In this document: positions 1 to 64,000 of the stretch, one piece after another | Position numbering within the stretch: the first letter of the stretch is position 1 | Layout: every line of letters starts with the position of its first letter | Assembly (NCBI RefSeq): GCF_002742625.1 | Contig: NZ_PEBF01000001.1 | Location: forward strand, 3,968,001 to 4,032,000 | Source: Caulobacter sp. FWC2 | GTDB lineage: Bacteria; Pseudomonadota; Alphaproteobacteria; Caulobacterales; Caulobacteraceae | Reading direction: 5' to 3' | Length of the DNA: 64,000 bases | Translations under genes and position numbers: made by a program | The notes under the pieces: model-generated | Databases searched by the model: none | The model's input: the letters and a program-made list of their open reading frames with translations, nothing else | What the model was told of the DNA's origin: nothing

Positions 1-16
1 GGTGTCAACGACAATT

Positions 17-73
17 TGTTACCGGTAGCATCGACAATGCCAGCGTTGGCGCCCTATCGTGCCAGCGCTGGCC
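17..73. promoter_or_regulatory. Three tandem LacI-type operator-like palindromes
   Basis: Three 14-base near-palindromes with a central CG lie in a row: TGTTACCGGTAGCA (17-30), TGCCAGCGTTGGCG (38-51) and TGCCAGCGCTGGCC (60-73, whose inner 12 bases are a perfect palindrome). Their centres are 21 and 22 bases apart, about two helical turns, so they would face the same side of the DNA. LacI-family operators are typically palindromes with a central CG. The sites lie just upstream of the LacI gene and could serve it, or a gene to the left of the window. Confidence 0.5.
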
Positions 74-135
74 ATGCTTGATCGCGACCGGGATATCGTG
101 ACACTGGCCTGGCTGTTGGGGAGCCGCCAGAGTCT

Positions 136-1176
136 ATGATCAGGATCGATCCGGCCGCGAGCATGGCGGTGACCATCGACGACGTCGCCAAGGCGGCCGG
201 CGTCTCGATCCGGACCGTGTCGCGCGTGCTCAACGACTCGCCCAAGGTCGGCGACGAGACCCGCCTGGCCGTCCAGACGATCATCAAGAATCTCGGCTAT
301 AGCCCCAGCTCTCGGGCCCGCGCCCTGGCCTCGGGCCGCTCGTACCTGATCGCCGTGGTGCAGGACGATCCCAACGCTCACGTGATCGGCGTCCTGCAGC
401 GCGGCATCGTCGAGGTCTGCTCCCAGCACGGCTATGAGCTGGTCGTCCACCCGGTGCGCTTCAGCGACCCGGACGTGGCCCTGGACATCGAACGGTTCGT
501 CCAAAGCTCCCGTGTCGACGGCCTGATCGTCTTGCCGCCGACGTCCGAGATCGCGGCCATTCCCGAACGGCTGTCGGCGCTGGGCGTGCCCGCGGTCGGC
601 ATCGCCTCGATCGAGACGCCGCGCTATCCCAGCATGCTGATCAGCCAGGAGCGCGCGGCCACCGGCGAAATGGCTCGCCACCTTCTCGACCTGGGCCACC
701 GGCGCATCGCCATGATCGAAGGCCCGCCCCACTTCCGCTCGGCGCAGGAGCGCAAGGCCGGCTTCCTGGCGGCGCTGACCGCGTCGGGCCTGGCGCTGGA
801 GGTGAAGCTGCGTCCAGGCGACTACGGCTTCGAGAGCGGCCTGGCCGCCGCCGAGTCGCTGCTGGCGCTGGAACGGCCGCCCACCGCGATCTTCGCCTGC
901 AACGACACCATGGCTGCGGCGGTCGTGAAGACGGCGCGTGAGGCGGGCATATCGATGCCCGACCAGCTGTCGGTCGCCGGTTTCGACGACGCGGACCTGG
1001 CCTCGATGATCTCGCCCAGCCTGACGACCATCCGCCGTCCGCTGCGCGACATGGCCAAGTCCGCGACCGAGCACCTGCTGACGATGATCAATGAGCGGCA
1101 GCCAACCCTGCCGCCCGAGGCCGTGGGTCTGAGCCTGATCGTTCGACGCTCTACAGCGCCTGTCGGCGCCGTTTGA
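136..1176 (+). CDS. LacI family transcriptional regulator
   Basis: A 346-residue repressor with the usual LacI layout: N-terminal helix-turn-helix (TIDDVAKAAGVSIRTVSRVL at about residues 14-33) followed by a periplasmic-binding-protein-like effector domain to the C-terminus (blocks GLIVLPP, FACNDTMA, SVAGFDD). The usual family length is about 340. An alternative ATG at 163 would begin MAVTIDDVA, which also fits the family; the first ATG has a GGGGAG 11 bases upstream. Three LacI-like palindromes sit upstream, so autoregulation is plausible. The ligand cannot be read from the sequence; the neighbouring genes suggest catabolic control. Confidence 0.9.
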   Translation: MIRIDPAASMAVTIDDVAKAAGVSIRTVSRVLNDSPKVGDETRLAVQTIIKNLGYSPSSRARALASGRSYLIAVVQDDPNAHVIGVLQRGIVEVCSQHGYELVVHPVRFSDPDVALDIERFVQSSRVDGLIVLPPTSEIAAIPERLSALGVPAVGIASIETPRYPSMLISQERAATGEMARHLLDLGHRRIAMIEGPPHFRSAQERKAGFLAALTASGLALEVKLRPGDYGFESGLAAAESLLALERPPTAIFACNDTMAAAVVKTAREAGISMPDQLSVAGFDDADLASMISPSLTTIRRPLRDMAKSATEHLLTMINERQPTLPPEAVGLSLIVRRSTAPVGAV

Positions 1177-1252
1177 AAGTCCAGCTGCCCCTCTGATCAA
1201 AAGGCCCGCGGCGCACCGCGAGGCCCTTGCGTGCGTCGTCGGCGCGAGGCAA

Positions 1253-1266
1253 GTTACTTGCATAAC
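1253..1266 (+). promoter_or_regulatory. CTTKCATAA regulon motif, site 1
   Basis: GTTACTTGCATAAC, ending 69 bases before the GTG start of the acyl-CoA ligase gene. It is the most symmetrical copy (GTTA/TAAC arms) of a motif that recurs before transcription units up to 19.1 kb. Whether it is an operator or a promoter element cannot be decided here. Confidence 0.5.
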
Positions 1267-1335
1267 GATACGAACACGACCTGAGAGGCGGCGACGGCTC
1301 CAGGGCTGAAAGACCCGTCGCCTCAGGAGGAAGCC

Positions 1336-3024
1336 GTGCGTCCAAGCCCCCCGGAGCGTGTCGCGGAGTATCGCCGGCTGGGCTGGTGGAGCGGCCGCAC
1401 CATCGACCAGCTGTTCGCCGACGCCGTCCGCGCCCGTACCGACGAGATCGCTCTGGTCGACGCCCCCAACCGCATGGCGCTGACCGGCTCCGCGCCCCAG
1501 AGCCTGACCTTCCGCGAGGCCAACGCCCGCGTCGACACGCTGTGCCAGGTGCTGGCCGGCGTGGGCGTGGGACGTGGCGACATCGTCTCCACCCAGCTGC
1601 CCAACGTCGTCGAGGGGGTGCTGTGCTTCCTAGCCTGCGCCCGGATGGGCGCGATCCTCAGCCCGCTGGCCATGACCTATCGCGCCCACGAGCTGCGCCA
1701 GATCCTGCCGAGCATCGATCCGAAGGTGGCAATCACGCTCGACCGCTTCCATGGCTTCGACCACGTGGCGATGATTGCCGGCTTGCGGGCCGAAGGCGCG
1801 ACCTCGGCCCAGATCATCACCCTGTCGGACGGCTCGACCAACGGCGCGTATAGCCTGACCGACCTCGCCGCCAAGGCTTCGCCAGAGCCCTTTGCCTCGC
1901 CAGCCGACCTCGACGCCGCCGAGGCCCTGACCATCTGCTGGACCTCGGGCACCGAGGCCATGCCAAAGGGCGTGCCGCGCCACCACGACCACTGGGTGGT
2001 CAACGGCGAGGCCCTGGTCGAGGCCGCAGGACTGCGGACCGGCGACGCAATCCTCAACCCCTTCCCGCTGATCAACATCGCCGCGATCGGCGGCATGGTC
2101 ATGACCTGGCTGCTGTGCCAGGGCCGGCTGGTCCAGCACCATCCCTTCGACCTGCCGCTGTTCCTGCGACAGATGCAGGACGAGAAGATCACCTACACCG
2201 TAGCGCCGCCGGCGGTGCTGACCATGCTGCTGCAGAACGAGGCGCTGCTGGCGAACCTGGATCTTTCCAACCTGCGATGCATGGGTTCGGGCTCCGCGCC
2301 GCTGCCGCCCTGGATGGTGCGCCGCTGGCAGGAACAGTACGGCGTGACGATCATGAACGTGTTCGGCTCGAACGAGGGCGCATCGCTGTTCTCGACGGCG
2401 ACCGCCATTCCCGATCCCGAGCAGCGGGCCATGTACTTCCCACGCTTCGGCGCGCCGGGCGTGGACTGGCCAGCCGCATTCCCGGGCAAGATCCGCACCC
2501 GCCTGGTCGACCTGGCCACCGGCGAGGACATCGTCGCGCCCGGCCGCGAGGGCGAGCTGCGGATCTCCGGCGCCATGACCTTCGACGGCTACTGGAACGC
2601 GCCGGAGGTGACCAAGGCCGCGTTCGACGATGAGGGCTTCTTCCGCACCGGCGACCTGTTCGAGATCGCGCCCGACACGGACGATCGCTTCTATCGGTTC
2701 GTGGGCCGCAGCAAGGAGATCATCATCCGCGGCGGGCTGAACATCTCGCCAGCCGAACTGGATGGGCTGATCGAAAGCCATCCCGCCGTGCGCGAGGCCT
2801 GCTGCGCGGCCTATCCCGACGAGCGACTTGGCGAGCGCGTCTGCGCGGTCGTCGCCCTGCGGCCGGACCAGGCGCTGACGCTGGAGGAGCTCACCGCGCA
2901 CCTCAGGGCGCGCGAGCTGGCCACCTTCAAGCTGCCGGAGAAGCTGCGCATCGTCGACGCCCTGCCCCGCAACGCCCTGGGCAAGGTGGTCCGGCGCGAC
3001 CTGGCGGGGGTGGCGGCTACTTAA
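1336..3024 (+). CDS. AMP-dependent acyl-CoA synthetase/ligase
   Basis: A 562-residue ANL-superfamily enzyme expected to activate a carboxylic acid to its CoA thioester through an acyl-adenylate. The ATP-binding loop TSGTEAMPKGV lies near residue 205, an adenine-contact block VFGSNEG near 345, the hinge GRSKEIIIRGGLNISPAELD near 460, and the C-terminal catalytic lysine in NALGKVVRRDL. It starts at GTG 1336, five bases after a strong AGGAGG. It resembles cyclohexanecarboxylate/fatty-acid CoA ligases; the substrate is unknown. It forms its own transcription unit behind the CTTKCATAA motif and is likely the entry ligase, or a second ligase, of the neighbouring degradation pathway. Confidence 0.88.
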   Translation: MRPSPPERVAEYRRLGWWSGRTIDQLFADAVRARTDEIALVDAPNRMALTGSAPQSLTFREANARVDTLCQVLAGVGVGRGDIVSTQLPNVVEGVLCFLACARMGAILSPLAMTYRAHELRQILPSIDPKVAITLDRFHGFDHVAMIAGLRAEGATSAQIITLSDGSTNGAYSLTDLAAKASPEPFASPADLDAAEALTICWTSGTEAMPKGVPRHHDHWVVNGEALVEAAGLRTGDAILNPFPLINIAAIGGMVMTWLLCQGRLVQHHPFDLPLFLRQMQDEKITYTVAPPAVLTMLLQNEALLANLDLSNLRCMGSGSAPLPPWMVRRWQEQYGVTIMNVFGSNEGASLFSTATAIPDPEQRAMYFPRFGAPGVDWPAAFPGKIRTRLVDLATGEDIVAPGREGELRISGAMTFDGYWNAPEVTKAAFDDEGFFRTGDLFEIAPDTDDRFYRFVGRSKEIIIRGGLNISPAELDGLIESHPAVREACCAAYPDERLGERVCAVVALRPDQALTLEELTAHLRARELATFKLPEKLRIVDALPRNALGKVVRRDLAGVAAT

Positions 3025-3034
3025 GCCCATTGGA

Positions 3035-3047
3035 GACTTGCATAAGC
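3035..3047 (+). promoter_or_regulatory. CTTKCATAA regulon motif, site 2
   Basis: GACTTGCATAAGC ends 53 bases before the ATG of the first tandem HxlR regulator. It suggests that this regulator belongs to, and may autoregulate within, the regulon. Confidence 0.4.
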
Positions 3048-3100
3048 GCACCTGTTCCGCGACCCTGATCGTTGATTAGTCACGGTCAGGACACGGAGCG

Positions 3101-4060
3101 ATGAGCGCCCCGAAATTCATCAGGACTTGCTCGATCTGGCGCGCGCTGGAGGTGGTCGGGGACACGGCGGTGCTGCTGATCCTCGAGGCCAACTGGATCG
3201 GCGCGCGACGCTTCGACGACCTGCGCGACCGCACCGGCCTGCTGCAATCCAAGCTCAGCGACCGCCTCAAGAAGCTGGTCGCCGCCGAGGTTCTGGAGAA
3301 GAGCGCCTATTCGACCAGCCCGCCGCGCTACGAATACCGGATGACCCGCAAGGGCCTGGACCTCTACTGGCCGGCTCTGATGATGCTGCGCTGGGAGCGA
3401 CGCTGGTCGAACAGCCCCGGCAAGCTGCGACTGAACCTGCGCCACCGCACCTGCGGCCACCTGTTCGAGCCGGTCCCGACCTGCCTGAAGTGCGGCGACG
3501 AGATCAATCCGCGAGAGGTCGACTGGGCCGAAGGTCCCGGCGTGGGCTGGATGGTCCCGCTCTACAGCCGCCGTCGCCAGCAGCGCAACGCGGCCGAGGA
3601 GTCGTCCAGCCTGATGGTCGACGTCGCCCAGATCACCGGCGACCGCTGGGCCAGCCTGGTGCTTCGCTCGATCTTCACGGGGCTTCGGCGCTTCGACGAG
3701 ATCCATCGCGACACCGCCATGGCGACCAACATCCTGTCCGAGCGGCTGGCCTGGCTGACAGCCCAGGGCGTGATCCGCGCCCACGAGCGGGCCGGCAAAC
3801 GCTTCGAATACCGGCTGACCGAGAAGGGCCTCGACTACTACCCCGTCCTGCTGATGCTGCTGCAGTGGGGCGACAAATATTACGTCTCGCCCGAGGGGCC
3901 GCCGCTGATCCTGCGCCACAAGGTCGGCGGACACCTGCTGGAGCCGGCCGTGACCTGCTCGTGCTGCGGCCAGCCGGTCGAGCCGCACGACGTCTCGTTC
4001 GAGATCATCGAGGCCGAACAGCGCCCGCCCGAACGCGCGAATCCGGAGCCGGCGCACTAA
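3101..4060 (+). CDS. Tandem HxlR-type winged-helix transcriptional regulator (copy 1)
   Basis: A 319-residue protein made of two consecutive HxlR winged-helix domains (about residues 10-115 and 165-270), each followed by a short cysteine-containing tail; the pairs are CLKCG after domain 1 and CSCCG after domain 2. Most HxlR proteins are single domains of 100-150 residues that act as dimers, so this fused form probably provides both halves of a dimer. A second 319-residue protein of the same design is encoded at 11101-12060. A CTTKCATAA motif lies 53 bases upstream. Function as regulator of the surrounding catabolic genes is inferred from context. Confidence 0.85.
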   Translation: MSAPKFIRTCSIWRALEVVGDTAVLLILEANWIGARRFDDLRDRTGLLQSKLSDRLKKLVAAEVLEKSAYSTSPPRYEYRMTRKGLDLYWPALMMLRWERRWSNSPGKLRLNLRHRTCGHLFEPVPTCLKCGDEINPREVDWAEGPGVGWMVPLYSRRRQQRNAAEESSSLMVDVAQITGDRWASLVLRSIFTGLRRFDEIHRDTAMATNILSERLAWLTAQGVIRAHERAGKRFEYRLTEKGLDYYPVLLMLLQWGDKYYVSPEGPPLILRHKVGGHLLEPAVTCSCCGQPVEPHDVSFEIIEAEQRPPERANPEPAH

Positions 4061-4081
4061 GACGCGCCGGCCGTGGATTTC

Positions 4082-4094
4082 ATACTTTCATAAC
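4082..4094 (+). promoter_or_regulatory. CTTKCATAA regulon motif, site 3
   Basis: ATACTTTCATAAC ends 40 bases before the start of the four-gene DapB-like/SDR/thiolase/CoA-ligase transcription unit. Confidence 0.45.
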
Positions 4095-4134
4095 GAGACT
4101 TACCGGGTTAGGGTCTCCTCAATAGGGAGGAGAC

Positions 4135-5199
4135 ATGACGTATCGCGTCATCCAGTGGGCGACGGGCGCCATGGGCAAGAGCTGCCTGCGGACGGTGATC
4201 GACCACCCGTCGACGGATCTCGTGGGGCTGTATGTCTATGGCGAGGCCAAGGCGGGCCGCGACGCGGGCGACATCGCCCGGCGCGGCGCCACGGGCGTGC
4301 TGGCCACCCGTGACATCGATGAGATCCTGGCGCTGGACGCCGACGTGGTGATCCACGCCGCCCGCCTGGCGCCGCCCTACGGCTCGCACGACGCCGAGAT
4401 CCTGGCCCTGCTGGCCAGCGGCAAGAACGTCATCAGCATCAACGGTTACAGCGATCCCAGCCACTGGGGCGACGCGCGATTGGCCGCCCTGGAAGCGGCC
4501 TGCGCCAAGGGCGGCTCGACCCTGATGGGCGCAGGGCTGAACCCCGGCTTCGCGGCCGAACAGCTGGCGGCGGTCGCCAGCGGCGTCTGCTCCCAGCTCG
4601 ACGCGATCGAGGTGATCGAGAGCGTGGATTGCCGCGCGGTCCGCAGCCCTGATTATGTCTTTGGGGTGCTGGGCTTTGGCCTCGATCCCACGTCGATCAA
4701 TCCCAACGATCCCGACTGGGGCCCGGCCTCGTCGCTGAATGGCATGTACGCCGAGGCGCTGTCGGCCCTGGCCAAGCGGCTGAACCTGACGCTGGAGCGG
4801 ATCGACACCGACCACCGCGTGTTCGGCGCCTGGCAGGACCTCTCGATCGCTGCGGGTACGATTGCGCAAGGAACGATCGGCCACGTCAACTGGCGCTGGA
4901 TCGGTCGCGCCGAAGGCGGCCGCGAGCTGATCATCTCGATCCACTGGTTCATGGAGACGGCGCACCTGGAGAGCCAGGCCCCTCCCCTGTGGAGCGTGCG
5001 CCTGACCGGCCAGCCCAGCGTGCGCATCACCCTCGACCTGGACAAGCGCCCCGGCGACCAGACCCCGACCTCGGCCGAGCAGTGGGCCGTCGCCGGCAGC
5101 GTGATCAACGCCATCCCCCACGTCGTGGCTGCCCCGCCGGGCGTCATGACCCGCCCCCTGGCCACCCCGTTCGACGGAGCCTTGGCGCGAAGAGCCTGA
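4135..5199 (+). CDS. Dihydrodipicolinate reductase-like NAD(P)-dependent dehydrogenase
   Basis: 354 residues with an N-terminal Rossmann fold (YRVIQWATGAMGK, glycine-rich loop at residues 11-15), then blocks such as DVVIHAARLAPPYG and GAGLNPGFAAEQLAAV typical of the DapB-like family that also includes 2,4-diaminopentanoate dehydrogenase. It is much longer than true DapB (about 270) and is not in a lysine operon, so lysine synthesis is unlikely. Such proteins occur in actinobacterial and proteobacterial steroid or terpenoid degradation clusters, where their reaction is mostly unassigned. It has a GGAGGAG ribosome site and is the first gene of a unit running to 9195. Confidence 0.75.
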   Translation: MTYRVIQWATGAMGKSCLRTVIDHPSTDLVGLYVYGEAKAGRDAGDIARRGATGVLATRDIDEILALDADVVIHAARLAPPYGSHDAEILALLASGKNVISINGYSDPSHWGDARLAALEAACAKGGSTLMGAGLNPGFAAEQLAAVASGVCSQLDAIEVIESVDCRAVRSPDYVFGVLGFGLDPTSINPNDPDWGPASSLNGMYAEALSALAKRLNLTLERIDTDHRVFGAWQDLSIAAGTIAQGTIGHVNWRWIGRAEGGRELIISIHWFMETAHLESQAPPLWSVRLTGQPSVRITLDLDKRPGDQTPTSAEQWAVAGSVINAIPHVVAAPPGVMTRPLATPFDGALARRA

Positions 5200-5254
5200 G
5201 ACTGAACGAGACCCACGTCGGCGACACGATCGACGGGAAACGAAGGAGGACACG

Positions 5255-6139
5255 ATGAGCCAGCAAGACGGTCCGCACGCCGGTCGCGTCGTCATCGTCA
5301 CCGGGGCCGGCAAGGGTCTTGGGCGCGCCTATGCGCTGGATCTGGCGCGCCAGGGCGCGGCCGTGGTGGTCAACAACCGCTGGGCTCTGCGCAGCGAGCC
5401 TTCCAGCGCCCAGCAGGTGGTCGAGGAAATCCAGGCCATCGGCGGCAGGGCGGTCGCGGACTTTGGCGAGGCCGAGAATCCCGAGACCGGGCAGTCCCTG
5501 GTCGACAAGGCGCTCGAAACCTTCGGCCGCCTCGACGCCATCGTCTCGAACGCCGGCGTGCCCCAGACCTGCCGGCTGCACCGCCAGAGCCCCGAAGCCT
5601 TCCAGTCGATCTTCGACATCAATTTCCAGGGCGCGCTGAGCCTGGTGCAAGCCGCATGGCCGGTGCTGTCCGAAACGGGTTCGGGCCGCATCGTGCTCAG
5701 CGCCTCGTCGGCCGGTCTCTATGGCGGCGACGGCATGGCGGCCTATGCCTCGTCGAAGGCGGCGCTGATCGGGCTGGTGCGCGGCTTGGCGGTCGAGGGG
5801 CGTCCGCGCGGCCTGCAGATCAACGCCATCGCCCCCTACGCGGCCACCGCCATGACCACGCCGCACCTGAGCAGCGCCCTGGCGCGACGCATGGACCCGT
5901 CCGACGTGGCGCCGCTGGTGTCGTGGCTGGTCAGCGAGGCCTGCGACGTCTCGGGCCAGACCCTGGTCTCCGGCGGCGGGCGCCTGCGCGCGGCCTATGC
6001 GGTGGAAGGCCCGCCCGTGGCCCTGGACGACGACATCGGCGCGGCGGTGGCTCGCGCCCTCACGGCCGAGCCGCGAGAAACCTACGGCGACGCCCACGCG
6101 GCGTTCGCCGCCTTCATGGACGAGCGGCCGACGGCCTGA
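5255..6139 (+). CDS. SDR family oxidoreductase (hydroxyacyl-CoA dehydrogenase-like)
   Basis: 294-residue short-chain dehydrogenase. The cofactor loop TGAGKGLG sits at about residues 14-21, the structural NAG is in VSNAGVP, and the catalytic pair is YASSK. The VNNRW stretch after the second strand and the extended C-terminus resemble the dehydrogenase part of peroxisomal-type multifunctional enzyme 2, which oxidises 3-hydroxyacyl-CoA. The AAGGAGG ribosome site is 55 bases after the previous stop. With the thiolase and CoA ligase downstream it fits one round of beta-oxidation-like side-chain cleavage. Confidence 0.82.
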   Translation: MSQQDGPHAGRVVIVTGAGKGLGRAYALDLARQGAAVVVNNRWALRSEPSSAQQVVEEIQAIGGRAVADFGEAENPETGQSLVDKALETFGRLDAIVSNAGVPQTCRLHRQSPEAFQSIFDINFQGALSLVQAAWPVLSETGSGRIVLSASSAGLYGGDGMAAYASSKAALIGLVRGLAVEGRPRGLQINAIAPYAATAMTTPHLSSALARRMDPSDVAPLVSWLVSEACDVSGQTLVSGGGRLRAAYAVEGPPVALDDDIGAAVARALTAEPRETYGDAHAAFAAFMDERPTA

Positions 6140-6187
6140 ACCGAATAACAATCGGCGGCCCGCGAGCCGCCCGGCGAGGAGACAGAG

Positions 6188-7408
6188 ATGGTCTACATAC
6201 TTGGCGGCTGGCAGACCGATTTCGCCAGCAACTGGGCCCGGCAGAACATGGACCTGGCTGACGCCTTCAGCAAGGTCGTCGGTAAGGGCCTCGACAGCGT
6301 CGGCCTGGATCCGAAGGACATCGAGACCGGCCACGTCGGCAATTTCGTCAGCGAACTGTTCGCCCACCAGGGCCTGCTGGGCGGCTTCTTCGGTCTCGTT
6401 CATCCCGATTTCGACGGCCTGCCGACCGCGCGCCACGAGGCCGCCTGCGCCTCGGGCAGCGTCGCCATCCTAGCGGCCACCGCCGAGATCGAGGCCGGCC
6501 GCTATGACCTGGCCTGCGTGGTCGGGCTGGAGCAGATGCGCAATGTCAGCGGCCAGACGGCGGCCAACTATCTGGGCGCCGCGGCCTGGACCGGCCATGA
6601 GTTCGCCGACGCCACCTATGTCTGGCCCCGCGCCTTCTCTGACCTGGCCGAGGAATACGAGCGCCGCTACGGCCTGAAGTACGAGCACCTGATGCGGATC
6701 GCGGAGATCAACTTCGCCAACGCCAAGCGCAATCCCAACGCCCAGACCCGCCAGTGGGCCTTCAACGCCAAGAGCTTCACGGCCGACGACGAAGCCAATC
6801 CGGTGGTCGAGGGCCGCACGCGCAAGCAGGACTGCGGCCAGGTCACCGACGGCTCGGCGGTGATCTTCCTGGCCTCGGAGAAGCGCGCCGCCGAATACGC
6901 CGCCAAACGGGGCGTCCCGCTGGAGAGCCTGCCCCGGATCAAGGGCTGGGGCCACCGCTCAGCGCCGATCTCCTACTCGGCCAAGGTCCGCGCCAGCGCC
7001 GACCAGGAGTACGTCTTTCCGCAGGTGCGCCGCGCCATCGAGGACGCCCGTCGCCGCGCCGGCGTCTCGGACCTTGGCGAGATCGACGTGGTGGAGACCC
7101 ACGACTGCTTCACCACCACCGAATACATGGCCATCGACCACCTGGGCCTGACCGCGCCGGGCGAGGCCTGGAAGGCGATCGAGGCCGGTGACATCGAGAT
7201 CGGCGGCCGCCTGCCGATCAACCCCTCGGGCGGGCTGATCGGCCTGGGCCATCCGGTCGGCGCCACCGGCGTGCGCATGGCGCTGGACGCCTTCAAGCAG
7301 GTCACGGGCCAGGCCGGCGACTACCAGGTCGAGGGCGCCAAGACCTGCCAGACGCTCAATATCGGCGGCTCGACCACCACCACTGTCAGCCTGGTCGTCG
7401 GAGTCTGA
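6188..7408 (+). CDS. Acetyl-CoA acetyltransferase, SCP-x type thiolase
   Basis: 406-residue thiolase-superfamily protein, predicted to cleave a 3-ketoacyl-CoA (or run the reverse condensation). The nucleophilic cysteine lies in HEAACASGS (about Cys87) and the active-site histidine in GGLIGLGHPVGATG. The C-terminal end (KTCQTLNIGGSTTT) differs from classical degradative thiolases and matches the sterol-carrier-protein-x-like branch, which often acts on bulky or branched acyl-CoAs. GAGGAGA precedes the ATG. The next gene starts two bases after its stop, so translation is probably coupled. Confidence 0.87.
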   Translation: MVYILGGWQTDFASNWARQNMDLADAFSKVVGKGLDSVGLDPKDIETGHVGNFVSELFAHQGLLGGFFGLVHPDFDGLPTARHEAACASGSVAILAATAEIEAGRYDLACVVGLEQMRNVSGQTAANYLGAAAWTGHEFADATYVWPRAFSDLAEEYERRYGLKYEHLMRIAEINFANAKRNPNAQTRQWAFNAKSFTADDEANPVVEGRTRKQDCGQVTDGSAVIFLASEKRAAEYAAKRGVPLESLPRIKGWGHRSAPISYSAKVRASADQEYVFPQVRRAIEDARRRAGVSDLGEIDVVETHDCFTTTEYMAIDHLGLTAPGEAWKAIEAGDIEIGGRLPINPSGGLIGLGHPVGATGVRMALDAFKQVTGQAGDYQVEGAKTCQTLNIGGSTTTTVSLVVGV

Positions 7409-7410
7409 CC

Positions 7411-9195
7411 ATGGACCAAGCCGTGCTCGACAAGACGCTGGCGCCGTTCCGCCCCGCCGAGCTGATGCCGATCGACCTGGACGTGACGCACCGCGACGAC
7501 GGGGCGATCCTGATCGCCTCGCGCATCCCCTTGGCGGCGTACAACGCCAACCTGCCCGACGCCTTCGCCGAGCGCGCGGCGACCAGCGGCGACAAGGCCG
7601 CCCTGGCCTTCCGCGAGGGCGAGGGCTGGCGCTACGTCTCCTATGCCGACCTCAAGCGCGACATGGACGCGGCGACCCAGTGGCTGCTGGGCGCGACCGC
7701 CGGGCCGGTGCTGATCCTGGCGCCCAACAGCGCCGCCTTCGCGGTGATGACCTTCGCCGCCCAGGCCTCGGGCCGCGCCGTCTGTCCGGTCAGCGTCACC
7801 TACGCCGCCCTGGGCGGGGATTTCGGCCGGCTGGCCCATGTCATCGCCAAGGTCCGCCCGGCCGTGGTGTTCGCCGAGGACACCCGCGCCTGCGCGGCGG
7901 CGCTACAGCACCTGGACCTGGGCGAGGCGGTGATCGTCACCACCAACCCGGCCGACCTTTCCAAGCCCTCGGTCGCCTATGCCGACCTTCTAGCCACGAC
8001 GCCGACGCCCGCTGTGGCGGCCAGCATCGCGGCGCTGAAGCCCGACGACCGCGCGGCCCTGATGCTGACCTCCGGCTCGACTGGCCTGCCCAAGGTCGTG
8101 CCGATCACCTTCCGGAACCTGGCGGCCAACAGCATCCAGTGCATGCAGACCATCGGCAAGGCGGCCGGCTGGGACAATGTCATGCTGGACTGGCTGCCCT
8201 GGCACCACGCCGCCGGGGCCTTCGTCCTGCGCGCCACCCTGCTGGAAGGCGGGACGCTGCATGTCGACGAGGGCAAGCCCGTGCCGGGCCTGTTCGACGC
8301 CTCGGTGCGGAACCTGCGCGACGTCTCCGTCCGCTATTTCAACAACGTGCCCCTGGGCTACGCCATGCTGGCCGACGCCCTGGAGCAGGACGCCGTTCTG
8401 CGGAAGACCTTCTTCAAGGACATGCGCCTGATGCTGTATGGCGGCGCCGGCCTGTCCCAGACGGTCTACGACCGCATCCAGGCCATGGCCGTGCGCGAGA
8501 CCGGCCATCGGATCATGATGACCAGCGGCTACGGCATGACCGAGACCGTCTCGGCCTTCATGGTCATCCACTTCGAGACCGACAAGGTGGGCCTAGGTCT
8601 GCCCGCGCCGGGGTCGCTGGTGAAGCTGTGGCCGGTCGGCGACCGCTACGAGGTCCGGGTCAAGGGTCCCCAGGTCACGGCCGGCTATCTGGACGAGCCG
8701 GAGAAGACGGCGGAAGCCTTCGACGAGGAAGGCTTCTACCGCACCGGGGATCTCGCCCTATTTCACGACCCCAGCGATCCCGCCCAGGGCCTGGTGTTCG
8801 CCGGCCGCGCGGCCGAGGAGTTCAAGCTGTCCAGCGGCACATGGGTCTATGGCGGCGCCCTGCGCGACGGCCTGCTGAAGGCCCTGTCACCGCATGTCAC
8901 CGATCTGGTCCTGTGCGACGACGGCCGGCCCTATCTGGGCGTGATGCTGTGGGCCAAGCCCGATGCGCCGCGCACACTTCTCGAGGAAGGCCTGGCGGTC
9001 TTCAGTCGCAGCCAGTCCGGCGGCGCGGCGCGCGTGCGCCGGGCCCTGGTGCTGCGCGAACCGCCCAGCCCCAACGCCCACGAGATCTCGGACAAGGGCA
9101 CCATCAACCGCCGGGCGGTCATCGACCGTCGGGCCGCCGAGGTCGAGCGCCTGTTCGCGGACGATCCCGACGCCGAGGTGATGGTCATTTCCTGA
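7411..9195 (+). CDS. Feruloyl-CoA synthetase-like AMP-dependent ligase
   Basis: 594-residue ANL enzyme. It has the ATP loop TSGSTGLPKVVP (near residue 228), GYGMTET (near 372) and FKLSSGTWVYGGALRDGLL (near 472); the last block, in place of the usual GRxKDxIKxxG hinge, is typical of the feruloyl-CoA synthase branch. Ferulate-type aromatic acids are therefore one possible substrate class, but no enoyl-CoA hydratase/lyase (Ech) or vanillin dehydrogenase is nearby, so the canonical ferulate pathway is not supported. It is the last gene of the 4135-9195 unit and is followed by a perfect 10-bp hairpin. Confidence 0.85.
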   Translation: MDQAVLDKTLAPFRPAELMPIDLDVTHRDDGAILIASRIPLAAYNANLPDAFAERAATSGDKAALAFREGEGWRYVSYADLKRDMDAATQWLLGATAGPVLILAPNSAAFAVMTFAAQASGRAVCPVSVTYAALGGDFGRLAHVIAKVRPAVVFAEDTRACAAALQHLDLGEAVIVTTNPADLSKPSVAYADLLATTPTPAVAASIAALKPDDRAALMLTSGSTGLPKVVPITFRNLAANSIQCMQTIGKAAGWDNVMLDWLPWHHAAGAFVLRATLLEGGTLHVDEGKPVPGLFDASVRNLRDVSVRYFNNVPLGYAMLADALEQDAVLRKTFFKDMRLMLYGGAGLSQTVYDRIQAMAVRETGHRIMMTSGYGMTETVSAFMVIHFETDKVGLGLPAPGSLVKLWPVGDRYEVRVKGPQVTAGYLDEPEKTAEAFDEEGFYRTGDLALFHDPSDPAQGLVFAGRAAEEFKLSSGTWVYGGALRDGLLKALSPHVTDLVLCDDGRPYLGVMLWAKPDAPRTLLEEGLAVFSRSQSGGAARVRRALVLREPPSPNAHEISDKGTINRRAVIDRRAAEVERLFADDPDAEVMVIS

Positions 9196-9200
9196 CGCCA

Positions 9201-9230
9201 TGGCGGCGCGCGGATCAGAACGCGCCGCCA
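9201..9230 (+). terminator. GC-rich hairpin after the CoA-ligase operon
   Basis: Perfect 10-base inverted repeat TGGCGGCGCG / CGCGCCGCCA with a 10-base loop, six bases after the stop codon. The following ATCACTTT gives only a poor U-tract, so termination may be partial. Confidence 0.55.
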
Positions 9231-9231
9231 A

Positions 9232-9244
9232 TCACTTTCATAAA
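9232..9244 (+). promoter_or_regulatory. CTTKCATAA regulon motif, site 4
   Basis: TCACTTTCATAAA ends 43 bases before the ATG of the DUF1295 gene, directly behind the terminator-like hairpin, and so marks a new transcription start region. Confidence 0.42.
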
Positions 9245-9287
9245 AAGATCAAGACGCGCGCCGCGGCGCGCCGAACGGGGGAAGGCG

Positions 9288-10097
9288 ATGCCTGACTATA
9301 TTCTCATTCCGCTGGTGAACGCCGGAGTCATCCTGGCCGTATTCGTGGCCGCCTGGGCCATCTGTGTGGCGATGCGCGACGTCACGCCCGTCGACAGCCT
9401 TTGGGGCCTGGGCATGGGCGTGGTGGCGATCGCGACCTACCTGCAGACCGGCGGCGGCACGCAGCGGCGGATGGTCATGACCGGCATCTGCGTCGCCTGG
9501 GCCCTGCGGCTGGGCGGCTACATGCTGTGGCGCTGGCGCGACCACGGCCCCGACGGTCGCTATGTGCGAATGTTGGCCAAGGCCAAGGAAGAGCGCGGCT
9601 GGGGCTTCGCCCATGCCGCCTTCCGCATGGTGTTCATGCTGCAGATGCCCTTGCTGTGGATGGTCTGCCTGCCCGTCCAGCTGGGCCAGATCGCCGATAC
9701 GCCGACGCAGCTGGGCGTCCTGGGCCTGGTCGGCGCGGGCTTGGCGGTCTTCGGCCTGCTGTTCGAGAGCCTGGCCGACTGGCAGCTGGTGCGGTTCAAG
9801 AAGACCCCCGAAAACGCCGGCAAGGTGATGGACAAGGGCCTGTGGCGCTACACCCGCCACCCCAACTACTTCGGCGACGCCTGCGTCTGGTGGGGCCTGT
9901 TCCTGGTCGCGGCCGAGACGAAGCTAGGCCTGATCTCGATCATCGGCCCGATCTGGCTGGTCTTCACCCTGACCCGCTGGAGCGGCGTGCCGACGGTCGA
10001 GGGCCGCATGCGCCGCCGCAAGCCTGACTACGAGGACTATATGCGCCGTACGTCGGGCTTCTTCCCGTGGCCGCCGAAGCCGGCGAAGGCGGATTGA
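9288..10097 (+). CDS. DUF1295 / steroid 5-alpha-reductase-like membrane protein
   Basis: 269-residue integral membrane protein with several hydrophobic helices and the C-terminal block LWRYTRHPNYFGDACVWWG (about residues 185-203), the hallmark of the DUF1295 and isoprenylcysteine-methyltransferase/3-oxo-5-alpha-steroid 4-dehydrogenase group. These proteins reduce a conjugated double bond or methylate a substrate at the membrane. ATG 9288 follows GGGGAAGG; longer upstream readings run into the preceding gene in another frame. The next gene starts two bases after the stop. The context points to a reductase for a hydrophobic ring substrate; the actual reaction is unknown. Confidence 0.8.
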   Translation: MPDYILIPLVNAGVILAVFVAAWAICVAMRDVTPVDSLWGLGMGVVAIATYLQTGGGTQRRMVMTGICVAWALRLGGYMLWRWRDHGPDGRYVRMLAKAKEERGWGFAHAAFRMVFMLQMPLLWMVCLPVQLGQIADTPTQLGVLGLVGAGLAVFGLLFESLADWQLVRFKKTPENAGKVMDKGLWRYTRHPNYFGDACVWWGLFLVAAETKLGLISIIGPIWLVFTLTRWSGVPTVEGRMRRRKPDYEDYMRRTSGFFPWPPKPAKAD

Positions 10098-10099
10098 GC

Positions 10100-11041
10100 A
10101 TGGCGCTTCCGGCCAACCTCCTAGACCGGCTGAAGGTCCCGGCGATCGCCGCGCCGATGTTCCTGGTGTCCGGGACCGACATGGTGCTGGCCGCCTGCCG
10201 GGCCGGGATCATCGGCTCCTTCCCGGCCAACAACGCCCGCACCCTGGATGACCTCGACGCCTGGATGAGCCTGATCGGCCGCGAACTGCCGGCCGACGCC
10301 CCGCCCTGGGCGATCAACATCATGGTCCACCGCTCCTACGCGCGGAAGGACGAGGAGCTGGAGCTGGTGCTCAAGCACAGGCCGCCGATCGTGATCACCG
10401 CCCTGGGCGCGCCTTCGGGCGTGGTCGACGCGATCCACGGCTATGGCGGCCTGGTCTTCGCGGACGTCAATTCGCTGACCCACGCCGAGAAGGCGGCGGC
10501 GGCCGGCGTCGACGGCCTGATCCTGGTGGCGTCGGGCGCCGGCGGGCATACCGGCCCGATCTCTGGCTTCGCCTTCGCCCCGGCGGTGCGCGAGATGTTC
10601 GACGGGACCATCGTGCTGGGCGGCGGCATCGGCAGCGGCCGCGCGATCCTGGCGGCCAGAGCGCTGGGCGCGGACCTGGCCTATCTCGGCACCCGCCTGA
10701 TCGCCTGCGCCGAAAGCATGGCCCAACCGGAATACAAGCAGATGCTGATCGACTCCCGGGCCGAGGACATCGTCACCTCGGCGGCCCTGACCGGCATTCC
10801 GGCCAACTGGTTGCGCCAGAGCCTGATGGCGGCCGGCTACGATCCAGCGTCCCTGACCGGCCGCGCCGAGATCCAGCTGGGCCGCCCAGAGGACTCGGCC
10901 AAGCGCTGGCGCGACGTCTGGGCGGCGGGCCATGGCGTCGGCGAGGTCAAGGCGATCGAGCCGCTGGCCGCGATCATCGAGACCCTGGCCGCCGACTACG
11001 AACGCTGCCGCGCGACGGTGGGCGCCGACCGGCGAGCTTGA
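10100..11041 (+). CDS. Nitronate monooxygenase family FMN-dependent protein
   Basis: 313-residue TIM-barrel flavoprotein of the 2-nitropropane dioxygenase group: N-terminal PAIAAPMFLVSG, VASGAGGHTG (catalytic histidine, about residues 155-164) and the FMN phosphate block VLGGGIGSGRAI (near 174). Members include true nitronate monooxygenases and FMN-dependent enoyl reductases or oxidases. ATG 10100 is two bases after the DUF1295 stop, so the two are probably co-translated and may act in sequence on one substrate. Nitronate detoxification is not suggested by any neighbour. Confidence 0.8.
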   Translation: MALPANLLDRLKVPAIAAPMFLVSGTDMVLAACRAGIIGSFPANNARTLDDLDAWMSLIGRELPADAPPWAINIMVHRSYARKDEELELVLKHRPPIVITALGAPSGVVDAIHGYGGLVFADVNSLTHAEKAAAAGVDGLILVASGAGGHTGPISGFAFAPAVREMFDGTIVLGGGIGSGRAILAARALGADLAYLGTRLIACAESMAQPEYKQMLIDSRAEDIVTSAALTGIPANWLRQSLMAAGYDPASLTGRAEIQLGRPEDSAKRWRDVWAAGHGVGEVKAIEPLAAIIETLAADYERCRATVGADRRA

Positions 11042-11100
11042 TAGAGAGGGCGGCGCGATGGCTATCGACCTTCCGCCGCCCTCGCCAGATACGGGACCTC

Positions 11101-12060
11101 ATGGCCGAAGACAGTCCGTCGGAAACGATCTCTCCGCGCCCGCTGAACCAGTTGGTGCAGGCCAATTCGGCTACGCGGGCCCTGAACGTGGTGGGGGATC
11201 GCTGGACGCTGATGATCCTCTATCTGGCGTTCCAGCGGGTTCGGCGGTTCGACGATTTCCAGGCGCGGATCGGCCTGGCGCGCAGCCTGCTGACCGACCG
11301 CCTCAAGCGCCTGCAGGCGGCCGGCGTCATGGTCCGCACGCCCTATGCCGAACGCCCCAACTGGTTCGAATACCGACTGACCGAGATGGGCCGCGACCTC
11401 TACAGCGTCGCGCTGGCCATCATCGGCTGGGAGAAGCGCTGGTTCTACGACCCGGCCAATCCCGGTCACCGCCTGCGTCATAGCTGCGGAGCGGAGTTCA
11501 CGCCTGTGCTGGCGTGCGGCCATTGCGGCGAGGTCCTGACGGTCCGCAACGTCATCGTCGAGCCAGGCCCCGGCGCCGGCTATGAGCCCTCTGCCCCGCC
11601 GCGCGCCCAGCGCCGGTCGATCGTTCCGTCGGAGGGTCTGAACAAGGGCAATCCGATGCTTGACCGCGCCTTCCAGGTGCTGGGTGACCGCTGGACCAGC
11701 CATGTAATCGCCTCGGCTTTCGCGGGCCGGCGGCGGTTCGGTGACTTCCAGGAAGCGCTGGCCATCGCCCCCAACATCCTGACTGACCGCCTGGGACGGC
11801 TGGTCGAGCTGGGCATCCTGCAGCGGGAGCTCTACCAGACCCGGCCCGAGCGCTGGGAATACCGCCTGACCGATGAGGGCAAGGACCTGCACCCGCTGAT
11901 CATCGAGCTGAACCGCTGGGGCGACCGCTGGCTGGCGACGGAAGCCGGACCGCCCACGCTGATGCGGCACCGCACCTGCGGCGCCGTGCTGGAACCGCGC
12001 ATGACCTGCGACCAGTGCGGCGGGCCGGCGGACCTGACGACCGTCCGGCCGCCCGCCTAA
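11101..12060 (+). CDS. Tandem HxlR-type winged-helix transcriptional regulator (copy 2)
   Basis: With the ATG at 11101 this protein has 319 residues, exactly like the regulator at 3101, and the same two-domain HxlR plan. Each repeat carries a near-identical core (LNVVGDRWTLMILYLAF and FQVLGDRWTSHVIASAF) and a cysteine tail (CGHCG, CDQCG). Upstream in-frame starts exist back to a TTG at 11038 overlapping the previous stop, but the family match begins after 11101. It is the third gene of the DUF1295/NMO unit, and its end overlaps the convergent NTF2 gene by four bases. Likely a paralogue by gene duplication. Confidence 0.82.
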   Translation: MAEDSPSETISPRPLNQLVQANSATRALNVVGDRWTLMILYLAFQRVRRFDDFQARIGLARSLLTDRLKRLQAAGVMVRTPYAERPNWFEYRLTEMGRDLYSVALAIIGWEKRWFYDPANPGHRLRHSCGAEFTPVLACGHCGEVLTVRNVIVEPGPGAGYEPSAPPRAQRRSIVPSEGLNKGNPMLDRAFQVLGDRWTSHVIASAFAGRRRFGDFQEALAIAPNILTDRLGRLVELGILQRELYQTRPERWEYRLTDEGKDLHPLIIELNRWGDRWLATEAGPPTLMRHRTCGAVLEPRMTCDQCGGPADLTTVRPPA

Positions 12061-12572
12061 CGAGCCACCGGTCGGTCGATCATTTCCTTGACCTCGGCGG
12101 AGAACCGCTCGCCGTTCTTCATCGCCAGGCTGAGGCGGCCGTCGAAATATTCGCGCCACTCGCAGACCTTGTCGCCCCGGAACTCCAGGCTACCGGCATA
12201 GGGAATGGCGATGTGCTCGCCGGTGTGGAACCAGAACTCGTCGACGCCTTCCATGAACAGGCGATGGTCGTTCTCGGCGTGGTCGAAGATCCGCCAGTGG
12301 TTGGTTTTGATCTTGGACGCCATGGCCACCAGCACTTCGCGCATGGCCGCCTTGCCGCGGATGGCCGGGGCGAAGCCCCCCGAGTTGCGCCAGATGATGT
12401 CGTCGGTGACGTGGACCAGCACGCCCTCGACGTCCTGGCGACGCCAGGCCGCGATGATGGCTTCCAGGACCGGGTAAAGACGGGCCATGCCTGCGGCCTC
12501 CGCTGAAGTGATGGGAAGAAGGGCCAGGGCCGCGCCCAGGCCCACGAGATCGCGTCGCGCCAGGCCGCTCAC
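12057..12572 (-). CDS. Exported NTF2/SnoaL-fold protein (limonene-epoxide-hydrolase-like), Tat signal
   Basis: 171 residues if read from the GTG at 12572, whose GTGA overlaps the upstream stop by four bases, a typical coupled start. That start adds a Tat-like leader (LARRDLVGLGAALALL, then SAEA) before the NTF2-like domain (MARLYPVLEAIIAAWRRQDV...). Blocks FMEGVDEF and CEWREYFDGRL align with the limonene-1,2-epoxide hydrolase family, but the Arg of the family's R-x-D pair is Gly here. Partner of the cytoplasmic paralogue just upstream. Enzyme, isomerase or binding role is undecided. Confidence 0.72.
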   Translation of the reverse strand: MSGLARRDLVGLGAALALLPITSAEAAGMARLYPVLEAIIAAWRRQDVEGVLVHVTDDIIWRNSGGFAPAIRGKAAMREVLVAMASKIKTNHWRIFDHAENDHRLFMEGVDEFWFHTGEHIAIPYAGSLEFRGDKVCEWREYFDGRLSLAMKNGERFSAEVKEMIDRPVAR

Positions 12573-13000
12573 CCGACGGCCTCCCGACCGATCAGCGCAT
12601 CGACCTGGGCGGTAAACGGCTCGCCGGCCTTCTGCTGGGCGATGACGGCCAAATCGACATAGTCGCGCCAGCCGGTGATCAGGCCGTCGCGGAAGTCGAG
12701 CACGCCGGCATAGGGCACGGCCATGCGCTTGCCGTCGGTCGTGCGGTAGTCGTCGACGCCCTCCAGGAACAGGCGGTCGGCCGTCTCGGCGTGGTGGAAG
12801 ATCCGCCACTGGATGTCGTGCATGTCGCTCTGGAACCTGACCAGCAGCTTGCGCGCCGCCGCCTTGCCCTTGATCGGCGGCAAGGCCGGAGCCGCATAGT
12901 GCCAGACAATGTCGTCGGACATGTAGCTCAGCACCTTATCGACATCCTTGGCCTGCCAGGCGGAGATGACTTCGGTCAAACGGGAGTACAGCGCGCCCAT
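12569..13000 (-). CDS. NTF2/SnoaL-fold protein (limonene-epoxide-hydrolase-like)
   Basis: 143-residue single-domain protein without a signal peptide. SDDIVWHYAAPALPPIKG, FLEGVDDY and ITGWRDYVD place it in the SnoaL/limonene-1,2-epoxide-hydrolase superfamily of cone-shaped alpha+beta barrels with a hydrophobic pocket. As in its downstream neighbour, the Arg of the R-x-D catalytic pair is Gly, so hydrolase activity of the classical type is doubtful. It lies downstream of the TonB receptor gene on the same strand, separated by a terminator, and ends in a GTGA overlap with the exported paralogue. Confidence 0.78.
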   Translation of the reverse strand: MGALYSRLTEVISAWQAKDVDKVLSYMSDDIVWHYAAPALPPIKGKAAARKLLVRFQSDMHDIQWRIFHHAETADRLFLEGVDDYRTTDGKRMAVPYAGVLDFRDGLITGWRDYVDLAVIAQQKAGEPFTAQVDALIGREAVG

Positions 13001-13009
13001 CGGCCCCTC

Positions 13010-13048
13010 AAAAAGAAAGCGCCGGACAGCCCCTAAGGCCGCCGGCGC
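13010..13048 (-). terminator. Intrinsic terminator after TonB receptor 1
   Basis: On the minus strand GGCGCCGG and CCGGCGC (13019-13048) enclose a GC-rich loop and are followed by TTTCTTTTT (13010-13018), a standard Rho-independent signal. Confidence 0.7.
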
Positions 13049-13060
13049 CAGGATAGGGAG

Positions 13061-15364
13061 TTAGAACTTGGTCGAAAGCTCGACGCCGAAGGTGCGCGGC
13101 GCGCCGAACGACGACACCGCATCGCCCAGGATGTCGATGATGTTGGTGCGGTAGACCTTGTCCGTCAGGTTGCGCCCCCAGACCGAGACCGCCCACGGCT
13201 TGTCCGCCGGCGACAGGCTGATGCGGCCATCGAGCAGACCGTAGGGCTTTTCATACTGAACCGTGTCCGGGGCCCAGAACATCTTGCCCTGCTTCTTGTA
13301 GGCCAGCTTGAAGTGCAGCGCGTCCTCAAGCCCGAAGGCCGAGGTCGTGTACTCGGCGCTGGCCGACAGCTGGTACTTCGGCGTCCGCTGCATGAAGTTG
13401 TCGTTGTACGAGATCTTGGTCACCGGATCGACGAAGTCCGTGTACTTGGCGTCTAGGATCGAACCGCCCAGCGCCAGGCGCAGACCCTGCATCGGCGCGA
13501 TCTGGAACTCCGACTCCACGCCCTTGATCTCGGCGGCGCCGGCGTTGGAAATCACGTTGCACAGGCAGGTGCCGTCGGTGCGCTGCACCTGCAGGTCGGT
13601 GTAGTCCATGAAGAACACCGAAGTGTTCCACCGCGCGCGGCGGTCCAGGAACTCCCACTTGTAGCCGGCTTCGTAATTGGTGACCGACTCCGGGCGGTAG
13701 GGTTGTTGCGCGGCGAACGCGTTCGGCGCGTCGTTCTGGAAGCCACCGCCCTTGAAGCCCACCGAGACCGTGGCATAGGCCATGAAGTCGTCGTTCGGCG
13801 TCCAGGTCAGGGTGGCCTGCGGGGTGACCTTCGACCACTTCTGGGCATAGGGCGTGAAGAAGCCGTTCGCGTCGGTCAGCGGGGTCAGCGGAACCTTGTC
13901 GTTGGGGTTCAGCTTGTCGCCCAGGGCGATCGCCCTGCCCTCCTGGGTGCCGCTCTTCTTGTCGCGCGTGTAGCGGACACCGGCTTCCAGCTTCACCGTG
14001 TCGGTAAACTTGTAGCCGAGTTGGGCGAAGACGGCGATGTCGCGGTTCAGGCCGTGGTCATCCCAGTAGCTCTCCCCCGACAGCGAGGGCAGCACCGTGC
14101 TCTCGCCCCAGAAGCGGTTGGTCTGACGCACCTTGTTGTGCAGGTAGAAGCCGCCGACGATCCAGTCGAAGCGGCTGTTGTCGTAGTGCGAGGTCAGGCG
14201 CACTTCCTGGGTGAACTGGGCGATATCCTCGACGAAGTTCACCGGCTCGGCGAACAGCAGCGGGGTGACGACGCCATAGCCGTTGCTCGGACCGACGCCC
14301 GACTGATCGTACAGCGTGAACGCCTGACCGCCTCGATAGCCGGTCACCGAGGTGAAGCCGACATCCGGGAAGATGTCCTTGTCGACCTTCAGGATGAAGC
14401 TGGCCGACTCGTGCTGAACGCGTTGGCGGGTCGGGGCGGCGTCGCCCTTGAACTGCGGCCACATCGGCAGGCTCTCGCGGATCGAGAGGCCGCCACGGAT
14501 GGCGGCGATGGCCAGGCGGGCCTTGTACCAGGGCGCGAAGCACTGGGCCGGCGTGGTGCAGGTCGTCTCGCCCATGCCGACGCGGTTGGGGCCGTTGCTG
14601 GTATCCCAATTGTAGTCGGCGATGAAGTGGACGCGCAGGTCGCTGCCCTCGGGCTTGTAAAGCAGCTGACCGCGGATTTGCTTGGAGTCCAGGTCCTCCA
14701 GATCGACATCGTGCAGGATGTCCTTGGCGTAGCCGGAGTGGTTGATCGTCTGGAACGACAGGCGGCCCGCCAGGTTGCTGGTGATCGGACCGGTCACGTG
14801 GCCCGTGGTCTGTTGCAGGTTGTAGTTGCCGAAGGTCACGGCGACCTGACCGCTATAGTCGAACCGCGGCGCAGCCGAGATGACGCTGATGGCGCCGCCG
14901 GCGACGTTCTTGCCCAGCACCACGCCCTGCGGACCGCGGATCAGCTCGACCCGGTCGATGTCGTAGAAGGACGTGTTCAGGTTGCCCGAGCGGCTGACAT
15001 AGACGTCATCGACGAAGGTCGAGACCGACTGGTCGGCGGTCGGCGCCGACAGGCGGGTGTTGACCACGCCGCGGATATTGAGCTCCAGCGCCTGGGGCGA
15101 GTTCTGGGTGAAGGACAGGCCGACGGTCGCGTGGCCCAGGTCCTCGGAGTTCATGATCTTGTCGCGCGCCAGGGTCTCGCCGCCGACGGCCGAGATCGAA
15201 AGGGGCGCCTGCTGCAGGTTCACTTCGCGCTTTTGCGCGGTGACCAGCAGTTCCTCGAGGGTGTTCTGCGGCGCGGTCTGATCGGCCGAAGCGGCGAGCG
15301 CGGGCGCGGCGAAACCGACCCCCGCGATGAGCGCGATGATGGAAGCGGATCTCTTGAGATGCAT
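13061..15364 (-). CDS. TonB-dependent outer-membrane receptor 1
   Basis: 767 residues: Sec signal peptide ending APALA (about residue 24), plug domain (about 35-160; LEELLVTAQKREVNLQQAP, VELIRGPQGVVLGKN) and a 22-strand beta-barrel ending in aromatic F (ELSTKF). Expected to bring a large or scarce ligand across the outer membrane using TonB energy. The GGGGAGGAA ribosome site supports ATG 15364. It is transcribed away from an NTF2-like gene; the shared 450-base upstream region carries two copies of the CTTKCATAA motif. Context suggests uptake of the hydrophobic substrate degraded by this block rather than a siderophore. Confidence 0.92.
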   Translation of the reverse strand: MHLKRSASIIALIAGVGFAAPALAASADQTAPQNTLEELLVTAQKREVNLQQAPLSISAVGGETLARDKIMNSEDLGHATVGLSFTQNSPQALELNIRGVVNTRLSAPTADQSVSTFVDDVYVSRSGNLNTSFYDIDRVELIRGPQGVVLGKNVAGGAISVISAAPRFDYSGQVAVTFGNYNLQQTTGHVTGPITSNLAGRLSFQTINHSGYAKDILHDVDLEDLDSKQIRGQLLYKPEGSDLRVHFIADYNWDTSNGPNRVGMGETTCTTPAQCFAPWYKARLAIAAIRGGLSIRESLPMWPQFKGDAAPTRQRVQHESASFILKVDKDIFPDVGFTSVTGYRGGQAFTLYDQSGVGPSNGYGVVTPLLFAEPVNFVEDIAQFTQEVRLTSHYDNSRFDWIVGGFYLHNKVRQTNRFWGESTVLPSLSGESYWDDHGLNRDIAVFAQLGYKFTDTVKLEAGVRYTRDKKSGTQEGRAIALGDKLNPNDKVPLTPLTDANGFFTPYAQKWSKVTPQATLTWTPNDDFMAYATVSVGFKGGGFQNDAPNAFAAQQPYRPESVTNYEAGYKWEFLDRRARWNTSVFFMDYTDLQVQRTDGTCLCNVISNAGAAEIKGVESEFQIAPMQGLRLALGGSILDAKYTDFVDPVTKISYNDNFMQRTPKYQLSASAEYTTSAFGLEDALHFKLAYKKQGKMFWAPDTVQYEKPYGLLDGRISLSPADKPWAVSVWGRNLTDKVYRTNIIDILGDAVSSFGAPRTFGVELSTKF

Positions 15365-15815
15365 GTCATTCCTCCCCGGGGACCTGCGCCGATCGATCGG
15401 TCTTGGAGTCCCTTGTGTTGACGACCGGGCAAGCCCGGGTGGTTGCGGCTCGAGGGGGTGGCGCGCTGCTGGGGCGGTGTCGTGCTCGCGACGGCCGAGG
15501 CCATATAACGTTCGCTTGCATAACAGAAAGACATCGAATGGAACACGAGATCGCGGCGATCAGCACGACGACATCGTGAAAGCCCCTGTGAAGCGCTTCC
15601 CTCTCCTGTTTCAAGGCTCTTGAACGGCCTATGTGGCGAGAATTGATCTTTTAGTCTCGTAACGCAAGTGTCTATTTTGGGGGCCAGGACCACCGCCCTT
15701 CGCCCCACGGTCGGGGTCGACAGGCGCGCACGCCTGACATTAAGTACGGTTATGAAAGTTCAAAAGAACAATGCCGGCTCCAGCCAAGCTTGAAGCCGAT
15801 TTCAGGGAGAGAACC
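15365..15815. promoter_or_regulatory. Divergent promoter region with two CTTKCATAA motifs
   Basis: 451 bases between the TonB receptor and an NTF2-like gene, without a credible gene. It holds TCGCTTGCATAAC (15512-15524, plus strand) and, on the minus strand, GAACTTTCATAACC (15748-15761), the latter 54 bases before ATG 15816. A weaker minus-strand variant, ACTTGCGTTAC, ends at about 15660. This is the densest cluster of the motif in the window. Confidence 0.45.
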
Positions 15816-16226
15816 ATGCTGACCAATGAACAGAAGATCGCGCGCGGGCTTGAGATGGCCGACGCCTGGAAGCGCATGGACTGGCGTGGAATCGCCGACA
15901 TGTTCACGCCCGACGGCGTTTTGCACTCGATGATGGTCGAACCCATCGTCGGGCGCGAAGCGATCTATGCCCGCGTCTCCGCGCTGGGCGACGGGCTCGA
16001 GCAGATCGAGCTGAAGATCCATCACATCGGCGTCGTGGATGGCCTGCTGTTCATGGAGCGCAGCGACGAGTTCACGATCCGGGGCAAGTTCGGTTCGGCC
16101 CCGGTGGTCGGGATCCTCGAATTCGAAGGCGACCTGATCAAGACCTGGCGCGAGTACTACGACCGCGCCCACCTGCTGAAGGCCATGGGCCTAGTCCAGG
16201 ATTTCGACCAAGCCGGTCGCCACTAG
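15816..16226 (+). CDS. NTF2/SnoaL-fold protein with epoxide-hydrolase-like R-x-D pair
   Basis: 136-residue cytoplasmic protein; ATG 15816 follows AGGGAGA. FMERSDEF keeps the Arg-x-Asp pair and TWREYYDRA the second Asp block of limonene-1,2-epoxide hydrolases, whose mechanism uses an Asp-Arg-Asp triad. It is clearly paralogous to the exported protein at 19102 (shared MMVxPxxGRxAIY, VVGxLxxxGxxxxWREYYDRA). It diverges from TonB receptor 1 and has the CTTKCATAA motif 54 bases upstream. Epoxide hydrolysis or isomerisation of a terpenoid-like intermediate is an inference. Confidence 0.78.
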   Translation: MLTNEQKIARGLEMADAWKRMDWRGIADMFTPDGVLHSMMVEPIVGREAIYARVSALGDGLEQIELKIHHIGVVDGLLFMERSDEFTIRGKFGSAPVVGILEFEGDLIKTWREYYDRAHLLKAMGLVQDFDQAGRH

Positions 16227-16238
16227 CGCGACACAAAA

Positions 16239-16265
16239 AGGGCGGGCCCCGCGAAGGACCCGCCC
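16239..16265 (-). terminator. Terminator between convergent NTF2-like genes
   Basis: The hairpin GGCGGGCCC...GGACCCGCC (about 16241-16263) is followed on the minus strand by CTTTTTGTG, giving a good intrinsic terminator for the carotenoid-oxygenase/SDR/NTF2 operon. In the plus direction it has no U-tract. Confidence 0.6.
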
Positions 16266-16304
16266 CAGTCTCGCGGCGCGATAGGAAAGGCCGCGGATCT
16301 CTCG

Positions 16305-16706
16305 TCAGCGACCGAACGGACGCAGGGCCGCCGACTTGGCCGAGTCCAGATACTCGTCCAGCCGCGTGATCAGGCCGTTCTCGATCTTGATGACCACGCA
16401 GGCGTCCATCGCCCAGCGCTCGCCATTGGGCAGGGTGGCCTCCAGCACGTGCTGCTGCACAAAGCCGTCGGGCAGCGCCTCGACGCGCAGGACGCGATAG
16501 TTGCGGTCAGGCAGGGTCTTCACGAACCAGGCCAGCACCTTGAGGTTCTGGTCGACGGTCTGCTCGATATTGTCGGTGTTGTGCCACAGCTTGGCGTCGG
16601 GCGCGTAGAAGGCCCGGACGGCTTCACCGTCCCCGTCCTGGATGGCGGCCACGAAGCGCTTGGCGAAATCCACATAGTCCATTTTTGGGGTGTCGGGCTT
16701 GGACAT
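16305..16706 (-). CDS. SnoaL-like NTF2-fold protein
   Basis: 133 residues, SnoaL_2-like: FAKRFVAAIQDGDGEAVRAFYAPDAKLWHNTDN at the N-terminal half and VIKIENGLITRLDEYLD at the end. It belongs to a different subgroup from the other four NTF2 proteins nearby and lacks their R-x-D pair. No signal peptide. The GAGGAGC ribosome site supports ATG 16706, nine bases after the SDR stop, so it is the third gene of the carotenoid-oxygenase operon. Could be an isomerase or cyclase-type enzyme acting on the cleavage product; function not assignable. Confidence 0.78.
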   Translation of the reverse strand: MSKPDTPKMDYVDFAKRFVAAIQDGDGEAVRAFYAPDAKLWHNTDNIEQTVDQNLKVLAWFVKTLPDRNYRVLRVEALPDGFVQQHVLEATLPNGERWAMDACVVIKIENGLITRLDEYLDSAKSAALRPFGR

Positions 16707-16715
16707 GAACGCTCC

Positions 16716-17474
16716 TCAGCGGCCAGTGGTGACGCGCTCGCCCGCCAGGGAGCGCCGCATTTGAAGTTCGAAGCCCTTCGGATCGCGGGCCAGACTGGCG
16801 CGCACGTCGATGGCCATGAAATCGGTGTCAACCTCGTCGGCCTTGCGCTTGATGGCCTTCAGGCCCGCCTCGGCGATGGTCGCGGGCGTCTCCTTGAAGC
16901 CCTCGACATGGCTGGCCATCCGCGTGTCGACCGAGCCGACGATCAGGGCGACGACATTGGTGTTCTGCGGGGCCAGTTCGGCGCGCAGGCAGGTGCTCAT
17001 CGCTCGCGCCGCGAACTTGGACGGGCTGTAGCCGCCCATGCCCGGCACCGCCACGAGGCCGCCGGCCGACAGCACGTTGACGATCGTGCTCTCCGGGCTC
17101 TTGGCCAGGATCGGCGCGAAGGCGCGGCTCATGCCCAGGGGGCCGAAATAGTTGACCTCCATCTCCAGCCGCGCGGTCTCCAGGTCAGGCGCCTTGAGCA
17201 GGGTCTGCATGCCGAACTGGCCGGCGTTGTTGACCACGATCGTGACGTCCTGGCATTGCGCGGCAGCGGCGGTGATCGTCTCGGGCTTGGTGACGTCCAG
17301 CGCGATGGCCACGACCTTGCCGCCGGCCTCGTCGACCAGATGCTGGGCGCTGGCGACGTCGCGCGCGCCGACATAGACCTTGGCCGCCCCGGCGGCGACG
17401 AACGCCCGCACGAAGGCTTCGCCGATGCCCCGGTTGCCGCCGGTCACCAGCGCGACGCTGTTCTTGATATCCAT
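16716..17474 (-). CDS. SDR family NAD(P)-dependent oxidoreductase
   Basis: 252-residue classical short-chain dehydrogenase: cofactor loop GGNRGIG (about residues 12-18), VVNNAG (about 79-84), catalytic Ser in VLSAGG and YSPSK (near 148). AGGAG precedes the ATG. It lies between the carotenoid-cleavage-type dioxygenase (25-base gap) and a SnoaL-like gene (9-base gap), so oxidation or reduction of the aldehyde or alcohol made by the dioxygenase is a reasonable guess. Confidence 0.83.
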   Translation of the reverse strand: MDIKNSVALVTGGNRGIGEAFVRAFVAAGAAKVYVGARDVASAQHLVDEAGGKVVAIALDVTKPETITAAAAQCQDVTIVVNNAGQFGMQTLLKAPDLETARLEMEVNYFGPLGMSRAFAPILAKSPESTIVNVLSAGGLVAVPGMGGYSPSKFAARAMSTCLRAELAPQNTNVVALIVGSVDTRMASHVEGFKETPATIAEAGLKAIKRKADEVDTDFMAIDVRASLARDPKGFELQMRRSLAGERVTTGR

Positions 17475-17499
17475 CTGAAACTCCTGGATTTCGACTCGT

Positions 17500-18978
17500 T
17501 CAGGCGGCGGCCACGCCGTCCCGGATGAAGGCCCGGTCGGCCCAGACGCTATGGGTGCCGCTGGACAGCTTGTGCGGCAGGGCGATCCGGACGACTGGCC
17601 CCTCCTCGAAGCGCTTGCAGTCGATCAGGATGCACTCGGACGTCTGCTTGTTCTCGTCGATGATGAAGCTGACGAGATAGCCGTCGTCCTCGTCCACCGC
17701 CCCGATGCGCGGCACGAACGGCGACTCGCTGGCGTAGCGCCCCTCCGGCAGGTTGACGCTCCAGGACTCGCCGGTCTCCAGGTCGTGCTTGACGAAGCCC
17801 GTGAACAGGAACCAGCCGGGCTTGGCGGCGGTCGAATAGGCGTAGCGATACGGCTTGCCTGCATAGCGCTGGTTGAACATGCCGAACTCGAGGATCCGCT
17901 CGTCCAGATGCTTCTCGGTGGTCTCGCCGGTTTTCAGGTTGAAGCGCCAGCGGTGCAGCTTGGGCTTGAAAGACTGCTCGTCCAGGAACGCCATCAGGTG
18001 GCCCATGCCCTCGGGCGCGTCGGCCAGCGGCGGCGGGGTCGGATCTTCCTGGAAGTAGCCGTCCATGACGATCTCGTCGCCGTCCTCATAGGCGTTGAGG
18101 AAGTGCAGGATGTAGGTCGGCGCGGCCTCGAACCAGCGGATCTCGTCCGAGCGTCCGTGGCGCGGAATGATCCCGAACCGTGACGGCAGGTGCCGGTGGA
18201 ACCGCGTGGCGTGGATGTTGCGCTTCAGCAGTTCCGCGTCCCAGAAGACCGGCAGGTCGTTGAGGATCGAATAGTTGGTCGTGAAGACCATGTCGTGCGG
18301 CAGGCGCGGCCCGGGCAGGTCGATCGGCACGTAGTGGGTCGTCTTGCCGTGCCGGTCGACCACGCCGTAGTGCATGTACGGCGCGTGCTTGGAGTAGTTG
18401 AAGAACAATAGCTCGCCGGTGGCCTCGTCGATCTTCGGGTGGGCCGAGACGCCGTCCAGCGGTCCCCAGCTGGCCACGCCGCCCTGCTCCAGGGTTTCCG
18501 GATCCAGCCAATAGGCCTCGCCGCACTGGTAGAAGGTCGAGACGATCTTGCCGCCGTGCACGACGACGTCGGTGGACGAAGCGTCCTTCATGCCGCCATG
18601 GCAGCCGAAGCCCGGCCGCGTCGAGACGCCCGGACCATCCATGAGCCCGCCCCACAGCGAGCGGCCGGCTTCCTGCTCGGCCTGGAAGCCGCGGGTGCGA
18701 ACGAATCGGTTGCGGTACTCGGCGCGCCCTTCGCGCAGGCTGATCATATGGACCATGCCGTCGCCGTCGAACGGGTGATAGCGGCCCAGCGGGCGGTGGA
18801 CCGGGTTCTCGGTGTTGCGGATGTAGACGCCGTCGATGTCTGTCGGGATCGCGCCCTCCAGCACGGTCAGGTCGGTGGCGTTGACCTCCTCGTGCTGAGG
18901 CGTCCACGGCCCGGACATATAGGGGTGATTGCTTTGCCCAAGCGTCGTCAGAACGGGGGGCAGGCGCTCCAGCTTCAT
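17500..18978 (-). CDS. Carotenoid oxygenase family (RPE65/lignostilbene-type) dioxygenase
   Basis: 492 residues, usual size for non-heme iron dioxygenases that cleave a carbon-carbon double bond of carotenoids, apocarotenoids or stilbenes into two carbonyls. The four iron-ligand histidines are visible in SAHPKID, LPHDMVF, ILHFLNA and SGTHSVW. The family N-terminal block GxYIRNTxNP...HPFDGDGMVH is present. ATG 18978 follows GGGAGA; longer upstream readings lack family similarity. First gene of an operon with an SDR and a SnoaL-like protein, and divergent from an exported NTF2 protein. The bacterial context favours a stilbenoid, phenylpropanoid or terpenoid substrate over pigment synthesis. Confidence 0.88.
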   Translation of the reverse strand: MKLERLPPVLTTLGQSNHPYMSGPWTPQHEEVNATDLTVLEGAIPTDIDGVYIRNTENPVHRPLGRYHPFDGDGMVHMISLREGRAEYRNRFVRTRGFQAEQEAGRSLWGGLMDGPGVSTRPGFGCHGGMKDASSTDVVVHGGKIVSTFYQCGEAYWLDPETLEQGGVASWGPLDGVSAHPKIDEATGELLFFNYSKHAPYMHYGVVDRHGKTTHYVPIDLPGPRLPHDMVFTTNYSILNDLPVFWDAELLKRNIHATRFHRHLPSRFGIIPRHGRSDEIRWFEAAPTYILHFLNAYEDGDEIVMDGYFQEDPTPPPLADAPEGMGHLMAFLDEQSFKPKLHRWRFNLKTGETTEKHLDERILEFGMFNQRYAGKPYRYAYSTAAKPGWFLFTGFVKHDLETGESWSVNLPEGRYASESPFVPRIGAVDEDDGYLVSFIIDENKQTSECILIDCKRFEEGPVVRIALPHKLSSGTHSVWADRAFIRDGVAAA

Positions 18979-19044
18979 CGAGGGTCTCCCAGTGGCGAGG
19001 CGACGTGACCGCGCCTCTTGCCACGACCCTAGCACCATGGTCTT

Positions 19045-19058
19045 GTTATGCAAGTAAT
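19045..19058 (-). promoter_or_regulatory. CTTKCATAA regulon motif, site 7
   Basis: On the minus strand ATTACTTGCATAAC, nearly identical to site 1. It lies between divergent starts: 66 bases from the carotenoid-oxygenase ATG and 43 bases from the exported NTF2 ATG, so it could serve both. Confidence 0.5.
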
Positions 19059-19101
19059 GTCGTAGCGTCATCCGGCGCATAAAAAATCTCGGGAGGAAAT
19101 C

Positions 19102-19557
19102 ATGAAGATCGCAAGCGTGGTCGCGTCGCTGACGCTCGCCCTGGCGATTGCGTCCCCGGCCTTCGCGCAGGACACCGACGCCAGCCGCCTGGCGGTGGCG
19201 CGCGACATGATCGCGGCCTGGAAGCACGCCGACTGGCGCAAGGTCGCCGACCTGTTCGCCGAGGACGGCACGCTGAAGTCGATGATGGTCGCGCCGGTCA
19301 AGGGCCGCACCGCGATCTACGATCGCATCGCCGCCCTGGGCAAGGGCGCGCCGGGCGGCGTCACCCTGGACATCGCCCACATGGGGATCATCGACAATCT
19401 GGTGTTCATGGAGCGGACCGACCGCTTCGTCTACAACGGCCATCCCGGCGCGGTCCCGGTGGTCGGCGTGCTCGACATCAAGGACGGCAAGATTGTGGAG
19501 TGGCGCGAATATTACGACCGCGCCAGCCTGGAAAAGGCGCTGAAGGGCGAACCCTGA
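19102..19557 (+). CDS. Exported NTF2/SnoaL-fold protein with R-x-D pair
   Basis: 151 residues: Sec signal peptide (MKIASVVASLTLALAIASPA, cleavage after AFA, about residue 22) followed by an NTF2-like domain. FMERTDRF and VEWREYYDRAS retain the Arg-x-Asp and second Asp blocks of limonene-1,2-epoxide hydrolases. Closely similar to the cytoplasmic protein at 15816, so the two form a periplasmic/cytoplasmic pair. GGGAGGAAA precedes the ATG. Acts in the periplasm if the signal is functional; substrate unknown. Confidence 0.8.
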   Translation: MKIASVVASLTLALAIASPAFAQDTDASRLAVARDMIAAWKHADWRKVADLFAEDGTLKSMMVAPVKGRTAIYDRIAALGKGAPGGVTLDIAHMGIIDNLVFMERTDRFVYNGHPGAVPVVGVLDIKDGKIVEWREYYDRASLEKALKGEP

Positions 19558-19587
19558 AGCGCCCGCGGGCGCGGGACCTTCCCGCGC

Positions 19588-20796
19588 CTACCCTACCCGC
19601 TCGAGAACCATCGCCGCGCCGACCCCGACGCCGCCCGTCGCCACCACCAGGCCCGTCTCGGCGTCGAACTGGGCCATGTCGTCCAGCAGGGTCGTGGTCA
19701 GGATCGCCCCGGTCGCCCCCATCGGATGCCCCATCGCCAGGTGCCCGCCATTGGGGTTGAGGCGCTCCGTATCAACGCCGTAGTCGCGCTCGAACAGCAC
19801 CGGCACGGCAGCGAAGGCTTCCATATATTCGACGACCCCGACCTCGCCGAGCGCCATGCCCGCCCGTTCCAGCGCCTTGCCCATCGCCACCGGACCCGCC
19901 GTCAGCTGTAGGACGTGATCGGCGGCCGCCTCGCCCAGGGCGCGGATCCGGGCGACCGGCGTCAGGCCCAGCCGTCGCCCCGCCTCTTTCGAGCCCAGCA
20001 GCACCAGCGCCGCGCCGTCCGAGATCGGCGGGCAGTGGGCGATGGTGTGCAGATGCTCAACCTTCCCAAGCTCCGGGAAGCTCTCCAGCAGGATGTCGTC
20101 ATAGCCTTCCGCGCCCGTGACGGCGAACACCGGGCCGAAGCGCTCTAGGGACTTGCCGTCGCCGAAGTCGCGGATGTTCTCGTCGCGATCCAGGGCCACC
20201 GTCTGGTCCGCGTTGAGGATCGGCACGACCCGATTGGCATAGCGGCCCTCGCGCCAGGCGGAGGCGGCGCGCTGGTGGGACTTGAGCACGGCGGCGTCCA
20301 GCGCGGCCCGCGTCAGGCCCTCGCGCGTCGCCAGCATATCCGCCGCCAGCCCGACCGGCGCCCAGGCCATCCGCCTGGCCAGAGCCATGTCGGTATAGAA
20401 GTCGGCCTGGTCGGCCAGGAACGGCGTCTGGGACATCGACTCCGCGCCCCCCGCCAGGGCCAGATCGACCTCGCCGGCAGCGATGCGCCGCGCCGCGTCC
20501 GCGATCGCCGACAGGCCCGAGACGCAGAAATTGTTGATCGTCAGGCTCGACACCGCGTCAGGCAGGCCGGCCTGGATCCGCGACGCCAGCGCCAGATGGC
20601 CGCCCTGCACGCCGAACTGCGTCACGCACCCCAGGGTGAAATGCGCGGCCGCATGGACCGCCTCGCGACCGTTCCTGACCTCCAGCGCTCGCACGAGCTG
20701 CGCGATCAGCCCCGCCGGCGTCACCCCAGCCAGCGAACCATCCGGACGCCCCTTGCCGCGCGGCGTGCGCACCGCGTCGAAGATGTAGACGTTCAT
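19588..20796 (-). CDS. Thiolase (acetyl-CoA C-acyltransferase-like) lacking the second catalytic Cys
   Basis: 402-residue thiolase with the nucleophile in NNFCVSGLSA (about Cys91), AGGAESMS, and the histidine in NGGHLAMGHPMGATG. The C-terminal CxGGGxG block of classical thiolases, which supplies the general-base Cys, reads ATGGVGVG here, with Thr at the Cys position. Either catalysis is altered or the protein acts differently. Single gene, with an AT-rich near-palindrome 26 bases upstream of its ATG and a GC hairpin (19568-19588) over its stop. Confidence 0.83.
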   Translation of the reverse strand: MNVYIFDAVRTPRGKGRPDGSLAGVTPAGLIAQLVRALEVRNGREAVHAAAHFTLGCVTQFGVQGGHLALASRIQAGLPDAVSSLTINNFCVSGLSAIADAARRIAAGEVDLALAGGAESMSQTPFLADQADFYTDMALARRMAWAPVGLAADMLATREGLTRAALDAAVLKSHQRAASAWREGRYANRVVPILNADQTVALDRDENIRDFGDGKSLERFGPVFAVTGAEGYDDILLESFPELGKVEHLHTIAHCPPISDGAALVLLGSKEAGRRLGLTPVARIRALGEAAADHVLQLTAGPVAMGKALERAGMALGEVGVVEYMEAFAAVPVLFERDYGVDTERLNPNGGHLAMGHPMGATGAILTTTLLDDMAQFDAETGLVVATGGVGVGAAMVLERVG

Positions 20797-20821
20797 CCAG
20801 CCCTCCCCGGAAGTGAGTATT

Positions 20822-20842
20822 CGTTTAAAAGTCTTTTTAACG
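20822..20842. promoter_or_regulatory. AT-rich near-palindrome before the thiolase gene
   Basis: Arms CGTTTAAAA and TTTTTAACG around a 3-base centre, in an otherwise GC-rich stretch, 26 bases upstream of the thiolase ATG. Could be an operator or a promoter element. The CTTKCATAA motif is absent here, so this gene may be controlled separately. Confidence 0.35.
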
Positions 20843-20893
20843 AAGTGACCCAGATTCCGGAAGAAAGCAATCCTGCCGCGAGGGGACGTTGGC

Positions 20894-21778
20894 CTACCGC
20901 GCGCCGACCAGGCCGTTGGCGGCCAGGAACGCCAAGGCCTCGCGCTCGATCCTGTCCTGCTCCTCCTTGGGGAACTTGCCGTGCACGCCGCCCGGCACGG
21001 TGTGGAGGCGGTTCACAACGCCGGCCTTGTCCAGGTCGGCCTTCAGCGAGGTCGAGGCCTCGTAGGGCACGGTTGGGTCCGCATCGCCGTGGACGATGAA
21101 CACCGGTGGCTGGCTCTTGCGGACATAGGTCGCCGGCGACATCGTCGTCCACAGCGCCTCCGACCCCGCGCCGATCCACCGCGCGGTCGACGGACTCTTG
21201 AACGCACCCGGAAGGTCGGCGCGCAGGTGGAAGGGTCCGTAGAAATCTAGGATGGCCGGCACGGTGGGCTGGTCGCGGCAGGCCAGCAGATCGATGTCGT
21301 TGGCCTTGGGCAGCATCCCCGCCATCAAGGCCAGGTGGCCGCCGGCCGAGGTGCCGTAGGGCACGACCCGCCTGGCGTCGAAGCCGTAGGTCTTGGCGTT
21401 GGCCTTCACCCACGACAGGGCGCAGCGGACGTCCTGCACCGCCGCCGGCGCCGTTGCGACATCGCTCAGCCGATACTCGACCGTGACCACCGAGAAGCCC
21501 GCCGCCAGATAGGCGCGAAAGCCGCCCCAGCCCGCCGGCTTCTCGCCCTTCCACCACGCGCCGCCGTGGATATAGACCAGCACCGGACGCGGTCCCTTGA
21601 AGGCGGTGTTGCGATAGACATCGAGATGCAGGTCCTTGCCGCTGGCCTGCAGGTAGACGACGTCCTTGGTCGTCTCCGGCGCCGGGACCGCGACCGGCGG
21701 AGCCGGATCGATAGGGGCCTGGGCGGCGACGGGCGCCGCGCTCAGCAGGACGATGGCGGCAAGCGCTTTGGCGATCAT
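20894..21778 (-). CDS. Secreted alpha/beta-hydrolase (esterase/lipase, BD-FAE-like)
   Basis: 294 residues with a Sec signal peptide (to about residue 20, PVAAQ), oxyanion block YIHGGAWWKG (near 70), nucleophile elbow GTSAGG (Ser144), Asp in HGDADPTVP and His in GGVHGKFP. This matches hormone-sensitive-lipase/acetyl-feruloyl-esterase type carboxylesterases. Start chosen at ATG 21778 after GGAGAGG; an in-frame ATG at 21793 overlaps the upstream stop as TGATG and is possible. Last gene of the alginate operon, so removal of O-acetyl groups from alginate fragments is a plausible role (inference). Confidence 0.82.
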   Translation of the reverse strand: MIAKALAAIVLLSAAPVAAQAPIDPAPPVAVPAPETTKDVVYLQASGKDLHLDVYRNTAFKGPRPVLVYIHGGAWWKGEKPAGWGGFRAYLAAGFSVVTVEYRLSDVATAPAAVQDVRCALSWVKANAKTYGFDARRVVPYGTSAGGHLALMAGMLPKANDIDLLACRDQPTVPAILDFYGPFHLRADLPGAFKSPSTARWIGAGSEALWTTMSPATYVRKSQPPVFIVHGDADPTVPYEASTSLKADLDKAGVVNRLHTVPGGVHGKFPKEEQDRIEREALAFLAANGLVGAR

Positions 21779-21792
21779 CGAGGCCTCTCCCA

Positions 21793-22545
21793 TCAGCTCA
21801 TCAACAGGCCGCCATTGATATCCAGGCAGACCCCCGTCAGGAAGCTGGACTCGTCGCTGGCCAGATAGGCCACCGCATCGGCGATCTCGGGCGCGCGGCC
21901 CTCGCGGCGCAAGGGTGTGCCGGCCGCGACGCGGGCGCGGACCTCGTCCTTGGAGAAGGTATCGTGGAAGGTGGTGCCGATCATGCCGGGGCACAGGGCG
22001 TTCACGCGGATGCCGTTGGGACCCAGTTCCTTGGCCATGGCCTTGGTGAAGGTCATGATCGCGCCCTTGGCCGTGGCGTAGGCCGTGGCGCCGGGACCGC
22101 CGCCGTCCTTACCGGCTTGCGAGGACAGGTTCACGATCGCCGAGCCGGCGGCCATGTGCGGTACGGCCGCCTTGGTGGTCAGGAACACCGAGTTCAGGTT
22201 CAGGTGCATGACATGGTCGAAGAAGGCCTCGTCCATCTCGTCGAGCGTCTTGCGGGCGACCATGCCGCCGGCGACGTTGACGAGCGCGCCGATCGGGCCG
22301 CCGAAGGTCGACAGGGCTGCATCTACCAGGGCCTGCACGTCGCTGGCCGAGGTCATGTCGCCCTTCAGGATCAGCGCGCGGCCGCCGGCGGCCTCGATCT
22401 GCGCCAAGGTCGCCTTGGCGCCCTCCTCGCTGCCGAAATAGTTGATCGCGACATTGGCCCCTTCGGCCGCCAGCTTCAGCGACACGGCCTTGCCGATATC
22501 GCGCGCGCCGCCGGTGACGATGACGGTCTTGTTGGTGAGGCGCAT
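21793..22545 (-). CDS. SDR oxidoreductase, probable unsaturated-uronate (DEH) reductase
   Basis: 250-residue SDR: TGGARDIGK (about residues 11-19), VNVAGG in place of the usual NNAG, YATAKGA with catalytic Tyr-Lys, and LDINGGLLMS at the end. In alginate degraders such as Sphingomonas A1, an SDR reduces 4-deoxy-L-erythro-5-hexoseulose uronate to 2-keto-3-deoxygluconate. Its place in an operon with PL6, PL17 and a hexuronate-type transporter makes that the best assignment here, not proven by residues. Its ATG overlaps the transporter stop by one base (TGATG). Confidence 0.78.
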   Translation of the reverse strand: MRLTNKTVIVTGGARDIGKAVSLKLAAEGANVAINYFGSEEGAKATLAQIEAAGGRALILKGDMTSASDVQALVDAALSTFGGPIGALVNVAGGMVARKTLDEMDEAFFDHVMHLNLNSVFLTTKAAVPHMAAGSAIVNLSSQAGKDGGGPGATAYATAKGAIMTFTKAMAKELGPNGIRVNALCPGMIGTTFHDTFSKDEVRARVAAGTPLRREGRAPEIADAVAYLASDESSFLTGVCLDINGGLLMS

Positions 22546-23858
22546 CAGGAATTCACTCCGTTGGTCGTGCGGGCCGCGAGGGCGGGATCGACGAGGCGTT
22601 CGCCTCGGCCGCCCAAGAGCCAGATGGAAAGGATGGAAAGGGGAACCAGGCTGGCGCCCATGACGAAGACCGGGGCGTAGCTGACCTTGGTGGCCACCGG
22701 GACGATCCAGGTGGTGATCAGGACCCCGGCCACGGCGGCGGTGCCGCTGATCCCAGCCAGGGAACCGACCGACCGGCCGGGCAGGTAGTCGCTGGGCAGG
22801 GTCTGGATGTTGTTGATGGCGATCTGGAAGCCGAACAGGATCACGGCGATCAGCAGCACCGCGTGCAGCGGCGTGGACGCGCCGATGGTCAGCAGCAGGG
22901 CCGGCAGCATGAAGACGCCGCCCAGGGTCATCGCCCACATGCGGGCCTTGACGGGACGCCAGCCGCGGCCGATCAGCCAGCCGGAGATCCAGCCGCCGAA
23001 CAGGCTGCCCGCCGCCGCGCCCACATAGGGCACCCAGCCGAACAGGCCGATCTGCTTGATGTCGAAGCCGAAGCGCTCGGCCAGATAGATCGGCAGCCAC
23101 GAGACGAACAGCCACCAGACCGGATCGATGAAGAAGCGGGCCAGGATCAGACCCCAGGCCTCGCGGTGGCGCAGCAGGCCCAGCCACGTCGGCCGGTAGT
23201 CGACCTCGGTCTCGCCCGAGGTCGGGCGCTGGCCGGTCAGGATATGCTCGCGCTCCTCGTCCGACAGCCACGGATGATCTTCAGGCGCGGCTCGGCAGAT
23301 GATGGCCCACGGCACGACCCAGATCACGCCCAGCAACCCGATGACCAGGAAGGTCGCGCGCCAGCCAAAGCTCAGGAACAGCCAGGCGATCAGCGGCGCC
23401 GAGATGATCGCCCCGACCGAGGCGCCGGCGTTGAAAATGCCTTGGGCGAAGGCGCGCTCGCGCACCGGGAACCACTCGGCATTGGCCTTGGCCGCGCCGG
23501 GCCAGTTGCCGGCCTCGCTGACGCCGAGGGCCGCGCGCAGCACGCCCAGCGTCAGGATCGACCGCGCGACCGAGTGCAGGGCGATAGAGGCCGACCAGGC
23601 CAGGATCGACAGCATGAAGCCGACCCGCGTGCCCAGGGCGTCGAAGATCTTGCCGAAGATCGTCTGGCCGGCCGCGTAGGACAGCATGAAGCAGGTCAGG
23701 ATGAGCGCGTACTCTTCCTTGCCGACGCCCATGTCCTTGGAGATCTGCGGCCACATCACGGCCAGCGCGTTGCGGTCGATATAGTTGATCACCGTGGCCA
23801 GGCCGACCATGCCAACGATCAGCCAGCGAAGGCCCTTGAACGTCCCCGAGCGGCTCAT
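22545..23858 (-). CDS. MFS transporter, hexuronate (ACS/ExuT-like) family
   Basis: 437 residues with about 12 hydrophobic helices; YIDRNALAVMWPQISKDMG after helix 1 and the MFS loop motifs are typical of anion:cation symporters such as hexuronate transporters. It begins within the PL17 stop (ATGA overlap) and is coupled to the downstream SDR, so it should import the monomer or small oligomer released by the lyases across the inner membrane. A similar MFS gene accompanies the GH43 gene at 49.3 kb. Confidence 0.87.
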   Translation of the reverse strand: MSRSGTFKGLRWLIVGMVGLATVINYIDRNALAVMWPQISKDMGVGKEEYALILTCFMLSYAAGQTIFGKIFDALGTRVGFMLSILAWSASIALHSVARSILTLGVLRAALGVSEAGNWPGAAKANAEWFPVRERAFAQGIFNAGASVGAIISAPLIAWLFLSFGWRATFLVIGLLGVIWVVPWAIICRAAPEDHPWLSDEEREHILTGQRPTSGETEVDYRPTWLGLLRHREAWGLILARFFIDPVWWLFVSWLPIYLAERFGFDIKQIGLFGWVPYVGAAAGSLFGGWISGWLIGRGWRPVKARMWAMTLGGVFMLPALLLTIGASTPLHAVLLIAVILFGFQIAINNIQTLPSDYLPGRSVGSLAGISGTAAVAGVLITTWIVPVATKVSYAPVFVMGASLVPLSILSIWLLGGRGERLVDPALAARTTNGVNS

Positions 23859-26017
23859 TGTGCAGGCTCCGCCAGACCGGAGAACCCGCTCCAGGCGTAG
23901 GCGCCGGCGGAGGTCGTGACCCGGTGCTGCTTGGTGGGATCGGCATCCCAGGAGACCCCGATCGCCAGCGTCTTGCCGGAGTTGAGGCGGATGAGGACGA
24001 GGTCGGCGCCGTTCTCCGACACGCGCTCGACCGCCTTGACCGAGGCGATGGTGTCGCGGGCGTATTCCTCGGCGGCGCTATAGGCGCCGTGCGGCTCCAG
24101 AACCCCCGCCACCGTGAAGCTGTCGCGATCATCGCCGCGCAGGATGAAGGCCCGCTCGTTGCGGAGATTGTAGTTGGGGTCGTTGGCGCCCAGTTCGGTC
24201 AGGACCACCTGATCGACATCGCCGGACGCGAAGACGTAGTCGTAGAACCGGCCCCGGTCGAACCAGGAGACGCGCGCCCCGTCCTTCACCGGCGCGCGGC
24301 CGCGATCCCACAGGTGCTGATAGCCGTCGGCCTTGCCCAGCGGCTTCAGCTCGCTGATCCCGCCCTGGACCTTCAGGCCGGAGTCGACGATCTGGCCATC
24401 ATAGTGCAGCGGCAGGTCGAAGCGGTGCTTGCCCGCCCCCTCTGCGCGGACCAGATCCAGGACGATCGGGCGCCCGACCTCTTTCCGGTCGATCAGCGCC
24501 ATGGCGCGGCGGTAGCGCACGCCGGGCCAGGCTTCATCAATGCTGGCGGCAGTCATCTGGACGCCGTCCTTGGCCTCGAAGGCCAGCAGCGTCGGCCAGT
24601 GGGCCTCGCCGGTATCAGTGTCGCCGCCGAACTGGCTCTTCTCGTCGACCACCAGGGTGTTGTGGGCGACCGTCTGCTGCGCCCAGCTGTCGTTTTCGGG
24701 CAGGTAGCGGCCGCCGGCCTTGGCCTCGACGTTGAGGAACCGCGCCGAGCCGTAGTCAGTCACGACCTCCTGGCCGGCGTCGTAGAACATCCAGGACAGC
24801 TTGTCGAAATGGCCGTGCCCCATGCCCTGGGACGTCGCCTTGAAGACCAGCGCCTGGTCCTTGGGCTTGGGACCCGAGCGCAGCACGACCAGCGCGCCCT
24901 TGTCGCCCTTGGCCCCGTCGCGCAGCTTGATCGAGGCGAAGGGGAACGGCTTGGCCTCGCCGCGCGCGATGGCGGCGGCGACCTCGCGGCCCTCGGGGCT
25001 CAGCACCACCGAACCCTGCTGGATGGCGATCGACAGCAGGGCCGGATCCTTGGTCGCGGCATAGGTCACCGCGACGCCGTGGACTAGCTCGGGGGTGTCG
25101 ATCCCCTTGTCCTTGATGGCGTCGTTGATCGGGAACAGCAGACCGCCGTAGCTCTCCTGAAGAGTGGCGTAGACCGCCTTGCGCAGCACGCCGTCGCGAT
25201 AGTCGAGGATCTTGCGCGACGGGTCGTGGCGCTGGATCGACTGGGCCAGCAGCAGGAACGGCGACAGGGCGTAGCGCTGATAGTACGGGCCTTCGGCATA
25301 GTAGCCGTCGGGCGAGAACAGCTCCTGCAGCTGCTTGTAGAAACCCGACTTGCCCGAACCGTCCAGGCCGTAAAGGGCCTGCTTGACCAGACCCTCATCG
25401 CCGATCGCGTAGCCGGTCATTCCGACCGCCGCCAGCGCCCAGGTGCCGTGATTGTGGATGCTGTCGAAGGTCTTGGCCGAGCCGGTCGACAGGAACGCCG
25501 CCATCGGCCGGAACACGCCCGCCTCGATGGTCGCCCGGTCGGCGGCCGGGATGGCGTCCATCACCGCCTCATAGCCCTGGATGGAATTGACCAGCCATAC
25601 GCTGTCGTTCAGCACCTGCCAGAACAGCCTGCCCGCAACCTGGTTGGCGCGCTTGGGATGCAGCGGCAGGGACGGATAGAGCTTGGCGTAATCCAGCAGC
25701 ACCCGCCGCACCAGGTCGGCATAGGCCTTGTCGCCGGTCTGCCGGTACAGCATCCCCGCCTCGTAGATCAGGCGGTAGTTGTCCTTGTGCCGCTCGTGGG
25801 TGTAGCCGCCGCCGGCGTCGGCTGGGACCGGCACGTCGATGGTCTTGCGCAGTTGCGGATCCACGAAGGCCTTGCTCTTGGCCAGGGTGGCGGCGAACAG
25901 CGGCGGGACCTGAGCCGAAGCGACGGGCGTGGGCTTGGCCGGCGCGGCGGCCTGGGCCGCTCCAGCCAGGGCCAGGGCCGCGAGGCCAGCGAAGAGATGG
26001 ACGCGTAACTTGGACAT
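23855..26017 (-). CDS. Oligoalginate lyase, PL17 family (heparinase II/III-like)
   Basis: 720 residues: signal peptide (to about residue 23), alpha/alpha-toroid alginate-lyase domain with IHNHGTW (near 190) and DGYYAEGPYYQRYAL (near 240), then a heparinase II/III-like beta-sheet domain with GHGHFDKLSW (near 400) and HNTLVVDEKSQ (near 450). This two-domain plan and the HNHG and Tyr-rich blocks match exolytic PL17 lyases that release unsaturated monouronates from oligoalginate. It starts five bases after the PL6 stop. Likely periplasmic. Confidence 0.87.
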   Translation of the reverse strand: MSKLRVHLFAGLAALALAGAAQAAAPAKPTPVASAQVPPLFAATLAKSKAFVDPQLRKTIDVPVPADAGGGYTHERHKDNYRLIYEAGMLYRQTGDKAYADLVRRVLLDYAKLYPSLPLHPKRANQVAGRLFWQVLNDSVWLVNSIQGYEAVMDAIPAADRATIEAGVFRPMAAFLSTGSAKTFDSIHNHGTWALAAVGMTGYAIGDEGLVKQALYGLDGSGKSGFYKQLQELFSPDGYYAEGPYYQRYALSPFLLLAQSIQRHDPSRKILDYRDGVLRKAVYATLQESYGGLLFPINDAIKDKGIDTPELVHGVAVTYAATKDPALLSIAIQQGSVVLSPEGREVAAAIARGEAKPFPFASIKLRDGAKGDKGALVVLRSGPKPKDQALVFKATSQGMGHGHFDKLSWMFYDAGQEVVTDYGSARFLNVEAKAGGRYLPENDSWAQQTVAHNTLVVDEKSQFGGDTDTGEAHWPTLLAFEAKDGVQMTAASIDEAWPGVRYRRAMALIDRKEVGRPIVLDLVRAEGAGKHRFDLPLHYDGQIVDSGLKVQGGISELKPLGKADGYQHLWDRGRAPVKDGARVSWFDRGRFYDYVFASGDVDQVVLTELGANDPNYNLRNERAFILRGDDRDSFTVAGVLEPHGAYSAAEEYARDTIASVKAVERVSENGADLVLIRLNSGKTLAIGVSWDADPTKQHRVTTSAGAYAWSGFSGLAEPAQ

Positions 26018-26022
26018 CTGAC

Positions 26023-28209
26023 CTACTTGCGCTGATCGACGATCTCGAGCGCCGCGCCGGTGTTGCCGGCCTCGCTGAGATCGGGCTTGCCGACGTGGAG
26101 GGTGACGCGAGCCGGAGCCGCGCGTTCGAAGAGATTGCCGTCGAGGCTCACGAGCTGCACGCCGTTCAGCTTCATCGACGGCTGGCCCGGCGCGACGTCG
26201 CGAAACGCCGAGCCCTTGACCCGGACGCGGGGACCGAAGGTGCTCTCGTCGGTCCCGCCCCGCAGGATGTCGAGCACGGGTCCGCCCAGGCGCGTGAATT
26301 GACTGCCGGTGATGTCGACCGTCTCGGCGCCGTAGAGGCCCGAACCGCCCGTCTCGCTGGAGAGGTCTAGCACCGTTCCGCTGATGTCCGAAAAGCGCGA
26401 ACCGCTGATCGTCACATGGTCAGCGAAGGTGTTCTTCTCGCCCTTCAGCACGGCGAAACCCTTGCCGGTTTGCAGGTGCGAGACCTCGGTGTCGACCAGC
26501 TCGACCGCGTAATTGCTGAGCGGATAGCTGGCGCTCGCGCGGATCACCGCGGCGCCGATCGCATCCGGCGCGCTGGCGCCCGACAGCCGCAGGCCTTGCA
26601 GCTTCAGAGCGCCTCGGCCGACCAGGTTGAAAAGCGTTGCGCGCTCGAAGGTCACCACGGGTTCAGCGCCCTTCGCCGCGCGAAAGGTCAGGGGTCGGCT
26701 GATCTCGATAACGCGGCGCTCGGCATAGTCGCCGGTCGCCAGCTCGATAATGTCGCCCGTCTTGGCGCTGATCGCGGCGGCCGACAGCTGGTCCTGCCCG
26801 GGCTTGATCTTCAGGATGCGGCCGCTGTCGAACGCGACGGTCCGGTCGCCCTTCGGATACCAGGCCACGCCGGTCTCCTCGCGCGCCAGCAGTCTGACCG
26901 GCGCCTTCAGGCCCAGGGCCTTGCGCGCGGCGGCGTCGGGGTAGACGCGGCCGTCCGGCAGGGTCTGGCGACCGATCGCCTTGGCCTCGAAGCCCGAGGC
27001 GCCGGTCGGCGGCGCCACCCCGTCGACCCGGTTGTCGGCGAAAGTCAAACCGTCGATCGGCGCTGTGGCCTTGAAGATCGCCTCGCCGCCCGAACCGAGG
27101 AAGACGTTGCCGAAGAGCACGCTTCGCGCCGGCGGCAGGGTGCGCTCCTGGTCCGCGCCGGCCCCGAAGACCACCGCCCTCACGTCGACGAAGATGTTGT
27201 GCTCGATGCGCGCGTCGAGGACCTGATTGTAGCGATTGAGCGGTGAGTTCGGGACGCCGTTCATCAGCACCAGGGCTCCGGTGAAGCCATCGCCCCGCAG
27301 GCCCTGGAAGTAATTGTTACGCACCGTCTGGCCGGCGTTGATCACCCGCACCCCGCCGGTATGGGCCACGCCGCCGCCCAGGAAGACATTGTCCTCGACC
27401 AGGTTGCCGTCGCCGTGGCGCAAGACCAGCGAGCCCTGCGAACGAACGAAGACGTTGCGACGATAGATGTTGCCGCCGGACTTGTTCGAGACGATCTCGA
27501 CCTCGCCGCTACAGCCTTCGAAATAGTTGTCCTCGACCACGGTCAGGGATTGGGTGCGCGAGAACTCGCTGGTCCCGACCCGGATGGTCTCGCCGCCATT
27601 GGACCCCAGCGGGGGACGCGGGCCGAAATAGTTGTGGTCGATGCGGTGATGATTTTGCTGGCTCTGGAGCGAGTTCAGCACCACCGCCAGGGTGACGCCG
27701 TTGTTCAGCTTGCCTTGCAGGTGATTGTGATCGACGCGGTTGTTCTGGCCGTACAGTCCGATCCAATAGTCCGAGGCGGCGCGGTCGGGCTTGTTGAACC
27801 CGTCGATCACCGTCTCGGTGACGCGGGAGTCGAACGCCAGCTCGCTGTCCTGGCGAAACGCGATGACTTCAGACGACGGACTGAAGCCGTCCTTGAAGGT
27901 CAGGCCCGAGACGACCAGGTGCCGGCCGGCGATACGCAGGTTCGACTTGCCGGAGATCACCACCTTGCCCGGCGTCTGGGCCCGCAGCGTGATCGGCTTG
28001 GCGGGCGCGCCTTGGCCGGTGAACACCATCTCGAAATCGCGCCAGACGCCGTTGGCCAGCACCACCGAGTCGCCGGGGGTCGACGCCCGCACCGCCGCCG
28101 TGAACGCTTCTGGGGTGCGCACCAGCCGCTCGGCCGCATAGGCGTGAACGGAACCGGCCAGGGCGCCAAGGCCCAGCAGAGCGGCAAGGCTCGAGCGCAG
28201 GTCTGCCAA
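26023..28209 (-). CDS. Alginate lyase, PL6 family (two-domain, AlyGC-like)
   Basis: 728 residues from a TTG start at 28209, which follows GGGAGG by 8 bases and yields a clean signal peptide (ADLRSSLAALLGLGALAGS, then HAYA). The parallel beta-helix catalytic domain carries NGGETIRVGTSEFSR, the catalytic Lys in SNKSGGNIYRRN and the Arg in LRHGDGN, as in PL6 alginate/chondroitinase-B-like lyases. A second repeat-rich region (about 430-728) corresponds to the C-terminal beta-helix of two-domain PL6 enzymes. First gene of the alginate operon, divergent from the TonB receptor at 28593. Confidence 0.87.
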   Translation of the reverse strand: MADLRSSLAALLGLGALAGSVHAYAAERLVRTPEAFTAAVRASTPGDSVVLANGVWRDFEMVFTGQGAPAKPITLRAQTPGKVVISGKSNLRIAGRHLVVSGLTFKDGFSPSSEVIAFRQDSELAFDSRVTETVIDGFNKPDRAASDYWIGLYGQNNRVDHNHLQGKLNNGVTLAVVLNSLQSQQNHHRIDHNYFGPRPPLGSNGGETIRVGTSEFSRTQSLTVVEDNYFEGCSGEVEIVSNKSGGNIYRRNVFVRSQGSLVLRHGDGNLVEDNVFLGGGVAHTGGVRVINAGQTVRNNYFQGLRGDGFTGALVLMNGVPNSPLNRYNQVLDARIEHNIFVDVRAVVFGAGADQERTLPPARSVLFGNVFLGSGGEAIFKATAPIDGLTFADNRVDGVAPPTGASGFEAKAIGRQTLPDGRVYPDAAARKALGLKAPVRLLAREETGVAWYPKGDRTVAFDSGRILKIKPGQDQLSAAAISAKTGDIIELATGDYAERRVIEISRPLTFRAAKGAEPVVTFERATLFNLVGRGALKLQGLRLSGASAPDAIGAAVIRASASYPLSNYAVELVDTEVSHLQTGKGFAVLKGEKNTFADHVTISGSRFSDISGTVLDLSSETGGSGLYGAETVDITGSQFTRLGGPVLDILRGGTDESTFGPRVRVKGSAFRDVAPGQPSMKLNGVQLVSLDGNLFERAAPARVTLHVGKPDLSEAGNTGAALEIVDQRK

Positions 28210-28326
28210 TCGATGTCCTCCCGCCCGAAGCTGTGATCGCTTCCTTCGTCCCGCCAAACCCTCGCCGCGCGAGGTGCGCTTGCAAGGCAACGGGACATCT
28301 CCAGCCGACCATCTGAGCGATAAGCT

Positions 28327-28349
28327 GTCAACCAATTTGTCGACCAATT
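28327..28349. promoter_or_regulatory. Direct-repeat operator candidate (GTCRACCAATT x2)
   Basis: GTCAACCAATT (28327-28337) and GTCGACCAATT (28339-28349) are spaced 12 bases apart, about 120 bases upstream of the PL6 start. The ACCAATT half matches half of the E. coli UxuR/ExuR operator AAATTGGTATACCAATTT, bound by GntR/FCD regulators of hexuronate genes. Likely target of the GntR encoded at 32059. Confidence 0.5.
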
Positions 28350-28536
28350 ATGGCACTCAGCCTGCGAGGCCGCCTAAAGACATGGATTTTCAGCTCGCGC
28401 GCCCTAGGCGGCGCAAGGGCTTGCGAGCCTTACAACGACGCTCTTCCGGCAGCGGCAAGCCACACCCCATTGGGGCTCAGCAAAGGGAGGCCTCAGGAAA
28501 ACGGCGTCATGGGGAGTTGACATTCCCGCTCAGGGG

Positions 28537-28577
28537 GTCAACCAAATAGGTAAGCCAAATTTAGAAAATTGGTATTC
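28537..28577. promoter_or_regulatory. Second operator cluster before TonB receptor 2
   Basis: GTCAACCAAAT (28537-28547) repeats the upstream half-site, and AAATTGGTATTC (28566-28577) carries it inverted, matching the left half of the UxuR/ExuR consensus. The second copy ends directly before the GGGGAGG ribosome site of the receptor gene, a position suited to repression. Confidence 0.48.
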
Positions 28578-28592
28578 GGGGAGGATGAGAAC

Positions 28593-31500
28593 ATGAACAG
28601 CCATCCAAGGCGCGCCGGTGTGCGCGCCATGCTGCTCGCATCGACGTGCCTGGTCATCGGCTCGGGCTTTGGCCAGGCCTTCGCACAGGAAGCGCCGCCA
28701 CAGGACCAGAGCGCGGCCAAGGGCGCCGACGAGGTCGAGGCCGTGGTCGTCACCGGCTATCGCGCATCCCTGCAGAGCGCGCTGAACATCAAGCGCCAGT
28801 CGGACGTAATGGTCGACGCCATCAACGCCGAGGACATCGCTGACTTCCCCGACGCCAACCTAGCCGAGTCGCTGCAGCGTATCCCCGGCATCTCGATCGA
28901 CCGCGACAATGGCGAAGGCCGCACGATCACCGTGCGCGGCCTTGGCGGCGACTTCACGCGGGTGCGCATCAACAACCTCGAGGCGCTGTCGACGGCGGGC
29001 ACCAACGACACCAACTCCACCGCGATCAATTCCACCCGGACCTTCGACTTCAACGTCTTCGCCTCGGAGCTCTTCAACAGCCTGAAGGTCCGCAAGACCG
29101 CCTCGGCCGAGACCGACGAAGGCTCGCTGGGCGCCACGGTCGACCTGCAGACGGGTCGACCGTTCGACTATCGCAAGGACCGCTACGCGCTCTCGGTCGA
29201 GGACGCCTATTACCAGAACGGCAAGCACCACAATCCACGCCTGGCCGGCCTGTTCTCCAAGCGCTTCGCCGACGGCAAGATGGGCTTCCTGGCCTCCGCC
29301 GCCTATTCGGAGAAGGACTCCGAAACCGATCAGTACCGCCGTCAGATCGTGACCGGCGAATATGTCTATCGCTCGGCCACCTGGGCGACGCTTGAGAACC
29401 CGCGACGCGCTGGTTTCTCTGCGCCCGTCGGCACGCTGTTCACCAACCGCGTCTCGAACCCGACCGCGACGAATCCCGGCGGCACGGTGTCCGCCACGGC
29501 CGCCATCACCAACCCGGCCTATATCGACGCGGTGACCGGCTCGGACCCGACCGCCTACGCCCTGCTCCACCCGTCGCTGGATGGCTCGCAGATCATCTTC
29601 CCCGCCCTGGCCGGCCCCGAGCAACAGGACCTGCACCAGAAGCGCCTGGGCCTCACCGCGGCCTATCAGTGGGATATCTCGTCGCGGACGCGCCTCACGA
29701 TCGATGGGCTGCATTCGAACCAGAAGAGCACCTCGACGCTGAACCAGCTGCTGCCGTTCGGCCTGAACCGCAACAACACCAACGCGACCTACGCCACGGC
29801 CAACGCCTCGACCGCGCTGGCCTCCAAGCGCGGGCTCTATCCGGGCACCTGCACCTACACGGCCGGCGGACCCTACGCCTCGCCGATCGATTGCGGCCAA
29901 GCCACCTATGGCGGCGCGCTCGTCGCCGGCACCAGCTTCTCGTACAACCCCAACAATCTCGACGTCTACGACTACTACAACGCGCCCGGCTCGCCCGGCT
30001 ACGTCGCCTCTGCGGACGGCCTGGCCATGCGCGCCCAGCAGATCGGTCGCCCGGCGACGGACGTGCTGGCCGCCCATGTCACCAACGGGGTCGCCGACTA
30101 TCTGCAGCTGCGAAACCTGGACTGGGCGGCGCGCGCCGATCAGGGCAGCTACAACACCACCTTCGACCAACTCTCGTTCAACCTGACCCACGAGTTCAGC
30201 GACCGGTTCAAGGCCGACTTCACCTACGGCGCCTCGCGCTCCAAGCTGAATTCCTACGGCAAGATGGCCGAGTGGGGTCAGTTCGACCAGCCCGCCACCT
30301 TCACCTATGACGAGCGCGGCGGCGGCGACATGCCGATGTTCGACGCCGGCTTCAACGCCGCCGATCCCAACCAGTGGACGATCCTCAAGGGGGTCTCCTT
30401 CCTCCGCTACCACAAGAAGGTCGTCGAAAACCGCTACAACTCTTGGAAGGCCGACTTCACCTGGGAGCTCAGCGACAACCTGACCCTGAAGTTCGGCGGC
30501 ACCCAGCGCGACTATCGCTTCTCGACCTCCCAGACCGAGCGCCAGAACGTCCAGATCAACCCGACCGAAAAGGAAGCGGGCGTCTCGATCGCCAGTCTCG
30601 GCAAGGTCATCAACTTCGGCCAGGGCCTCGACGTGCCCGCCGGCACGACGACGTCGTGGTTCGGGCCGGACATCGAGAAGTTCGACGCCCTGTTCGGCTT
30701 CACCTGCGAGTGCATCAACAAGTGGGGCGACTGGCGCCTGACCCAGTTCCGCCAGCAGGGGCGCGAAACCTTCGCGGTGCAGGAGAAGACCGAGGGCGCC
30801 TACGGCCAGGTCAACTTCAACTACGATTTCCTGGACGGCTGGAACACCTTCGGCAATCTCGGCGTGCGCTACGCCAAGACCGACGTCGACTCGACCGGCC
30901 GCTCGACCGGCGGCCGGACCGTGCAGGGCGGCAATTCCTATTCCGACATCCTGCCGTCGTTCAACATCGCCATCCGGCCGCGCGACAATCTCTACTTCCG
31001 GTTCGGCGCGGCCCAGACCATGTCGCGCCCGACCCTGCAGCAGCTGGCTCCCACCATCACCCAGCTGACGATTCCGGAGGGCGGCATGACCTCCGGCGCC
31101 ACCCTGACGATCGGCAATCCGAAGCTGTCGCCCTTCCGCGCCAACAATTTCGACGCCGCCGTGGAGTGGTACTACGCCGAGGGCGGCCTGATCTCGGTGG
31201 CGCTGTTCAAGAAGAAGATCGGCTCCTATCCGCAGACCGTTCGCTTCTCTGCGCCGCTGTCGACCTTCCTCGACGCCGAGGGGCTTGCGAGCCTGATCGA
31301 GCAGTTCGGCGCCAACAGCGACCAGGCGGCCTATATCCGCGGCGACTATGACGCCACCGCGCGCCAGTTCCGCGACGCCCCCGGCGGGGAGCTGAAGGGC
31401 TGGGAGATCAACTACCAGCAGGCCTTCACCTTCCTGCCTGGGCTGCTGAAGAACACGGGCATCCAGCTCAACGCCACCCACATCCAGTCCGAGCTCACCT

Positions 31501-31931
31501 ACATTCTGGATCCGGGCACCGACACGACGCCGGCGACCCTGGGCAAGGCCCCCTGGCTCGGCGCGTCGCCCAATGCGCTGAACCTGACGCTCTATTACGA
31601 GGACAAGCGCATCAACACGCGCGTCTCCGTGGCCCAGCGCGACGGCTACTACACCACCTATCCGCTGGTGGCCGGCGCCTGCGCGCCCGGCGTCGTCGGC
31701 GGGGTGGCGTGCGATACGCCGCTGATCAACGACTTCGGCGGATCCAAGGACACGCTGAATGTCGACTTCTCGTTCAGCTACAAGCTGTCGGACCGCGCCT
31801 CGTTCTCGATTGAGGGCCTGAACATGACCAACCAGGCGACGAGCCGGTACTACTACGCCGACAACCCCGTGGCGGCGCTGTACGGCTCGCCCGGGCGGCA
31901 GTTCACGATCGGGTTCCGCTTCCGGAACTAG
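28593..31931 (+). CDS. TonB-dependent receptor 2, Xanthomonas/Caulobacter type (alginate locus)
   Basis: 1112 residues: signal peptide (cleaved after QAFAQ, about residue 32), then the family signature VVTGYRASLQSALNIKRQSD and FPDANLAESLQRIPGISIDR (about 50-110), plug to about 180, and a large beta-barrel ending FRFRN. This large subfamily is common in Caulobacter for uptake of oligosaccharides. ATG 28593 lies 8 bases after GGGGAGG. Divergent from the PL6/PL17 operon and followed by a GntR regulator, so it probably imports alginate oligosaccharides. A hairpin follows its stop. Confidence 0.92.
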   Translation: MNSHPRRAGVRAMLLASTCLVIGSGFGQAFAQEAPPQDQSAAKGADEVEAVVVTGYRASLQSALNIKRQSDVMVDAINAEDIADFPDANLAESLQRIPGISIDRDNGEGRTITVRGLGGDFTRVRINNLEALSTAGTNDTNSTAINSTRTFDFNVFASELFNSLKVRKTASAETDEGSLGATVDLQTGRPFDYRKDRYALSVEDAYYQNGKHHNPRLAGLFSKRFADGKMGFLASAAYSEKDSETDQYRRQIVTGEYVYRSATWATLENPRRAGFSAPVGTLFTNRVSNPTATNPGGTVSATAAITNPAYIDAVTGSDPTAYALLHPSLDGSQIIFPALAGPEQQDLHQKRLGLTAAYQWDISSRTRLTIDGLHSNQKSTSTLNQLLPFGLNRNNTNATYATANASTALASKRGLYPGTCTYTAGGPYASPIDCGQATYGGALVAGTSFSYNPNNLDVYDYYNAPGSPGYVASADGLAMRAQQIGRPATDVLAAHVTNGVADYLQLRNLDWAARADQGSYNTTFDQLSFNLTHEFSDRFKADFTYGASRSKLNSYGKMAEWGQFDQPATFTYDERGGGDMPMFDAGFNAADPNQWTILKGVSFLRYHKKVVENRYNSWKADFTWELSDNLTLKFGGTQRDYRFSTSQTERQNVQINPTEKEAGVSIASLGKVINFGQGLDVPAGTTTSWFGPDIEKFDALFGFTCECINKWGDWRLTQFRQQGRETFAVQEKTEGAYGQVNFNYDFLDGWNTFGNLGVRYAKTDVDSTGRSTGGRTVQGGNSYSDILPSFNIAIRPRDNLYFRFGAAQTMSRPTLQQLAPTITQLTIPEGGMTSGATLTIGNPKLSPFRANNFDAAVEWYYAEGGLISVALFKKKIGSYPQTVRFSAPLSTFLDAEGLASLIEQFGANSDQAAYIRGDYDATARQFRDAPGGELKGWEINYQQAFTFLPGLLKNTGIQLNATHIQSELTYILDPGTDTTPATLGKAPWLGASPNALNLTLYYEDKRINTRVSVAQRDGYYTTYPLVAGACAPGVVGGVACDTPLINDFGGSKDTLNVDFSFSYKLSDRASFSIEGLNMTNQATSRYYYADNPVAALYGSPGRQFTIGFRFRN

Positions 31932-31938
31932 GCCTTGG

Positions 31939-31977
31939 TCTATCAGGGGTATACCGCTTTGGTTCACCCCTGATAGA
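31939..31977 (+). terminator. Hairpin after TonB receptor 2
   Basis: Perfect 12-base inverted repeat TCTATCAGGGGT / ACCCCTGATAGA with a 15-base loop, seven bases after the stop. There is no U-run, so it may stabilise the mRNA end or terminate weakly. The loop contains TTTGGTTCAC, close to an inverted GTCAACCAAA half-site. Confidence 0.5.
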
Positions 31978-32058
31978 ACCTTCCCATGGCCTGTCAGCTT
32001 GGGCGCGACTCCGAGTCGTCTCGAGTGATCAGGACGTGCTGCAGCGGAGCATCGGCGG

Positions 32059-32802
32059 ATGACCATGGACAGGCCCTACCAACAGGTCGCGAAGCAGATC
32101 ATCGAGCTCATCGAGTCCGGTGAATTCGCCCCCGGCAGCCGACTGCCCGGCGAGCGCGAACTGGCCGAACGGCTCGGCGTATCGCGCGTCACCGTGCGGG
32201 AGGCCGAGATCGCCCTCGAGGCTCAGGGCTACATCGCCGTCAAGACGGGCTCGGGCGTCTATGTCCGCCAGCGCCAGCCGACCGACCTGTCTCCACTGAC
32301 CGAGGTTGACGCGTTCGAGCTGACGACGGTCCGCGCGGTCGTCGAAGCAGAGTCCGCGGCGCTGGCGGCGCTGAACATGGGTCCCGAAGCGCTTGAGCTG
32401 CTGGAAGACACCATGCGGGTGATGGCGGGCAACGACGAGGCGGCCGAAGAGGCCGACGAGCGCTTCCACCTGCTGATCGCCGAGAACAGCGGCAGCCCGA
32501 TCATCGAGCATTTCGTGCGCACCCTCTGGCGGATGCGCAACGAGGCCCCGCGCGTCGTCCAAGTCTACAGCAACGTCTGCAAGAGCGGGTTCGAGGACCG
32601 GATCGAGGAGCACCGAGCCGTCTACGACGCCATCCGCAATCGCGATCCGAACGCGGCGCGTCTGGCGATGCGCGAGCACTTCAGCCGCCTGTTCGAAGCC
32701 ATGCTGGCGGCCGAGGAGACCGAGGCCATCGTGCAGCTGCGCCGCAAGGCCTTGCAGCATCGCGACCGCTTCAAGCTCTCGGTGCAGCACGGCGCCGCCT
32801 GA
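32059..32802 (+). CDS. GntR family (FCD/FadR subfamily) regulator of the alginate locus
   Basis: 247 residues: N-terminal winged helix (PGERELAERLGVSRVTVREA, about residues 30-49) and an all-helical FCD effector domain with the metal/ligand residues in DERFH, EHRAVYDAI and AMREHF. FCD-type GntR proteins such as UxuR, ExuR and KdgR homologues commonly sense uronate catabolites. It lies directly downstream of the TonB receptor and upstream of the esterase gene. A paralogue is at 53526. Predicted to bind the ACCAATT repeats between 28.3 and 28.6 kb. Confidence 0.87.
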   Translation: MTMDRPYQQVAKQIIELIESGEFAPGSRLPGERELAERLGVSRVTVREAEIALEAQGYIAVKTGSGVYVRQRQPTDLSPLTEVDAFELTTVRAVVEAESAALAALNMGPEALELLEDTMRVMAGNDEAAEEADERFHLLIAENSGSPIIEHFVRTLWRMRNEAPRVVQVYSNVCKSGFEDRIEEHRAVYDAIRNRDPNAARLAMREHFSRLFEAMLAAEETEAIVQLRRKALQHRDRFKLSVQHGAA

Positions 32803-32870
32803 CGCCCAACACCATACGGCCCACCGAGACCTGGCAAACGAACCAGGCCGGCGACGATCGAGGAAACGGA

Positions 32871-34820
32871 ATGAAACGCTTTTCCGCTCTGGCCCTGGCC
32901 GGAACCCTGTGGTGCGGCCCGGCCTTGGCCGAGGCGCCGCGCTTCACCAATCTCTTCAGCGATCACGCCGTTCTGCAGCGGGGCGAACCGGTTCGGCTCA
33001 GCGGCCGAGCCGACCCCGGCGCCGCCCTGAGCATCGAGATCGCCGGCCAAAGCCTGGCGACGACCGCCGATGCGAGCGGGCGCTGGGCGGTGACGACCAA
33101 GCCCATGACCGCCGGCGGCCCCTATGCGCTTTCCGTCTCCGACGGGCGCGCGCGAAGCCAGCTCAACGACGTCATGGTCGGAGAGGTCTGGTTCTGCTCC
33201 GGCCAGTCGAACATGGGCCTGAAGCTGCAGGACGCGACCAACGGCGGCAACGAGGTCCGGGACTCTGAAAACCCGCTGCTGCGGTTCACCGACGTCGGCC
33301 GCGATATCGCCGCCCGTCCGCTGGAGGAGGCCAAGGCCGTCAGCGGCTGGACCCTGGCGGCGCCGGCGAGCATCGGTCCGGCCTCGGCCGCCTGCTACTT
33401 CATGGCCAAGGCGCTGCAGGCCCATTTCGGCGTGACCGTCGGCTTCATCACCTCCACCTGGGGCGGCACCCAGACCCAGGCTTGGATCGGCGAGAGCGGG
33501 CTGCGGCCGCTCAAGACCTATGACGACGCGCTCGATCGCCTGGCCCTCTACGCCAAGGACCGGCAGGTCGGCGAGGCGCGGCAGGCGCGCTATTTCGACG
33601 ACTGGTGGGCGACCCACGAGCCGGACGCCAAGGCCAAGGCCGCCTGGGCCAAACCCGACTTCGACGACACAAGCTGGAAACCGGTCCATCCGACAAAGGT
33701 CTGGGAGCGCCTCGGCGACCCTGAACTGACCAGCTTCAACGGCGCGGTCTGGTATCGGACCGCCTTCACCCTGACCAAGGCGCAGGCCGAGGCCGCCACG
33801 CGCCTCGCCCTGGGCCTGATCGACGACAGCGACACCACCTTCGTCAACGGCGTGCGGGTCGGCGGGATCGAGGGTCGCACCACGCGCCGGGGATACGCCT
33901 TGCCCAAGGGCCTGCTGGTGGCGGGTCGCAACGTCGTCGCGGTGCGGGTGCTGGATTCGGGCGGCTCCGGCGGCCTCTACGACACCGACGACCAGCGCTT
34001 CCTGGCCCTGGCGGACGGATCGAAAGTCCCCCTGCCCGAGGCGTGGCGCTATCGCGTCTCGGCGCCCCTGGACGCCCTGGGCGATGTTCCGGTGACGCCG
34101 TGGGATCCGACCAAGGGCACCGGCAGCCTATACAATGCCATGGTCGCGCCCGTAACGGCCTACACCGTCAAAGGGGTCGCGTGGTACCAGGGCGAGTCCA
34201 ATGTCTATGACCCGGCGGCCTTCGGTCGACTTCTGCCAGCGTTGATCCAGCAGTGGCGGACGGCTTTCGGCGTGGCCGATCTGCCCTTCGTGCTCGTGCA
34301 GCTTCCGAACTACGGCTCCGTCAGCGACCGCGCGGGCGCCTCGAGAACCGCCGAGGTCCGCGAGCGCCAGCGCCTAACCGCCCAGGCTCTGGACCGTGTC
34401 GGCCTGACCTCGATCATCGACATCGGCGACCGATACGACATCCACCCGGGCCAGAAGACCGTCGCGGGCGGCCGGATGGCCTTGACCGCCCGGCGCGTGG
34501 CCTATCGCGAGACGGTGGCGCAAAGCCCCTCCCCCATCGCCGCGACGCGCTCGGGCGACGACCTGATCGTGCGTTTCAAGGACACCGCCAGCGGCCTGCG
34601 CACCTATAGCAGCGACACCGCCATCGGCTTCGAGCTCTGCGACGCCGATCGACGCTGCCGCTACGCTTCGGCCGTGGCGTCGGGCGACCACGTGACCCTG
34701 GCCGGCGCCAACCGGCCCGAGATCCGCGCCATCCGCTATGCCTGGAGCGACTCTCCGTTCGTCAACCTGTTCAACAGCGAGGACCTACCGGTCGGCCCCT
34801 TCGAGATCACCGTCGACTAG
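32871..34820 (+). CDS. Sialate O-acetylesterase-like SGNH hydrolase
   Basis: 649 residues: signal peptide (to about residue 20), beta-sandwich (22-100), SGNH esterase block FCSGQSNM (Ser113), inserted GH2-like jelly-roll (about 225-340, LALGLIDDSDTTFVNG), then WYQGESN and the Asp/His pair in DIHPGQ. These are the catalytic blocks of PF03629-type carbohydrate acetylesterases. Sialic acid genes are absent; location in an alginate locus suggests deacetylation of O-acetylated (bacterial) alginate or a companion polysaccharide. Separated from the GntR gene by 68 bases. Confidence 0.8.
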   Translation: MKRFSALALAGTLWCGPALAEAPRFTNLFSDHAVLQRGEPVRLSGRADPGAALSIEIAGQSLATTADASGRWAVTTKPMTAGGPYALSVSDGRARSQLNDVMVGEVWFCSGQSNMGLKLQDATNGGNEVRDSENPLLRFTDVGRDIAARPLEEAKAVSGWTLAAPASIGPASAACYFMAKALQAHFGVTVGFITSTWGGTQTQAWIGESGLRPLKTYDDALDRLALYAKDRQVGEARQARYFDDWWATHEPDAKAKAAWAKPDFDDTSWKPVHPTKVWERLGDPELTSFNGAVWYRTAFTLTKAQAEAATRLALGLIDDSDTTFVNGVRVGGIEGRTTRRGYALPKGLLVAGRNVVAVRVLDSGGSGGLYDTDDQRFLALADGSKVPLPEAWRYRVSAPLDALGDVPVTPWDPTKGTGSLYNAMVAPVTAYTVKGVAWYQGESNVYDPAAFGRLLPALIQQWRTAFGVADLPFVLVQLPNYGSVSDRAGASRTAEVRERQRLTAQALDRVGLTSIIDIGDRYDIHPGQKTVAGGRMALTARRVAYRETVAQSPSPIAATRSGDDLIVRFKDTASGLRTYSSDTAIGFELCDADRRCRYASAVASGDHVTLAGANRPEIRAIRYAWSDSPFVNLFNSEDLPVGPFEITVD

Positions 34821-34956
34821 GGCAGCGTCACGCCGCCCGAGGGGGTCAAAAATTGTGGAAAACGCCTCCCGCCCCGGGATGAACCGCCAGACGAAAACCG
34901 TTCGGAAACCATGCCACCGTACAATCGGGGGATGATTGAACCTGAGAGGTTTGGCC

Positions 34957-35319
34957 ATGGATTTTCACGAACAGGCACAAGCACACACCCAGATCCGCGA
35001 AACGCTCAGCGCGGCGATCAGCGAGCAGACCCAGCTCGATCCGTCCACCTTCAAAGCCGATCGCCTTTGCCCGACCGGCTGCTGGCTGCATGGGGATGGC
35101 GCTCGCCGTTGGGCTGGCAACCACGCCTTCCTTGGCCTGCTGGAGGCCCATCGCGACTTCCACGCCAAGGCGGCGAGCGTGGCTGACCAGATCGCCCGCG
35201 CGCAATACGCGGAAGCTCAGCGCGCGCTGCGCAACGGCACGCCTTTCGCCCAGGCGCTGGCGGACCTCAACGCCGCCTTCCGGCGCATGAGAACCGCGGC
35301 GACAACGCTCGCGGCCTAG
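34957..35319 (+). CDS. Stand-alone CZB (chemoreceptor zinc-binding) domain protein
   Basis: 120 residues from ATG 34957 (GAGAGG seven bases upstream). It consists of little else than a CZB domain: His in HTQIR, the LCPTGCWLHG core, HRDFHAKA and a C-terminal helix, giving the 3-His/1-Cys zinc site of the family. CZB domains usually sit at the end of chemoreceptors or diguanylate cyclases and sense zinc or hypochlorous acid; a free-standing form would have to act on a partner. No chemotaxis gene is near. Confidence 0.75.
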   Translation: MDFHEQAQAHTQIRETLSAAISEQTQLDPSTFKADRLCPTGCWLHGDGARRWAGNHAFLGLLEAHRDFHAKAASVADQIARAQYAEAQRALRNGTPFAQALADLNAAFRRMRTAATTLAA

Positions 35320-35420
35320 CGCTCATCGCGGCGTGGCGCCTGGGGTCAGTTCGGCGGACGACGGAACCGGCGCGCGCTGCCGCCGGTTTCTAGTCTCCCC
35401 GTTCCCCAGGAGGCTTCCTC

Positions 35421-35972
35421 ATGTCCAATCAAACGCTCTCCGGCCGCAAGGTCGCCGTGCTCGCCACCGACGGCTTCGAGCAGTCGGAACTGGAAAAACC
35501 CGTCGAGGCCTTGAAGGCCGCCGGGGCCACCGTCGAGGTGGTGTCGCCCAAGGCCGGTGAAATCCAAGGCTGGGAGCACCAGGACAAGGGCCGCACCGTC
35601 GCGGTCGACCGCGAACTCTCCGCCGCCAACCCTCAGGACTACGATAGCCTCGTCCTGCCGGGCGGGGTGATCAATCCCGACGCCCTGCGGCTGGAGCACG
35701 AGGCCATCGACTTCATCAAGCACTTCGTGACGGCGAAAAAGCCGATCGCGGCGATCTGCCATGGGCCGTGGACCCTGATCAACGCCGGCGCCGTCGAGGG
35801 CAAGGAGATGACCTCCTGGCCATCGCTGGAAATCGACCTCAAGAACGCCGGCGCCAAGTGGGTGGACCGTGAGGTGGTCGTCGACGATGGCCTCGTCACC
35901 TCGCGCAAGCCCGATGACCTGCCGGCCTTCTGCGCCAAAATGATCGAGGAATTCGCCGAAGGTCGCCACTAG
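35421..35972 (+). CDS. DJ-1/PfpI family protein (type 1 glutamine amidotransferase-like)
   Basis: 183 residues, the normal family length. Nucleophile elbow AAICHGPW with Cys113, Glu in DGFEQSE (about Glu20) and the following His form the usual PfpI active site. Members act as stress-related deglycases, chaperones or proteases; which applies cannot be told. CAGGAGG precedes the ATG. Monocistronic: a 13-bp hairpin follows. Confidence 0.87.
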   Translation: MSNQTLSGRKVAVLATDGFEQSELEKPVEALKAAGATVEVVSPKAGEIQGWEHQDKGRTVAVDRELSAANPQDYDSLVLPGGVINPDALRLEHEAIDFIKHFVTAKKPIAAICHGPWTLINAGAVEGKEMTSWPSLEIDLKNAGAKWVDREVVVDDGLVTSRKPDDLPAFCAKMIEEFAEGRH

Positions 35973-35996
35973 GCCCTTCGACGGATTGCGATCCGA

Positions 35997-36038
35997 GGCT
36001 GGAGAAGGCGGGGCTAGAGGGCTCAGCCTTCTCCAGCC
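35997..36038 (+). terminator. Hairpin after the PfpI-family gene
   Basis: Perfect 13-base inverted repeat GGCTGGAGAAGGC / GCCTTCTCCAGCC with a 16-base loop, 24 bases after the stop. No U-tract follows. Confidence 0.5.
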
Positions 36039-36113
36039 GCCGGTCATCCAGCCTCTGGCGCGGACTCACCAGAGCGACACCTGCAAATAAGCTACTGATT
36101 TTATTCAGGGTAG

Positions 36114-36203
36114 TGGCGGTGAGAGAGGGATTCGAACCCTCGATAGAGTTTCCCCTATACACGCGTTCCAGGCGTGCGCCTTCAACCACTCGGCCACCTC
36201 ACC
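36114..36203 (-). tRNA. tRNA-Ser (anticodon GGA)
   Basis: 90 nt including an encoded CCA. The sequence folds as a class II tRNA: acceptor GGTGAGG with TCTCACC (one G-U), D-arm with GAGTGGTTGAAGG, anticodon stem CACGC/GCGTG with loop CTGGAAC (anticodon GGA, reads UCC and UCU), a long variable arm and T-loop GGTTCGAATCC. The discriminator base is G, as expected for serine. Confidence 0.97.
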
Positions 36204-36356
36204 AACGCACAACGAGTCGGGGGTGGTTGAGACCCCCGGCGCGGGAAGGCGCGCAATATACTCAGGGACCGGCCGGTAGCAAGCGCGTTCCCGGATGAAA
36301 CTGGCGAGGCGAGCGTTTATATCGAGGTGCAAGGATTCCCGCCTCGAAAGGCCGCT

Positions 36357-37034
36357 ATGCTGTCGTCGACCAAGACCCCAGAGAAGCTGAGTGAAATGCC
36401 CACCGTCGAGACCGCCCTGCCCGGTCGTCCGGAGCCCATTGCGACGGCGGAGACGCACTTCATCAACGGCCATCCGCTGAAGGGTCCCTATCCGGACGGC
36501 CTGGAGACGGCGATCCTGGCCATGGGCTGCTTCTGGGGCGTGGAGCGGGTGTTCTGGCAGGTCCCGGGCGTCCATGTGACCGCCGCCGGCTATGCGGCCG
36601 GGATCACGCCCAACCCGACCTATGAGGAGGTCTGCACCGGCCGCACCGGGCACACCGAGGTCGTGCTTGTCGTGTTCGACCCGAAGGTCGTGACCTATGA
36701 GGCCCTGCTGAAGGCCTTCTGGGAAAACCATGACCCGACACAGGGCATGCGTCAGGGCGGCGACATCGGCACGCAATACCGCTCGGGCCTCTACGTCACC
36801 AACGACGCGCAAGGCTCCGCCGCCGTGGCCTCCAGGGAAGCCTATCAGCAGGCCCTGTCCGCCAAGGGCCTGGGCGACATCACCACCGAGATCGCCACTG
36901 CCGGCCCGTTCTATTTCGCCGAGGCCTATCACCAGCAGTACCTGGCCAAGAACCCTGACGGCTATTGCGGCATCGGTGGCACGGGCGTGGTCTGCCCCAT
37001 CGGCCTGGGTGTGGGCGCGAGCGTCGAGGCCTGA
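36357..37034 (+). CDS. msrA: Peptide-methionine (S)-S-oxide reductase
   Basis: 225 residues. The catalytic block [16 protein letters not shown] (Cys58) and [10 protein letters not shown] are diagnostic for MsrA, which repairs oxidised methionine using thioredoxin. Only one further Cys is seen near the end (VVCPIG), which could resolve the disulphide. ATG 36357 follows AAAGG; a GTG at 36327 would add ten residues. An extended N-terminus before the core (about 50 residues) is normal for the long MsrA form. The stop overlaps the next start (TGATG). Confidence 0.95.
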
Positions 37035-37384
37035 TGACCCCCGAGGCGTTCGACGAGGCCTGCCTGGCCCTGCCGGGCGCCACGATGTCCGTTCAGTGGG
37101 GCGACGACCACGTCTTCAAGGTCTGCGGCAAGATGTTCGCCGTCCGCGGCGAGGGCGTCACCCTGGGCGGCGGAATCTCGTTCAAGGCTTCGGACGTTGC
37201 GTTCGAGGTGCTGACGGAGACCGGCCGCGCCAGGCCCGCGCCTTACCTGGCCCGCGCCCGATGGGTGCATTTCGCGGAATTGTCCGAACTGGACGCCGAC
37301 GAGGTCGCCGACTGGGTCAGGAGCGCCCACGGCCTGGTCGCCGCCAAGCTCACCCGCAAGCTTCGGGCGGCGCTGGGGCTCTAG
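37034..37384 (+). CDS. MmcQ/YjbR family protein
   Basis: 116-residue protein starting within the msrA stop codon (TGATG), so translation is coupled. TPEAFDEACLALPGA, VQWGDDHVFKVCGKMFAV and RWVHFAELSELDADEVADW are typical of the MmcQ/YjbR (CyaY-like fold) family, often called DNA-binding, whose role is unclear. Its last 35 bases overlap the 3' end of the convergent TetR gene. Confidence 0.82.
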   Translation: MTPEAFDEACLALPGATMSVQWGDDHVFKVCGKMFAVRGEGVTLGGGISFKASDVAFEVLTETGRARPAPYLARARWVHFAELSELDADEVADWVRSAHGLVAAKLTRKLRAALGL

Positions 37385-37961
37385 GGCCGGCCAAGCCCTT
37401 CATGGCCAGGGCTTCGATGGCGTCCAGCAGGCGCTGGTTGGTCAGGCCCGGGGTGCCTGGCGCCCACTTGGTCAGCCAGATCAGCATGCCGACCATCAAC
37501 TGGACCACCAGGGCCGGCTCGCACGGCGCGATGGTGCCGTCGGCCATACCCTCTTCCAGAAATCGCTCCAGCCGCCGGGACAGCCGCGCGGTCCAGGCCT
37601 CGATCGCCTGCCGCTGGGCTTGATCGAGATAGGAGCTGTCGCCGAAATAGAGCTGCGGCCCGTTGTCGACGGCGTCATCCAGCAGGGCCTGAAGGAAACG
37701 CCGCAGCTTGCACGAACCCGTCCCGCCGTCGGCGTCGACCTTGATCAGGATGGCCTCGAACCGCTCCAGCGACTGCTGGTGGCCGGCATAGGCCAGGGCC
37801 TGCTTGTTGGGGAAATAGTAGTAGAGCGCAGCGTCCTTGAGATGGAGGGCGGCGGCGATGTCGGTCATCGTGGCCGCCGCGAAGCCCTTGGCGTTGATGA
37901 TCTCGATGGCCGCGCGCAGGATCGCTTCGCGCTTCTTCACCGACTTCTGGCTCTGCGCCAT
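37350..37961 (-). CDS. TetR family transcriptional regulator
   Basis: 203 residues from ATG 37961. The N-terminal TetR helix-turn-helix (REAILRAAIEIINAKGFAAA, TMTDIAAAL, ALYYYFPNK; about residues 11-55) is followed by a helical ligand domain. A GC hairpin (37974-37993) covers the GGGGGAGG ribosome site, so translation could be controlled by structure. A 6+6-base palindrome at 38122-38141 in the divergent region is a candidate operator. It faces TonB receptor 3, which it may regulate. Confidence 0.87.
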   Translation of the reverse strand: MAQSQKSVKKREAILRAAIEIINAKGFAAATMTDIAAALHLKDAALYYYFPNKQALAYAGHQQSLERFEAILIKVDADGGTGSCKLRRFLQALLDDAVDNGPQLYFGDSSYLDQAQRQAIEAWTARLSRRLERFLEEGMADGTIAPCEPALVVQLMVGMLIWLTKWAPGTPGLTNQRLLDAIEALAMKGLAGPRAPAPPEACG

Positions 37962-37973
37962 CGGCCTGACATC

Positions 37974-37993
37974 CTCCCCCGGAATCCGGGGAG
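37974..37993 (-). promoter_or_regulatory. Hairpin sequestering the TetR ribosome site
   Basis: On the minus strand CTCCCCGG ATT CCGGGGGAG forms a tight stem whose 3' arm is the GGGGGAG Shine-Dalgarno stretch of the TetR mRNA. It also resembles the REP-like CTCCCCC...GGGGGAG hairpins seen at 46.7 and 63.4 kb. Confidence 0.4.
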
Positions 37994-38121
37994 TCAGGAC
38001 CAGAGGGTCTCCGCCCTTAGCCAAACGCTGTCTCTCCTCCGCCCGGCGCGCACGATTCTTCCGTCGCGCGATTACCGGTGCTCCTGAGCATCACCTGAAC
38101 GCGTTCTGCTGCAAACCGAAA

Positions 38122-38141
38122 ATTCTAACTTGCGCTAGAAT
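38122..38141. promoter_or_regulatory. Operator-like palindrome between TetR and TonB receptor 3
   Basis: ATTCTA and TAGAAT separated by 8 bases (ACTTGCGC), in an AT-rich patch within the 431-base divergent region 37962-38392. Size and symmetry suit a TetR-type operator. The rest of that region shows no gene; a purine-rich stretch with AGGGAG precedes the receptor ATG. Confidence 0.4.
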
Positions 38142-38392
38142 ATCGAGATCATATTAAAATCAGCGTCAGTTGCGGACGGATGCAAGCCGTTCGCGCTGGG
38201 GCGGAAACATGACGCAAAGCGTCTCTATCCAAGGCCAAGGGCTCACGACCGCTCTCTGCGGTTCGCGCGGTCGGCCAGGATCGCCCTTCCCTCACGTCAA
38301 CACATCCGCTCTTCCCCAAAAGAAACCCGCGATTGCTCGAGGCGGGACGGGACGAGTTACGGAAAATAATAAAGAAAAACAGGGAGTTCGTT

Positions 38393-40882
38393 ATGAGAAA
38401 CGTCCATTTGCTGGGGGTCTCGGCCCTCGCGCTCGCCATCGCCGCGCCCGCCTATGCGCAAACCACCCAGGCTGACGGAAACTCGATCTCGGAAATCGTC
38501 GTCACCGCCACCAAGCGGGAACAGACCCTGCAGGACGTGCCGATCTCGGTCGCCGTCACGGGGCAACAGACCATCGAACGCGCCCAGGTCCGCGACCTGA
38601 TCGACCTGCAGTCGGTCGTTCCGTCGCTGAAGGTCCAGCAGTTCAACGCCGCCGGCCAGACCAACTTCGTCATCCGCGGCTTCGGCAACGGCAACGGCAA
38701 CGACGGCATCGAAAGCTCAGTCGGCATCTTCATCGACGGCGTCTATCGCTCGCGTTCAGCCGCCGCCCTCGACGACCTTCCGGAAATCGAGCGCGTCGAA
38801 GTGCTGCGCGGCCCGCAGTCGACCCTGTTCGGCAAGAACGTCTCGGCCGGCGCGATCAGCATCGTGACCAAGAAGCCGCAGTTCGACTTCGGCGGTAAGG
38901 TCGAAGGCACCTACGGCAACTACAACACCCGCCAGATCAAGGGCACGATTACCGGCCCGCTCAGCGAGACCCTGGCGGTGCGCCTGTCGGGCAGCCTGAA
39001 CAAGCGCGACGGCTACTTCACCAACCTGACCACCGGCGCCGACGTCAACGACCGCGACCGCTGGTCGATCCGCGGCGACATGCTGTGGGAACCGACCGAT
39101 AAAACCTCGTTCCGCGTCATCGCCGACTACAACAAGATCAACGAGACCTGCTGCGGCGTGACCTCGATCTTCAACGGTCCGGCCACCCTGGCTATCGGCG
39201 GCTTGCTGAGGAAGCCGATCAGCGACACCACCAAGATCTTCGACCGCGACGTCATCTTCAACACCGACCCTGAGAACAAGCTGTCGGGCAAGGGCGTCTC
39301 GGGCCAACTCGACCATGACCTCGGCTTCGCCAAGCTGACCGCGATCACGGCCTATCGGAACCAGAAGAACGCCTCGTTCCAGGATATCGACTTCACCGGC
39401 GCGGACATCTCCAACAACCGCACGGCCAACACCATCAAGACCTTCACCCAGGAAGTGCGCCTGGCGTCGAGCGGCGACGGCCCGTTCAACTGGCTGATCG
39501 GCGGCTTCTACCAGAATGAAAAGCTGGATACCGGCCGTACGGTCACCTACGGCGCCGACATCCGCGCGTTCGCCGACGCGCTGTCGGGCGTCGTCAACAC
39601 GGCCACCCTGCCGGCCGCGATCCGCCCCGCCCTGACGGGCCGATCGAACATTTACACCCTGGAGTTCCTGCAGAGCCTGGTGACGCCGTCGATCAAGCCC
39701 GGCTTGACCTACTTCCAGCCCGGCCAAGGCATCAGCGACTACTACAAGATGAAGCAGGAGTCGTACTCGCTGTTCAGCCAGTTCGACTACAAGGTCACCG
39801 AGAAGCTGACCCTGACCGGCGGCCTCGCCTACATGAACGACACCAAGAAGGCCCGCTCGAACGTCGTTCTGAACGACCCGTTCTCTTCGCTGAACCTGCA
39901 AAACGTTCCGCAGTTCGGCGCTCTCGGCCTTCCGGTGAACGCCTTCGGCGCCCTGGGCGCCCTGCAGTTCTTCTATGGCAACGACCCGACCCACGGCCCG
40001 GTCAACTATCCGAACGCCACCGAGTCCGGTCAGCTGAAGGGCGACAAGGTCACCTACGCCGTTCGCGCGGCCTATGACTTCGGCGCGATCAACGCCTATG
40101 CCAGCTACTCCACGGGCTGGAAGGCCGGCGCCTTCAACCTGTCGTCGGACAGCCGTCCGCCGAACGCCAACGGCGTGGGCCGCACCGCCCAGCCGGAAAA
40201 CGTCAACGTCTACGAACTGGGCGTGAAGGCCAGCTTCCCGGGCGGCTACGCCAACATCGCGGCGTTCAAGCAGTCGATCAAAGGCTTCCAGTCGAACGCC
40301 TTCACCGGCCTCGGCTACAGCCTGGTCAACGCGGGTGAGGAGTCGGTGAAAGGCTTCGAGGTCGACAGCGCCTGGCGTCCGGTCCAATGGCTGAACCTGG
40401 CCGCTTCGGTCACCTATCTCGATCCGAAGTACGACAGCTTCTCCGGCGCGGCCTGCGTGGCCTTCGACACCGTCCGCTGCCCGGTCGACCCTGCCACCGG
40501 CCGTCGTCCGAACTTCCGCAACCTGACGGGCGACACCCCGGCGGGCATCTCGAAGTGGTCGTTCTCGACCTCGGCGACGATCAACCACGACATCACCGAG
40601 AACTGGAACGGCTATGCGCGCGTGGAATATGACCACAGCAGCAAGGTCCAGCTGACGGAAACGGTGTCGCCGACCCTGGCCAGCTACGGCACCGACGTCG
40701 TCAACGCCAGCTTGGGTGTCATCAACACCACCCATCAGCTGGAAATCGGCCTGTGGGCCCGCAACCTGACCAACGACGAAAGCCTGATCTCGGCCTTCCC
40801 GACGGTGGCCCAGGACGGCAGCTACAGCGGCTATCCGAACGCGCCGCGCACCTACGGCCTGACGGTTCGCAAGAGCTTCTAA
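38393..40882 (+). CDS. TonB-dependent receptor 3
   Basis: 829 residues from ATG 38393 (AGGGAG upstream): signal peptide ending PAYAQ (about residue 23), plug (30-160; ISEIVVTATKREQTLQDVP, VEVLRGPQSTLFGKN) and beta-barrel ending VRKSF. It belongs to the same broad subfamily as receptor 1 rather than the large receptor 2. Its divergent TetR neighbour and the downstream GH2 gene leave the ligand open. Followed by a strong terminator. Confidence 0.92.
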   Translation: MRNVHLLGVSALALAIAAPAYAQTTQADGNSISEIVVTATKREQTLQDVPISVAVTGQQTIERAQVRDLIDLQSVVPSLKVQQFNAAGQTNFVIRGFGNGNGNDGIESSVGIFIDGVYRSRSAAALDDLPEIERVEVLRGPQSTLFGKNVSAGAISIVTKKPQFDFGGKVEGTYGNYNTRQIKGTITGPLSETLAVRLSGSLNKRDGYFTNLTTGADVNDRDRWSIRGDMLWEPTDKTSFRVIADYNKINETCCGVTSIFNGPATLAIGGLLRKPISDTTKIFDRDVIFNTDPENKLSGKGVSGQLDHDLGFAKLTAITAYRNQKNASFQDIDFTGADISNNRTANTIKTFTQEVRLASSGDGPFNWLIGGFYQNEKLDTGRTVTYGADIRAFADALSGVVNTATLPAAIRPALTGRSNIYTLEFLQSLVTPSIKPGLTYFQPGQGISDYYKMKQESYSLFSQFDYKVTEKLTLTGGLAYMNDTKKARSNVVLNDPFSSLNLQNVPQFGALGLPVNAFGALGALQFFYGNDPTHGPVNYPNATESGQLKGDKVTYAVRAAYDFGAINAYASYSTGWKAGAFNLSSDSRPPNANGVGRTAQPENVNVYELGVKASFPGGYANIAAFKQSIKGFQSNAFTGLGYSLVNAGEESVKGFEVDSAWRPVQWLNLAASVTYLDPKYDSFSGAACVAFDTVRCPVDPATGRRPNFRNLTGDTPAGISKWSFSTSATINHDITENWNGYARVEYDHSSKVQLTETVSPTLASYGTDVVNASLGVINTTHQLEIGLWARNLTNDESLISAFPTVAQDGSYSGYPNAPRTYGLTVRKSF

Positions 40883-40896
40883 GCTGATCTAAAGAG

Positions 40897-40930
40897 GGGC
40901 GGCCGGGTCTCAGGACTTGGCCGCCCTTTT
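40897..40930 (+). terminator. Rho-independent terminator after TonB receptor 3
   Basis: GGGCGGCC / GGCCGCCC stem with a 14-base loop and a following TTTTCTT, 14 bases after the stop. Confidence 0.8.
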
Positions 40931-40937
40931 CTTAGAC

Positions 40938-40957
40938 AAAGTGGCCTGACCACCTTT
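40938..40957. promoter_or_regulatory. GTGGCCTGACCAC operator candidate, GH2 promoter
   Basis: AAAGTGGCCTGACCACCTTT; the 13-base core is identical to the one in the ManD/GntR intergenic region at 53384-53396. The form TGGTCAGGCCA (other strand) fits the FadR-type GntR pattern TGGTNNN(A/G)CCA. It ends 84 bases before the GH2 start. Confidence 0.62.
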
Positions 40958-41040
40958 CCTTGCGCCCTGGCCACTGGCCGTGCTTCAACCTTCTCATAAG
41001 GCCGAACGGCCACCCGAATGGGTCAATGGGAGGATGGGCG

Positions 41041-42915
41041 ATGGAAACGCGATTGAAGGCTCTGATCGGCGCGGCGTGCGCCCTGACCCTGCTGGCGCCG
41101 CTAGGCGCATCGGCCTCCTCCCCCACCCTGACCCGCGCCGACAATCGCGACGGCCAGGACCTCTCGGGGACCTGGCGCTATTCGGTCGATCCCTATCGCG
41201 ACGGCCTGGCCGGCTTCCACCGGGGGCCGCCGGGCGAAGGCCACCGCCGCTATGACGACGTCGATGTCGACGCGGTGACCCGGGCCAAGCCCAACGCCCT
41301 CTATGAATACGACATGGACCGCTCGCCCACGGCCACCCTGCCCCAGGGCTGGGTCGGGCACGACCCGTCCTTGCGCTACTACCAGGGCCTGATGTGGTAC
41401 GAGCGGCGCTTCGACGCCCCGGCGCTGAAGCCCGGCCAACGCGCCTTCCTGCGCTTCGAAGCGGTCAACTATACCGCCAAGGTGTTCCTGAACGGCAAGA
41501 GCGTCGGCGAACACGAGGGCGGCTTCACCCCCTTCTCGCTGGAAGTCACCGAGACCCTGAGGGCCAGTAACAACCAGATCACGGTCGGCGTCGATTCCAC
41601 GCCCCAGGCCGACGGCGTGCCGCCGCCAGTGACCGACTGGGAGAACTACGGCGGCGTCACCCGGCCGATGCGCCTGGTCATCACGCCCGGCACCTTCGTC
41701 GATGAAGCCTGGGTGCGCCTGACCAAGGACGGCAAGATCGCCGCTACCGTCAAGCTGGACGGCGCGCAGGCCGCCAACCAGGAGGTGCATGTCCGCATCG
41801 CCGAATTGGGCCTGGACGTCTCCGGCAAGACCGACGCCGGCGGCGTCCTCAACGCCTCGATCGCTGCGCCCAAAAGCCTGGTCCGCTGGTCGCCCGAGAA
41901 GCCCAAGCTTTACGACGTCGTCGTCCAGGCCGGCGAGGACCGGCTGACCGACCGGGTCGGTCTGCGCACCATCGAGACCAGGGGCAGCCAGATCCTGCTC
42001 AACGGCAAGCCGATCTTCCTGCGCGGCATCTCGGTCCACGAGGAGGAGTTCGGCGACAACCCCGCCCGCACCATCACCGAGGCCGGAGCCCGCGCCCTGC
42101 TGGCCGAGGTCAAGGAGGGCCTGCACGGCAACTTCGTGCGCCTGGCCCACTATCCGCACAGCGAGATCACCACCCGCGTCGCCGACGAGATGGGCCTGCT
42201 GGTCTGGAGCGAGATCCCCGTCTACTGGCTGGTCGACTTTGGCAATCCGCGCACCCTTGAGCTGGCGCGCGGGATGCTGGCCGACAACATCCGCCGTGAT
42301 CGCAACCGCGCCTCGATCATCATGTGGAGCGTCGCCAACGAGACGCCGATCACCGATCCGCGCAACACCTTCCTCTACCAGCTGGTCGACGACGTCCGGG
42401 CGCTGGACGACAGCCGCCTGGTCACCGCCGCCCTGCTGACGGCGCGCAAGACCAACAACGGTGTCGTCGAGATGGGCCTCAACGACCCGCTGGCCGACAA
42501 GCTCGATGTGCTGGCCGCCAACACCTACAACGGCTGGTATACCGACGACACGCTCGACAGCTTGCCGGCCATGACCTGGAAGGCCACGGACAAGCCGATG
42601 GTGTTCTCGGAATTCGGCGCCGACGCCCTGTCCGGCTTCAGCGACCCGGCGCTGATGCGCAAGTTCTCTGAGGACTTCCAGAAGAAGTACTACGAGAAGA
42701 CCCTGGCCATGGCCGCCAAGGTCCCGACCCTGGCCGGCATGTCGCCCTGGATCCTCAAGGACTTCCGCAGCCCCCGGCGCCAGAACCCGATCTATCAGCA
42801 GGGTTGGAATCGCAAGGGCCTGGTTTCGCCGACGGGGCGGCGCAAGCCGGCGTTCTTCGTGCTGCAGGGCTTCTACAAGCAGAAGGAAGCCGGCCAAAAG
42901 GTCGACGGGAAATAG
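41041..42915 (+). CDS. Glycoside hydrolase family 2, beta-glucuronidase/beta-galactosidase-like
   Basis: 624 residues: signal peptide (to about residue 26), N-terminal sugar-binding jelly-roll with WYERRFD, NYTAKVFLNG and NYGGVTRP, immunoglobulin-like domain, and TIM-barrel. Acid/base Glu lies in SVANETP and nucleophile Glu in VFSEFGADA. These are GH2 catalytic blocks; NYGGVTRP and the size fit beta-glucuronidases well. ATG 41041 follows GGGAGGATG. The shared operator with ManD suggests induction with uronate genes, in line with release of glucuronic acid from a polysaccharide. Confidence 0.85.
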   Translation: METRLKALIGAACALTLLAPLGASASSPTLTRADNRDGQDLSGTWRYSVDPYRDGLAGFHRGPPGEGHRRYDDVDVDAVTRAKPNALYEYDMDRSPTATLPQGWVGHDPSLRYYQGLMWYERRFDAPALKPGQRAFLRFEAVNYTAKVFLNGKSVGEHEGGFTPFSLEVTETLRASNNQITVGVDSTPQADGVPPPVTDWENYGGVTRPMRLVITPGTFVDEAWVRLTKDGKIAATVKLDGAQAANQEVHVRIAELGLDVSGKTDAGGVLNASIAAPKSLVRWSPEKPKLYDVVVQAGEDRLTDRVGLRTIETRGSQILLNGKPIFLRGISVHEEEFGDNPARTITEAGARALLAEVKEGLHGNFVRLAHYPHSEITTRVADEMGLLVWSEIPVYWLVDFGNPRTLELARGMLADNIRRDRNRASIIMWSVANETPITDPRNTFLYQLVDDVRALDDSRLVTAALLTARKTNNGVVEMGLNDPLADKLDVLAANTYNGWYTDDTLDSLPAMTWKATDKPMVFSEFGADALSGFSDPALMRKFSEDFQKKYYEKTLAMAAKVPTLAGMSPWILKDFRSPRRQNPIYQQGWNRKGLVSPTGRRKPAFFVLQGFYKQKEAGQKVDGK

Positions 42916-43100
42916 GGATCGCGGTCGCCGACTGCCCCAGCGTGGCGGCCGGCGACGCTAACCATACTCTCGTATAGGTGCGACAGACCAACGCAGGTCG
43001 CGGCCAAGCCTTCGTTGAATGGTCCCCGAAACGGGGATGGAGAACACTGATCGTCGAAACACTGAGCCCTCTCCCCCGGGGCACAACGGAGATCGACGCC

Positions 43101-43682
43101 ATGTCCTACCAACCCGCCAACCGCGCTTTCGAGACTGCCTCCACCCGCTTCGACGGCGTCATCGCCGGTCAGGTCCTGGGCGACGAGGTCGGCGCCTTCG
43201 CGCCGGACCTGAAGGACATCCTGGCCCGCGCCGAACGCGCGATCGGCAACGACCTGGACGCCACCCGCGCCCTGCTGGCCGAGGCCAGCGCCATGGTCGC
43301 GCAAGCCGCCGAGACCCACGGCCGAGCCCGCGAGGTCAGCCTGGGCGGCCTCGCCCCCTGGCAGGCCAAGCGGGTCAGCGCCCATATCGACGCCAATCTG
43401 GGGGGCGCCATACCGGTCTCGTACCTGGCCGATCTGGTGACGCTAAGCGCCGGCCACTTCAGCCGCGCCTTCAAGCAGACCTTTGGCGACACCCCGCACG
43501 GACACGTGATGCGCCGACGGGTCGAGACCGCCAAGGCGATGATGTTGAGGAGCGCCGAGCCGCTGAGCCAGATCGCCTATCTGTGTGGCTTCGCCGACCA
43601 GGCCCACTTCTCGCGGACCTTCCGCAAACTGGCCGGCGAGACGCCCCTGGCCTGGCGTCGAGCCCACTACGCGGCGGCCTGA
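43101..43682 (+). CDS. AraC family transcriptional regulator
   Basis: 193 residues. The C-terminal half is a full AraC DNA-binding domain with two helix-turn-helix units (SYLADLVTLSAGHFSRAFKQ and LSQIAYLCGFADQAHFSRTF, about residues 100-185). The N-terminal 90 residues are a short helical region without the usual cupin, so the sensor is unusual or absent. ATG 43101 is preferred (GGAG upstream); in-frame starts exist back to 42978. A terminator lies 130 bases downstream. Target unknown; GH2 upstream is a candidate. Confidence 0.83.
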   Translation: MSYQPANRAFETASTRFDGVIAGQVLGDEVGAFAPDLKDILARAERAIGNDLDATRALLAEASAMVAQAAETHGRAREVSLGGLAPWQAKRVSAHIDANLGGAIPVSYLADLVTLSAGHFSRAFKQTFGDTPHGHVMRRRVETAKAMMLRSAEPLSQIAYLCGFADQAHFSRTFRKLAGETPLAWRRAHYAAA

Positions 43683-43809
43683 AACATTCGTGCAAACGAC
43701 TGCGCCGGTTTGTCGCACCCCTAAGGTAACCTAGCCATTGCCATTTTTACGGGACTCGCCGAAAGTTCCCGGACTCGGCGCACCCCACCGCGTCCGACAC
43801 CTTTCAAGA

Positions 43810-43850
43810 GCCGGCTGGCCCCGCCTCGTGCGGGACCAGCCGGCTTCATT
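43810..43850 (+). terminator. Rho-independent terminator
   Basis: 15-base stem GCCGGCTGGCCCCGC / GCGGGACCAGCCGGC (one G-U type mismatch), loop CTCGT, followed by TTCATTT. It lies between the AraC gene and the convergent histidine kinase gene. The rest of 43683-43918 shows nothing else. Confidence 0.75.
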
Positions 43851-43918
43851 TAAGGCATAGCGTTTGCCCTGCCCGTGGCGATGACGCCGGGATAGTGGAC
43901 CTTCGTTGATCTAGGCTT

Positions 43919-45529
43919 CTAAGCGGCAGGCAGGACCACGCGGAACAAGGCGCCACCGCCCGGCGCGGTCTGCACCGAGATCCCGCCACCGTGAGCCTCC
44001 ACGATCGACTTGCTGATCGACAGGCCCATGCCCATTCCCGTCGCCTTGGTCGAGTGGAACGCCTTGAACAGGTTCTGCACGTCCTCCGGAGCGACGCCTG
44101 GACCCGTGTCGGCCACCTCCAGCACGACATGCTCGCCGGCGCGCCGTGTGGAGAGGGTCAGGTCGCGCACCGTCGTCGCGCCGCCGCCCATCGCCTGGAT
44201 CCCGTTCATGGCCAGGTTGATGACCACCTGCTGCAACTGCACCCGGTCGCCTCGGATCTCGCCGACGTCCGGCGACAAGGCCATGATCAGTCGAACGTCG
44301 TGCGCCGCCAGCTCGCGCTTCAGCAGCAGGGCGGCGTCCTCGATCGCCGCGTTCAGCGCCACCGGCGCGCGCTGCGGATCCTTGTTCGAGGCCAGAGCGC
44401 GGATGCGACTGATGATGTCCGAGGCCCGTTGTCCCTCGACGATCATCCGGCTCATGGCGGCGCGGGCCTCCTCAAGGTCGGGCTCGGCGCGATTGATCCA
44501 GCGCAGCCCGGCCTCACCGTTGGTGACGATGGCGGCCAGGGGCTGGTTGACCTCGTGGGCGATCGAAGCGGTCAGCTCGCCCAGGGTCGAGACCCGGGCG
44601 GCGTGGGCCAGATCGGCCTCGGCCTTGCGCAAGGCGTCCTGGGCCGCCAGCCGATCGCTGATGTCGACAATGCCGATCAGCACCGTGCCCCGCTTGACCC
44701 CGTCGCGGGGGTAGCAGGTGGTGAACAGGGCGTCGAACTCGGTCCCGTCGGACTTGTAGAACCGCGCCTCGGCCTCATAGCTATGCCGCCGTTCCAGCGC
44801 CGCGAAGACGCTCTCGGCGAACACGCCTTCGCTGGACCGGGGCCAGAACCGCGACACCGACCCCAGCAGCTCTTCGCGCGGCGCGCCGAACAGGGCGACG
44901 GACTTGTCGTTGACGTCGACCACCTGCGAGACATCGATCATCCGCCGGACGACCTCCGGATGGGCCGCGACGTGGGCGCGGAGATCGGTCACGCCTTGCC
45001 CTTGCAGCTCGGCCAGCATCTGGCTCAAACCGTTGAAGTCCAGCTCCCAGAACGACACCGCCATGGCGCGGAAGACGTTGCTGTAGCGGTACTCGCTGTA
45101 TTTCAGCGCCAGCGCCGCCCGATGCGCGGCCGTGACGTCGCGACCGGTCTCCAGGACTTCCACCGGCGCGCCATCCGCGTCTCGGCGCAGAGTCCAGCGG
45201 CCGTCGATGACCACGGTCTCGCCGGCGGCCGTGGTCCGCGTCAGCTCGCCCTCCCAGTGGCCGGCCTCGATCAGCTGGGCCTTGATCGCCGCGATCTCGG
45301 CTGGATAGCGCGTCGCCAGCAGGACGTCGGGATCACGGCCCACGGCGTCCTCGCGCGCATAGCCGTACAGCGCCGACGCGCCGCGATTCCAGAAGGTGAT
45401 CCGGCCCTCAAGATCGCTGACGAAGATGGCGTCGTGCGCCGCGTCCAGCATCTCGGCCAGGTCCTGGCGCCGGCGTTCGATATCTTCGGAGGCCGCCAAG
45501 GCGAACATCGCGGACGAACTGTCGATCAT
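43919..45529 (-). CDS. PAS-domain sensor histidine kinase (FixL-like)
   Basis: 536 residues, no membrane segment, so cytoplasmic: PAS 1 (about 25-140), PAS 2 (about 145-300), HisKA with the phospho-accepting His325 in ASIAHEVNQPL, and HATPase (about 420-535; N in NLAMNGIQAM, DTGPGVAPED, GMGMGLSISKSIV). The H-box HEVNQPLAAI is typical of FixL-type kinases. The heme-binding His of FixL is not obvious, so the signal may differ from oxygen. Divergent from a FixJ-type regulator gene 62 bases away, its likely partner. Confidence 0.9.
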   Translation of the reverse strand: MIDSSSAMFALAASEDIERRRQDLAEMLDAAHDAIFVSDLEGRITFWNRGASALYGYAREDAVGRDPDVLLATRYPAEIAAIKAQLIEAGHWEGELTRTTAAGETVVIDGRWTLRRDADGAPVEVLETGRDVTAAHRAALALKYSEYRYSNVFRAMAVSFWELDFNGLSQMLAELQGQGVTDLRAHVAAHPEVVRRMIDVSQVVDVNDKSVALFGAPREELLGSVSRFWPRSSEGVFAESVFAALERRHSYEAEARFYKSDGTEFDALFTTCYPRDGVKRGTVLIGIVDISDRLAAQDALRKAEADLAHAARVSTLGELTASIAHEVNQPLAAIVTNGEAGLRWINRAEPDLEEARAAMSRMIVEGQRASDIISRIRALASNKDPQRAPVALNAAIEDAALLLKRELAAHDVRLIMALSPDVGEIRGDRVQLQQVVINLAMNGIQAMGGGATTVRDLTLSTRRAGEHVVLEVADTGPGVAPEDVQNLFKAFHSTKATGMGMGLSISKSIVEAHGGGISVQTAPGGGALFRVVLPAA

Positions 45530-45591
45530 GCGGCCCTGTCTCCCACGGCCTTTATTGACGAGGCTGCGCGTCTGGTCCAGCTAACGAGACA

Positions 45592-46215
45592 ATGACGCCC
45601 CAAACGGTCCATATCGTCGATGACGACGGCGCCCTACGCGAGGCGCTGGGCAGCCTGTTCCGGTCCGTGGGACTGGAGACCAGGGCGTTCGGCAACGCGC
45701 AGGAGTTCCTGCAATCGGGCCATGCCCACGATGCCGGCTGCCTCGTCCTCGACGTGCGCCTGCCGGGCCTGTCCGGCCTCGACTTCCAGGAGAAGCTGGC
45801 CGCCGCCGAGATCCGCATGCCGATCGTGCTGATGACCGGTCATGGCGACATCCCGATGAGCGTGCGCGGCATGAAGGCCGGGGCCGTGGACTTCCTGACC
45901 AAGCCCTTCCGCGACCAGGACATGCTGGACGCCGTCGCCGCCGCCCTGGAACGCGATCAGGCGGCGCGCGCCCAGCAGGGCGGTCTCGATGACCTGCGCA
46001 CGCTCTATGAGACGCTGAGCATGCGCGAGAAGCAGGTCATGGCCCTGGTCGCCAGCGGCCTGATGAACAAGCAGGCCGCCCACCAGCTGGGTCTCTCCGA
46101 AATCACCGTGAAGATCCATCGCGGCAACCTGATGCGGAAGATGGAGGCCAAAAGCCTGGCCGACCTGGTCCGCATGGCCGAGACCCTCAAGCTGCGGCCT
46201 GAAGACCCTTCGTGA
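45592..46215 (+). CDS. FixJ-family response regulator
   Basis: 207 residues: receiver domain (about 5-120; acidic pocket VDDD, phospho-acceptor Asp54 in LVLDVRLPG, Thr in MTGHGD, Lys in LTKPF) and a LuxR-type helix-turn-helix (about 140-200; LSMREKQVMALVASGLMNKQ). Layout and length match FixJ/NarL-type activators. Divergent from, and probably phosphorylated by, the kinase at 43919-45529. Confidence 0.92.
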   Translation: MTPQTVHIVDDDGALREALGSLFRSVGLETRAFGNAQEFLQSGHAHDAGCLVLDVRLPGLSGLDFQEKLAAAEIRMPIVLMTGHGDIPMSVRGMKAGAVDFLTKPFRDQDMLDAVAAALERDQAARAQQGGLDDLRTLYETLSMREKQVMALVASGLMNKQAAHQLGLSEITVKIHRGNLMRKMEAKSLADLVRMAETLKLRPEDPS

Positions 46216-46334
46216 CGGGGCGTCTTGGACGATCCTGACGCAAGGCCACACAAACCTCCGTATAATTTCCGCGACCGCGGTTATCGGGCACTGATCATCA
46301 CGCGGCCCGCCGTCGCGCGTTCAAGGATTCTGTC

Positions 46335-46742
46335 TTGCCCTCCTCCCCGCTCATCTGTGTCGTCGACGACGACGACTCGGTCCGCGTCTCGCTGGAAGGG
46401 CTGCTGCGATCGCTGGGCCACCGCGTCCAGGCGTTCGACAGCGCCACGGCCTTCATGGCCTCGGCCGCTCGGGGCCAGGCCGACTGCGTGATCAGCGACC
46501 TTCAGATGCCCGGCATGACGGGCGTCGAGATGAAGGAGGCGATGATCGCGGCGGGCGAGAAGACCCCGGTGATCCTGATCACGGCCTTCGCCGACGACAT
46601 CCAGAAGCTCCGCGCCGAGAAGGCGGGCGTGACCTGCTTCCTGCCCAAACCGTTCAATGGCGAGAAGCTGATCGACTGCTTGAACCAGGCGCTGCTCCCC
46701 CGCGATGCTGGGGAGGATCCTAAAACGGCTTGTCGCCCTTGA
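46335..46742 (+). CDS. Stand-alone receiver-domain response regulator
   Basis: 135 residues from a TTG start with AAGGA seven bases upstream. A complete receiver domain (VVDDDDS, Asp55 in VISDLQMPG, Thr in ITAFAD, Lys in LPKPF) with no output domain, like FixJ-type receivers cut after the first domain. It may act as a phosphate sink or protein-binding regulator for the neighbouring kinase. Its last codons lie in a CTCCCC...GGGGAG hairpin (46695-46715), and its 3' end overlaps the convergent dioxygenase gene by 23 bases. Confidence 0.85.
   Translation: MPSSPLICVVDDDDSVRVSLEGLLRSLGHRVQAFDSATAFMASAARGQADCVISDLQMPGMTGVEMKEAMIAAGEKTPVILITAFADDIQKLRAEKAGVTCFLPKPFNGEKLIDCLNQALLPRDAGEDPKTACRP
46695..46715. 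repeat. REP-like hairpin inside the receiver gene 3' end
   Basis: CTCCCCCGCGATGCTGGGGAG resembles the GCTCCCCCGC...GCGGGGGAGC elements at 63.4 kb and encodes the receiver's C-terminal residues LPRDAGE. Confidence 0.45.
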
Positions 46743-47607
46743 TCGTCACGCGCTCGACAATCCGCTCCTGGGGCCAGTAGTCGAGGATCGCGTAATGCTG
46801 GGTGGCCCGGTTGTCCCAGAAGACGATGGCGTTCGGCGTCCAGCGGAAGCGGACCTGGTATTCGGGCACCTTCACGCGGTCCAGCAGGTCGGCCAGCAGC
46901 GCCTTGGCCTCGTCCTCGGGCAAACCGAGGATCCGGGTGGTGAAGACCTTGTTGACGAACAGGTGCTTGTCGCCGGTCTCCGGATGGGTGCGGACCACCG
47001 GATGGATCATCGGCGGATAGGCGGCGCGCAGTTCCTGGCGCTTGGCCTCGTCGACGCGATAGCCATAGCTCTGGATGATGTCGTGCTCGGCCGTGAGTGT
47101 CGCCAGCTTGTCCTTCAGGGCCTGCGGCAGGTCAGCATAGATCGCGGCGGTGTCGGCGAACAAGGTGTCGCCGCCCAGCGGCGGCATGTGCCGCATCCGC
47201 AGCACCCCGCCCATCGACGGCGCCTCGCGGAAGGTGACGTCGGTGTGCCACTTGTTGGCCGCGCGGACGAGCGGGACGATCTCTTCGCGCAGCTTCATGC
47301 CGTCGGCCGCCTCGATGTGCAGGATTTCCGGGAAGCCCGGCACGTGGGCGGTTACCGGATGCCCCTCCAGCTCGCCGAAGTATCGGCCAAAGCGGACGTG
47401 GTCCTCGTAGGAAATGTCCTGGTCGCGGAAGAACACCACCTTGTGGCGCAACAGCGCCGCGCGTATCGCCGCGACGATCTCGGGTGTGAGCGGCTGGGTC
47501 AGGTCGAGACCGGAGATCTCGGCCCCCAGCACTGTGCTGACGGGCGTGACGGTCAAGCCGGCATAGGGGGCGGCGTCGTGTTCGGAGATCGAGACCGGAG
47601 CGTTCAT
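46720..47607 (-). CDS. TauD/TfdA family alpha-ketoglutarate-dependent dioxygenase
   Basis: 295 residues, normal length. The iron facial triad is visible as HTD in KWHTDVTF and the distal His in ATQHYAI, and the 2-oxoglutarate-binding Arg lies in ERVTIKG. TauD-type enzymes oxidise taurine, 2,4-D or other sulfonates, sulfates and ethers. No sulfonate transporter or sulfur gene is near, so the substrate is open. Monocistronic, between a receiver gene and the GH43/MFS pair. Confidence 0.88.
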   Translation of the reverse strand: MNAPVSISEHDAAPYAGLTVTPVSTVLGAEISGLDLTQPLTPEIVAAIRAALLRHKVVFFRDQDISYEDHVRFGRYFGELEGHPVTAHVPGFPEILHIEAADGMKLREEIVPLVRAANKWHTDVTFREAPSMGGVLRMRHMPPLGGDTLFADTAAIYADLPQALKDKLATLTAEHDIIQSYGYRVDEAKRQELRAAYPPMIHPVVRTHPETGDKHLFVNKVFTTRILGLPEDEAKALLADLLDRVKVPEYQVRFRWTPNAIVFWDNRATQHYAILDYWPQERIVERVTIKGDKPF

Positions 47608-47685
47608 GGCGTCCTCCCTGGACTTTCCAGAACCCTACGACCGAACGCCGATCGCTCAATTCACAATTTCTGGGGCCGGCCCCAG

Positions 47686-49308
47686 TTAGCGAGAATAGTC
47701 CCGTTCCTCGTAGTCGAACCAGTCAAAGTCGGCCGGCGCCGCGGTTCCGGACGTGTCCTGGCACGCCATGCCGACGAAGGCGCCGGTGAAGTTCGGCGCG
47801 CCGGGCGCGGTGGCCTCGTCCGACAGGATCGAGGCGTCGAACGACTCCGGCAGCCAGGTCCACTCGCCCTGTCCCTGACGGTAGCCGAACCGCAGGCGCT
47901 CGAAATCGACCTCGACCCGCAGTTCGATCGGGCCGGCGTCCAGCGGGATCGGGGTCGTGAAACTGTCGGACTGCGGGCTGTCGGGACTGCAGCTCATCAC
48001 CCTCAGGTGCTTGCCGATCGCCTCATCGTGGCTGACGTGCAGATAGTGCAGCTTGGAGCCGTTGTAGTAGCAGATCAGCCCCGCGGCCTGCTGGAAGTGC
48101 TCGGGCTCGAAGTCCAGCACCGTGGCGGCCGAATAGCACTGCGCCTGCTGGCGGCGGGCGACCAGGGCCTGGCGGAAGACGCTGCCCACGCTCTCGCGGC
48201 CGTAGAGGCGCAGAGAACCCGGCTTGGCGGTCAGGCTGAACAGCTCTTCCGGATAGGGCGTCCGCAGCCACTGGAAGTCGATCGGCAGGTCGGGACCGTC
48301 GAAGTCGGCGCGGACCGGCGTGGCGGGCCAGGGCTGTTCCGGCAGATCCGGCGCGGGCGTTTCCAGCGTCGGGTCGCCGGAGCCGTCCAGGGTGCGCGGC
48401 CAGCCGTCCTCGCCCCAGACCAGCTTCTGGATCGCCGTCTCGCGCCCCAGCGGGCAGCGGCCGCGATTGGGCAGGGGGCGGCCCACCAGATAGACGGCGT
48501 AGGTCTCACCGTCGGCGGTCTCGACCAGGTCGCCGTGACCGGCGCGCTGGAGGGCCACGTGCGGACGGTCGCGCGACGTCAGGAGATAGGTATCGGGGTG
48601 CAGGTCGTAGGGACCATCGAGGCTCCGCGACCGGGCCAGGGTCATGGTGTGCCCCCAACCGGTGCCGCCCTCGGCGGTGACCAGGTAGTACCAGCCGTCG
48701 CGCTTATAGAGGTGCGGCGCCTCGGTCAGGCCGATCGACGTGCCTTCGAAGATCACCTTGCGCGGACCGACCAGCCTCCCCCCGGCGACCGAAAATCGCT
48801 GCAGCACGATACCGGCGAAGCGGGTCTTGCCGGGCCGGTGGTCCCACAGCTGGTTGACCAGCCACTTGCGGCCATCGTCGTCGTGGAACAGCGACGGGTC
48901 GAAGCCGGAGCTGTTCAGATAGATCGGATCCGACCATGGGCCATCGATGCTGTCGGCCGTGACCAGGTAGTTGTGGAAGTCGCGCAGGCTCGCCCCCGAC
49001 GCGCCGCCGACGGTCGTCCGGCCGTAGCGCTTCACGTCGGTGAAGATCAGCCAGAACTTGCCGTCGGCATGGGTCAGGCAGGGCGCCCAGACGCCGCAGC
49101 TGTCGGGATCGCCCCGCATGTCCAGTTGGCTGGCGCGAGTCAGCGGTCGGCTCAGCAGCCGCCAGTTCTTCAGGTCCCGCGAATGGTGGATCTGGACGCC
49201 CGGGAACCACTCGAAGGTCGAGGTGGCGACATAGTAGTCCTCGCCCACCCGCACGATCGACGGGTCCGGGTTGAAGCCGCGAAGGATCGGGTTCTGGATC
49301 ACGCTCAT
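47686..49308 (-). CDS. Glycoside hydrolase family 43 beta-xylosidase
   Basis: 540 residues without a signal peptide, the length of GH43 subfamily 11 beta-xylosidases. Five-bladed propeller with general base Asp15 in GFNPDPSIVR, pKa-tuning Asp in SGFDPSLFHDDDG and acid Glu in GLTEAPHLYK, followed by a C-terminal beta-sandwich (about 325-540; ADFDWFDYEERD). It overlaps the MFS stop by ATGA, so xylo-oligosaccharides brought in by that transporter are probably cleaved in the cytoplasm. Confidence 0.92.
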   Translation of the reverse strand: MSVIQNPILRGFNPDPSIVRVGEDYYVATSTFEWFPGVQIHHSRDLKNWRLLSRPLTRASQLDMRGDPDSCGVWAPCLTHADGKFWLIFTDVKRYGRTTVGGASGASLRDFHNYLVTADSIDGPWSDPIYLNSSGFDPSLFHDDDGRKWLVNQLWDHRPGKTRFAGIVLQRFSVAGGRLVGPRKVIFEGTSIGLTEAPHLYKRDGWYYLVTAEGGTGWGHTMTLARSRSLDGPYDLHPDTYLLTSRDRPHVALQRAGHGDLVETADGETYAVYLVGRPLPNRGRCPLGRETAIQKLVWGEDGWPRTLDGSGDPTLETPAPDLPEQPWPATPVRADFDGPDLPIDFQWLRTPYPEELFSLTAKPGSLRLYGRESVGSVFRQALVARRQQAQCYSAATVLDFEPEHFQQAAGLICYYNGSKLHYLHVSHDEAIGKHLRVMSCSPDSPQSDSFTTPIPLDAGPIELRVEVDFERLRFGYRQGQGEWTWLPESFDASILSDEATAPGAPNFTGAFVGMACQDTSGTAAPADFDWFDYEERDYSR

Positions 49309-50579
49309 ACTTTTACCTCAGGTGCGGCGCGGTCCTTGACCAGCGTCCACAGCAGAACCGCCCCGGCGATGTCGAGCACGCCCAGCGCCACGAAGAACGG
49401 GTCGTAGCCGATCGTCGTCACCAGCCCGCCGATCATCAGGGAGAAGATCAGCAAGCCCAGATTGCCCATCATCCCGGCCAGCCCCGCCACGGTGGCGACC
49501 TCGTCGCGACGGAACAGATCCGAGGCCATGGTGATGACGGTGACCGACAGGGTCTGGTGGGCGAAGCCGCCCAGGCACAGCAGGGCGATGGCGGCGTAGG
49601 CGCTCTCGACCTTGCCGACGAAGATCATGCCGGTCATCAGGACCGCGCCCAGGGTGAAGGCGATGCGGCGGGCGTTGATCAGCGACACCCCGCGCTTCTG
49701 CAGGAAATGCGCGATCACTGGCCCGGCAAGGCACCCCAGGTCGGCGGCGACGAACGGCATCCAGGCGAACAGGGCGATCTGCTTGAGATCGAAGCCGCGC
49801 GTCTGCGACAGATACAGCGGCACCCAGAACGACAGCGTTCCCCAGGTCGGGTCTGCCAGAAAGCGCGGCAAGGCGATGCCCCAGAACTGGCCCTGCTTGA
49901 GGATCGAGAGGATCGACGGTTTGGTCCCGGCGGCGGCAAGGTGCGTCTCCTGGCCGGCGGCGATCTGGGCGCGCTCCTCGTCGGTCATCGACGGGTGCTG
50001 CTCGGGCGAGCGGTAGAAGGTCAGCCACAGCACCACCCAGACCAGGCCAAAGGCGCCGGTCAGCACGAAGGCCGCCCGCCAGTTCCAGGCCAGCACGGCC
50101 CAGACCACCAGCGGCGGCGCCAGGACCGAACCGATCGAGGCCCCGATGTTGAACACCCCGCCCGCGAAGCCGCGCTCCTTGGCCGGGAACCAGGTCGCCA
50201 CCGTCTTCATGCCCGCCGGCTGGGCCGAACCCTCGGCCAGCCCCAGGAAGGCGCGCAGGACGGCGAAGCCCTGCCAGTTGTGGACCAGCCCGTGGGCCAT
50301 GGCGATCAGCGACCACGCGGCCGCGAAGACCGCGAAGCCGGTGCGCAAGCCCAGGGTGTCGAGCACATAGCCGCAGAACGGCTGCAGCATGATCCCCAGC
50401 TGGAAGGCGCCGGTGATCCAGGAATACTCCTTCACGGAGATATCCAGGTCCTTCATCACCGTTGGGGCGGCGATGCCCATGGTCGAGCGCGTCAGGTAGT
50501 TGACGATCGCGCCCAGCATGACCAGGCCGATGATCCACCAGCGCAGGGCCCTGAGCTTTGGAAAAGAGACTTTCGGCAA
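49305..50579 (-). CDS. MFS transporter (ACS/hexuronate-type), GH43 partner
   Basis: 424 residues with about 12 membrane helices; NYLTRSTMGIAAPTVMKDL after helix 1 parallels the transporter of the alginate operon. It starts with TTG at 50579, six bases after GGGGAGA. Coupled to the GH43 gene (ATGA), so it likely imports xylo- or uronate-containing oligosaccharides. GTGGTCTGATATCAC just upstream (about 50662-50676) is a distorted version of the GntR palindrome. Confidence 0.86.
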   Translation of the reverse strand: MPKVSFPKLRALRWWIIGLVMLGAIVNYLTRSTMGIAAPTVMKDLDISVKEYSWITGAFQLGIMLQPFCGYVLDTLGLRTGFAVFAAAWSLIAMAHGLVHNWQGFAVLRAFLGLAEGSAQPAGMKTVATWFPAKERGFAGGVFNIGASIGSVLAPPLVVWAVLAWNWRAAFVLTGAFGLVWVVLWLTFYRSPEQHPSMTDEERAQIAAGQETHLAAAGTKPSILSILKQGQFWGIALPRFLADPTWGTLSFWVPLYLSQTRGFDLKQIALFAWMPFVAADLGCLAGPVIAHFLQKRGVSLINARRIAFTLGAVLMTGMIFVGKVESAYAAIALLCLGGFAHQTLSVTVITMASDLFRRDEVATVAGLAGMMGNLGLLIFSLMIGGLVTTIGYDPFFVALGVLDIAGAVLLWTLVKDRAAPEVKV

Positions 50580-50672
50580 GGCGGCTCTCCCCGTCGGGCG
50601 CCCTAGACCGGCCCGTTCGATGGTACCGCTATCGTCGTTGAGGTCTGACGTCCACCCTGCCGTGGTCTGATA

Positions 50673-51197
50673 TCACCCGGCCTTCTTGGGCGCGGCGTGA
50701 CCGGCCGCCGGGGCCTTGGCGTGGCTACGGGCGCGAGCGCTGGCGGACGGGGCCTTCTTGGCGGGCTTTGCGGACGCCTTGCCCTTGGAGCGGGCCTTGA
50801 TTCGGGCGTCCTTCTCGGCGGCCACCTTCTGGAAGGCCTGCATATGCTTGTCCGCCCGCTGTTTGCAGTGGGCGTGCATGGTCTCGAGTTCCTTGTCGGT
50901 CAGCTTTTCGATGCCGATGAACTCGTCCTCAGCCGCGGTGGTGGCGCGGATCAGCTCGTCCAGCTTGGTCTGCAGGGCGACGCCGTCGCGGTTCTGGGTG
51001 TTCTGGATCAGGAACACCATCAGAAAGGTGATGATCGTGGTGCCGGTGTTGATCACCAACTGCCAGGTCTCGGAGAACTTGAAGATCGGCCCCGTCACCG
51101 CCCACAGCACGACGAAGGCGACGCAGATCAGAAACGCGGGCGGACTGCCCGTGGCGCGGGCCGTGACATTGGCGAACTTGGCGAACAGCTTGTCCAC
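50673..51197 (-). CDS. Low-affinity iron permease family membrane protein
   Basis: 174 residues: two membrane helices (PAFLICVAFVVLWAVTGPIF, about 19-38, and TTIITFLMVFLIQNTQNRDG, about 53-72) with the family block NTQNRDGVALQTKLDELI, then a helical segment and a tail rich in Lys, Ala and Ser (about 135-174). Family members are linked by name to low-affinity iron transport, but bacterial function is uncertain. The basic tail is not part of the family core. Single gene. Confidence 0.8.
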   Translation of the reverse strand: MDKLFAKFANVTARATGSPPAFLICVAFVVLWAVTGPIFKFSETWQLVINTGTTIITFLMVFLIQNTQNRDGVALQTKLDELIRATTAAEDEFIGIEKLTDKELETMHAHCKQRADKHMQAFQKVAAEKDARIKARSKGKASAKPAKKAPSASARARSHAKAPAAGHAAPKKAG

Positions 51198-51283
51198 GCG
51201 GCGACCTCCGAAGCCTTTCCGCGGAAAGGCGCCATCCTCTGGGGTTCGAGCGCGCTACGCGCTCGCGATCGCCCCGGTAACGC

Positions 51284-51541
51284 CTAGACGGGCGCGGAAG
51301 CTCCGCGTTCCGGCATCGGTCGATGCAGGACCTGGGCGCCGCGTCGCTCGACCTCGCCGACGAAGCGATCCTTGCCGTCGGCGGCAGTAGCCGGTTCCCA
51401 GACGAAGACACCTACGCAGTCATGCGCCGCCGCGACGTCGACCGCCAACTGGAGCGCTTCGAGGTCATTCTGGGCGGCATTGGCGATGAAGGTCAGGGAC
51501 ACGCCATCGGCCCGTCGCGGGTAGAAGAGGTACGTAGGCAC
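51284..51541 (-). CDS. Small conserved-type hypothetical protein
   Basis: 85 residues from GTG 51541, which follows AGGAG by 8 bases and gives MPTYLFYPRRADGVSLTF; a longer reading from 51598 is possible but has no ribosome site. Predicted alpha/beta, no signal or membrane helix, FVWEPATAADGKDRFVGEV near the end. I do not recognise a function. Transcribed toward, and separate from, the permease gene. Confidence 0.6.
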   Translation of the reverse strand: MPTYLFYPRRADGVSLTFIANAAQNDLEALQLAVDVAAAHDCVGVFVWEPATAADGKDRFVGEVERRGAQVLHRPMPERGASAPV

Positions 51542-51598
51542 GACATGGACTCCTGCCTTTCGAGCGGGAGTGAAGCCTAGGCTTCGTCTCTCAGTCAC

Positions 51599-52139
51599 CA
51601 GCGCTCGAAAAGGCTGTGCTGGTGATGACTACAGATTAACACTCCGATTTGGGGAGCGCGAATAAATATGGCCAAGTCAGGCCATAATTGTTTGTCGTAA
51701 ACCCGACATTCACGGGCACGTAAGTGTTATAAACCCTCGTACTACAACATGAATGCGAGGCATTCGCTGCGCAAAGACGACGGGCCGATTGCCGCGTGAT
51801 CTGTAAATGAGGCCGCCGCGTCAGCTTTCGCTGGGAAGATGGGCTCGTTGTAGATGAGCGTCCAGCTGACCGTGTATGGGCCAGCGACGCAAGCAGCGCC
51901 CGTGCAACGGGTCAGGGCCGTCATCGCGCCGGCGGGGCTGCGATAGGCCTTGCCGTCGGCCAGGCCGCATGCCGAGCAGGTCATGCCCTCGACCTTGAAG
52001 CGATTGAGGTCTTTGCGGCCGATATGGCCGGCAGCGGTCGCGCGCGCCCCGCCCGTCCAACCGACCTAGGCGACGGCGGACGCGACAAACGCGACCGCTG
52101 CCCCGCGTCAGCAAGGCCGGCTTGCGCCGGAAACTGGTC
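51599..52139. other. 540-base intergenic region with inverted repeat and weak ORF
   Basis: No secure gene. TATGGCC AAGTCA GGCCATA (51667-51686) is a perfect 7-base inverted repeat in an AT-rich patch, possibly an operator or promoter for the small gene to the left. A minus-strand frame at 51742-51984 (80 codons, starting MTCSACGLADGK, five Cys) looks protein-like but has no convincing ribosome site and could be a remnant. A small CCGGC/GCCGG hairpin (52117-52130) follows the ManD stop. Confidence 0.35.
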
Positions 52140-53351
52140 TTACCAGTTGAACATGGTCCCGTCCTGCAGGCGGTTCACCGGCAGGTAGGCGCGCTTGTAT
52201 TCGTACTTTCCGGCCAGTTCCTCGTCGATGTCGACACCCAGGCCCGGCTTGTCGCCCGGGTGCAGCATGCCGTCGTTGAAGGTGTAGGCGTGCGGGAACA
52301 CGGCGTCCGTTTCCGGCGTGTGGCGCATATATTCCTGCAGGCCGAAGTTCGGGATCGACATGTCGAAATGCAGGGCCGCCGCCATGGTGATCGGCGATAG
52401 GTCCGTGGCGCCGTGGCAGCCGGTCTTGACGTGGTGCAGGTCGGCGAAGGCCGCGATCTTCTTGAGGTTGCTGATGCCGCCCGCGTGCAGCACGGTGGCG
52501 CGCAGGTAGTCGATCAGCTGTTCCTCGATCAGCTGCTTGGCGTCCCAGACGTGGGCGAAGATCTCGCCGACGGCCAGCGGCGTGGTGGTGTGCTGACGGA
52601 TCAGGCGGAACCCGGCCTGGTTCTCGGCGGGGACCGAGTCCTCCAGCCAGAACAGGCGATAGGGCTCGAGATCCTTGCCCAGGCGCGCGGCCTCGATCGG
52701 GGTCAGGCGATGGTGGACGTCGTGCAGCAGGTGGACGTCCCAGCCCAGGACCTCACGCGCCTTCTCGAACAGTTTGGGTGCGTGCTTCAGATAGGCGGCC
52801 GTCGACCAGACGTTCTCGGTGGGCAGGTTCCCGTCGGCCGGCTCGTAGAACATCTTGTCGCCCGAGACGCCGTAGGTGCTGGCCAGGCCCGGCACGCCGG
52901 TCTGCAGGCGGATGGCCTTGTAGCCCATGGCCTTGTACTTCACCGCCTCGGCGATGGTGTCGTCGATGGTCTCCCCATTGGCGTGGCCGTAGACGGTGAC
53001 GCCGGTGCGGCAGGCGCCGCCCAGCAGTTGGTAGACGGGCAGGCCCGCGACCTTGCCCTTGATGTCCCACAGCGCCATGTCGACGGCGGCCAGGGCGGTC
53101 ATGGCCACGGGGCCGCCGCGCCAGTACGAGCCGCGATAGAAGAACTGCCAGATGTCCTCGATCTGATGGGCGTCACGGCCGATCAGGCTGGGGACCATGT
53201 GGTCCTGCAGGAAGCTCACGACCGACAGTTCGCGGCCGTTCAGGGTGGCGTCGCCGACGCCGGTGATCCCGTCCTCGGTCGTGATCTTGAGCGTCACGAA
53301 GTTGCGGCCGGGGCAGGTGACGATGACCTTGGCGTCGATGATCTTCAGCAT
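52140..53351 (-). CDS. manD: D-mannonate dehydratase, enolase superfamily (ManD)
   Basis: 403 residues, the size of ManD enzymes, which dehydrate D-mannonate to 2-keto-3-deoxygluconate in glucuronate breakdown. The metal ligands and acid/base residues are visible in [11 protein letters not shown] (Asp and His), [11 protein letters not shown] (Glu) and [10 protein letters not shown] (Glu), with [11 protein letters not shown] earlier in the barrel. Start ATG 53351. Divergent from a GntR/FCD regulator, with GTGGCCTGACCAC 33 bases upstream of its start. It connects this locus to uronate catabolism, since glucuronate is metabolised via fructuronate and mannonate. Confidence 0.92.
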
Positions 53352-53383
53352 GGACCTGGAGTAGCTAAGGGCGGAACCGTAAA

Positions 53384-53396
53384 GTGGCCTGACCAC
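53384..53396. promoter_or_regulatory. GTGGCCTGACCAC operator candidate, manD/gntR promoter
   Basis: The 13-base core, within AAAGTGGCCTGACCACTT, equals the copy before the GH2 gene. A second degenerate copy, GTGGTCTTGCCAG (53425-53437), matches 10 of 13 positions of the reverse form. Two sites between divergent manD and gntR suit repression and autoregulation. Confidence 0.62.
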
Positions 53397-53525
53397 TTCT
53401 AGCGAGTTATCCGACAAGAAGCTAGTGGTCTTGCCAGTCCGTCGAGCGCGGGCCTGTAGCGCGCCGATCACTCCTACAATAGGGTGCTTCGACCCCGGCG
53501 CAGGGTCGGTTGGATTGACGAGACG

Positions 53526-54290
53526 ATGACCACTTCGACGGCCGAAACCCGCAAGCTCTACCAACAGGTGGCCAATTCGATCGCTGATTCGATTCGCGAC
53601 GGCACACACCGGCCTGGCCAGCGCCTGCCCTCGGAGCGGGACCTCGCGGAAGACTACAAGGTCAGCCGCCCGACGGTGCGCGAGGCGATGATCGCCCTGG
53701 AGATCCGCGGCCTGGTCGAGGCCCGTCACGGCTCGGGCGTCTATGTCACCGAAGCGCCCCGCGCCGAAGTCGCCGCCCCCGAACTGGACATCGGCGCCTT
53801 CGAGCTGACCGAAGCCCGCCGACTGATCGAGGGCGAGGTCGCGGCGCTGGCCGCCGCCACTATCACCGACGAGGAACTCGCCGAGCTGGCGACGATCATG
53901 GACGACATGGTCGTGGAGAACGACAGCGACCCGCGCGGCGGCGAGCGCGCCGACCGCCGCTTCCACGTCACCATCGCCCAGGCCAGCCGCAATAGCGCCT
54001 TCGTCACGGTCGTCGAGAACCTCTGGGACCTGCGCTACAAGTCGCCCCTCTGCCGCGCCATGCTGGAGCGCGCCCGCCAGGTCGGCGTGCGCCCCCTGAT
54101 CGACGACCACCAGGAGATCCTGCTGGCCCTCAAGGAACGCGACCCCACCGCCGCGCGCAATGCGATGCGCGAGCACCTGGGCCGGGTGATCGACAACCTG
54201 CTGACGGCGACGGAGATCGACGCCCTGGAGCGCGCCCGCAACGAGGTCGCCGCGCGACGGACCGAACTGGCGCGCCGTTCGGCGATTTAG
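53526..54290 (+). CDS. GntR family (FCD/FadR subfamily) regulator of the uronate locus
   Basis: 254 residues from ATG 53526: winged helix with [20 protein letters not shown] (about 35-54) and FCD domain with [12 protein letters not shown] and AMREHLGRV supplying the metal/ligand residues. Paralogous to the regulator at 32059 (shared [18 protein letters not shown] and GSGVYV). Expected effector: a uronate intermediate. Predicted to bind GTGGCCTGACCAC at its own promoter and before the GH2 gene. Confidence 0.88.
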
Positions 54291-54306
54291 CGGGGACGCT
54301 GACCGC

Positions 54307-55584
54307 CTAGTTTCGATAGGCCCCGATCACCAGCCGGCTCGGCGCCGCCGGGTCCTTCCTGGCGATGATGTCGGCCTTCGCAGCGAAGCCCGCATCGCCA
54401 TAGGCCCAGGACGCCAGGTCGTAGAGCGGCAGAGCTTCGTCCGTGGCGTCTTCCGGCTTCAGCTCCTTGAACGGGAAGGCCGCCTCGTTGCCGACATAGG
54501 GCGCCAGATAGTCGAGGGCGGCGCGGATGCCCTGCCCCTTCGAGCCCTTATAGCCCCAAAGGTCGACGCCGACGCAGGGTCCCAGTTCGGCCATGCCGAT
54601 CAGCGGCTCAAGGGCGAAATAGCTGTAGTGCAGGCCCCGGGTGCGGGCGAGCTCCTTGGGCATCTTGCCGTCAGGCTCGATCTGCGGGTCGATGCGGCTC
54701 TTGCCGGCCTCGGCTATCACGGTCCTGGCGAGATCCGCCCGGCGCGCGAACAGCGAGAAGGTCGCCAGCTGATAGTCGTACCAGATGCCGTGGTTGTTCT
54801 GGGCGGCGCGTTCTTCCTTCGCCGTCGGCCCGGTCTGGAGCCAGGCGACGTAGCCGCCGAACCAGGCCTCTAGCCCCTTCTGCTCCGCCGGCGCGACCGC
54901 CTTGGAGGGGGCCAGCAGGCCGATCGACTCGACCACCCGCAGCAGGCGATAGGTGTCCAGCACGCCCTCGGCGCGGCCCAGGGTGCGGCCCGGCACGCCC
55001 TGAGCGTACGTCATGGACGGGTTCATGCGCGTGGTCGGATCCAGGAACCACACGCGCAGCAACTGAGCGGCCTTGGACGCATATCGGGCGTCTTCGGTGA
55101 AATAGTAGGCCAGGGACAGGGCCTCGACGGCGCTGGCCATGCTGTCCATGCGCACGGCGTCGAAGGCGTTGGTCGAGCGCTCCGGATTGAACTCGCCGTC
55201 CTTGCGGATATAGGGCTCGCCGTTCGGCTTGCTGGGATCCGGCCACCAGTACGGCCCCATCGAGATGTAGTCGTGCTTGTCGCCGCTGGGCGGCGTGCGG
55301 GTCTTGTCGGTGACGGCGTAGTCCGGGCCGGCCAGCGCCTTGTCGGCGCGGGCGATCAAGGCCTTGTACGCCGGCGCGACGGACGGGTCGGCGAGGGTGG
55401 CCTTGGCGGCCTTCAGCCCCTGCGGCTTCCAGCGAAAGGTGCGGCGGCCGTCGAAGTCCGCGACGTAGCCGTCGGCGGCCTTGCAGACCGGACCAGCGCC
55501 AGCCGCCAGGGCCGGCGCGGCGATCGCCAGCGCGCCGGCGGCGACCGCGCAAAGGGCCAGGGATCGGATCGTAAGTCGGATCAT
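54307..55584 (-). CDS. Alginate-lyase-fold polysaccharide lyase (PL38-like, possible glucuronan lyase)
   Basis: 425 residues: signal peptide (to about residue 27, PALAAG), then an alpha/alpha-barrel alginate-lyase domain (PF05426 type) with [17 protein letters not shown] (near 108), [17 protein letters not shown] and [18 protein letters not shown] (near 260). The NNHG block holds the likely catalytic Asn/His. The PL38 family, described for glucuronan/cellouronate lyases including one from Brevundimonas, has this appearance; PL5 is an alternative. ATG 55584 follows GAGGAGGAG. Between a GntR/ManD pair and a GH105 gene, which favours a glucuronate-containing substrate over alginate. Confidence 0.78.
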
Positions 55585-55664
55585 CAGGTCTCTCCTCCTC
55601 ATGCCGCCCGCCGCGTCGAGGCCGCGAGCCGCGCCGGCGTCGCTCCGTTCGCGAGACAGAGGAA

Positions 55665-55682
55665 ACCGGTGTCAGGCCCAAC
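55665..55682. promoter_or_regulatory. Degenerate GntR-type site in the PL38/GH105 divergent promoter
   Basis: CCGGTGTCAGGCCCAACC keeps the central GTCAGGCC of the GTGGTCAGGCCAC operator but loses the outer symmetry. It lies between the divergent starts 55584 and 55846; nothing else is evident in this 261-base gap. Confidence 0.3.
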
Positions 55683-55845
55683 CTAAGCCGAGATTGGGCG
55701 ACCAGACAAGGAACTGGCATGACAGAGCTGCGTCGGGCGATGCGATTGCCTGAAAGCGATGGCATCGCGTAAAAACAACTTCCAGCGGAGCCACTACGCG
55801 CCGCGACGCAGCGTCCGACAGAGACGCGCCCACGGGGAGATTGCG

Positions 55846-57009
55846 ATGCGCGCACGGTTCGCGACGGCCTTGGCCTGCCTGGCCTTGAGCGCCCTTCCCG
55901 TCGCCGCGCAACCGCCAAAACGGATCGAGCCCGCCACGGCTTCCGCCGATCTCTCCGCCTCCGGCCTGACCCTGGGCCGCGCCGTCGCCGACTGGCAACT
56001 GCGCCACATGGACGGCCAGTTCGCCTATGTGAAGACCCAGCACGCCAAGACCCAGAACCCGCGCGGCTGGATCCAGGGCGCCTTCTATGCCGGCTTGACC
56101 GCCTTCGCAGGACGGACCGGCGACCAGGGCTACGCCCAGGCCGTGCGCATCCACGGCGCCCAGGAGGCGTGGGGCCTGGGACCGCGCGCCCTGCACGCCG
56201 ACGACCACGTCATCGCCCAGACCTGGATCTGGGCGTATGGCCGCGACCACGACCCAGCCCAGATCGCGCCGGTGAAGGCCCGCTTCGACGCCATCCTGGC
56301 CGATCCGCCCGAGGCGGACCTGACCTTCATCGACGGCACGGAAGATCAGCCCTGCCAAGCCCGGTGGTGCTGGAGCGACGCCCTGTTCATGGCCCCGCCG
56401 ACCTGGATCGCCCTGTCGGCCGCCACCAACGACCCCCGCTACGCCGCCTATGGCGACAAGGAGTTCTGGGCGGCTACCGACTGGCTGCTCGACAAGCAGG
56501 AAAATCTCTATTTCCGCGACAGCCGCTACTTCGACCGCAAGGACGATCAGGGCCGCAAGATCTTCTGGAGCCGCGGCAACGGCTGGGCCTATGCGGGCGT
56601 CGTCAACATCCTCAAGACCTTGCCGGCCGACCACCCGTCGCGCCCGCGCTACTTGGCGCTGTTCAAGCGGATGTCAGCCAGGCTGGCGGCGCTGCAGAAG
56701 CCCGACGGCTACTGGTCGGTATCGCTGCTGGCGCCCGAGCACAGCCCGCCCGAGAGCAGCGGAACTGGTTTCTTCGTCTACGGCCTGGCCTGGGGCGTGA
56801 ACAACGGCCTTTTGAAGGACGCGAAGTACAAAACCGCCGCCCGCCTGGGCTGGCGCGCCCTGACCAAGGCCGTGCAGCCGGACGGCAAGCTCGGCTGGGT
56901 GCAGCAAGTGGGCTACGCGCCCGATCACGTCGAGGCTGGCGACACCCAACTTTACGGCGCCGGGGCGTTCCTGCTGGCGGCCTCGGAAGTCTCGCGCGGC
57001 CGCTTCTAG
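55846..57009 (+). CDS. Glycoside hydrolase family 105, unsaturated glucuronyl/galacturonyl hydrolase
   Basis: 387 residues from ATG 55846 (GGGGAGA upstream): signal peptide (to about residue 21, PVAAQ), then an alpha6/alpha6 barrel with HADDHVIAQTW (near 120), CWSDALFMAPPTW (catalytic Asp, near 183), WSRGNGWAYAGV (near 243) and VQQVGYAPD near the end. GH105 enzymes remove 4,5-unsaturated uronic acids left by lyases. It diverges from the PL38-like lyase, forming an obvious product-handling pair, both likely periplasmic. Confidence 0.9.
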   Translation: MRARFATALACLALSALPVAAQPPKRIEPATASADLSASGLTLGRAVADWQLRHMDGQFAYVKTQHAKTQNPRGWIQGAFYAGLTAFAGRTGDQGYAQAVRIHGAQEAWGLGPRALHADDHVIAQTWIWAYGRDHDPAQIAPVKARFDAILADPPEADLTFIDGTEDQPCQARWCWSDALFMAPPTWIALSAATNDPRYAAYGDKEFWAATDWLLDKQENLYFRDSRYFDRKDDQGRKIFWSRGNGWAYAGVVNILKTLPADHPSRPRYLALFKRMSARLAALQKPDGYWSVSLLAPEHSPPESSGTGFFVYGLAWGVNNGLLKDAKYKTAARLGWRALTKAVQPDGKLGWVQQVGYAPDHVEAGDTQLYGAGAFLLAASEVSRGRF

Positions 57010-57460
57010 CGCCCACCCTACCCTTTCGAACTCAGCCCTGAACCCGACGATCTCGCGGACACAAGCTCGCGTACAGCCCCACGCGACGACGCGCGAAGCT
57101 GAATATCGATATTCAACGAACGCCTCGATTATTACCTACACTAAAAACGCTACATAGAGTTCGGCGTTCTGCGAACGATGAGATTTCCCCATTGTTCCCC
57201 TAATGGATCTATAAATTTCCGTAATGTTTCGGCGACGATATGGCCTCGTCTCATTCCCGCCCCAATTGGCCAAAGTCGTGCCCTTAAAGATACAGCTTCA
57301 CGACAATTCGATTACACGAATTGCCTCACGATTGACCACCTGGTTCGGAAGCGCCTAAGGCGCCGACAACCGCCGGATCGCGACGGGAAACACATCTTTG
57401 CATCGGGCTGTAAGGACGTCGGCGCTCGCGCTGGCGAGGGCGGCCCGGAAGGATAAAGTC
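57010..57460. promoter_or_regulatory. 451-base leader of TonB receptor 4 with palindromes
   Basis: No gene is supported. Three symmetric elements stand out: TGAATATCGATATTCA (57100-57115, perfect 16-base palindrome with central CG, LacI-like), CAATTCG ATTACA CGAATTG (57304-57323, perfect 7-base arms) and GACCACCTGGTT (57334-57345). The segment 57100-57330 is unusually AT-rich for this chromosome. An AAGGA ribosome site precedes ATG 57461. Confidence 0.45.
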
Positions 57461-60304
57461 ATGAAGTATCAGATTACCCGGGGCCGTTTGCTCGCGACCT
57501 CCATGATCGTTGGCGTGGCCACGCTGGCCGGCTTCGCCGCGAACGCCCAGACCGCCCCCGCCGCCCAAGCGGCTCCCGAGGACAACTCGGTCGAGGCCGT
57601 CGTCGTCACCGGTTCGCTCCTGCGCCGCACCGACACCGCCACCCCCTCGCCAGTCACGGTCCAGACGACCGAACAGCTGAAGGCCCAGGGCATCACGACC
57701 GTGTCGGACGCCATCCGCAGCCTGTCGGCCGACAATTCGGGCTCGATTCCGGCCGCGTTCGGCAACGGCTTCGCCGCCGGCTCGACCGGCGTGTCGCTCC
57801 GCGGCCTGTCGGTCAATTCGACCCTGGTCATGATCGACGGCCTGCGTAACGCCAACTATCCGCTGGCCGACGACGGCCAGAAGGCGTTCGTCGACCTGAA
57901 CTCGATCCCGTTCAACGCGGTCGAGCGCATCGAGACGCTGAAGGACGGCGCCTCGTCGCTGTACGGCGCCGACGCCATCGGCGGCGTCGTCAACATCATC
58001 ATGAAGTCGAACTACCAGGGCATGAGCGCTGACACCTCGTTCGGCACGTCTCAGCACGGCGGCGGCGACCAGTATCGCTTCAACGGCGACATCGGCTACG
58101 GCGACCTGGATACCGACAAGTACAATCTGTATTTCGACGTCGAGTATCAGCTGGACAAGCGCATTCGCGGCAACCAGCGCGGCTTCCCGTACAACACCAA
58201 TGACCTGTCCTCGATCCCCGGCGGTTCGAACGACAACCCGCAGACTGGCGGCAGCACCTTCTACGGCAACGTCAAGCGCGCCACCCTGGGCACGCCGGGC
58301 AACCTGGCCACCGGCATCGCCATCGACAGCCCGGCCAACGTCTGGCAGCCGCTGCGCACCTGCGCCGCCGACGCTCCGCTGACCTCGCAGTACGACGAAG
58401 ACGGCGTCCTGATGGGCACGTACTGCGCCCAGAACGTCGCCAACTTCGGCGACATCCAGCCCAAGCAGTCGCGCGTCGGCACCTATGGTCGCTTCACGAT
58501 CAAGCCGAACGACAACCTTGAAGCCTACATCTCGGGCAGCTTCATCCAGTCGAAGACCTCGGTGAACGGCACCCCGGTCAGCGTCTCGTCGAGCACGCCG
58601 AACAACCTGACCAACCTGGTTCTGCCGGTCTACATCTGCTCGGCCGGCGTCTCATGCGCCACCGCCGTCGATCGCAAGCTGAACCCGAACAACCCGTTCG
58701 CCTCGACCGGCGACTACGCGCTGATCAAGTATCGCTTCAGCGACCTGCCGGCCTCGGCCCGCTACACCAACCGGATGTTCCGTCTGGTCGGCGGCGTGAA
58801 GGGCGAGGCCCGGGACTGGAACTACCAGGCCAATGTCGTCATCGCGCACGACACCCTGGAAAGCGCCCAGACCGGCTTCCTCAGCTACAAGCAGCTGATG
58901 AGCGACATCAACACGGGCGCTTACAACTTCGTCGATCCGTCGAAGAACAGCCAAGCCGTTCGTGACGCCCTGTCGCCGGTCCTGGCCAAGACCTCGACCA
59001 CCGACATGGACTCGGTGAACTTCCAGGCCTCGCACGCCCTGTTCAGCCTGCCGGGCGGCGACGCCCAGCTGGGGATCGGCGGCGAGTTCCGCTACGAGGC
59101 CACCAACGACCCGGCCCTGAACCCGGTCAACGACGCGCAAGGCCTGGGCAACGCCCGCACCGAGGGCAACCGCACCGTCGCCTCGGCCTTCGCCGAAGTC
59201 GGCCTGCCGGTCACCACCCAGATCGAAGTCAACGTGTCGGGTCGCTACGACCACTACTCGGACTTCGGCGGCAACTTCTCGCCGAAGATCGGCGTCAAGT
59301 TCACGCCCATCAAGACGGTCGCCCTGCGCGGCACGATCTCGAAGGGCTTCCGCGCGCCGTCGTTCTCGGAAGCCGGCAACTCGGCCAGCCAGGGCTTCAC
59401 GACGTTCTCGTTCAAGGGCGACACCTACGCCGCCTTCCGCGACGCCCACGGCAACAACGAGTACACCAAGGCCTACTCGCTCTCGTCGATCACCACGGCC
59501 AATCCGGACCTGAAGCCGGAGAAGTCGACCAGCTACACCCTCGGCGCCGTGTGGGCTCCCACGCGCAGCTTCAGCGTCTCGCTGGACTACTACCACATCA
59601 AGAAGAACAACGTGATCGCGCAAGCCAGCGCGGGCACGGCCCTGGCCGCCTACTACTCGGGCCAGGCCATCCCGGCCGGCTATACCGTGGTCGCCGACGC
59701 GATCGATCCGGAACACCCGACGGCCCTGCCACGCGTGCTGTCGGTCGCCTCGCCCTACATCAACGCCGACTCGCTGGTGACCAGCGGTCTGGACCTCAAC
59801 GTCCAGGCCACGTTCTACCTGCCGGCCGACGTGAAGTGGACGAGCAACCTCGATGCCACGACCATCTTCGACTACAAGTACACCCAAGACGGCACGACCT
59901 ATAACTACGTGGGCAAGGAAGCCCCGTACGTGCTGTCGTCGGGCGCGGGTACGCCGAAGAACCGCCTGTCGTGGATGAACACCTTCGAGCGCGGTCCCAT
60001 CCACGTGACGGGCACCATGAGCTACACCAGCGGCATGCGTGAAGTGGACGACAGCTACACCGAGGGCTGCCTCTACGGCGACTCCAGCTTCAACTGCCGC
60101 GTGAAGTCGTTCACGACCGTCGACCTGACGGGCGCCTACGACGTCACCGAGAAGGCGACGGTCTATGCCGACGTCATGAACCTGTTCGACACCGGCCCGA
60201 TGTTCAACCCGGCCAACTACGCCGGCGTGAACTGGAACCCGACCTACTCGCAGTCGGGCATCGTGGGCCGCTACTTCCGCGTCGGCATGCGCCTGAAGTA
60301 CTAG
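57461..60304 (+). CDS. TonB-dependent receptor 4
   Basis: 947 residues: signal peptide ending ANAQ (about residue 30), plug (45-175; VEAVVVTGSLLRRTDTATPS, IETLKDGASSLYGADAIGGV) and beta-barrel ending VGMRLKY with a C-terminal aromatic residue. The plug belongs to a different subgroup from receptors 1-3, with the ASSLYGxDAIGGVVNI block. Its position after the PL38/GH105 genes suggests uptake of uronate-containing oligosaccharides. Followed by a terminator. Confidence 0.92.
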   Translation: MKYQITRGRLLATSMIVGVATLAGFAANAQTAPAAQAAPEDNSVEAVVVTGSLLRRTDTATPSPVTVQTTEQLKAQGITTVSDAIRSLSADNSGSIPAAFGNGFAAGSTGVSLRGLSVNSTLVMIDGLRNANYPLADDGQKAFVDLNSIPFNAVERIETLKDGASSLYGADAIGGVVNIIMKSNYQGMSADTSFGTSQHGGGDQYRFNGDIGYGDLDTDKYNLYFDVEYQLDKRIRGNQRGFPYNTNDLSSIPGGSNDNPQTGGSTFYGNVKRATLGTPGNLATGIAIDSPANVWQPLRTCAADAPLTSQYDEDGVLMGTYCAQNVANFGDIQPKQSRVGTYGRFTIKPNDNLEAYISGSFIQSKTSVNGTPVSVSSSTPNNLTNLVLPVYICSAGVSCATAVDRKLNPNNPFASTGDYALIKYRFSDLPASARYTNRMFRLVGGVKGEARDWNYQANVVIAHDTLESAQTGFLSYKQLMSDINTGAYNFVDPSKNSQAVRDALSPVLAKTSTTDMDSVNFQASHALFSLPGGDAQLGIGGEFRYEATNDPALNPVNDAQGLGNARTEGNRTVASAFAEVGLPVTTQIEVNVSGRYDHYSDFGGNFSPKIGVKFTPIKTVALRGTISKGFRAPSFSEAGNSASQGFTTFSFKGDTYAAFRDAHGNNEYTKAYSLSSITTANPDLKPEKSTSYTLGAVWAPTRSFSVSLDYYHIKKNNVIAQASAGTALAAYYSGQAIPAGYTVVADAIDPEHPTALPRVLSVASPYINADSLVTSGLDLNVQATFYLPADVKWTSNLDATTIFDYKYTQDGTTYNYVGKEAPYVLSSGAGTPKNRLSWMNTFERGPIHVTGTMSYTSGMREVDDSYTEGCLYGDSSFNCRVKSFTTVDLTGAYDVTEKATVYADVMNLFDTGPMFNPANYAGVNWNPTYSQSGIVGRYFRVGMRLKY

Positions 60305-60411
60305 TCGTCCAAGCGTGATAGCCGAAAGTGGTCGCCGGTTTCGGCGGCCATCATGCGCCACGCCAAAGCGATCTCGCGTACGGACCGCGTGAGTAGGGTC
60401 CGATGAGATGG

Positions 60412-60446
60412 AAGGGGTCGTCCGCGAGGGCGGCCCCTTTCCTTTT
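60412..60446 (+). terminator. Rho-independent terminator after TonB receptor 4
   Basis: AAGGGGTCG / CGGCCCCTT stem (one U-G pair) followed by TCCTTTT, about 110 bases after the stop. The remainder of 60305-60568 shows no other feature. Confidence 0.65.
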
Positions 60447-60568
60447 ATGGCCCCCTAAAAAATGGGCTGGGCCGGCCGTTGCCGCGGGTGCGGAAACGCT
60501 CTCCACTTACGTCAGTCTAAAGAGGGGCCGACGCACCGTTGCGTCCGCCGAGGGCAACGGGGTTGGAA

Positions 60569-63325
60569 ATGACGCGAAGCGGAGCAATGGCCGGGGCGGC
60601 CCTCGGCGTGGTGCTGGCTTTCACGGGGATGAGCGGCGCGATCGCCGCCGACATCACCCCGCCTGACAAGGCCTTCGCCCAACCGGTCGGCAGCGACTAC
60701 TTCCTGGCCGACTACACCGCCTACGAGGCGTATCTGAAAACCCTGGCCGGCCAGTCGGACCGCATGAAGCTGGTCGACATCGGCAAGACCGAGGAAGGCC
60801 GCACCATGTGGGTGGCGATCGTCTCCTCGCCCGCCAATTTGGCCAAGCTGGACCGCTACAAGGAGATCTCCCGCAAGCTGGCCAAGGCCGAGGGCGTCAA
60901 GGAAGACGAGGCCCGCAAGCTGGCCGCCGAGGGCAAGGCCGTGGTCTGGATCGACGCCGGCCTGCACGCCAGCGAGACCATCACCTCGCAAGGCCAGATC
61001 CAGGTCCTGTACAGGATGCTGACCCAGACCGATCCCGAAACGCTGCGCCTGCTGGATGACACCGTCATCCTGTTCGGCCAGGACAATCCGGACGGGATGG
61101 AGATGGTCTCGGACTGGTACATGCGTAACCAGGATCCGAAAAAGCGCGAGTTCGGCTCGCTGCCGCGCCTCTATCAGAAGTACGTCGGCCACGATAACAA
61201 CCGCGATAGCTTCATGTCGGCCATGGCCGAGACGACCAACGTCAACAAGCAGCTGTTCCGCGAGTGGTACCCGCAGATCATCTACAACCAGCACCAGACC
61301 GGCCCGAACGGCATGGTGGTGTTCGTGCCGCCGTTCCGCGACCCGTTCAACTTCAACTACGACCCGCTGGTCATGACCGAGCTGCAGGAAGTCGGCATGG
61401 CCATGCACAGCCGCCTGGTGGCCGAGGACAAGCCGGGCTCGGGCGCGCGCAGCGCCGCCCCCTACTCCACCTGGCACAACGGCATGGAGCGGTCGGTCGC
61501 CTATTTCCACAATTCAATCGGCCTGCTGACCGAGATCATCGGCGGCCCGACCCCGACGACGGTCAACCTGGTGCCGGAACTGCAACTGCCGGGCAACGAC
61601 CGCCCGGCCCCCATCGCGCCGCGCGAATGGCGCCTGCAGGACTCGCTGGACTACCAGTGGACCATGAACATGGCGGTGATCGACTACGCCGCCCGGAACA
61701 AAGAACGCCTGCTCTTCAACATCTGGAAGATGGGCGACAACAGCATCAAGCGCGGCAATAAGGACAGCTGGACGATCACCCCGACCCGGGTCGAGGAGTT
61801 GCAAGCCGCCGGCAAGGGCAAGCCCGGCCCCTACGGCGCGGCGGTGGATCCGAGCCTCTACAAGACCGTGCTGCAGACCCCCGAAGAGCGTGACCCGCGC
61901 GGCTATGTCATCCCCGCCGACCAGGCCGACATGCCCACGGTCGTGGCTTTCCTGAACGCCCTGATCAAGACCGGCGTCGACGTGGACAAGGCCACCAAGC
62001 CCTTCACGATCGCCGGCAAGGCCTATCCAGCCGGCTCCTATGTCGTGCGCTCGGCCCAGGCCTATCGCCCGCATATCATGGACATGTTCGAGCCCCAGGA
62101 TCACCCGCACGACCTGGAATATCCCGGCGGTCCGCCCAAGGCGCCCTATGACGTCACCGGCTACACCCTGGCCTATCAGATGGGCATCAAGTTCGACCGC
62201 ATCCTGGAGGGCTTCGAGGCCCCCACGACCCGCGTGCCGGACCTGATCACAGTGACGCCTGGCGCGGTGAAGGGTTCGGGCGGCGCGGGCTGGCTGGTCA
62301 GCCACGAGACCAACGCCAGCTTCACCCTGACCAACCGCCTGCTGAAGGCTGGGGCCAAGGTCTATTGGCTCAAAGACGGCGCCAAGGCCGGTAAGGTCGC
62401 GTTCGGCGCCGGCGCGATCTTCGTCCCCGCCTCGCCCGCCGCCAAGGCGGTGATCGACAAGGGCGTCAAGGACCTGGGCATCGACGCCTATGCCGTCGGC
62501 GGCAAGCCCTCGGGCGCGACCATCGCCCTGAAGCCGATCCGCGTCGGCCTGGTCGACGTTTATGGCGGCTCGATGCCGTCAGGCTGGAACCGCTGGATGT
62601 TCGAGAAGTTCGAGGCGCCCTTCCAGGTCGTCTATCCGCAGCGCCTGGACGCCGGCGACATCGCCAAGGACTATGACGTGCTGGTCTTCCCGGACGGCGT
62701 CGTCCCCGCGCCCGCCGACGGCCCGTTCAAGGCCGGCCGCGGCGGCCAGCAGCCCAAGCCCGAGGACATCCCCGCCGAGTACCGTCCGTGGCTGGGCCGG
62801 GTGACCGACGAGAAGACCCTGCCCAAGATCGCCGACTTCGTGAAGGGCGGCGGCACGGTGGTCGCCATCGGCGCCTCGACGCGTCTGGCCACGGCCCTGG
62901 GCGCGCCGGTCGAGGTCGCCACCGCCAAGATGGAGAACGGCCAGCTGAAGGCGCTGACCAACCGCGAGCTCTACATCCCGGGCTCGGTGCTGCGCGCCAA
63001 GGTCGATCCGAAACAGCCGCTGGCCTATGGGGCTTCGGACCAGGTCGACGTGTTCTTCGACCGCAGCCCGGCCTTCTCCGTGAAGCCCGACGTGAAGGGC
63101 GTGTCGCGCGTGGCCTGGTTCGACGCCGACAAGCCGCTCCGCAGCGGCTGGGCCGTCGGCCAGGAGAAGCTGAAGGGCTCGACCGCCATGCTCGACATCG
63201 ACATCGGCAAGGGCAAGGTCTTCGCCTTCGGCCCCGAGATCACCCAGCGCGCTCAGTCGTACGGGACGTTCAAGTTCCTGTTCAACGGCCTGCTGTACGG
63301 GCCGGCGGTGTCGGCAGGTAAGTAA
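60569..63325 (+). CDS. Secreted M14-family zinc carboxypeptidase-like protein
   Basis: 918 residues from ATG 60569: signal peptide (to about residue 26, GAIAAD), peptidase M14 domain (about 45-380) with the zinc pair in DAGLHASETITS (His133, Glu136) and a later His in YNQHQTG, then a long C-terminal part (about 400-918) including an amidotransferase-like segment (RVGLVDVYGGSMPSGWNRWM, DVLVFPDG). M14 enzymes trim C-terminal residues or act on peptidoglycan; the size points to the large periplasmic subgroup. Adjacent to a gamma-glutamyltransferase gene, suggesting peptide scavenging. Confidence 0.82.
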   Translation: MTRSGAMAGAALGVVLAFTGMSGAIAADITPPDKAFAQPVGSDYFLADYTAYEAYLKTLAGQSDRMKLVDIGKTEEGRTMWVAIVSSPANLAKLDRYKEISRKLAKAEGVKEDEARKLAAEGKAVVWIDAGLHASETITSQGQIQVLYRMLTQTDPETLRLLDDTVILFGQDNPDGMEMVSDWYMRNQDPKKREFGSLPRLYQKYVGHDNNRDSFMSAMAETTNVNKQLFREWYPQIIYNQHQTGPNGMVVFVPPFRDPFNFNYDPLVMTELQEVGMAMHSRLVAEDKPGSGARSAAPYSTWHNGMERSVAYFHNSIGLLTEIIGGPTPTTVNLVPELQLPGNDRPAPIAPREWRLQDSLDYQWTMNMAVIDYAARNKERLLFNIWKMGDNSIKRGNKDSWTITPTRVEELQAAGKGKPGPYGAAVDPSLYKTVLQTPEERDPRGYVIPADQADMPTVVAFLNALIKTGVDVDKATKPFTIAGKAYPAGSYVVRSAQAYRPHIMDMFEPQDHPHDLEYPGGPPKAPYDVTGYTLAYQMGIKFDRILEGFEAPTTRVPDLITVTPGAVKGSGGAGWLVSHETNASFTLTNRLLKAGAKVYWLKDGAKAGKVAFGAGAIFVPASPAAKAVIDKGVKDLGIDAYAVGGKPSGATIALKPIRVGLVDVYGGSMPSGWNRWMFEKFEAPFQVVYPQRLDAGDIAKDYDVLVFPDGVVPAPADGPFKAGRGGQQPKPEDIPAEYRPWLGRVTDEKTLPKIADFVKGGGTVVAIGASTRLATALGAPVEVATAKMENGQLKALTNRELYIPGSVLRAKVDPKQPLAYGASDQVDVFFDRSPAFSVKPDVKGVSRVAWFDADKPLRSGWAVGQEKLKGSTAMLDIDIGKGKVFAFGPEITQRAQSYGTFKFLFNGLLYGPAVSAGK

Positions 63326-63336
63326 TGCCGATAGAT

Positions 63337-63455
63337 CCTCCCCCCGCGCTGCGGGGGAGGTGGCCCAGAGGGCCGGAGGGGGCTAATGCGGCTACATCCA
63401 GCTCCCCCTCTCAGTCGCTCCGCGACAGCTCCCCCGCATCGCGGGGGAGCATCTG
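63337..63455. repeat. REP-like GC hairpin block
   Basis: Two hairpins of one type face each other: CTCCCCCCGC GCT GCGGGGGAG (63338-63359) and the perfect 10-base GCTCCCCCGC ATC GCGGGGGAGC (63428-63450), joined by a segment with GGCCCAGAGGGCCGGAGGGGG and CAGCTCCCCCTC. Arrays like this are typical dispersed intergenic repeats of Caulobacter-like genomes and may also terminate both convergent genes. Confidence 0.65.
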
Positions 63456-63547
63456 TTCCCCCACAAACGAAAATCGGCGCCGGGAGGGCAGTCCCGGCGC
63501 CGATGGATCGCGTCCCAAGAGGTCTCTCAGGTGGGGGGAGTTGACCC

Positions 63548-64000
63548 CTAGGGGGCGATCGCCTCGGCTCCTGGGCGGCGCGGATCCGCGCCGCCCAGGA
63601 AGAGACCCTTGTCGATCATGATCGACTGGGCGGAGCCCATGGTCTCGTCCGAGGTCAGGGGGTGGCCCATCGCCTTGAGGGCGGCCACCGTGTCGGGATT
63701 GAAGTTCGGCTCGACGCGCAGGCTGTCGCTGGCGTCCTGGAAGATGCGCGGCTGGTGGGTGGCCTCGGCCACGTTCAGCTTGAAGTCGACGACATTGACG
63801 ATGACCTGCAGCACCGTGTCGATGATCGTGCTGCCACCCGGCGTGCCGGTGATCAGCCACGGCTTGCCGTCCTTGAAGATCATGGTCGGCATCATGGTCG
63901 ACAGCACGCGCTTGCCCGGCTGCAGGGCGTTGGGCGGCAAGGGCTTGCCGGTCTTCTGGGCCCGCCACGCGGCGGCGTGCGCGTAGTTGTTCATCTGGTT
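63548..64000 (-). CDS. ggt: Gamma-glutamyltransferase, C-terminal part (truncated by window end)
   Basis: The last 151 codons of a gene that continues beyond position 64000. GKRVLSTMMPTMIFKDGKPW and ITGTPGGSTIIDTVLQVI correspond to the KRPLSSMSPTIV and GSPGG blocks of the small subunit, which bind the gamma-glutamyl group, with Ser-Thr-Met and GTPGG as conservative variants. NVAEATHQPRIF and DPRRPGAEAIAP near the end are also typical. The enzyme hydrolyses glutathione or transfers its gamma-glutamyl group, normally in the periplasm. The catalytic Thr lies outside the window. Confidence 0.92.
   Translation of the reverse strand, partial: NQMNNYAHAAAWRAQKTGKPLPPNALQPGKRVLSTMMPTMIFKDGKPWLITGTPGGSTIIDTVLQVIVNVVDFKLNVAEATHQPRIFQDASDSLRVEPNFNPDTVAALKAMGHPLTSDETMGSAQSIMIDKGLFLGGADPRRPGAEAIAP

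Follow-up and report, generated by a model that had tools for sequence, protein, structure and literature searches.

A 21-bp motif, TnRCTTKcaTAAcgAgACTnA, is established by genome comparison, together with its association with genes for tandem (double-domain) HxlR proteins and its predicted target genes. The motif is probably the operator of two such proteins, HxlR1 and HxlR2, which would act as single-chain pseudo-dimers likely to repress catabolic promoters. More broadly, fused HxlR proteins, very probably the proteins that dock at this site, appear to control scattered uptake and breakdown genes in Caulobacteraceae.

The 21-bp site in the window and the genome

The initial annotation of the window (the whole 64-kb stretch of DNA analysed) had described seven copies of the nonamer CTTKCATAA, and all seven were found where it had placed them, against 0.07 expected; 100 shuffled sequences contained a mean of 0.07 and a maximum of 2 copies, and none reached 7. 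The genome of 5,511,152 bases contains 9 exact copies, 7 of which are those of the window, and the control pattern (the nonamer read backwards) occurs 7 times genome-wide. The nonamer was ruled out as the entire motif because two of the copies lack the right part and because flanking bases (T-3, A-1, A13, C14 and A17) are also kept in relatives. It is the left part of the 21-bp site, putatively that of an operator bound by both HxlR1 and HxlR2.

Under a 26-column profile, five of the seven copies scored between 25.9 and 35.6 bits and match the full site, while the remaining two (cores at 3037+ and 15515+) match mainly its left part; three further sites of strong to moderate score, absent from the initial annotation, were identified nearby (cores at 15668-, 20831- and 20845-). 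The predicted operator upstream of CoA ligase A (1336..3024, plus strand; PF00501) is at 1254..1274 (plus strand; 35.6 bits; T at +12), 79 bases from core to the GTG at 1336. The first weak site, 3034..3054 (plus strand; exact nonamer, left part only; 11.4 bits), is 64 bases from the ATG of HxlR1 at 3101. The predicted targets DapB-like protein, SDR, thiolase and CoA ligase B (4135..9195, plus strand) follow an operator at 4082..4102 (plus strand; 30.1 bits; G at +12), 50 bases from the ATG at 4135, and a site upstream of the DapB-like gene is kept in 13/13 HxlR1-locus stretches of group A. The DUF1295/NMO/HxlR2 operon, with the DUF1295 protein and a nitronate-monooxygenase-like protein as predicted targets (9288..11041, plus strand), is preceded by a site at 9232..9252 (plus strand; 30.9 bits; G at +12), 53 bases from the ATG at 9288.

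Three sites lie in the gap between the TonB and NTF2 genes: the second weak one at 15512..15532 (plus strand; exact nonamer, left part only; 13.3 bits), 256 bases upstream of the NTF2 start (ATG 15771); a new predicted operator at 15651..15671 (minus strand; 30.0 bits; G at +12); and another at 15741..15761 (minus strand, core at 15758; 25.9 bits; T at +12), 394 bases upstream of the start (ATG 15364) of the predicted target, a TonB-dependent receptor (13061..15364, minus strand; PF00593, PF07715). The putative operator at 19037..19057 (minus strand; 30.9 bits; G at +12) is 76 bases from the ATG (18978) of the carotenoid oxygenase, predicted as a target with an SDR and an NTF2-like protein (16305..18978, minus strand; PF03055, PF00106, PF12680). 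Upstream of a further predicted target, a thiolase gene starting at 20796 (19588..20796, minus strand; PF00108, PF02803), are two overlapping predicted operators 14 bp apart, at 20814..20834 (minus strand; 20.4 bits; T at +12) and 20828..20848 (minus strand; 19.3 bits; G at +12). By our own reading of the start codons, 3 of the 7 nonamers lie 40-70 bases before a start and 5 of the 7 at 50-79 bases, so that the earlier figure of six copies at 40-70 bases did not hold.

When the whole genome was searched with the full-site profile (R1, E<=10), 6 places were matched in 5.5 Mb, all inside this 18-kb block (E 0.005 at 1254..1274 and 1.03 at 15741..15761); 3034..3054, 15512..15532, 20814..20834 and 20828..20848 were not among the matches. 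The earlier remark that no copy was noticed in the later sugar loci agrees with the absence of exact copies past 19.06 kb; later in the window the 26-column profile placed only weaker sites, at 38129+ (15.1 bits), 50556+ (12.5 bits) and 57117- (8.2 bits). With its columns reversed, the profile gave 20 matches above 13 bits, counted one iteration before the 269 of the true profile. The sites of 36-41% paralogues were recruited by profile iteration and are the least certain of the set.

These counts bear on whether the repeat arose by chance or merely marks ordinary housekeeping promoters, a reading to which we attach almost no probability. CATAAC does resemble a -10 hexamer, and one clade of sites has the form TATAAT; against this stand the excess of nonamers, the confinement of all R1 matches to one block and the finding that only 1/256 sites falls within the body of a gene that has a homologue in the window. 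The site was not found upstream of unrelated genes genome-wide. The initial annotation had named equal frequency in random intergenic DNA of the genome, or a housekeeping -10 element, as what would overturn its proposal; the -10 objection fails because the full site was not found elsewhere in the genome, and the -10 reading was ruled out by the genome-wide nonamer count and the R1 search.

Association with fused HxlR genes in Caulobacteraceae

Among 299 Caulobacteraceae genomes, the full site was present in 60/79 that encode a double-domain HxlR protein and in 4/220 that do not, a comparison in which p-values are overstated since the genomes are kin. Among genomes that supplied no stretches to the profile, the site was found in 14/23 with a tandem HxlR gene compared to 4/220 without. 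No R1 match was obtained in 19/79 tandem-HxlR genomes, although stricter filters applied in that search, and of the 4 site-bearing genomes without a listed tandem HxlR gene, three are 61-80% complete and the fourth has a match of E 0.28.

Most of the listed site matches (122/150) have a tandem HxlR gene no more than 12 kb away. In six genomes, a total of eight unlinked sites were located upstream of orthologues of the window genes SDR2 (5) or carotenoid oxygenase (3), so that functionally linked genes carry the site at unlinked places also; lone remote sites in L180, L184, L185 and L186 had no clear target gene. The proposed regulon and its link to HxlR are well supported by the clustering of sites in the genome of the window, by the 299-genome association, by the unlinked orthologue sites and by the symmetric variant described below. 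Control had been attributed to probably one of the tandem HxlR proteins; the link to HxlR is retained, but both proteins, each of them double-domain, are probably involved.

Two unlike halves in regulator and site

HxlR1 (3101..4060, plus strand) and HxlR2 (11101..12060, plus strand; ATG at 11101 by our reading) are encoded in the window, which also contains a LacI-family gene (136-1176). Both match PF01638 in two stretches (106.4 and 145.4 bits, respectively, compared to a Pfam cut-off of 20.8), departing from the one domain per chain of the HxlR family. The AlphaFold2 model of HxlR1 (pLDDT 86.5, pTM 0.84) has the winged-helix fold, with HxlR-type proteins as its best PDB matches. PF01638 is shared with the single-domain HxlR/DUF24 proteins (HxlR, 7bzg, YodB, 5hs7, and HypR/YybR, 4a5m, of B. 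subtilis; PA1607, 2f2e, and PA1374, 4gcv, of P. aeruginosa), which each half of a tandem protein resembles in sequence and fold; the 14 PDB sequences matched (E<=0.01), however, have 107-168 residues, whereas the tandem proteins have about 320 residues and two domains per chain. HxlR binds DNA as a dimer (excerpt of PMC7835342), and the two winged-helix domains of one tandem chain probably fold as a single-chain pseudo-dimer. The same excerpt describes a formaldehyde sensor, HxlR-cpYFP-HxlR, which likewise has two HxlR units in one chain but is man-made with identical units, while the tandem proteins are natural with unlike halves.

The site has a corresponding form. At 68 tandem loci the pattern TnACT-n-ACTnA occurred 53 times at n=11, compared to 0-5 times at each of twelve other spacings. 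At 40 single-domain HxlR loci, chosen because the HxlR match spans one domain (one, L214, aligned over 264 residues and so may not be single-domain), TnAGT-n-ACTnA occurred 7 times at n=11 and twice in total over twelve other spacings; the symmetric palindrome of equal spacing was found in 6/40 of these loci, its exact form being absent from 34/40. The site beside fused genes is asymmetric, whereas the symmetric form occurs beside some single-domain genes. The site showed moderate dyad symmetry: columns correlated at a mean of 0.38 around centre +7, the next best centre giving 0.24, and the information profile gave a correlation of 0.63 (permutation p 0.03). The pseudo-dimer would read TnACT-N11-ACTnA, which has the geometry of an HxlR dimer site with two unlike halves.

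It is quite improbable that the motif is recognised by a different regulator or by an alternative sigma factor, the HxlR genes being just targets or neighbours. HxlR binding is predicted from genome comparison, and some of the asymmetry and orientation could stem from the likeness of the left half to a -35 element (TTKCAT); the conserved 21 bp, however, exceed such an element, and the site both tracks tandem HxlR over the 299 genomes and has its symmetric variant beside single-domain HxlR genes. Nor was any regulator family other than HxlR detected in Pfam scans of two small loci, covering 10/13 predicted genes of L120 and 10/16 of L105, a partial scan of 20 genes in which weak PadR/HTH_34 overlaps fell on the HxlR proteins themselves.

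No report of double HxlR proteins or of this motif was found in the literature searched, which excluded most subscription journals; the motif letters as a query gave no title on such bacteria among the matches listed, and the term 'HxlR' is absent from PMC5343134. The HxlR proteins with solved structures among the PDB matches are single-domain, while fused forms occur by our count in 79/299 Caulobacteraceae genomes. Since fusion leaves the two domains able to diverge, and the genomes that encode them also contain the matching sites, joint loss of symmetry in protein and operator becomes directly testable; the system also allows target sharing between paralogues to be studied, and the predicted regulon bears on a pathway of uptake and CoA-dependent catabolism that is poorly understood.

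Promoter geometry and base +12

A start codon lay downstream of 199/256 sites, at a median of 59 bases, compared to 36% of random places. The -10-like word TAnnnT began at +23 in 25 and at +24 in 20 of the 256 sites (background 0.34%), that is in 45/256 only, and lesser peaks lay at +16 and +29; where it is present, the site spans the -35 element and spacer, with a normal spacing of 16-17 bp. As the predicted operators often seem to cover the -35 region of catabolic promoters, we lean towards repression as the action of HxlR1 and HxlR2, and consider it more likely than activation. That the tandem proteins instead activate, aiding RNA polymerase at weak promoters as the Bacillus HxlR does, appears rather unlikely: HxlR of B. 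subtilis does regulate positively (excerpt of PMC7835342), and one orientation is kept (120/256 sites face only towards a homologue of a window gene, 13 only away), but the placement over -35 and spacer where a -10-like word is seen is a usual one for a repressor, many sites lacking the word. Repression by HxlR1 and HxlR2 might be lifted on binding of a metabolite of the pathway, conceivably a CoA thioester. A possible model is CouR, a MarR-type repressor of p-hydroxycinnamate catabolism, a CoA-dependent pathway, which a CoA thioester releases (excerpt of PMC4737184); CouR belongs to another family and pathway, and such an effector is here only supposed.

HxlR1 tends to go with T at base +12 and HxlR2 with G, although exceptions occur. 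By locus, this base was T in 25/33 HxlR1-cluster-only loci, some of them from genomes carrying HxlR2 elsewhere, and G in 63/67 HxlR2-cluster-only loci. A tentative extension, to which we give somewhat less than even weight, is that fused HxlR proteins are heterodimers in one chain reading oriented, asymmetric operators derived from the symmetric HxlR site (one half changing from AGT to ACT), that HxlR1 and HxlR2 might divide one dispersed catabolic regulon by +12 (T for HxlR1, G for HxlR2), and that promoters such as that of TonB may combine both types of site and so be controlled jointly.

In a repeat count by gene and genome class, in which a single genus makes up most of the HxlR1-only class (a class that includes L179, assigned by genus, its incomplete genome having given no tandem match), HxlR1-only and HxlR2-only genomes had, respectively, 4 T and 7 G for DapB-like, 3 T and 9 G for TonB, 3 T and 9 G for the SCPx-type thiolase, and 2 T plus 1 A and 7 G for DUF1295. 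Carotenoid oxygenase was the contrary case (4 G and 13 G), and other non-T bases in HxlR1-only genomes were found for SDR2 (1 G), NTF2a (1 G), the second thiolase (2 A) and HxlR1 (1 A); with these exceptions, +12 as a clean code was dropped. The DapB-like site of the window itself has G at +12, whereas T was found in 12/14 two-regulator loci.

The nonamer and the full-length site

The seven copies of CTTKCATAA, which the initial annotation had noted in the catabolic block, were exact at their positions in the window (mean of 0.07 in a dinucleotide shuffle). The whole genome (two contigs, 5,511,152 bases; a Caulobacter, judging from its relatives) contains nine nonamers, seven of them inside the window, while the same pattern read backwards as a control occurs seven times genome-wide. 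In 25 named contigs with an HxlR1 relative (418,908 bases; closest named locus, Caulobacter sp. 602-1, HxlR1 97% identical), 48 nonamers were found versus one reversed control, with at least one in every locus, and alignment of these sites indicated that conservation extends past the nonamer.

A second set of 60 stretches around tandem-HxlR genes, picked independently of the motif, gave 68 nonamers versus one control. Exact copies were present in 13/13 loci carrying both HxlR1 (window 3101-4060, +) and HxlR2 (11101-12060, +), 5/7 HxlR1-only loci, 5/13 HxlR2-only loci, 3/3 separate HxlR2 loci, 5/15 loci of HxlR2-like genes (about 50-58%) and 1/9 loci of 36-41% paralogues. An iterated 26-column profile identified 269 sites above 13 bits in 1.16 Mb, compared to 20 with the columns reversed; all 62 loci had at least one site scoring over 12 bits. 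The consensus is TnRCTTKcaTAAcgAgACTnA. By this measure five of the seven annotated copies were strong (25.9-35.6 bits) and the other two weak (11.4 and 13.3 bits). Three additional sites were identified in the window (19.3-30.0 bits). The two nonamers of this genome outside the block scored 15.1 and <14 bits.

In the TonB/NTF2 gap (window 15512-15532; likewise in the fetched loci L126, L130, L133, L137 and L145-L147) a left part, CTTGCATAA, is kept on the strand opposite both full sites, and no right part goes with it. Before the thiolase gene, two overlapping predicted operators (window 20814-20848) are offset by 14 bp, so that ACT occurs three times at 14-bp steps.

Association with tandem HxlR genes

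R1, a sequence-only profile built from 61 of the sites, was run against the complete genome and gave six matches at E<=10. Every one falls in the block: the five strong annotated copies and 15668 (-). A moderate match to the 26-column profile beyond the block (window 38129, +; 15.1 bits) was not an R1 match at this threshold. The R1 search was pre-filtered and may miss weaker matches. At E<=0.3, with stricter filters, matches were found in 64 of 299 Caulobacteraceae genomes. Among the matches listed, at least 79 of the 299 have a match across both HxlR domains; the motif was present in 60 of these 79 versus 4 of the 220 others, and in 14/23 versus 4/220 (again among the matches listed) once genomes that had supplied stretches were removed. 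Of 150 R1 matches listed, 122 had a tandem HxlR gene no more than 12 kb away; for 3 the distance was 12-30 kb and for 5 it was greater, with 16 on a different contig and 4 in genomes lacking such a gene. In a sample of 337 genomes from the class, HxlR2 was matched at E<=1e-38 in 12, seven of which (our own included) had both domains within one stretch; the six outside genomes gave seven stretches, six with sites above 12 bits and one (L205) with none.

Seventeen stretches around remote R1 matches were taken for gene context. Eight remote sites in six Caulobacter genomes (four at a distance of 0.7-2.6 Mb in contig coordinates, four on a separate contig) precede orthologues of window genes: five lie about 105 bases before SDR2 orthologues followed by NTF2 genes, and three precede carotenoid oxygenase genes by about 40 bases. 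Among the nine other remote loci, window-gene relatives also adjoin the sites in L179, L182, L183 and L187, and in L181 a site precedes a one-domain HxlR match. The sole window-gene relative in L180 is a 36% SDR, and L184, L185 and L186 had no window-gene match beside the site; the strong sites in these four loci are possible further targets.

Fused regulators and site symmetry

HxlR1 and HxlR2 each contain two HxlR domains, and 72 extracted tandem proteins formed eight clusters. The N-terminal recognition-helix region differs from cluster to cluster, while the C-terminal one reads A or S followed by [PST]NIL[STA][DE]RL in 22 of the 23 rows shown (one outlier). Related sequences in the PDB number 14, with lengths of 107-168 residues. 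The AlphaFold2 whole-chain model of HxlR1 was confident (pLDDT 86.5, pTM 0.84) and its six best fold matches (E<=0.001) were chains of PA1607 and PA1374. Behind every HxlR domain of both proteins is a Cys-rich stretch (e.g. H-x2-CG...CxxCG), partly invariant in the alignment, which looks like a zinc ribbon; in the fourth half, of HxlR1, one cysteine is missing from it.

In 68 tandem loci, 53 copies of TnACT-n-ACTnA had n=11; the twelve alternative spacings gave 0-5 copies each. Among 40 loci chosen for single-domain HxlR, this asymmetric form was absent at n=11, while the palindrome TnAGT-n-ACTnA occurred seven times at n=11 and twice at all other spacings together. In six loci (L215, L222, L235, L240, L243, L247) one palindrome precedes the HxlR match at a distance of 8-111 bases; the seventh, likewise in L215, is downstream. 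The same 21-bp frame is thus symmetric next to some single-domain genes and asymmetric next to fused ones. The left-half asymmetry could be owed in part to a -35 element; position 0, however, which is C in 97% of sites, falls outside TTKCAT.

At +12, sites of the DapB-like, TonB, SCPx-type thiolase and DUF1295 genes carry T in HxlR1-only genomes (one A) and G in HxlR2-only genomes. Carotenoid oxygenase sites have G in both, a few other HxlR1-only sites have G or A, and TonB sites at two-regulator loci are split (14 T, 14 G). Most of the HxlR1-only set comes from a single genus, so a two-regulator code at this base is a lead.

Promoter context and predicted targets

Of 256 sites, 199 are followed within 160 bases (median 59) by a start codon that has a ribosome-binding match, compared to 36% of random places. 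TAnnnT peaked at +23 (25 sites) and +24 (20), with lesser peaks at +16 (13) and +29 (10), over a 0.34% background. Judged against homologues of window genes, 120 sites are oriented exclusively towards a gene and 13 exclusively away from one; a further 107 sit between divergent genes and 16 fit none of these descriptions. One site lies within the body of such a homologue. This fits predicted operators that, at some of the promoters, cover the -35 and spacer, and repression is accordingly the better guess for the mode of action.

Predicted targets encode CoA ligases, a DapB-like reductase, SDRs, thiolases, a nitronate-monooxygenase-like protein and a carotenoid oxygenase, as well as DUF1295, TonB receptor and SnoaL/NTF2 proteins. 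The carotenoid oxygenase resembles apo-carotenoid and lignostilbene dioxygenases, scoring far under their cut-offs. The DapB_N-domain protein (window 4135-5199) has a weak 2,4-diaminopentanoate dehydrogenase match (72 bits versus a cut-off of 400), and a LacI-family regulator gene (window 136-1176) adjoins the block.
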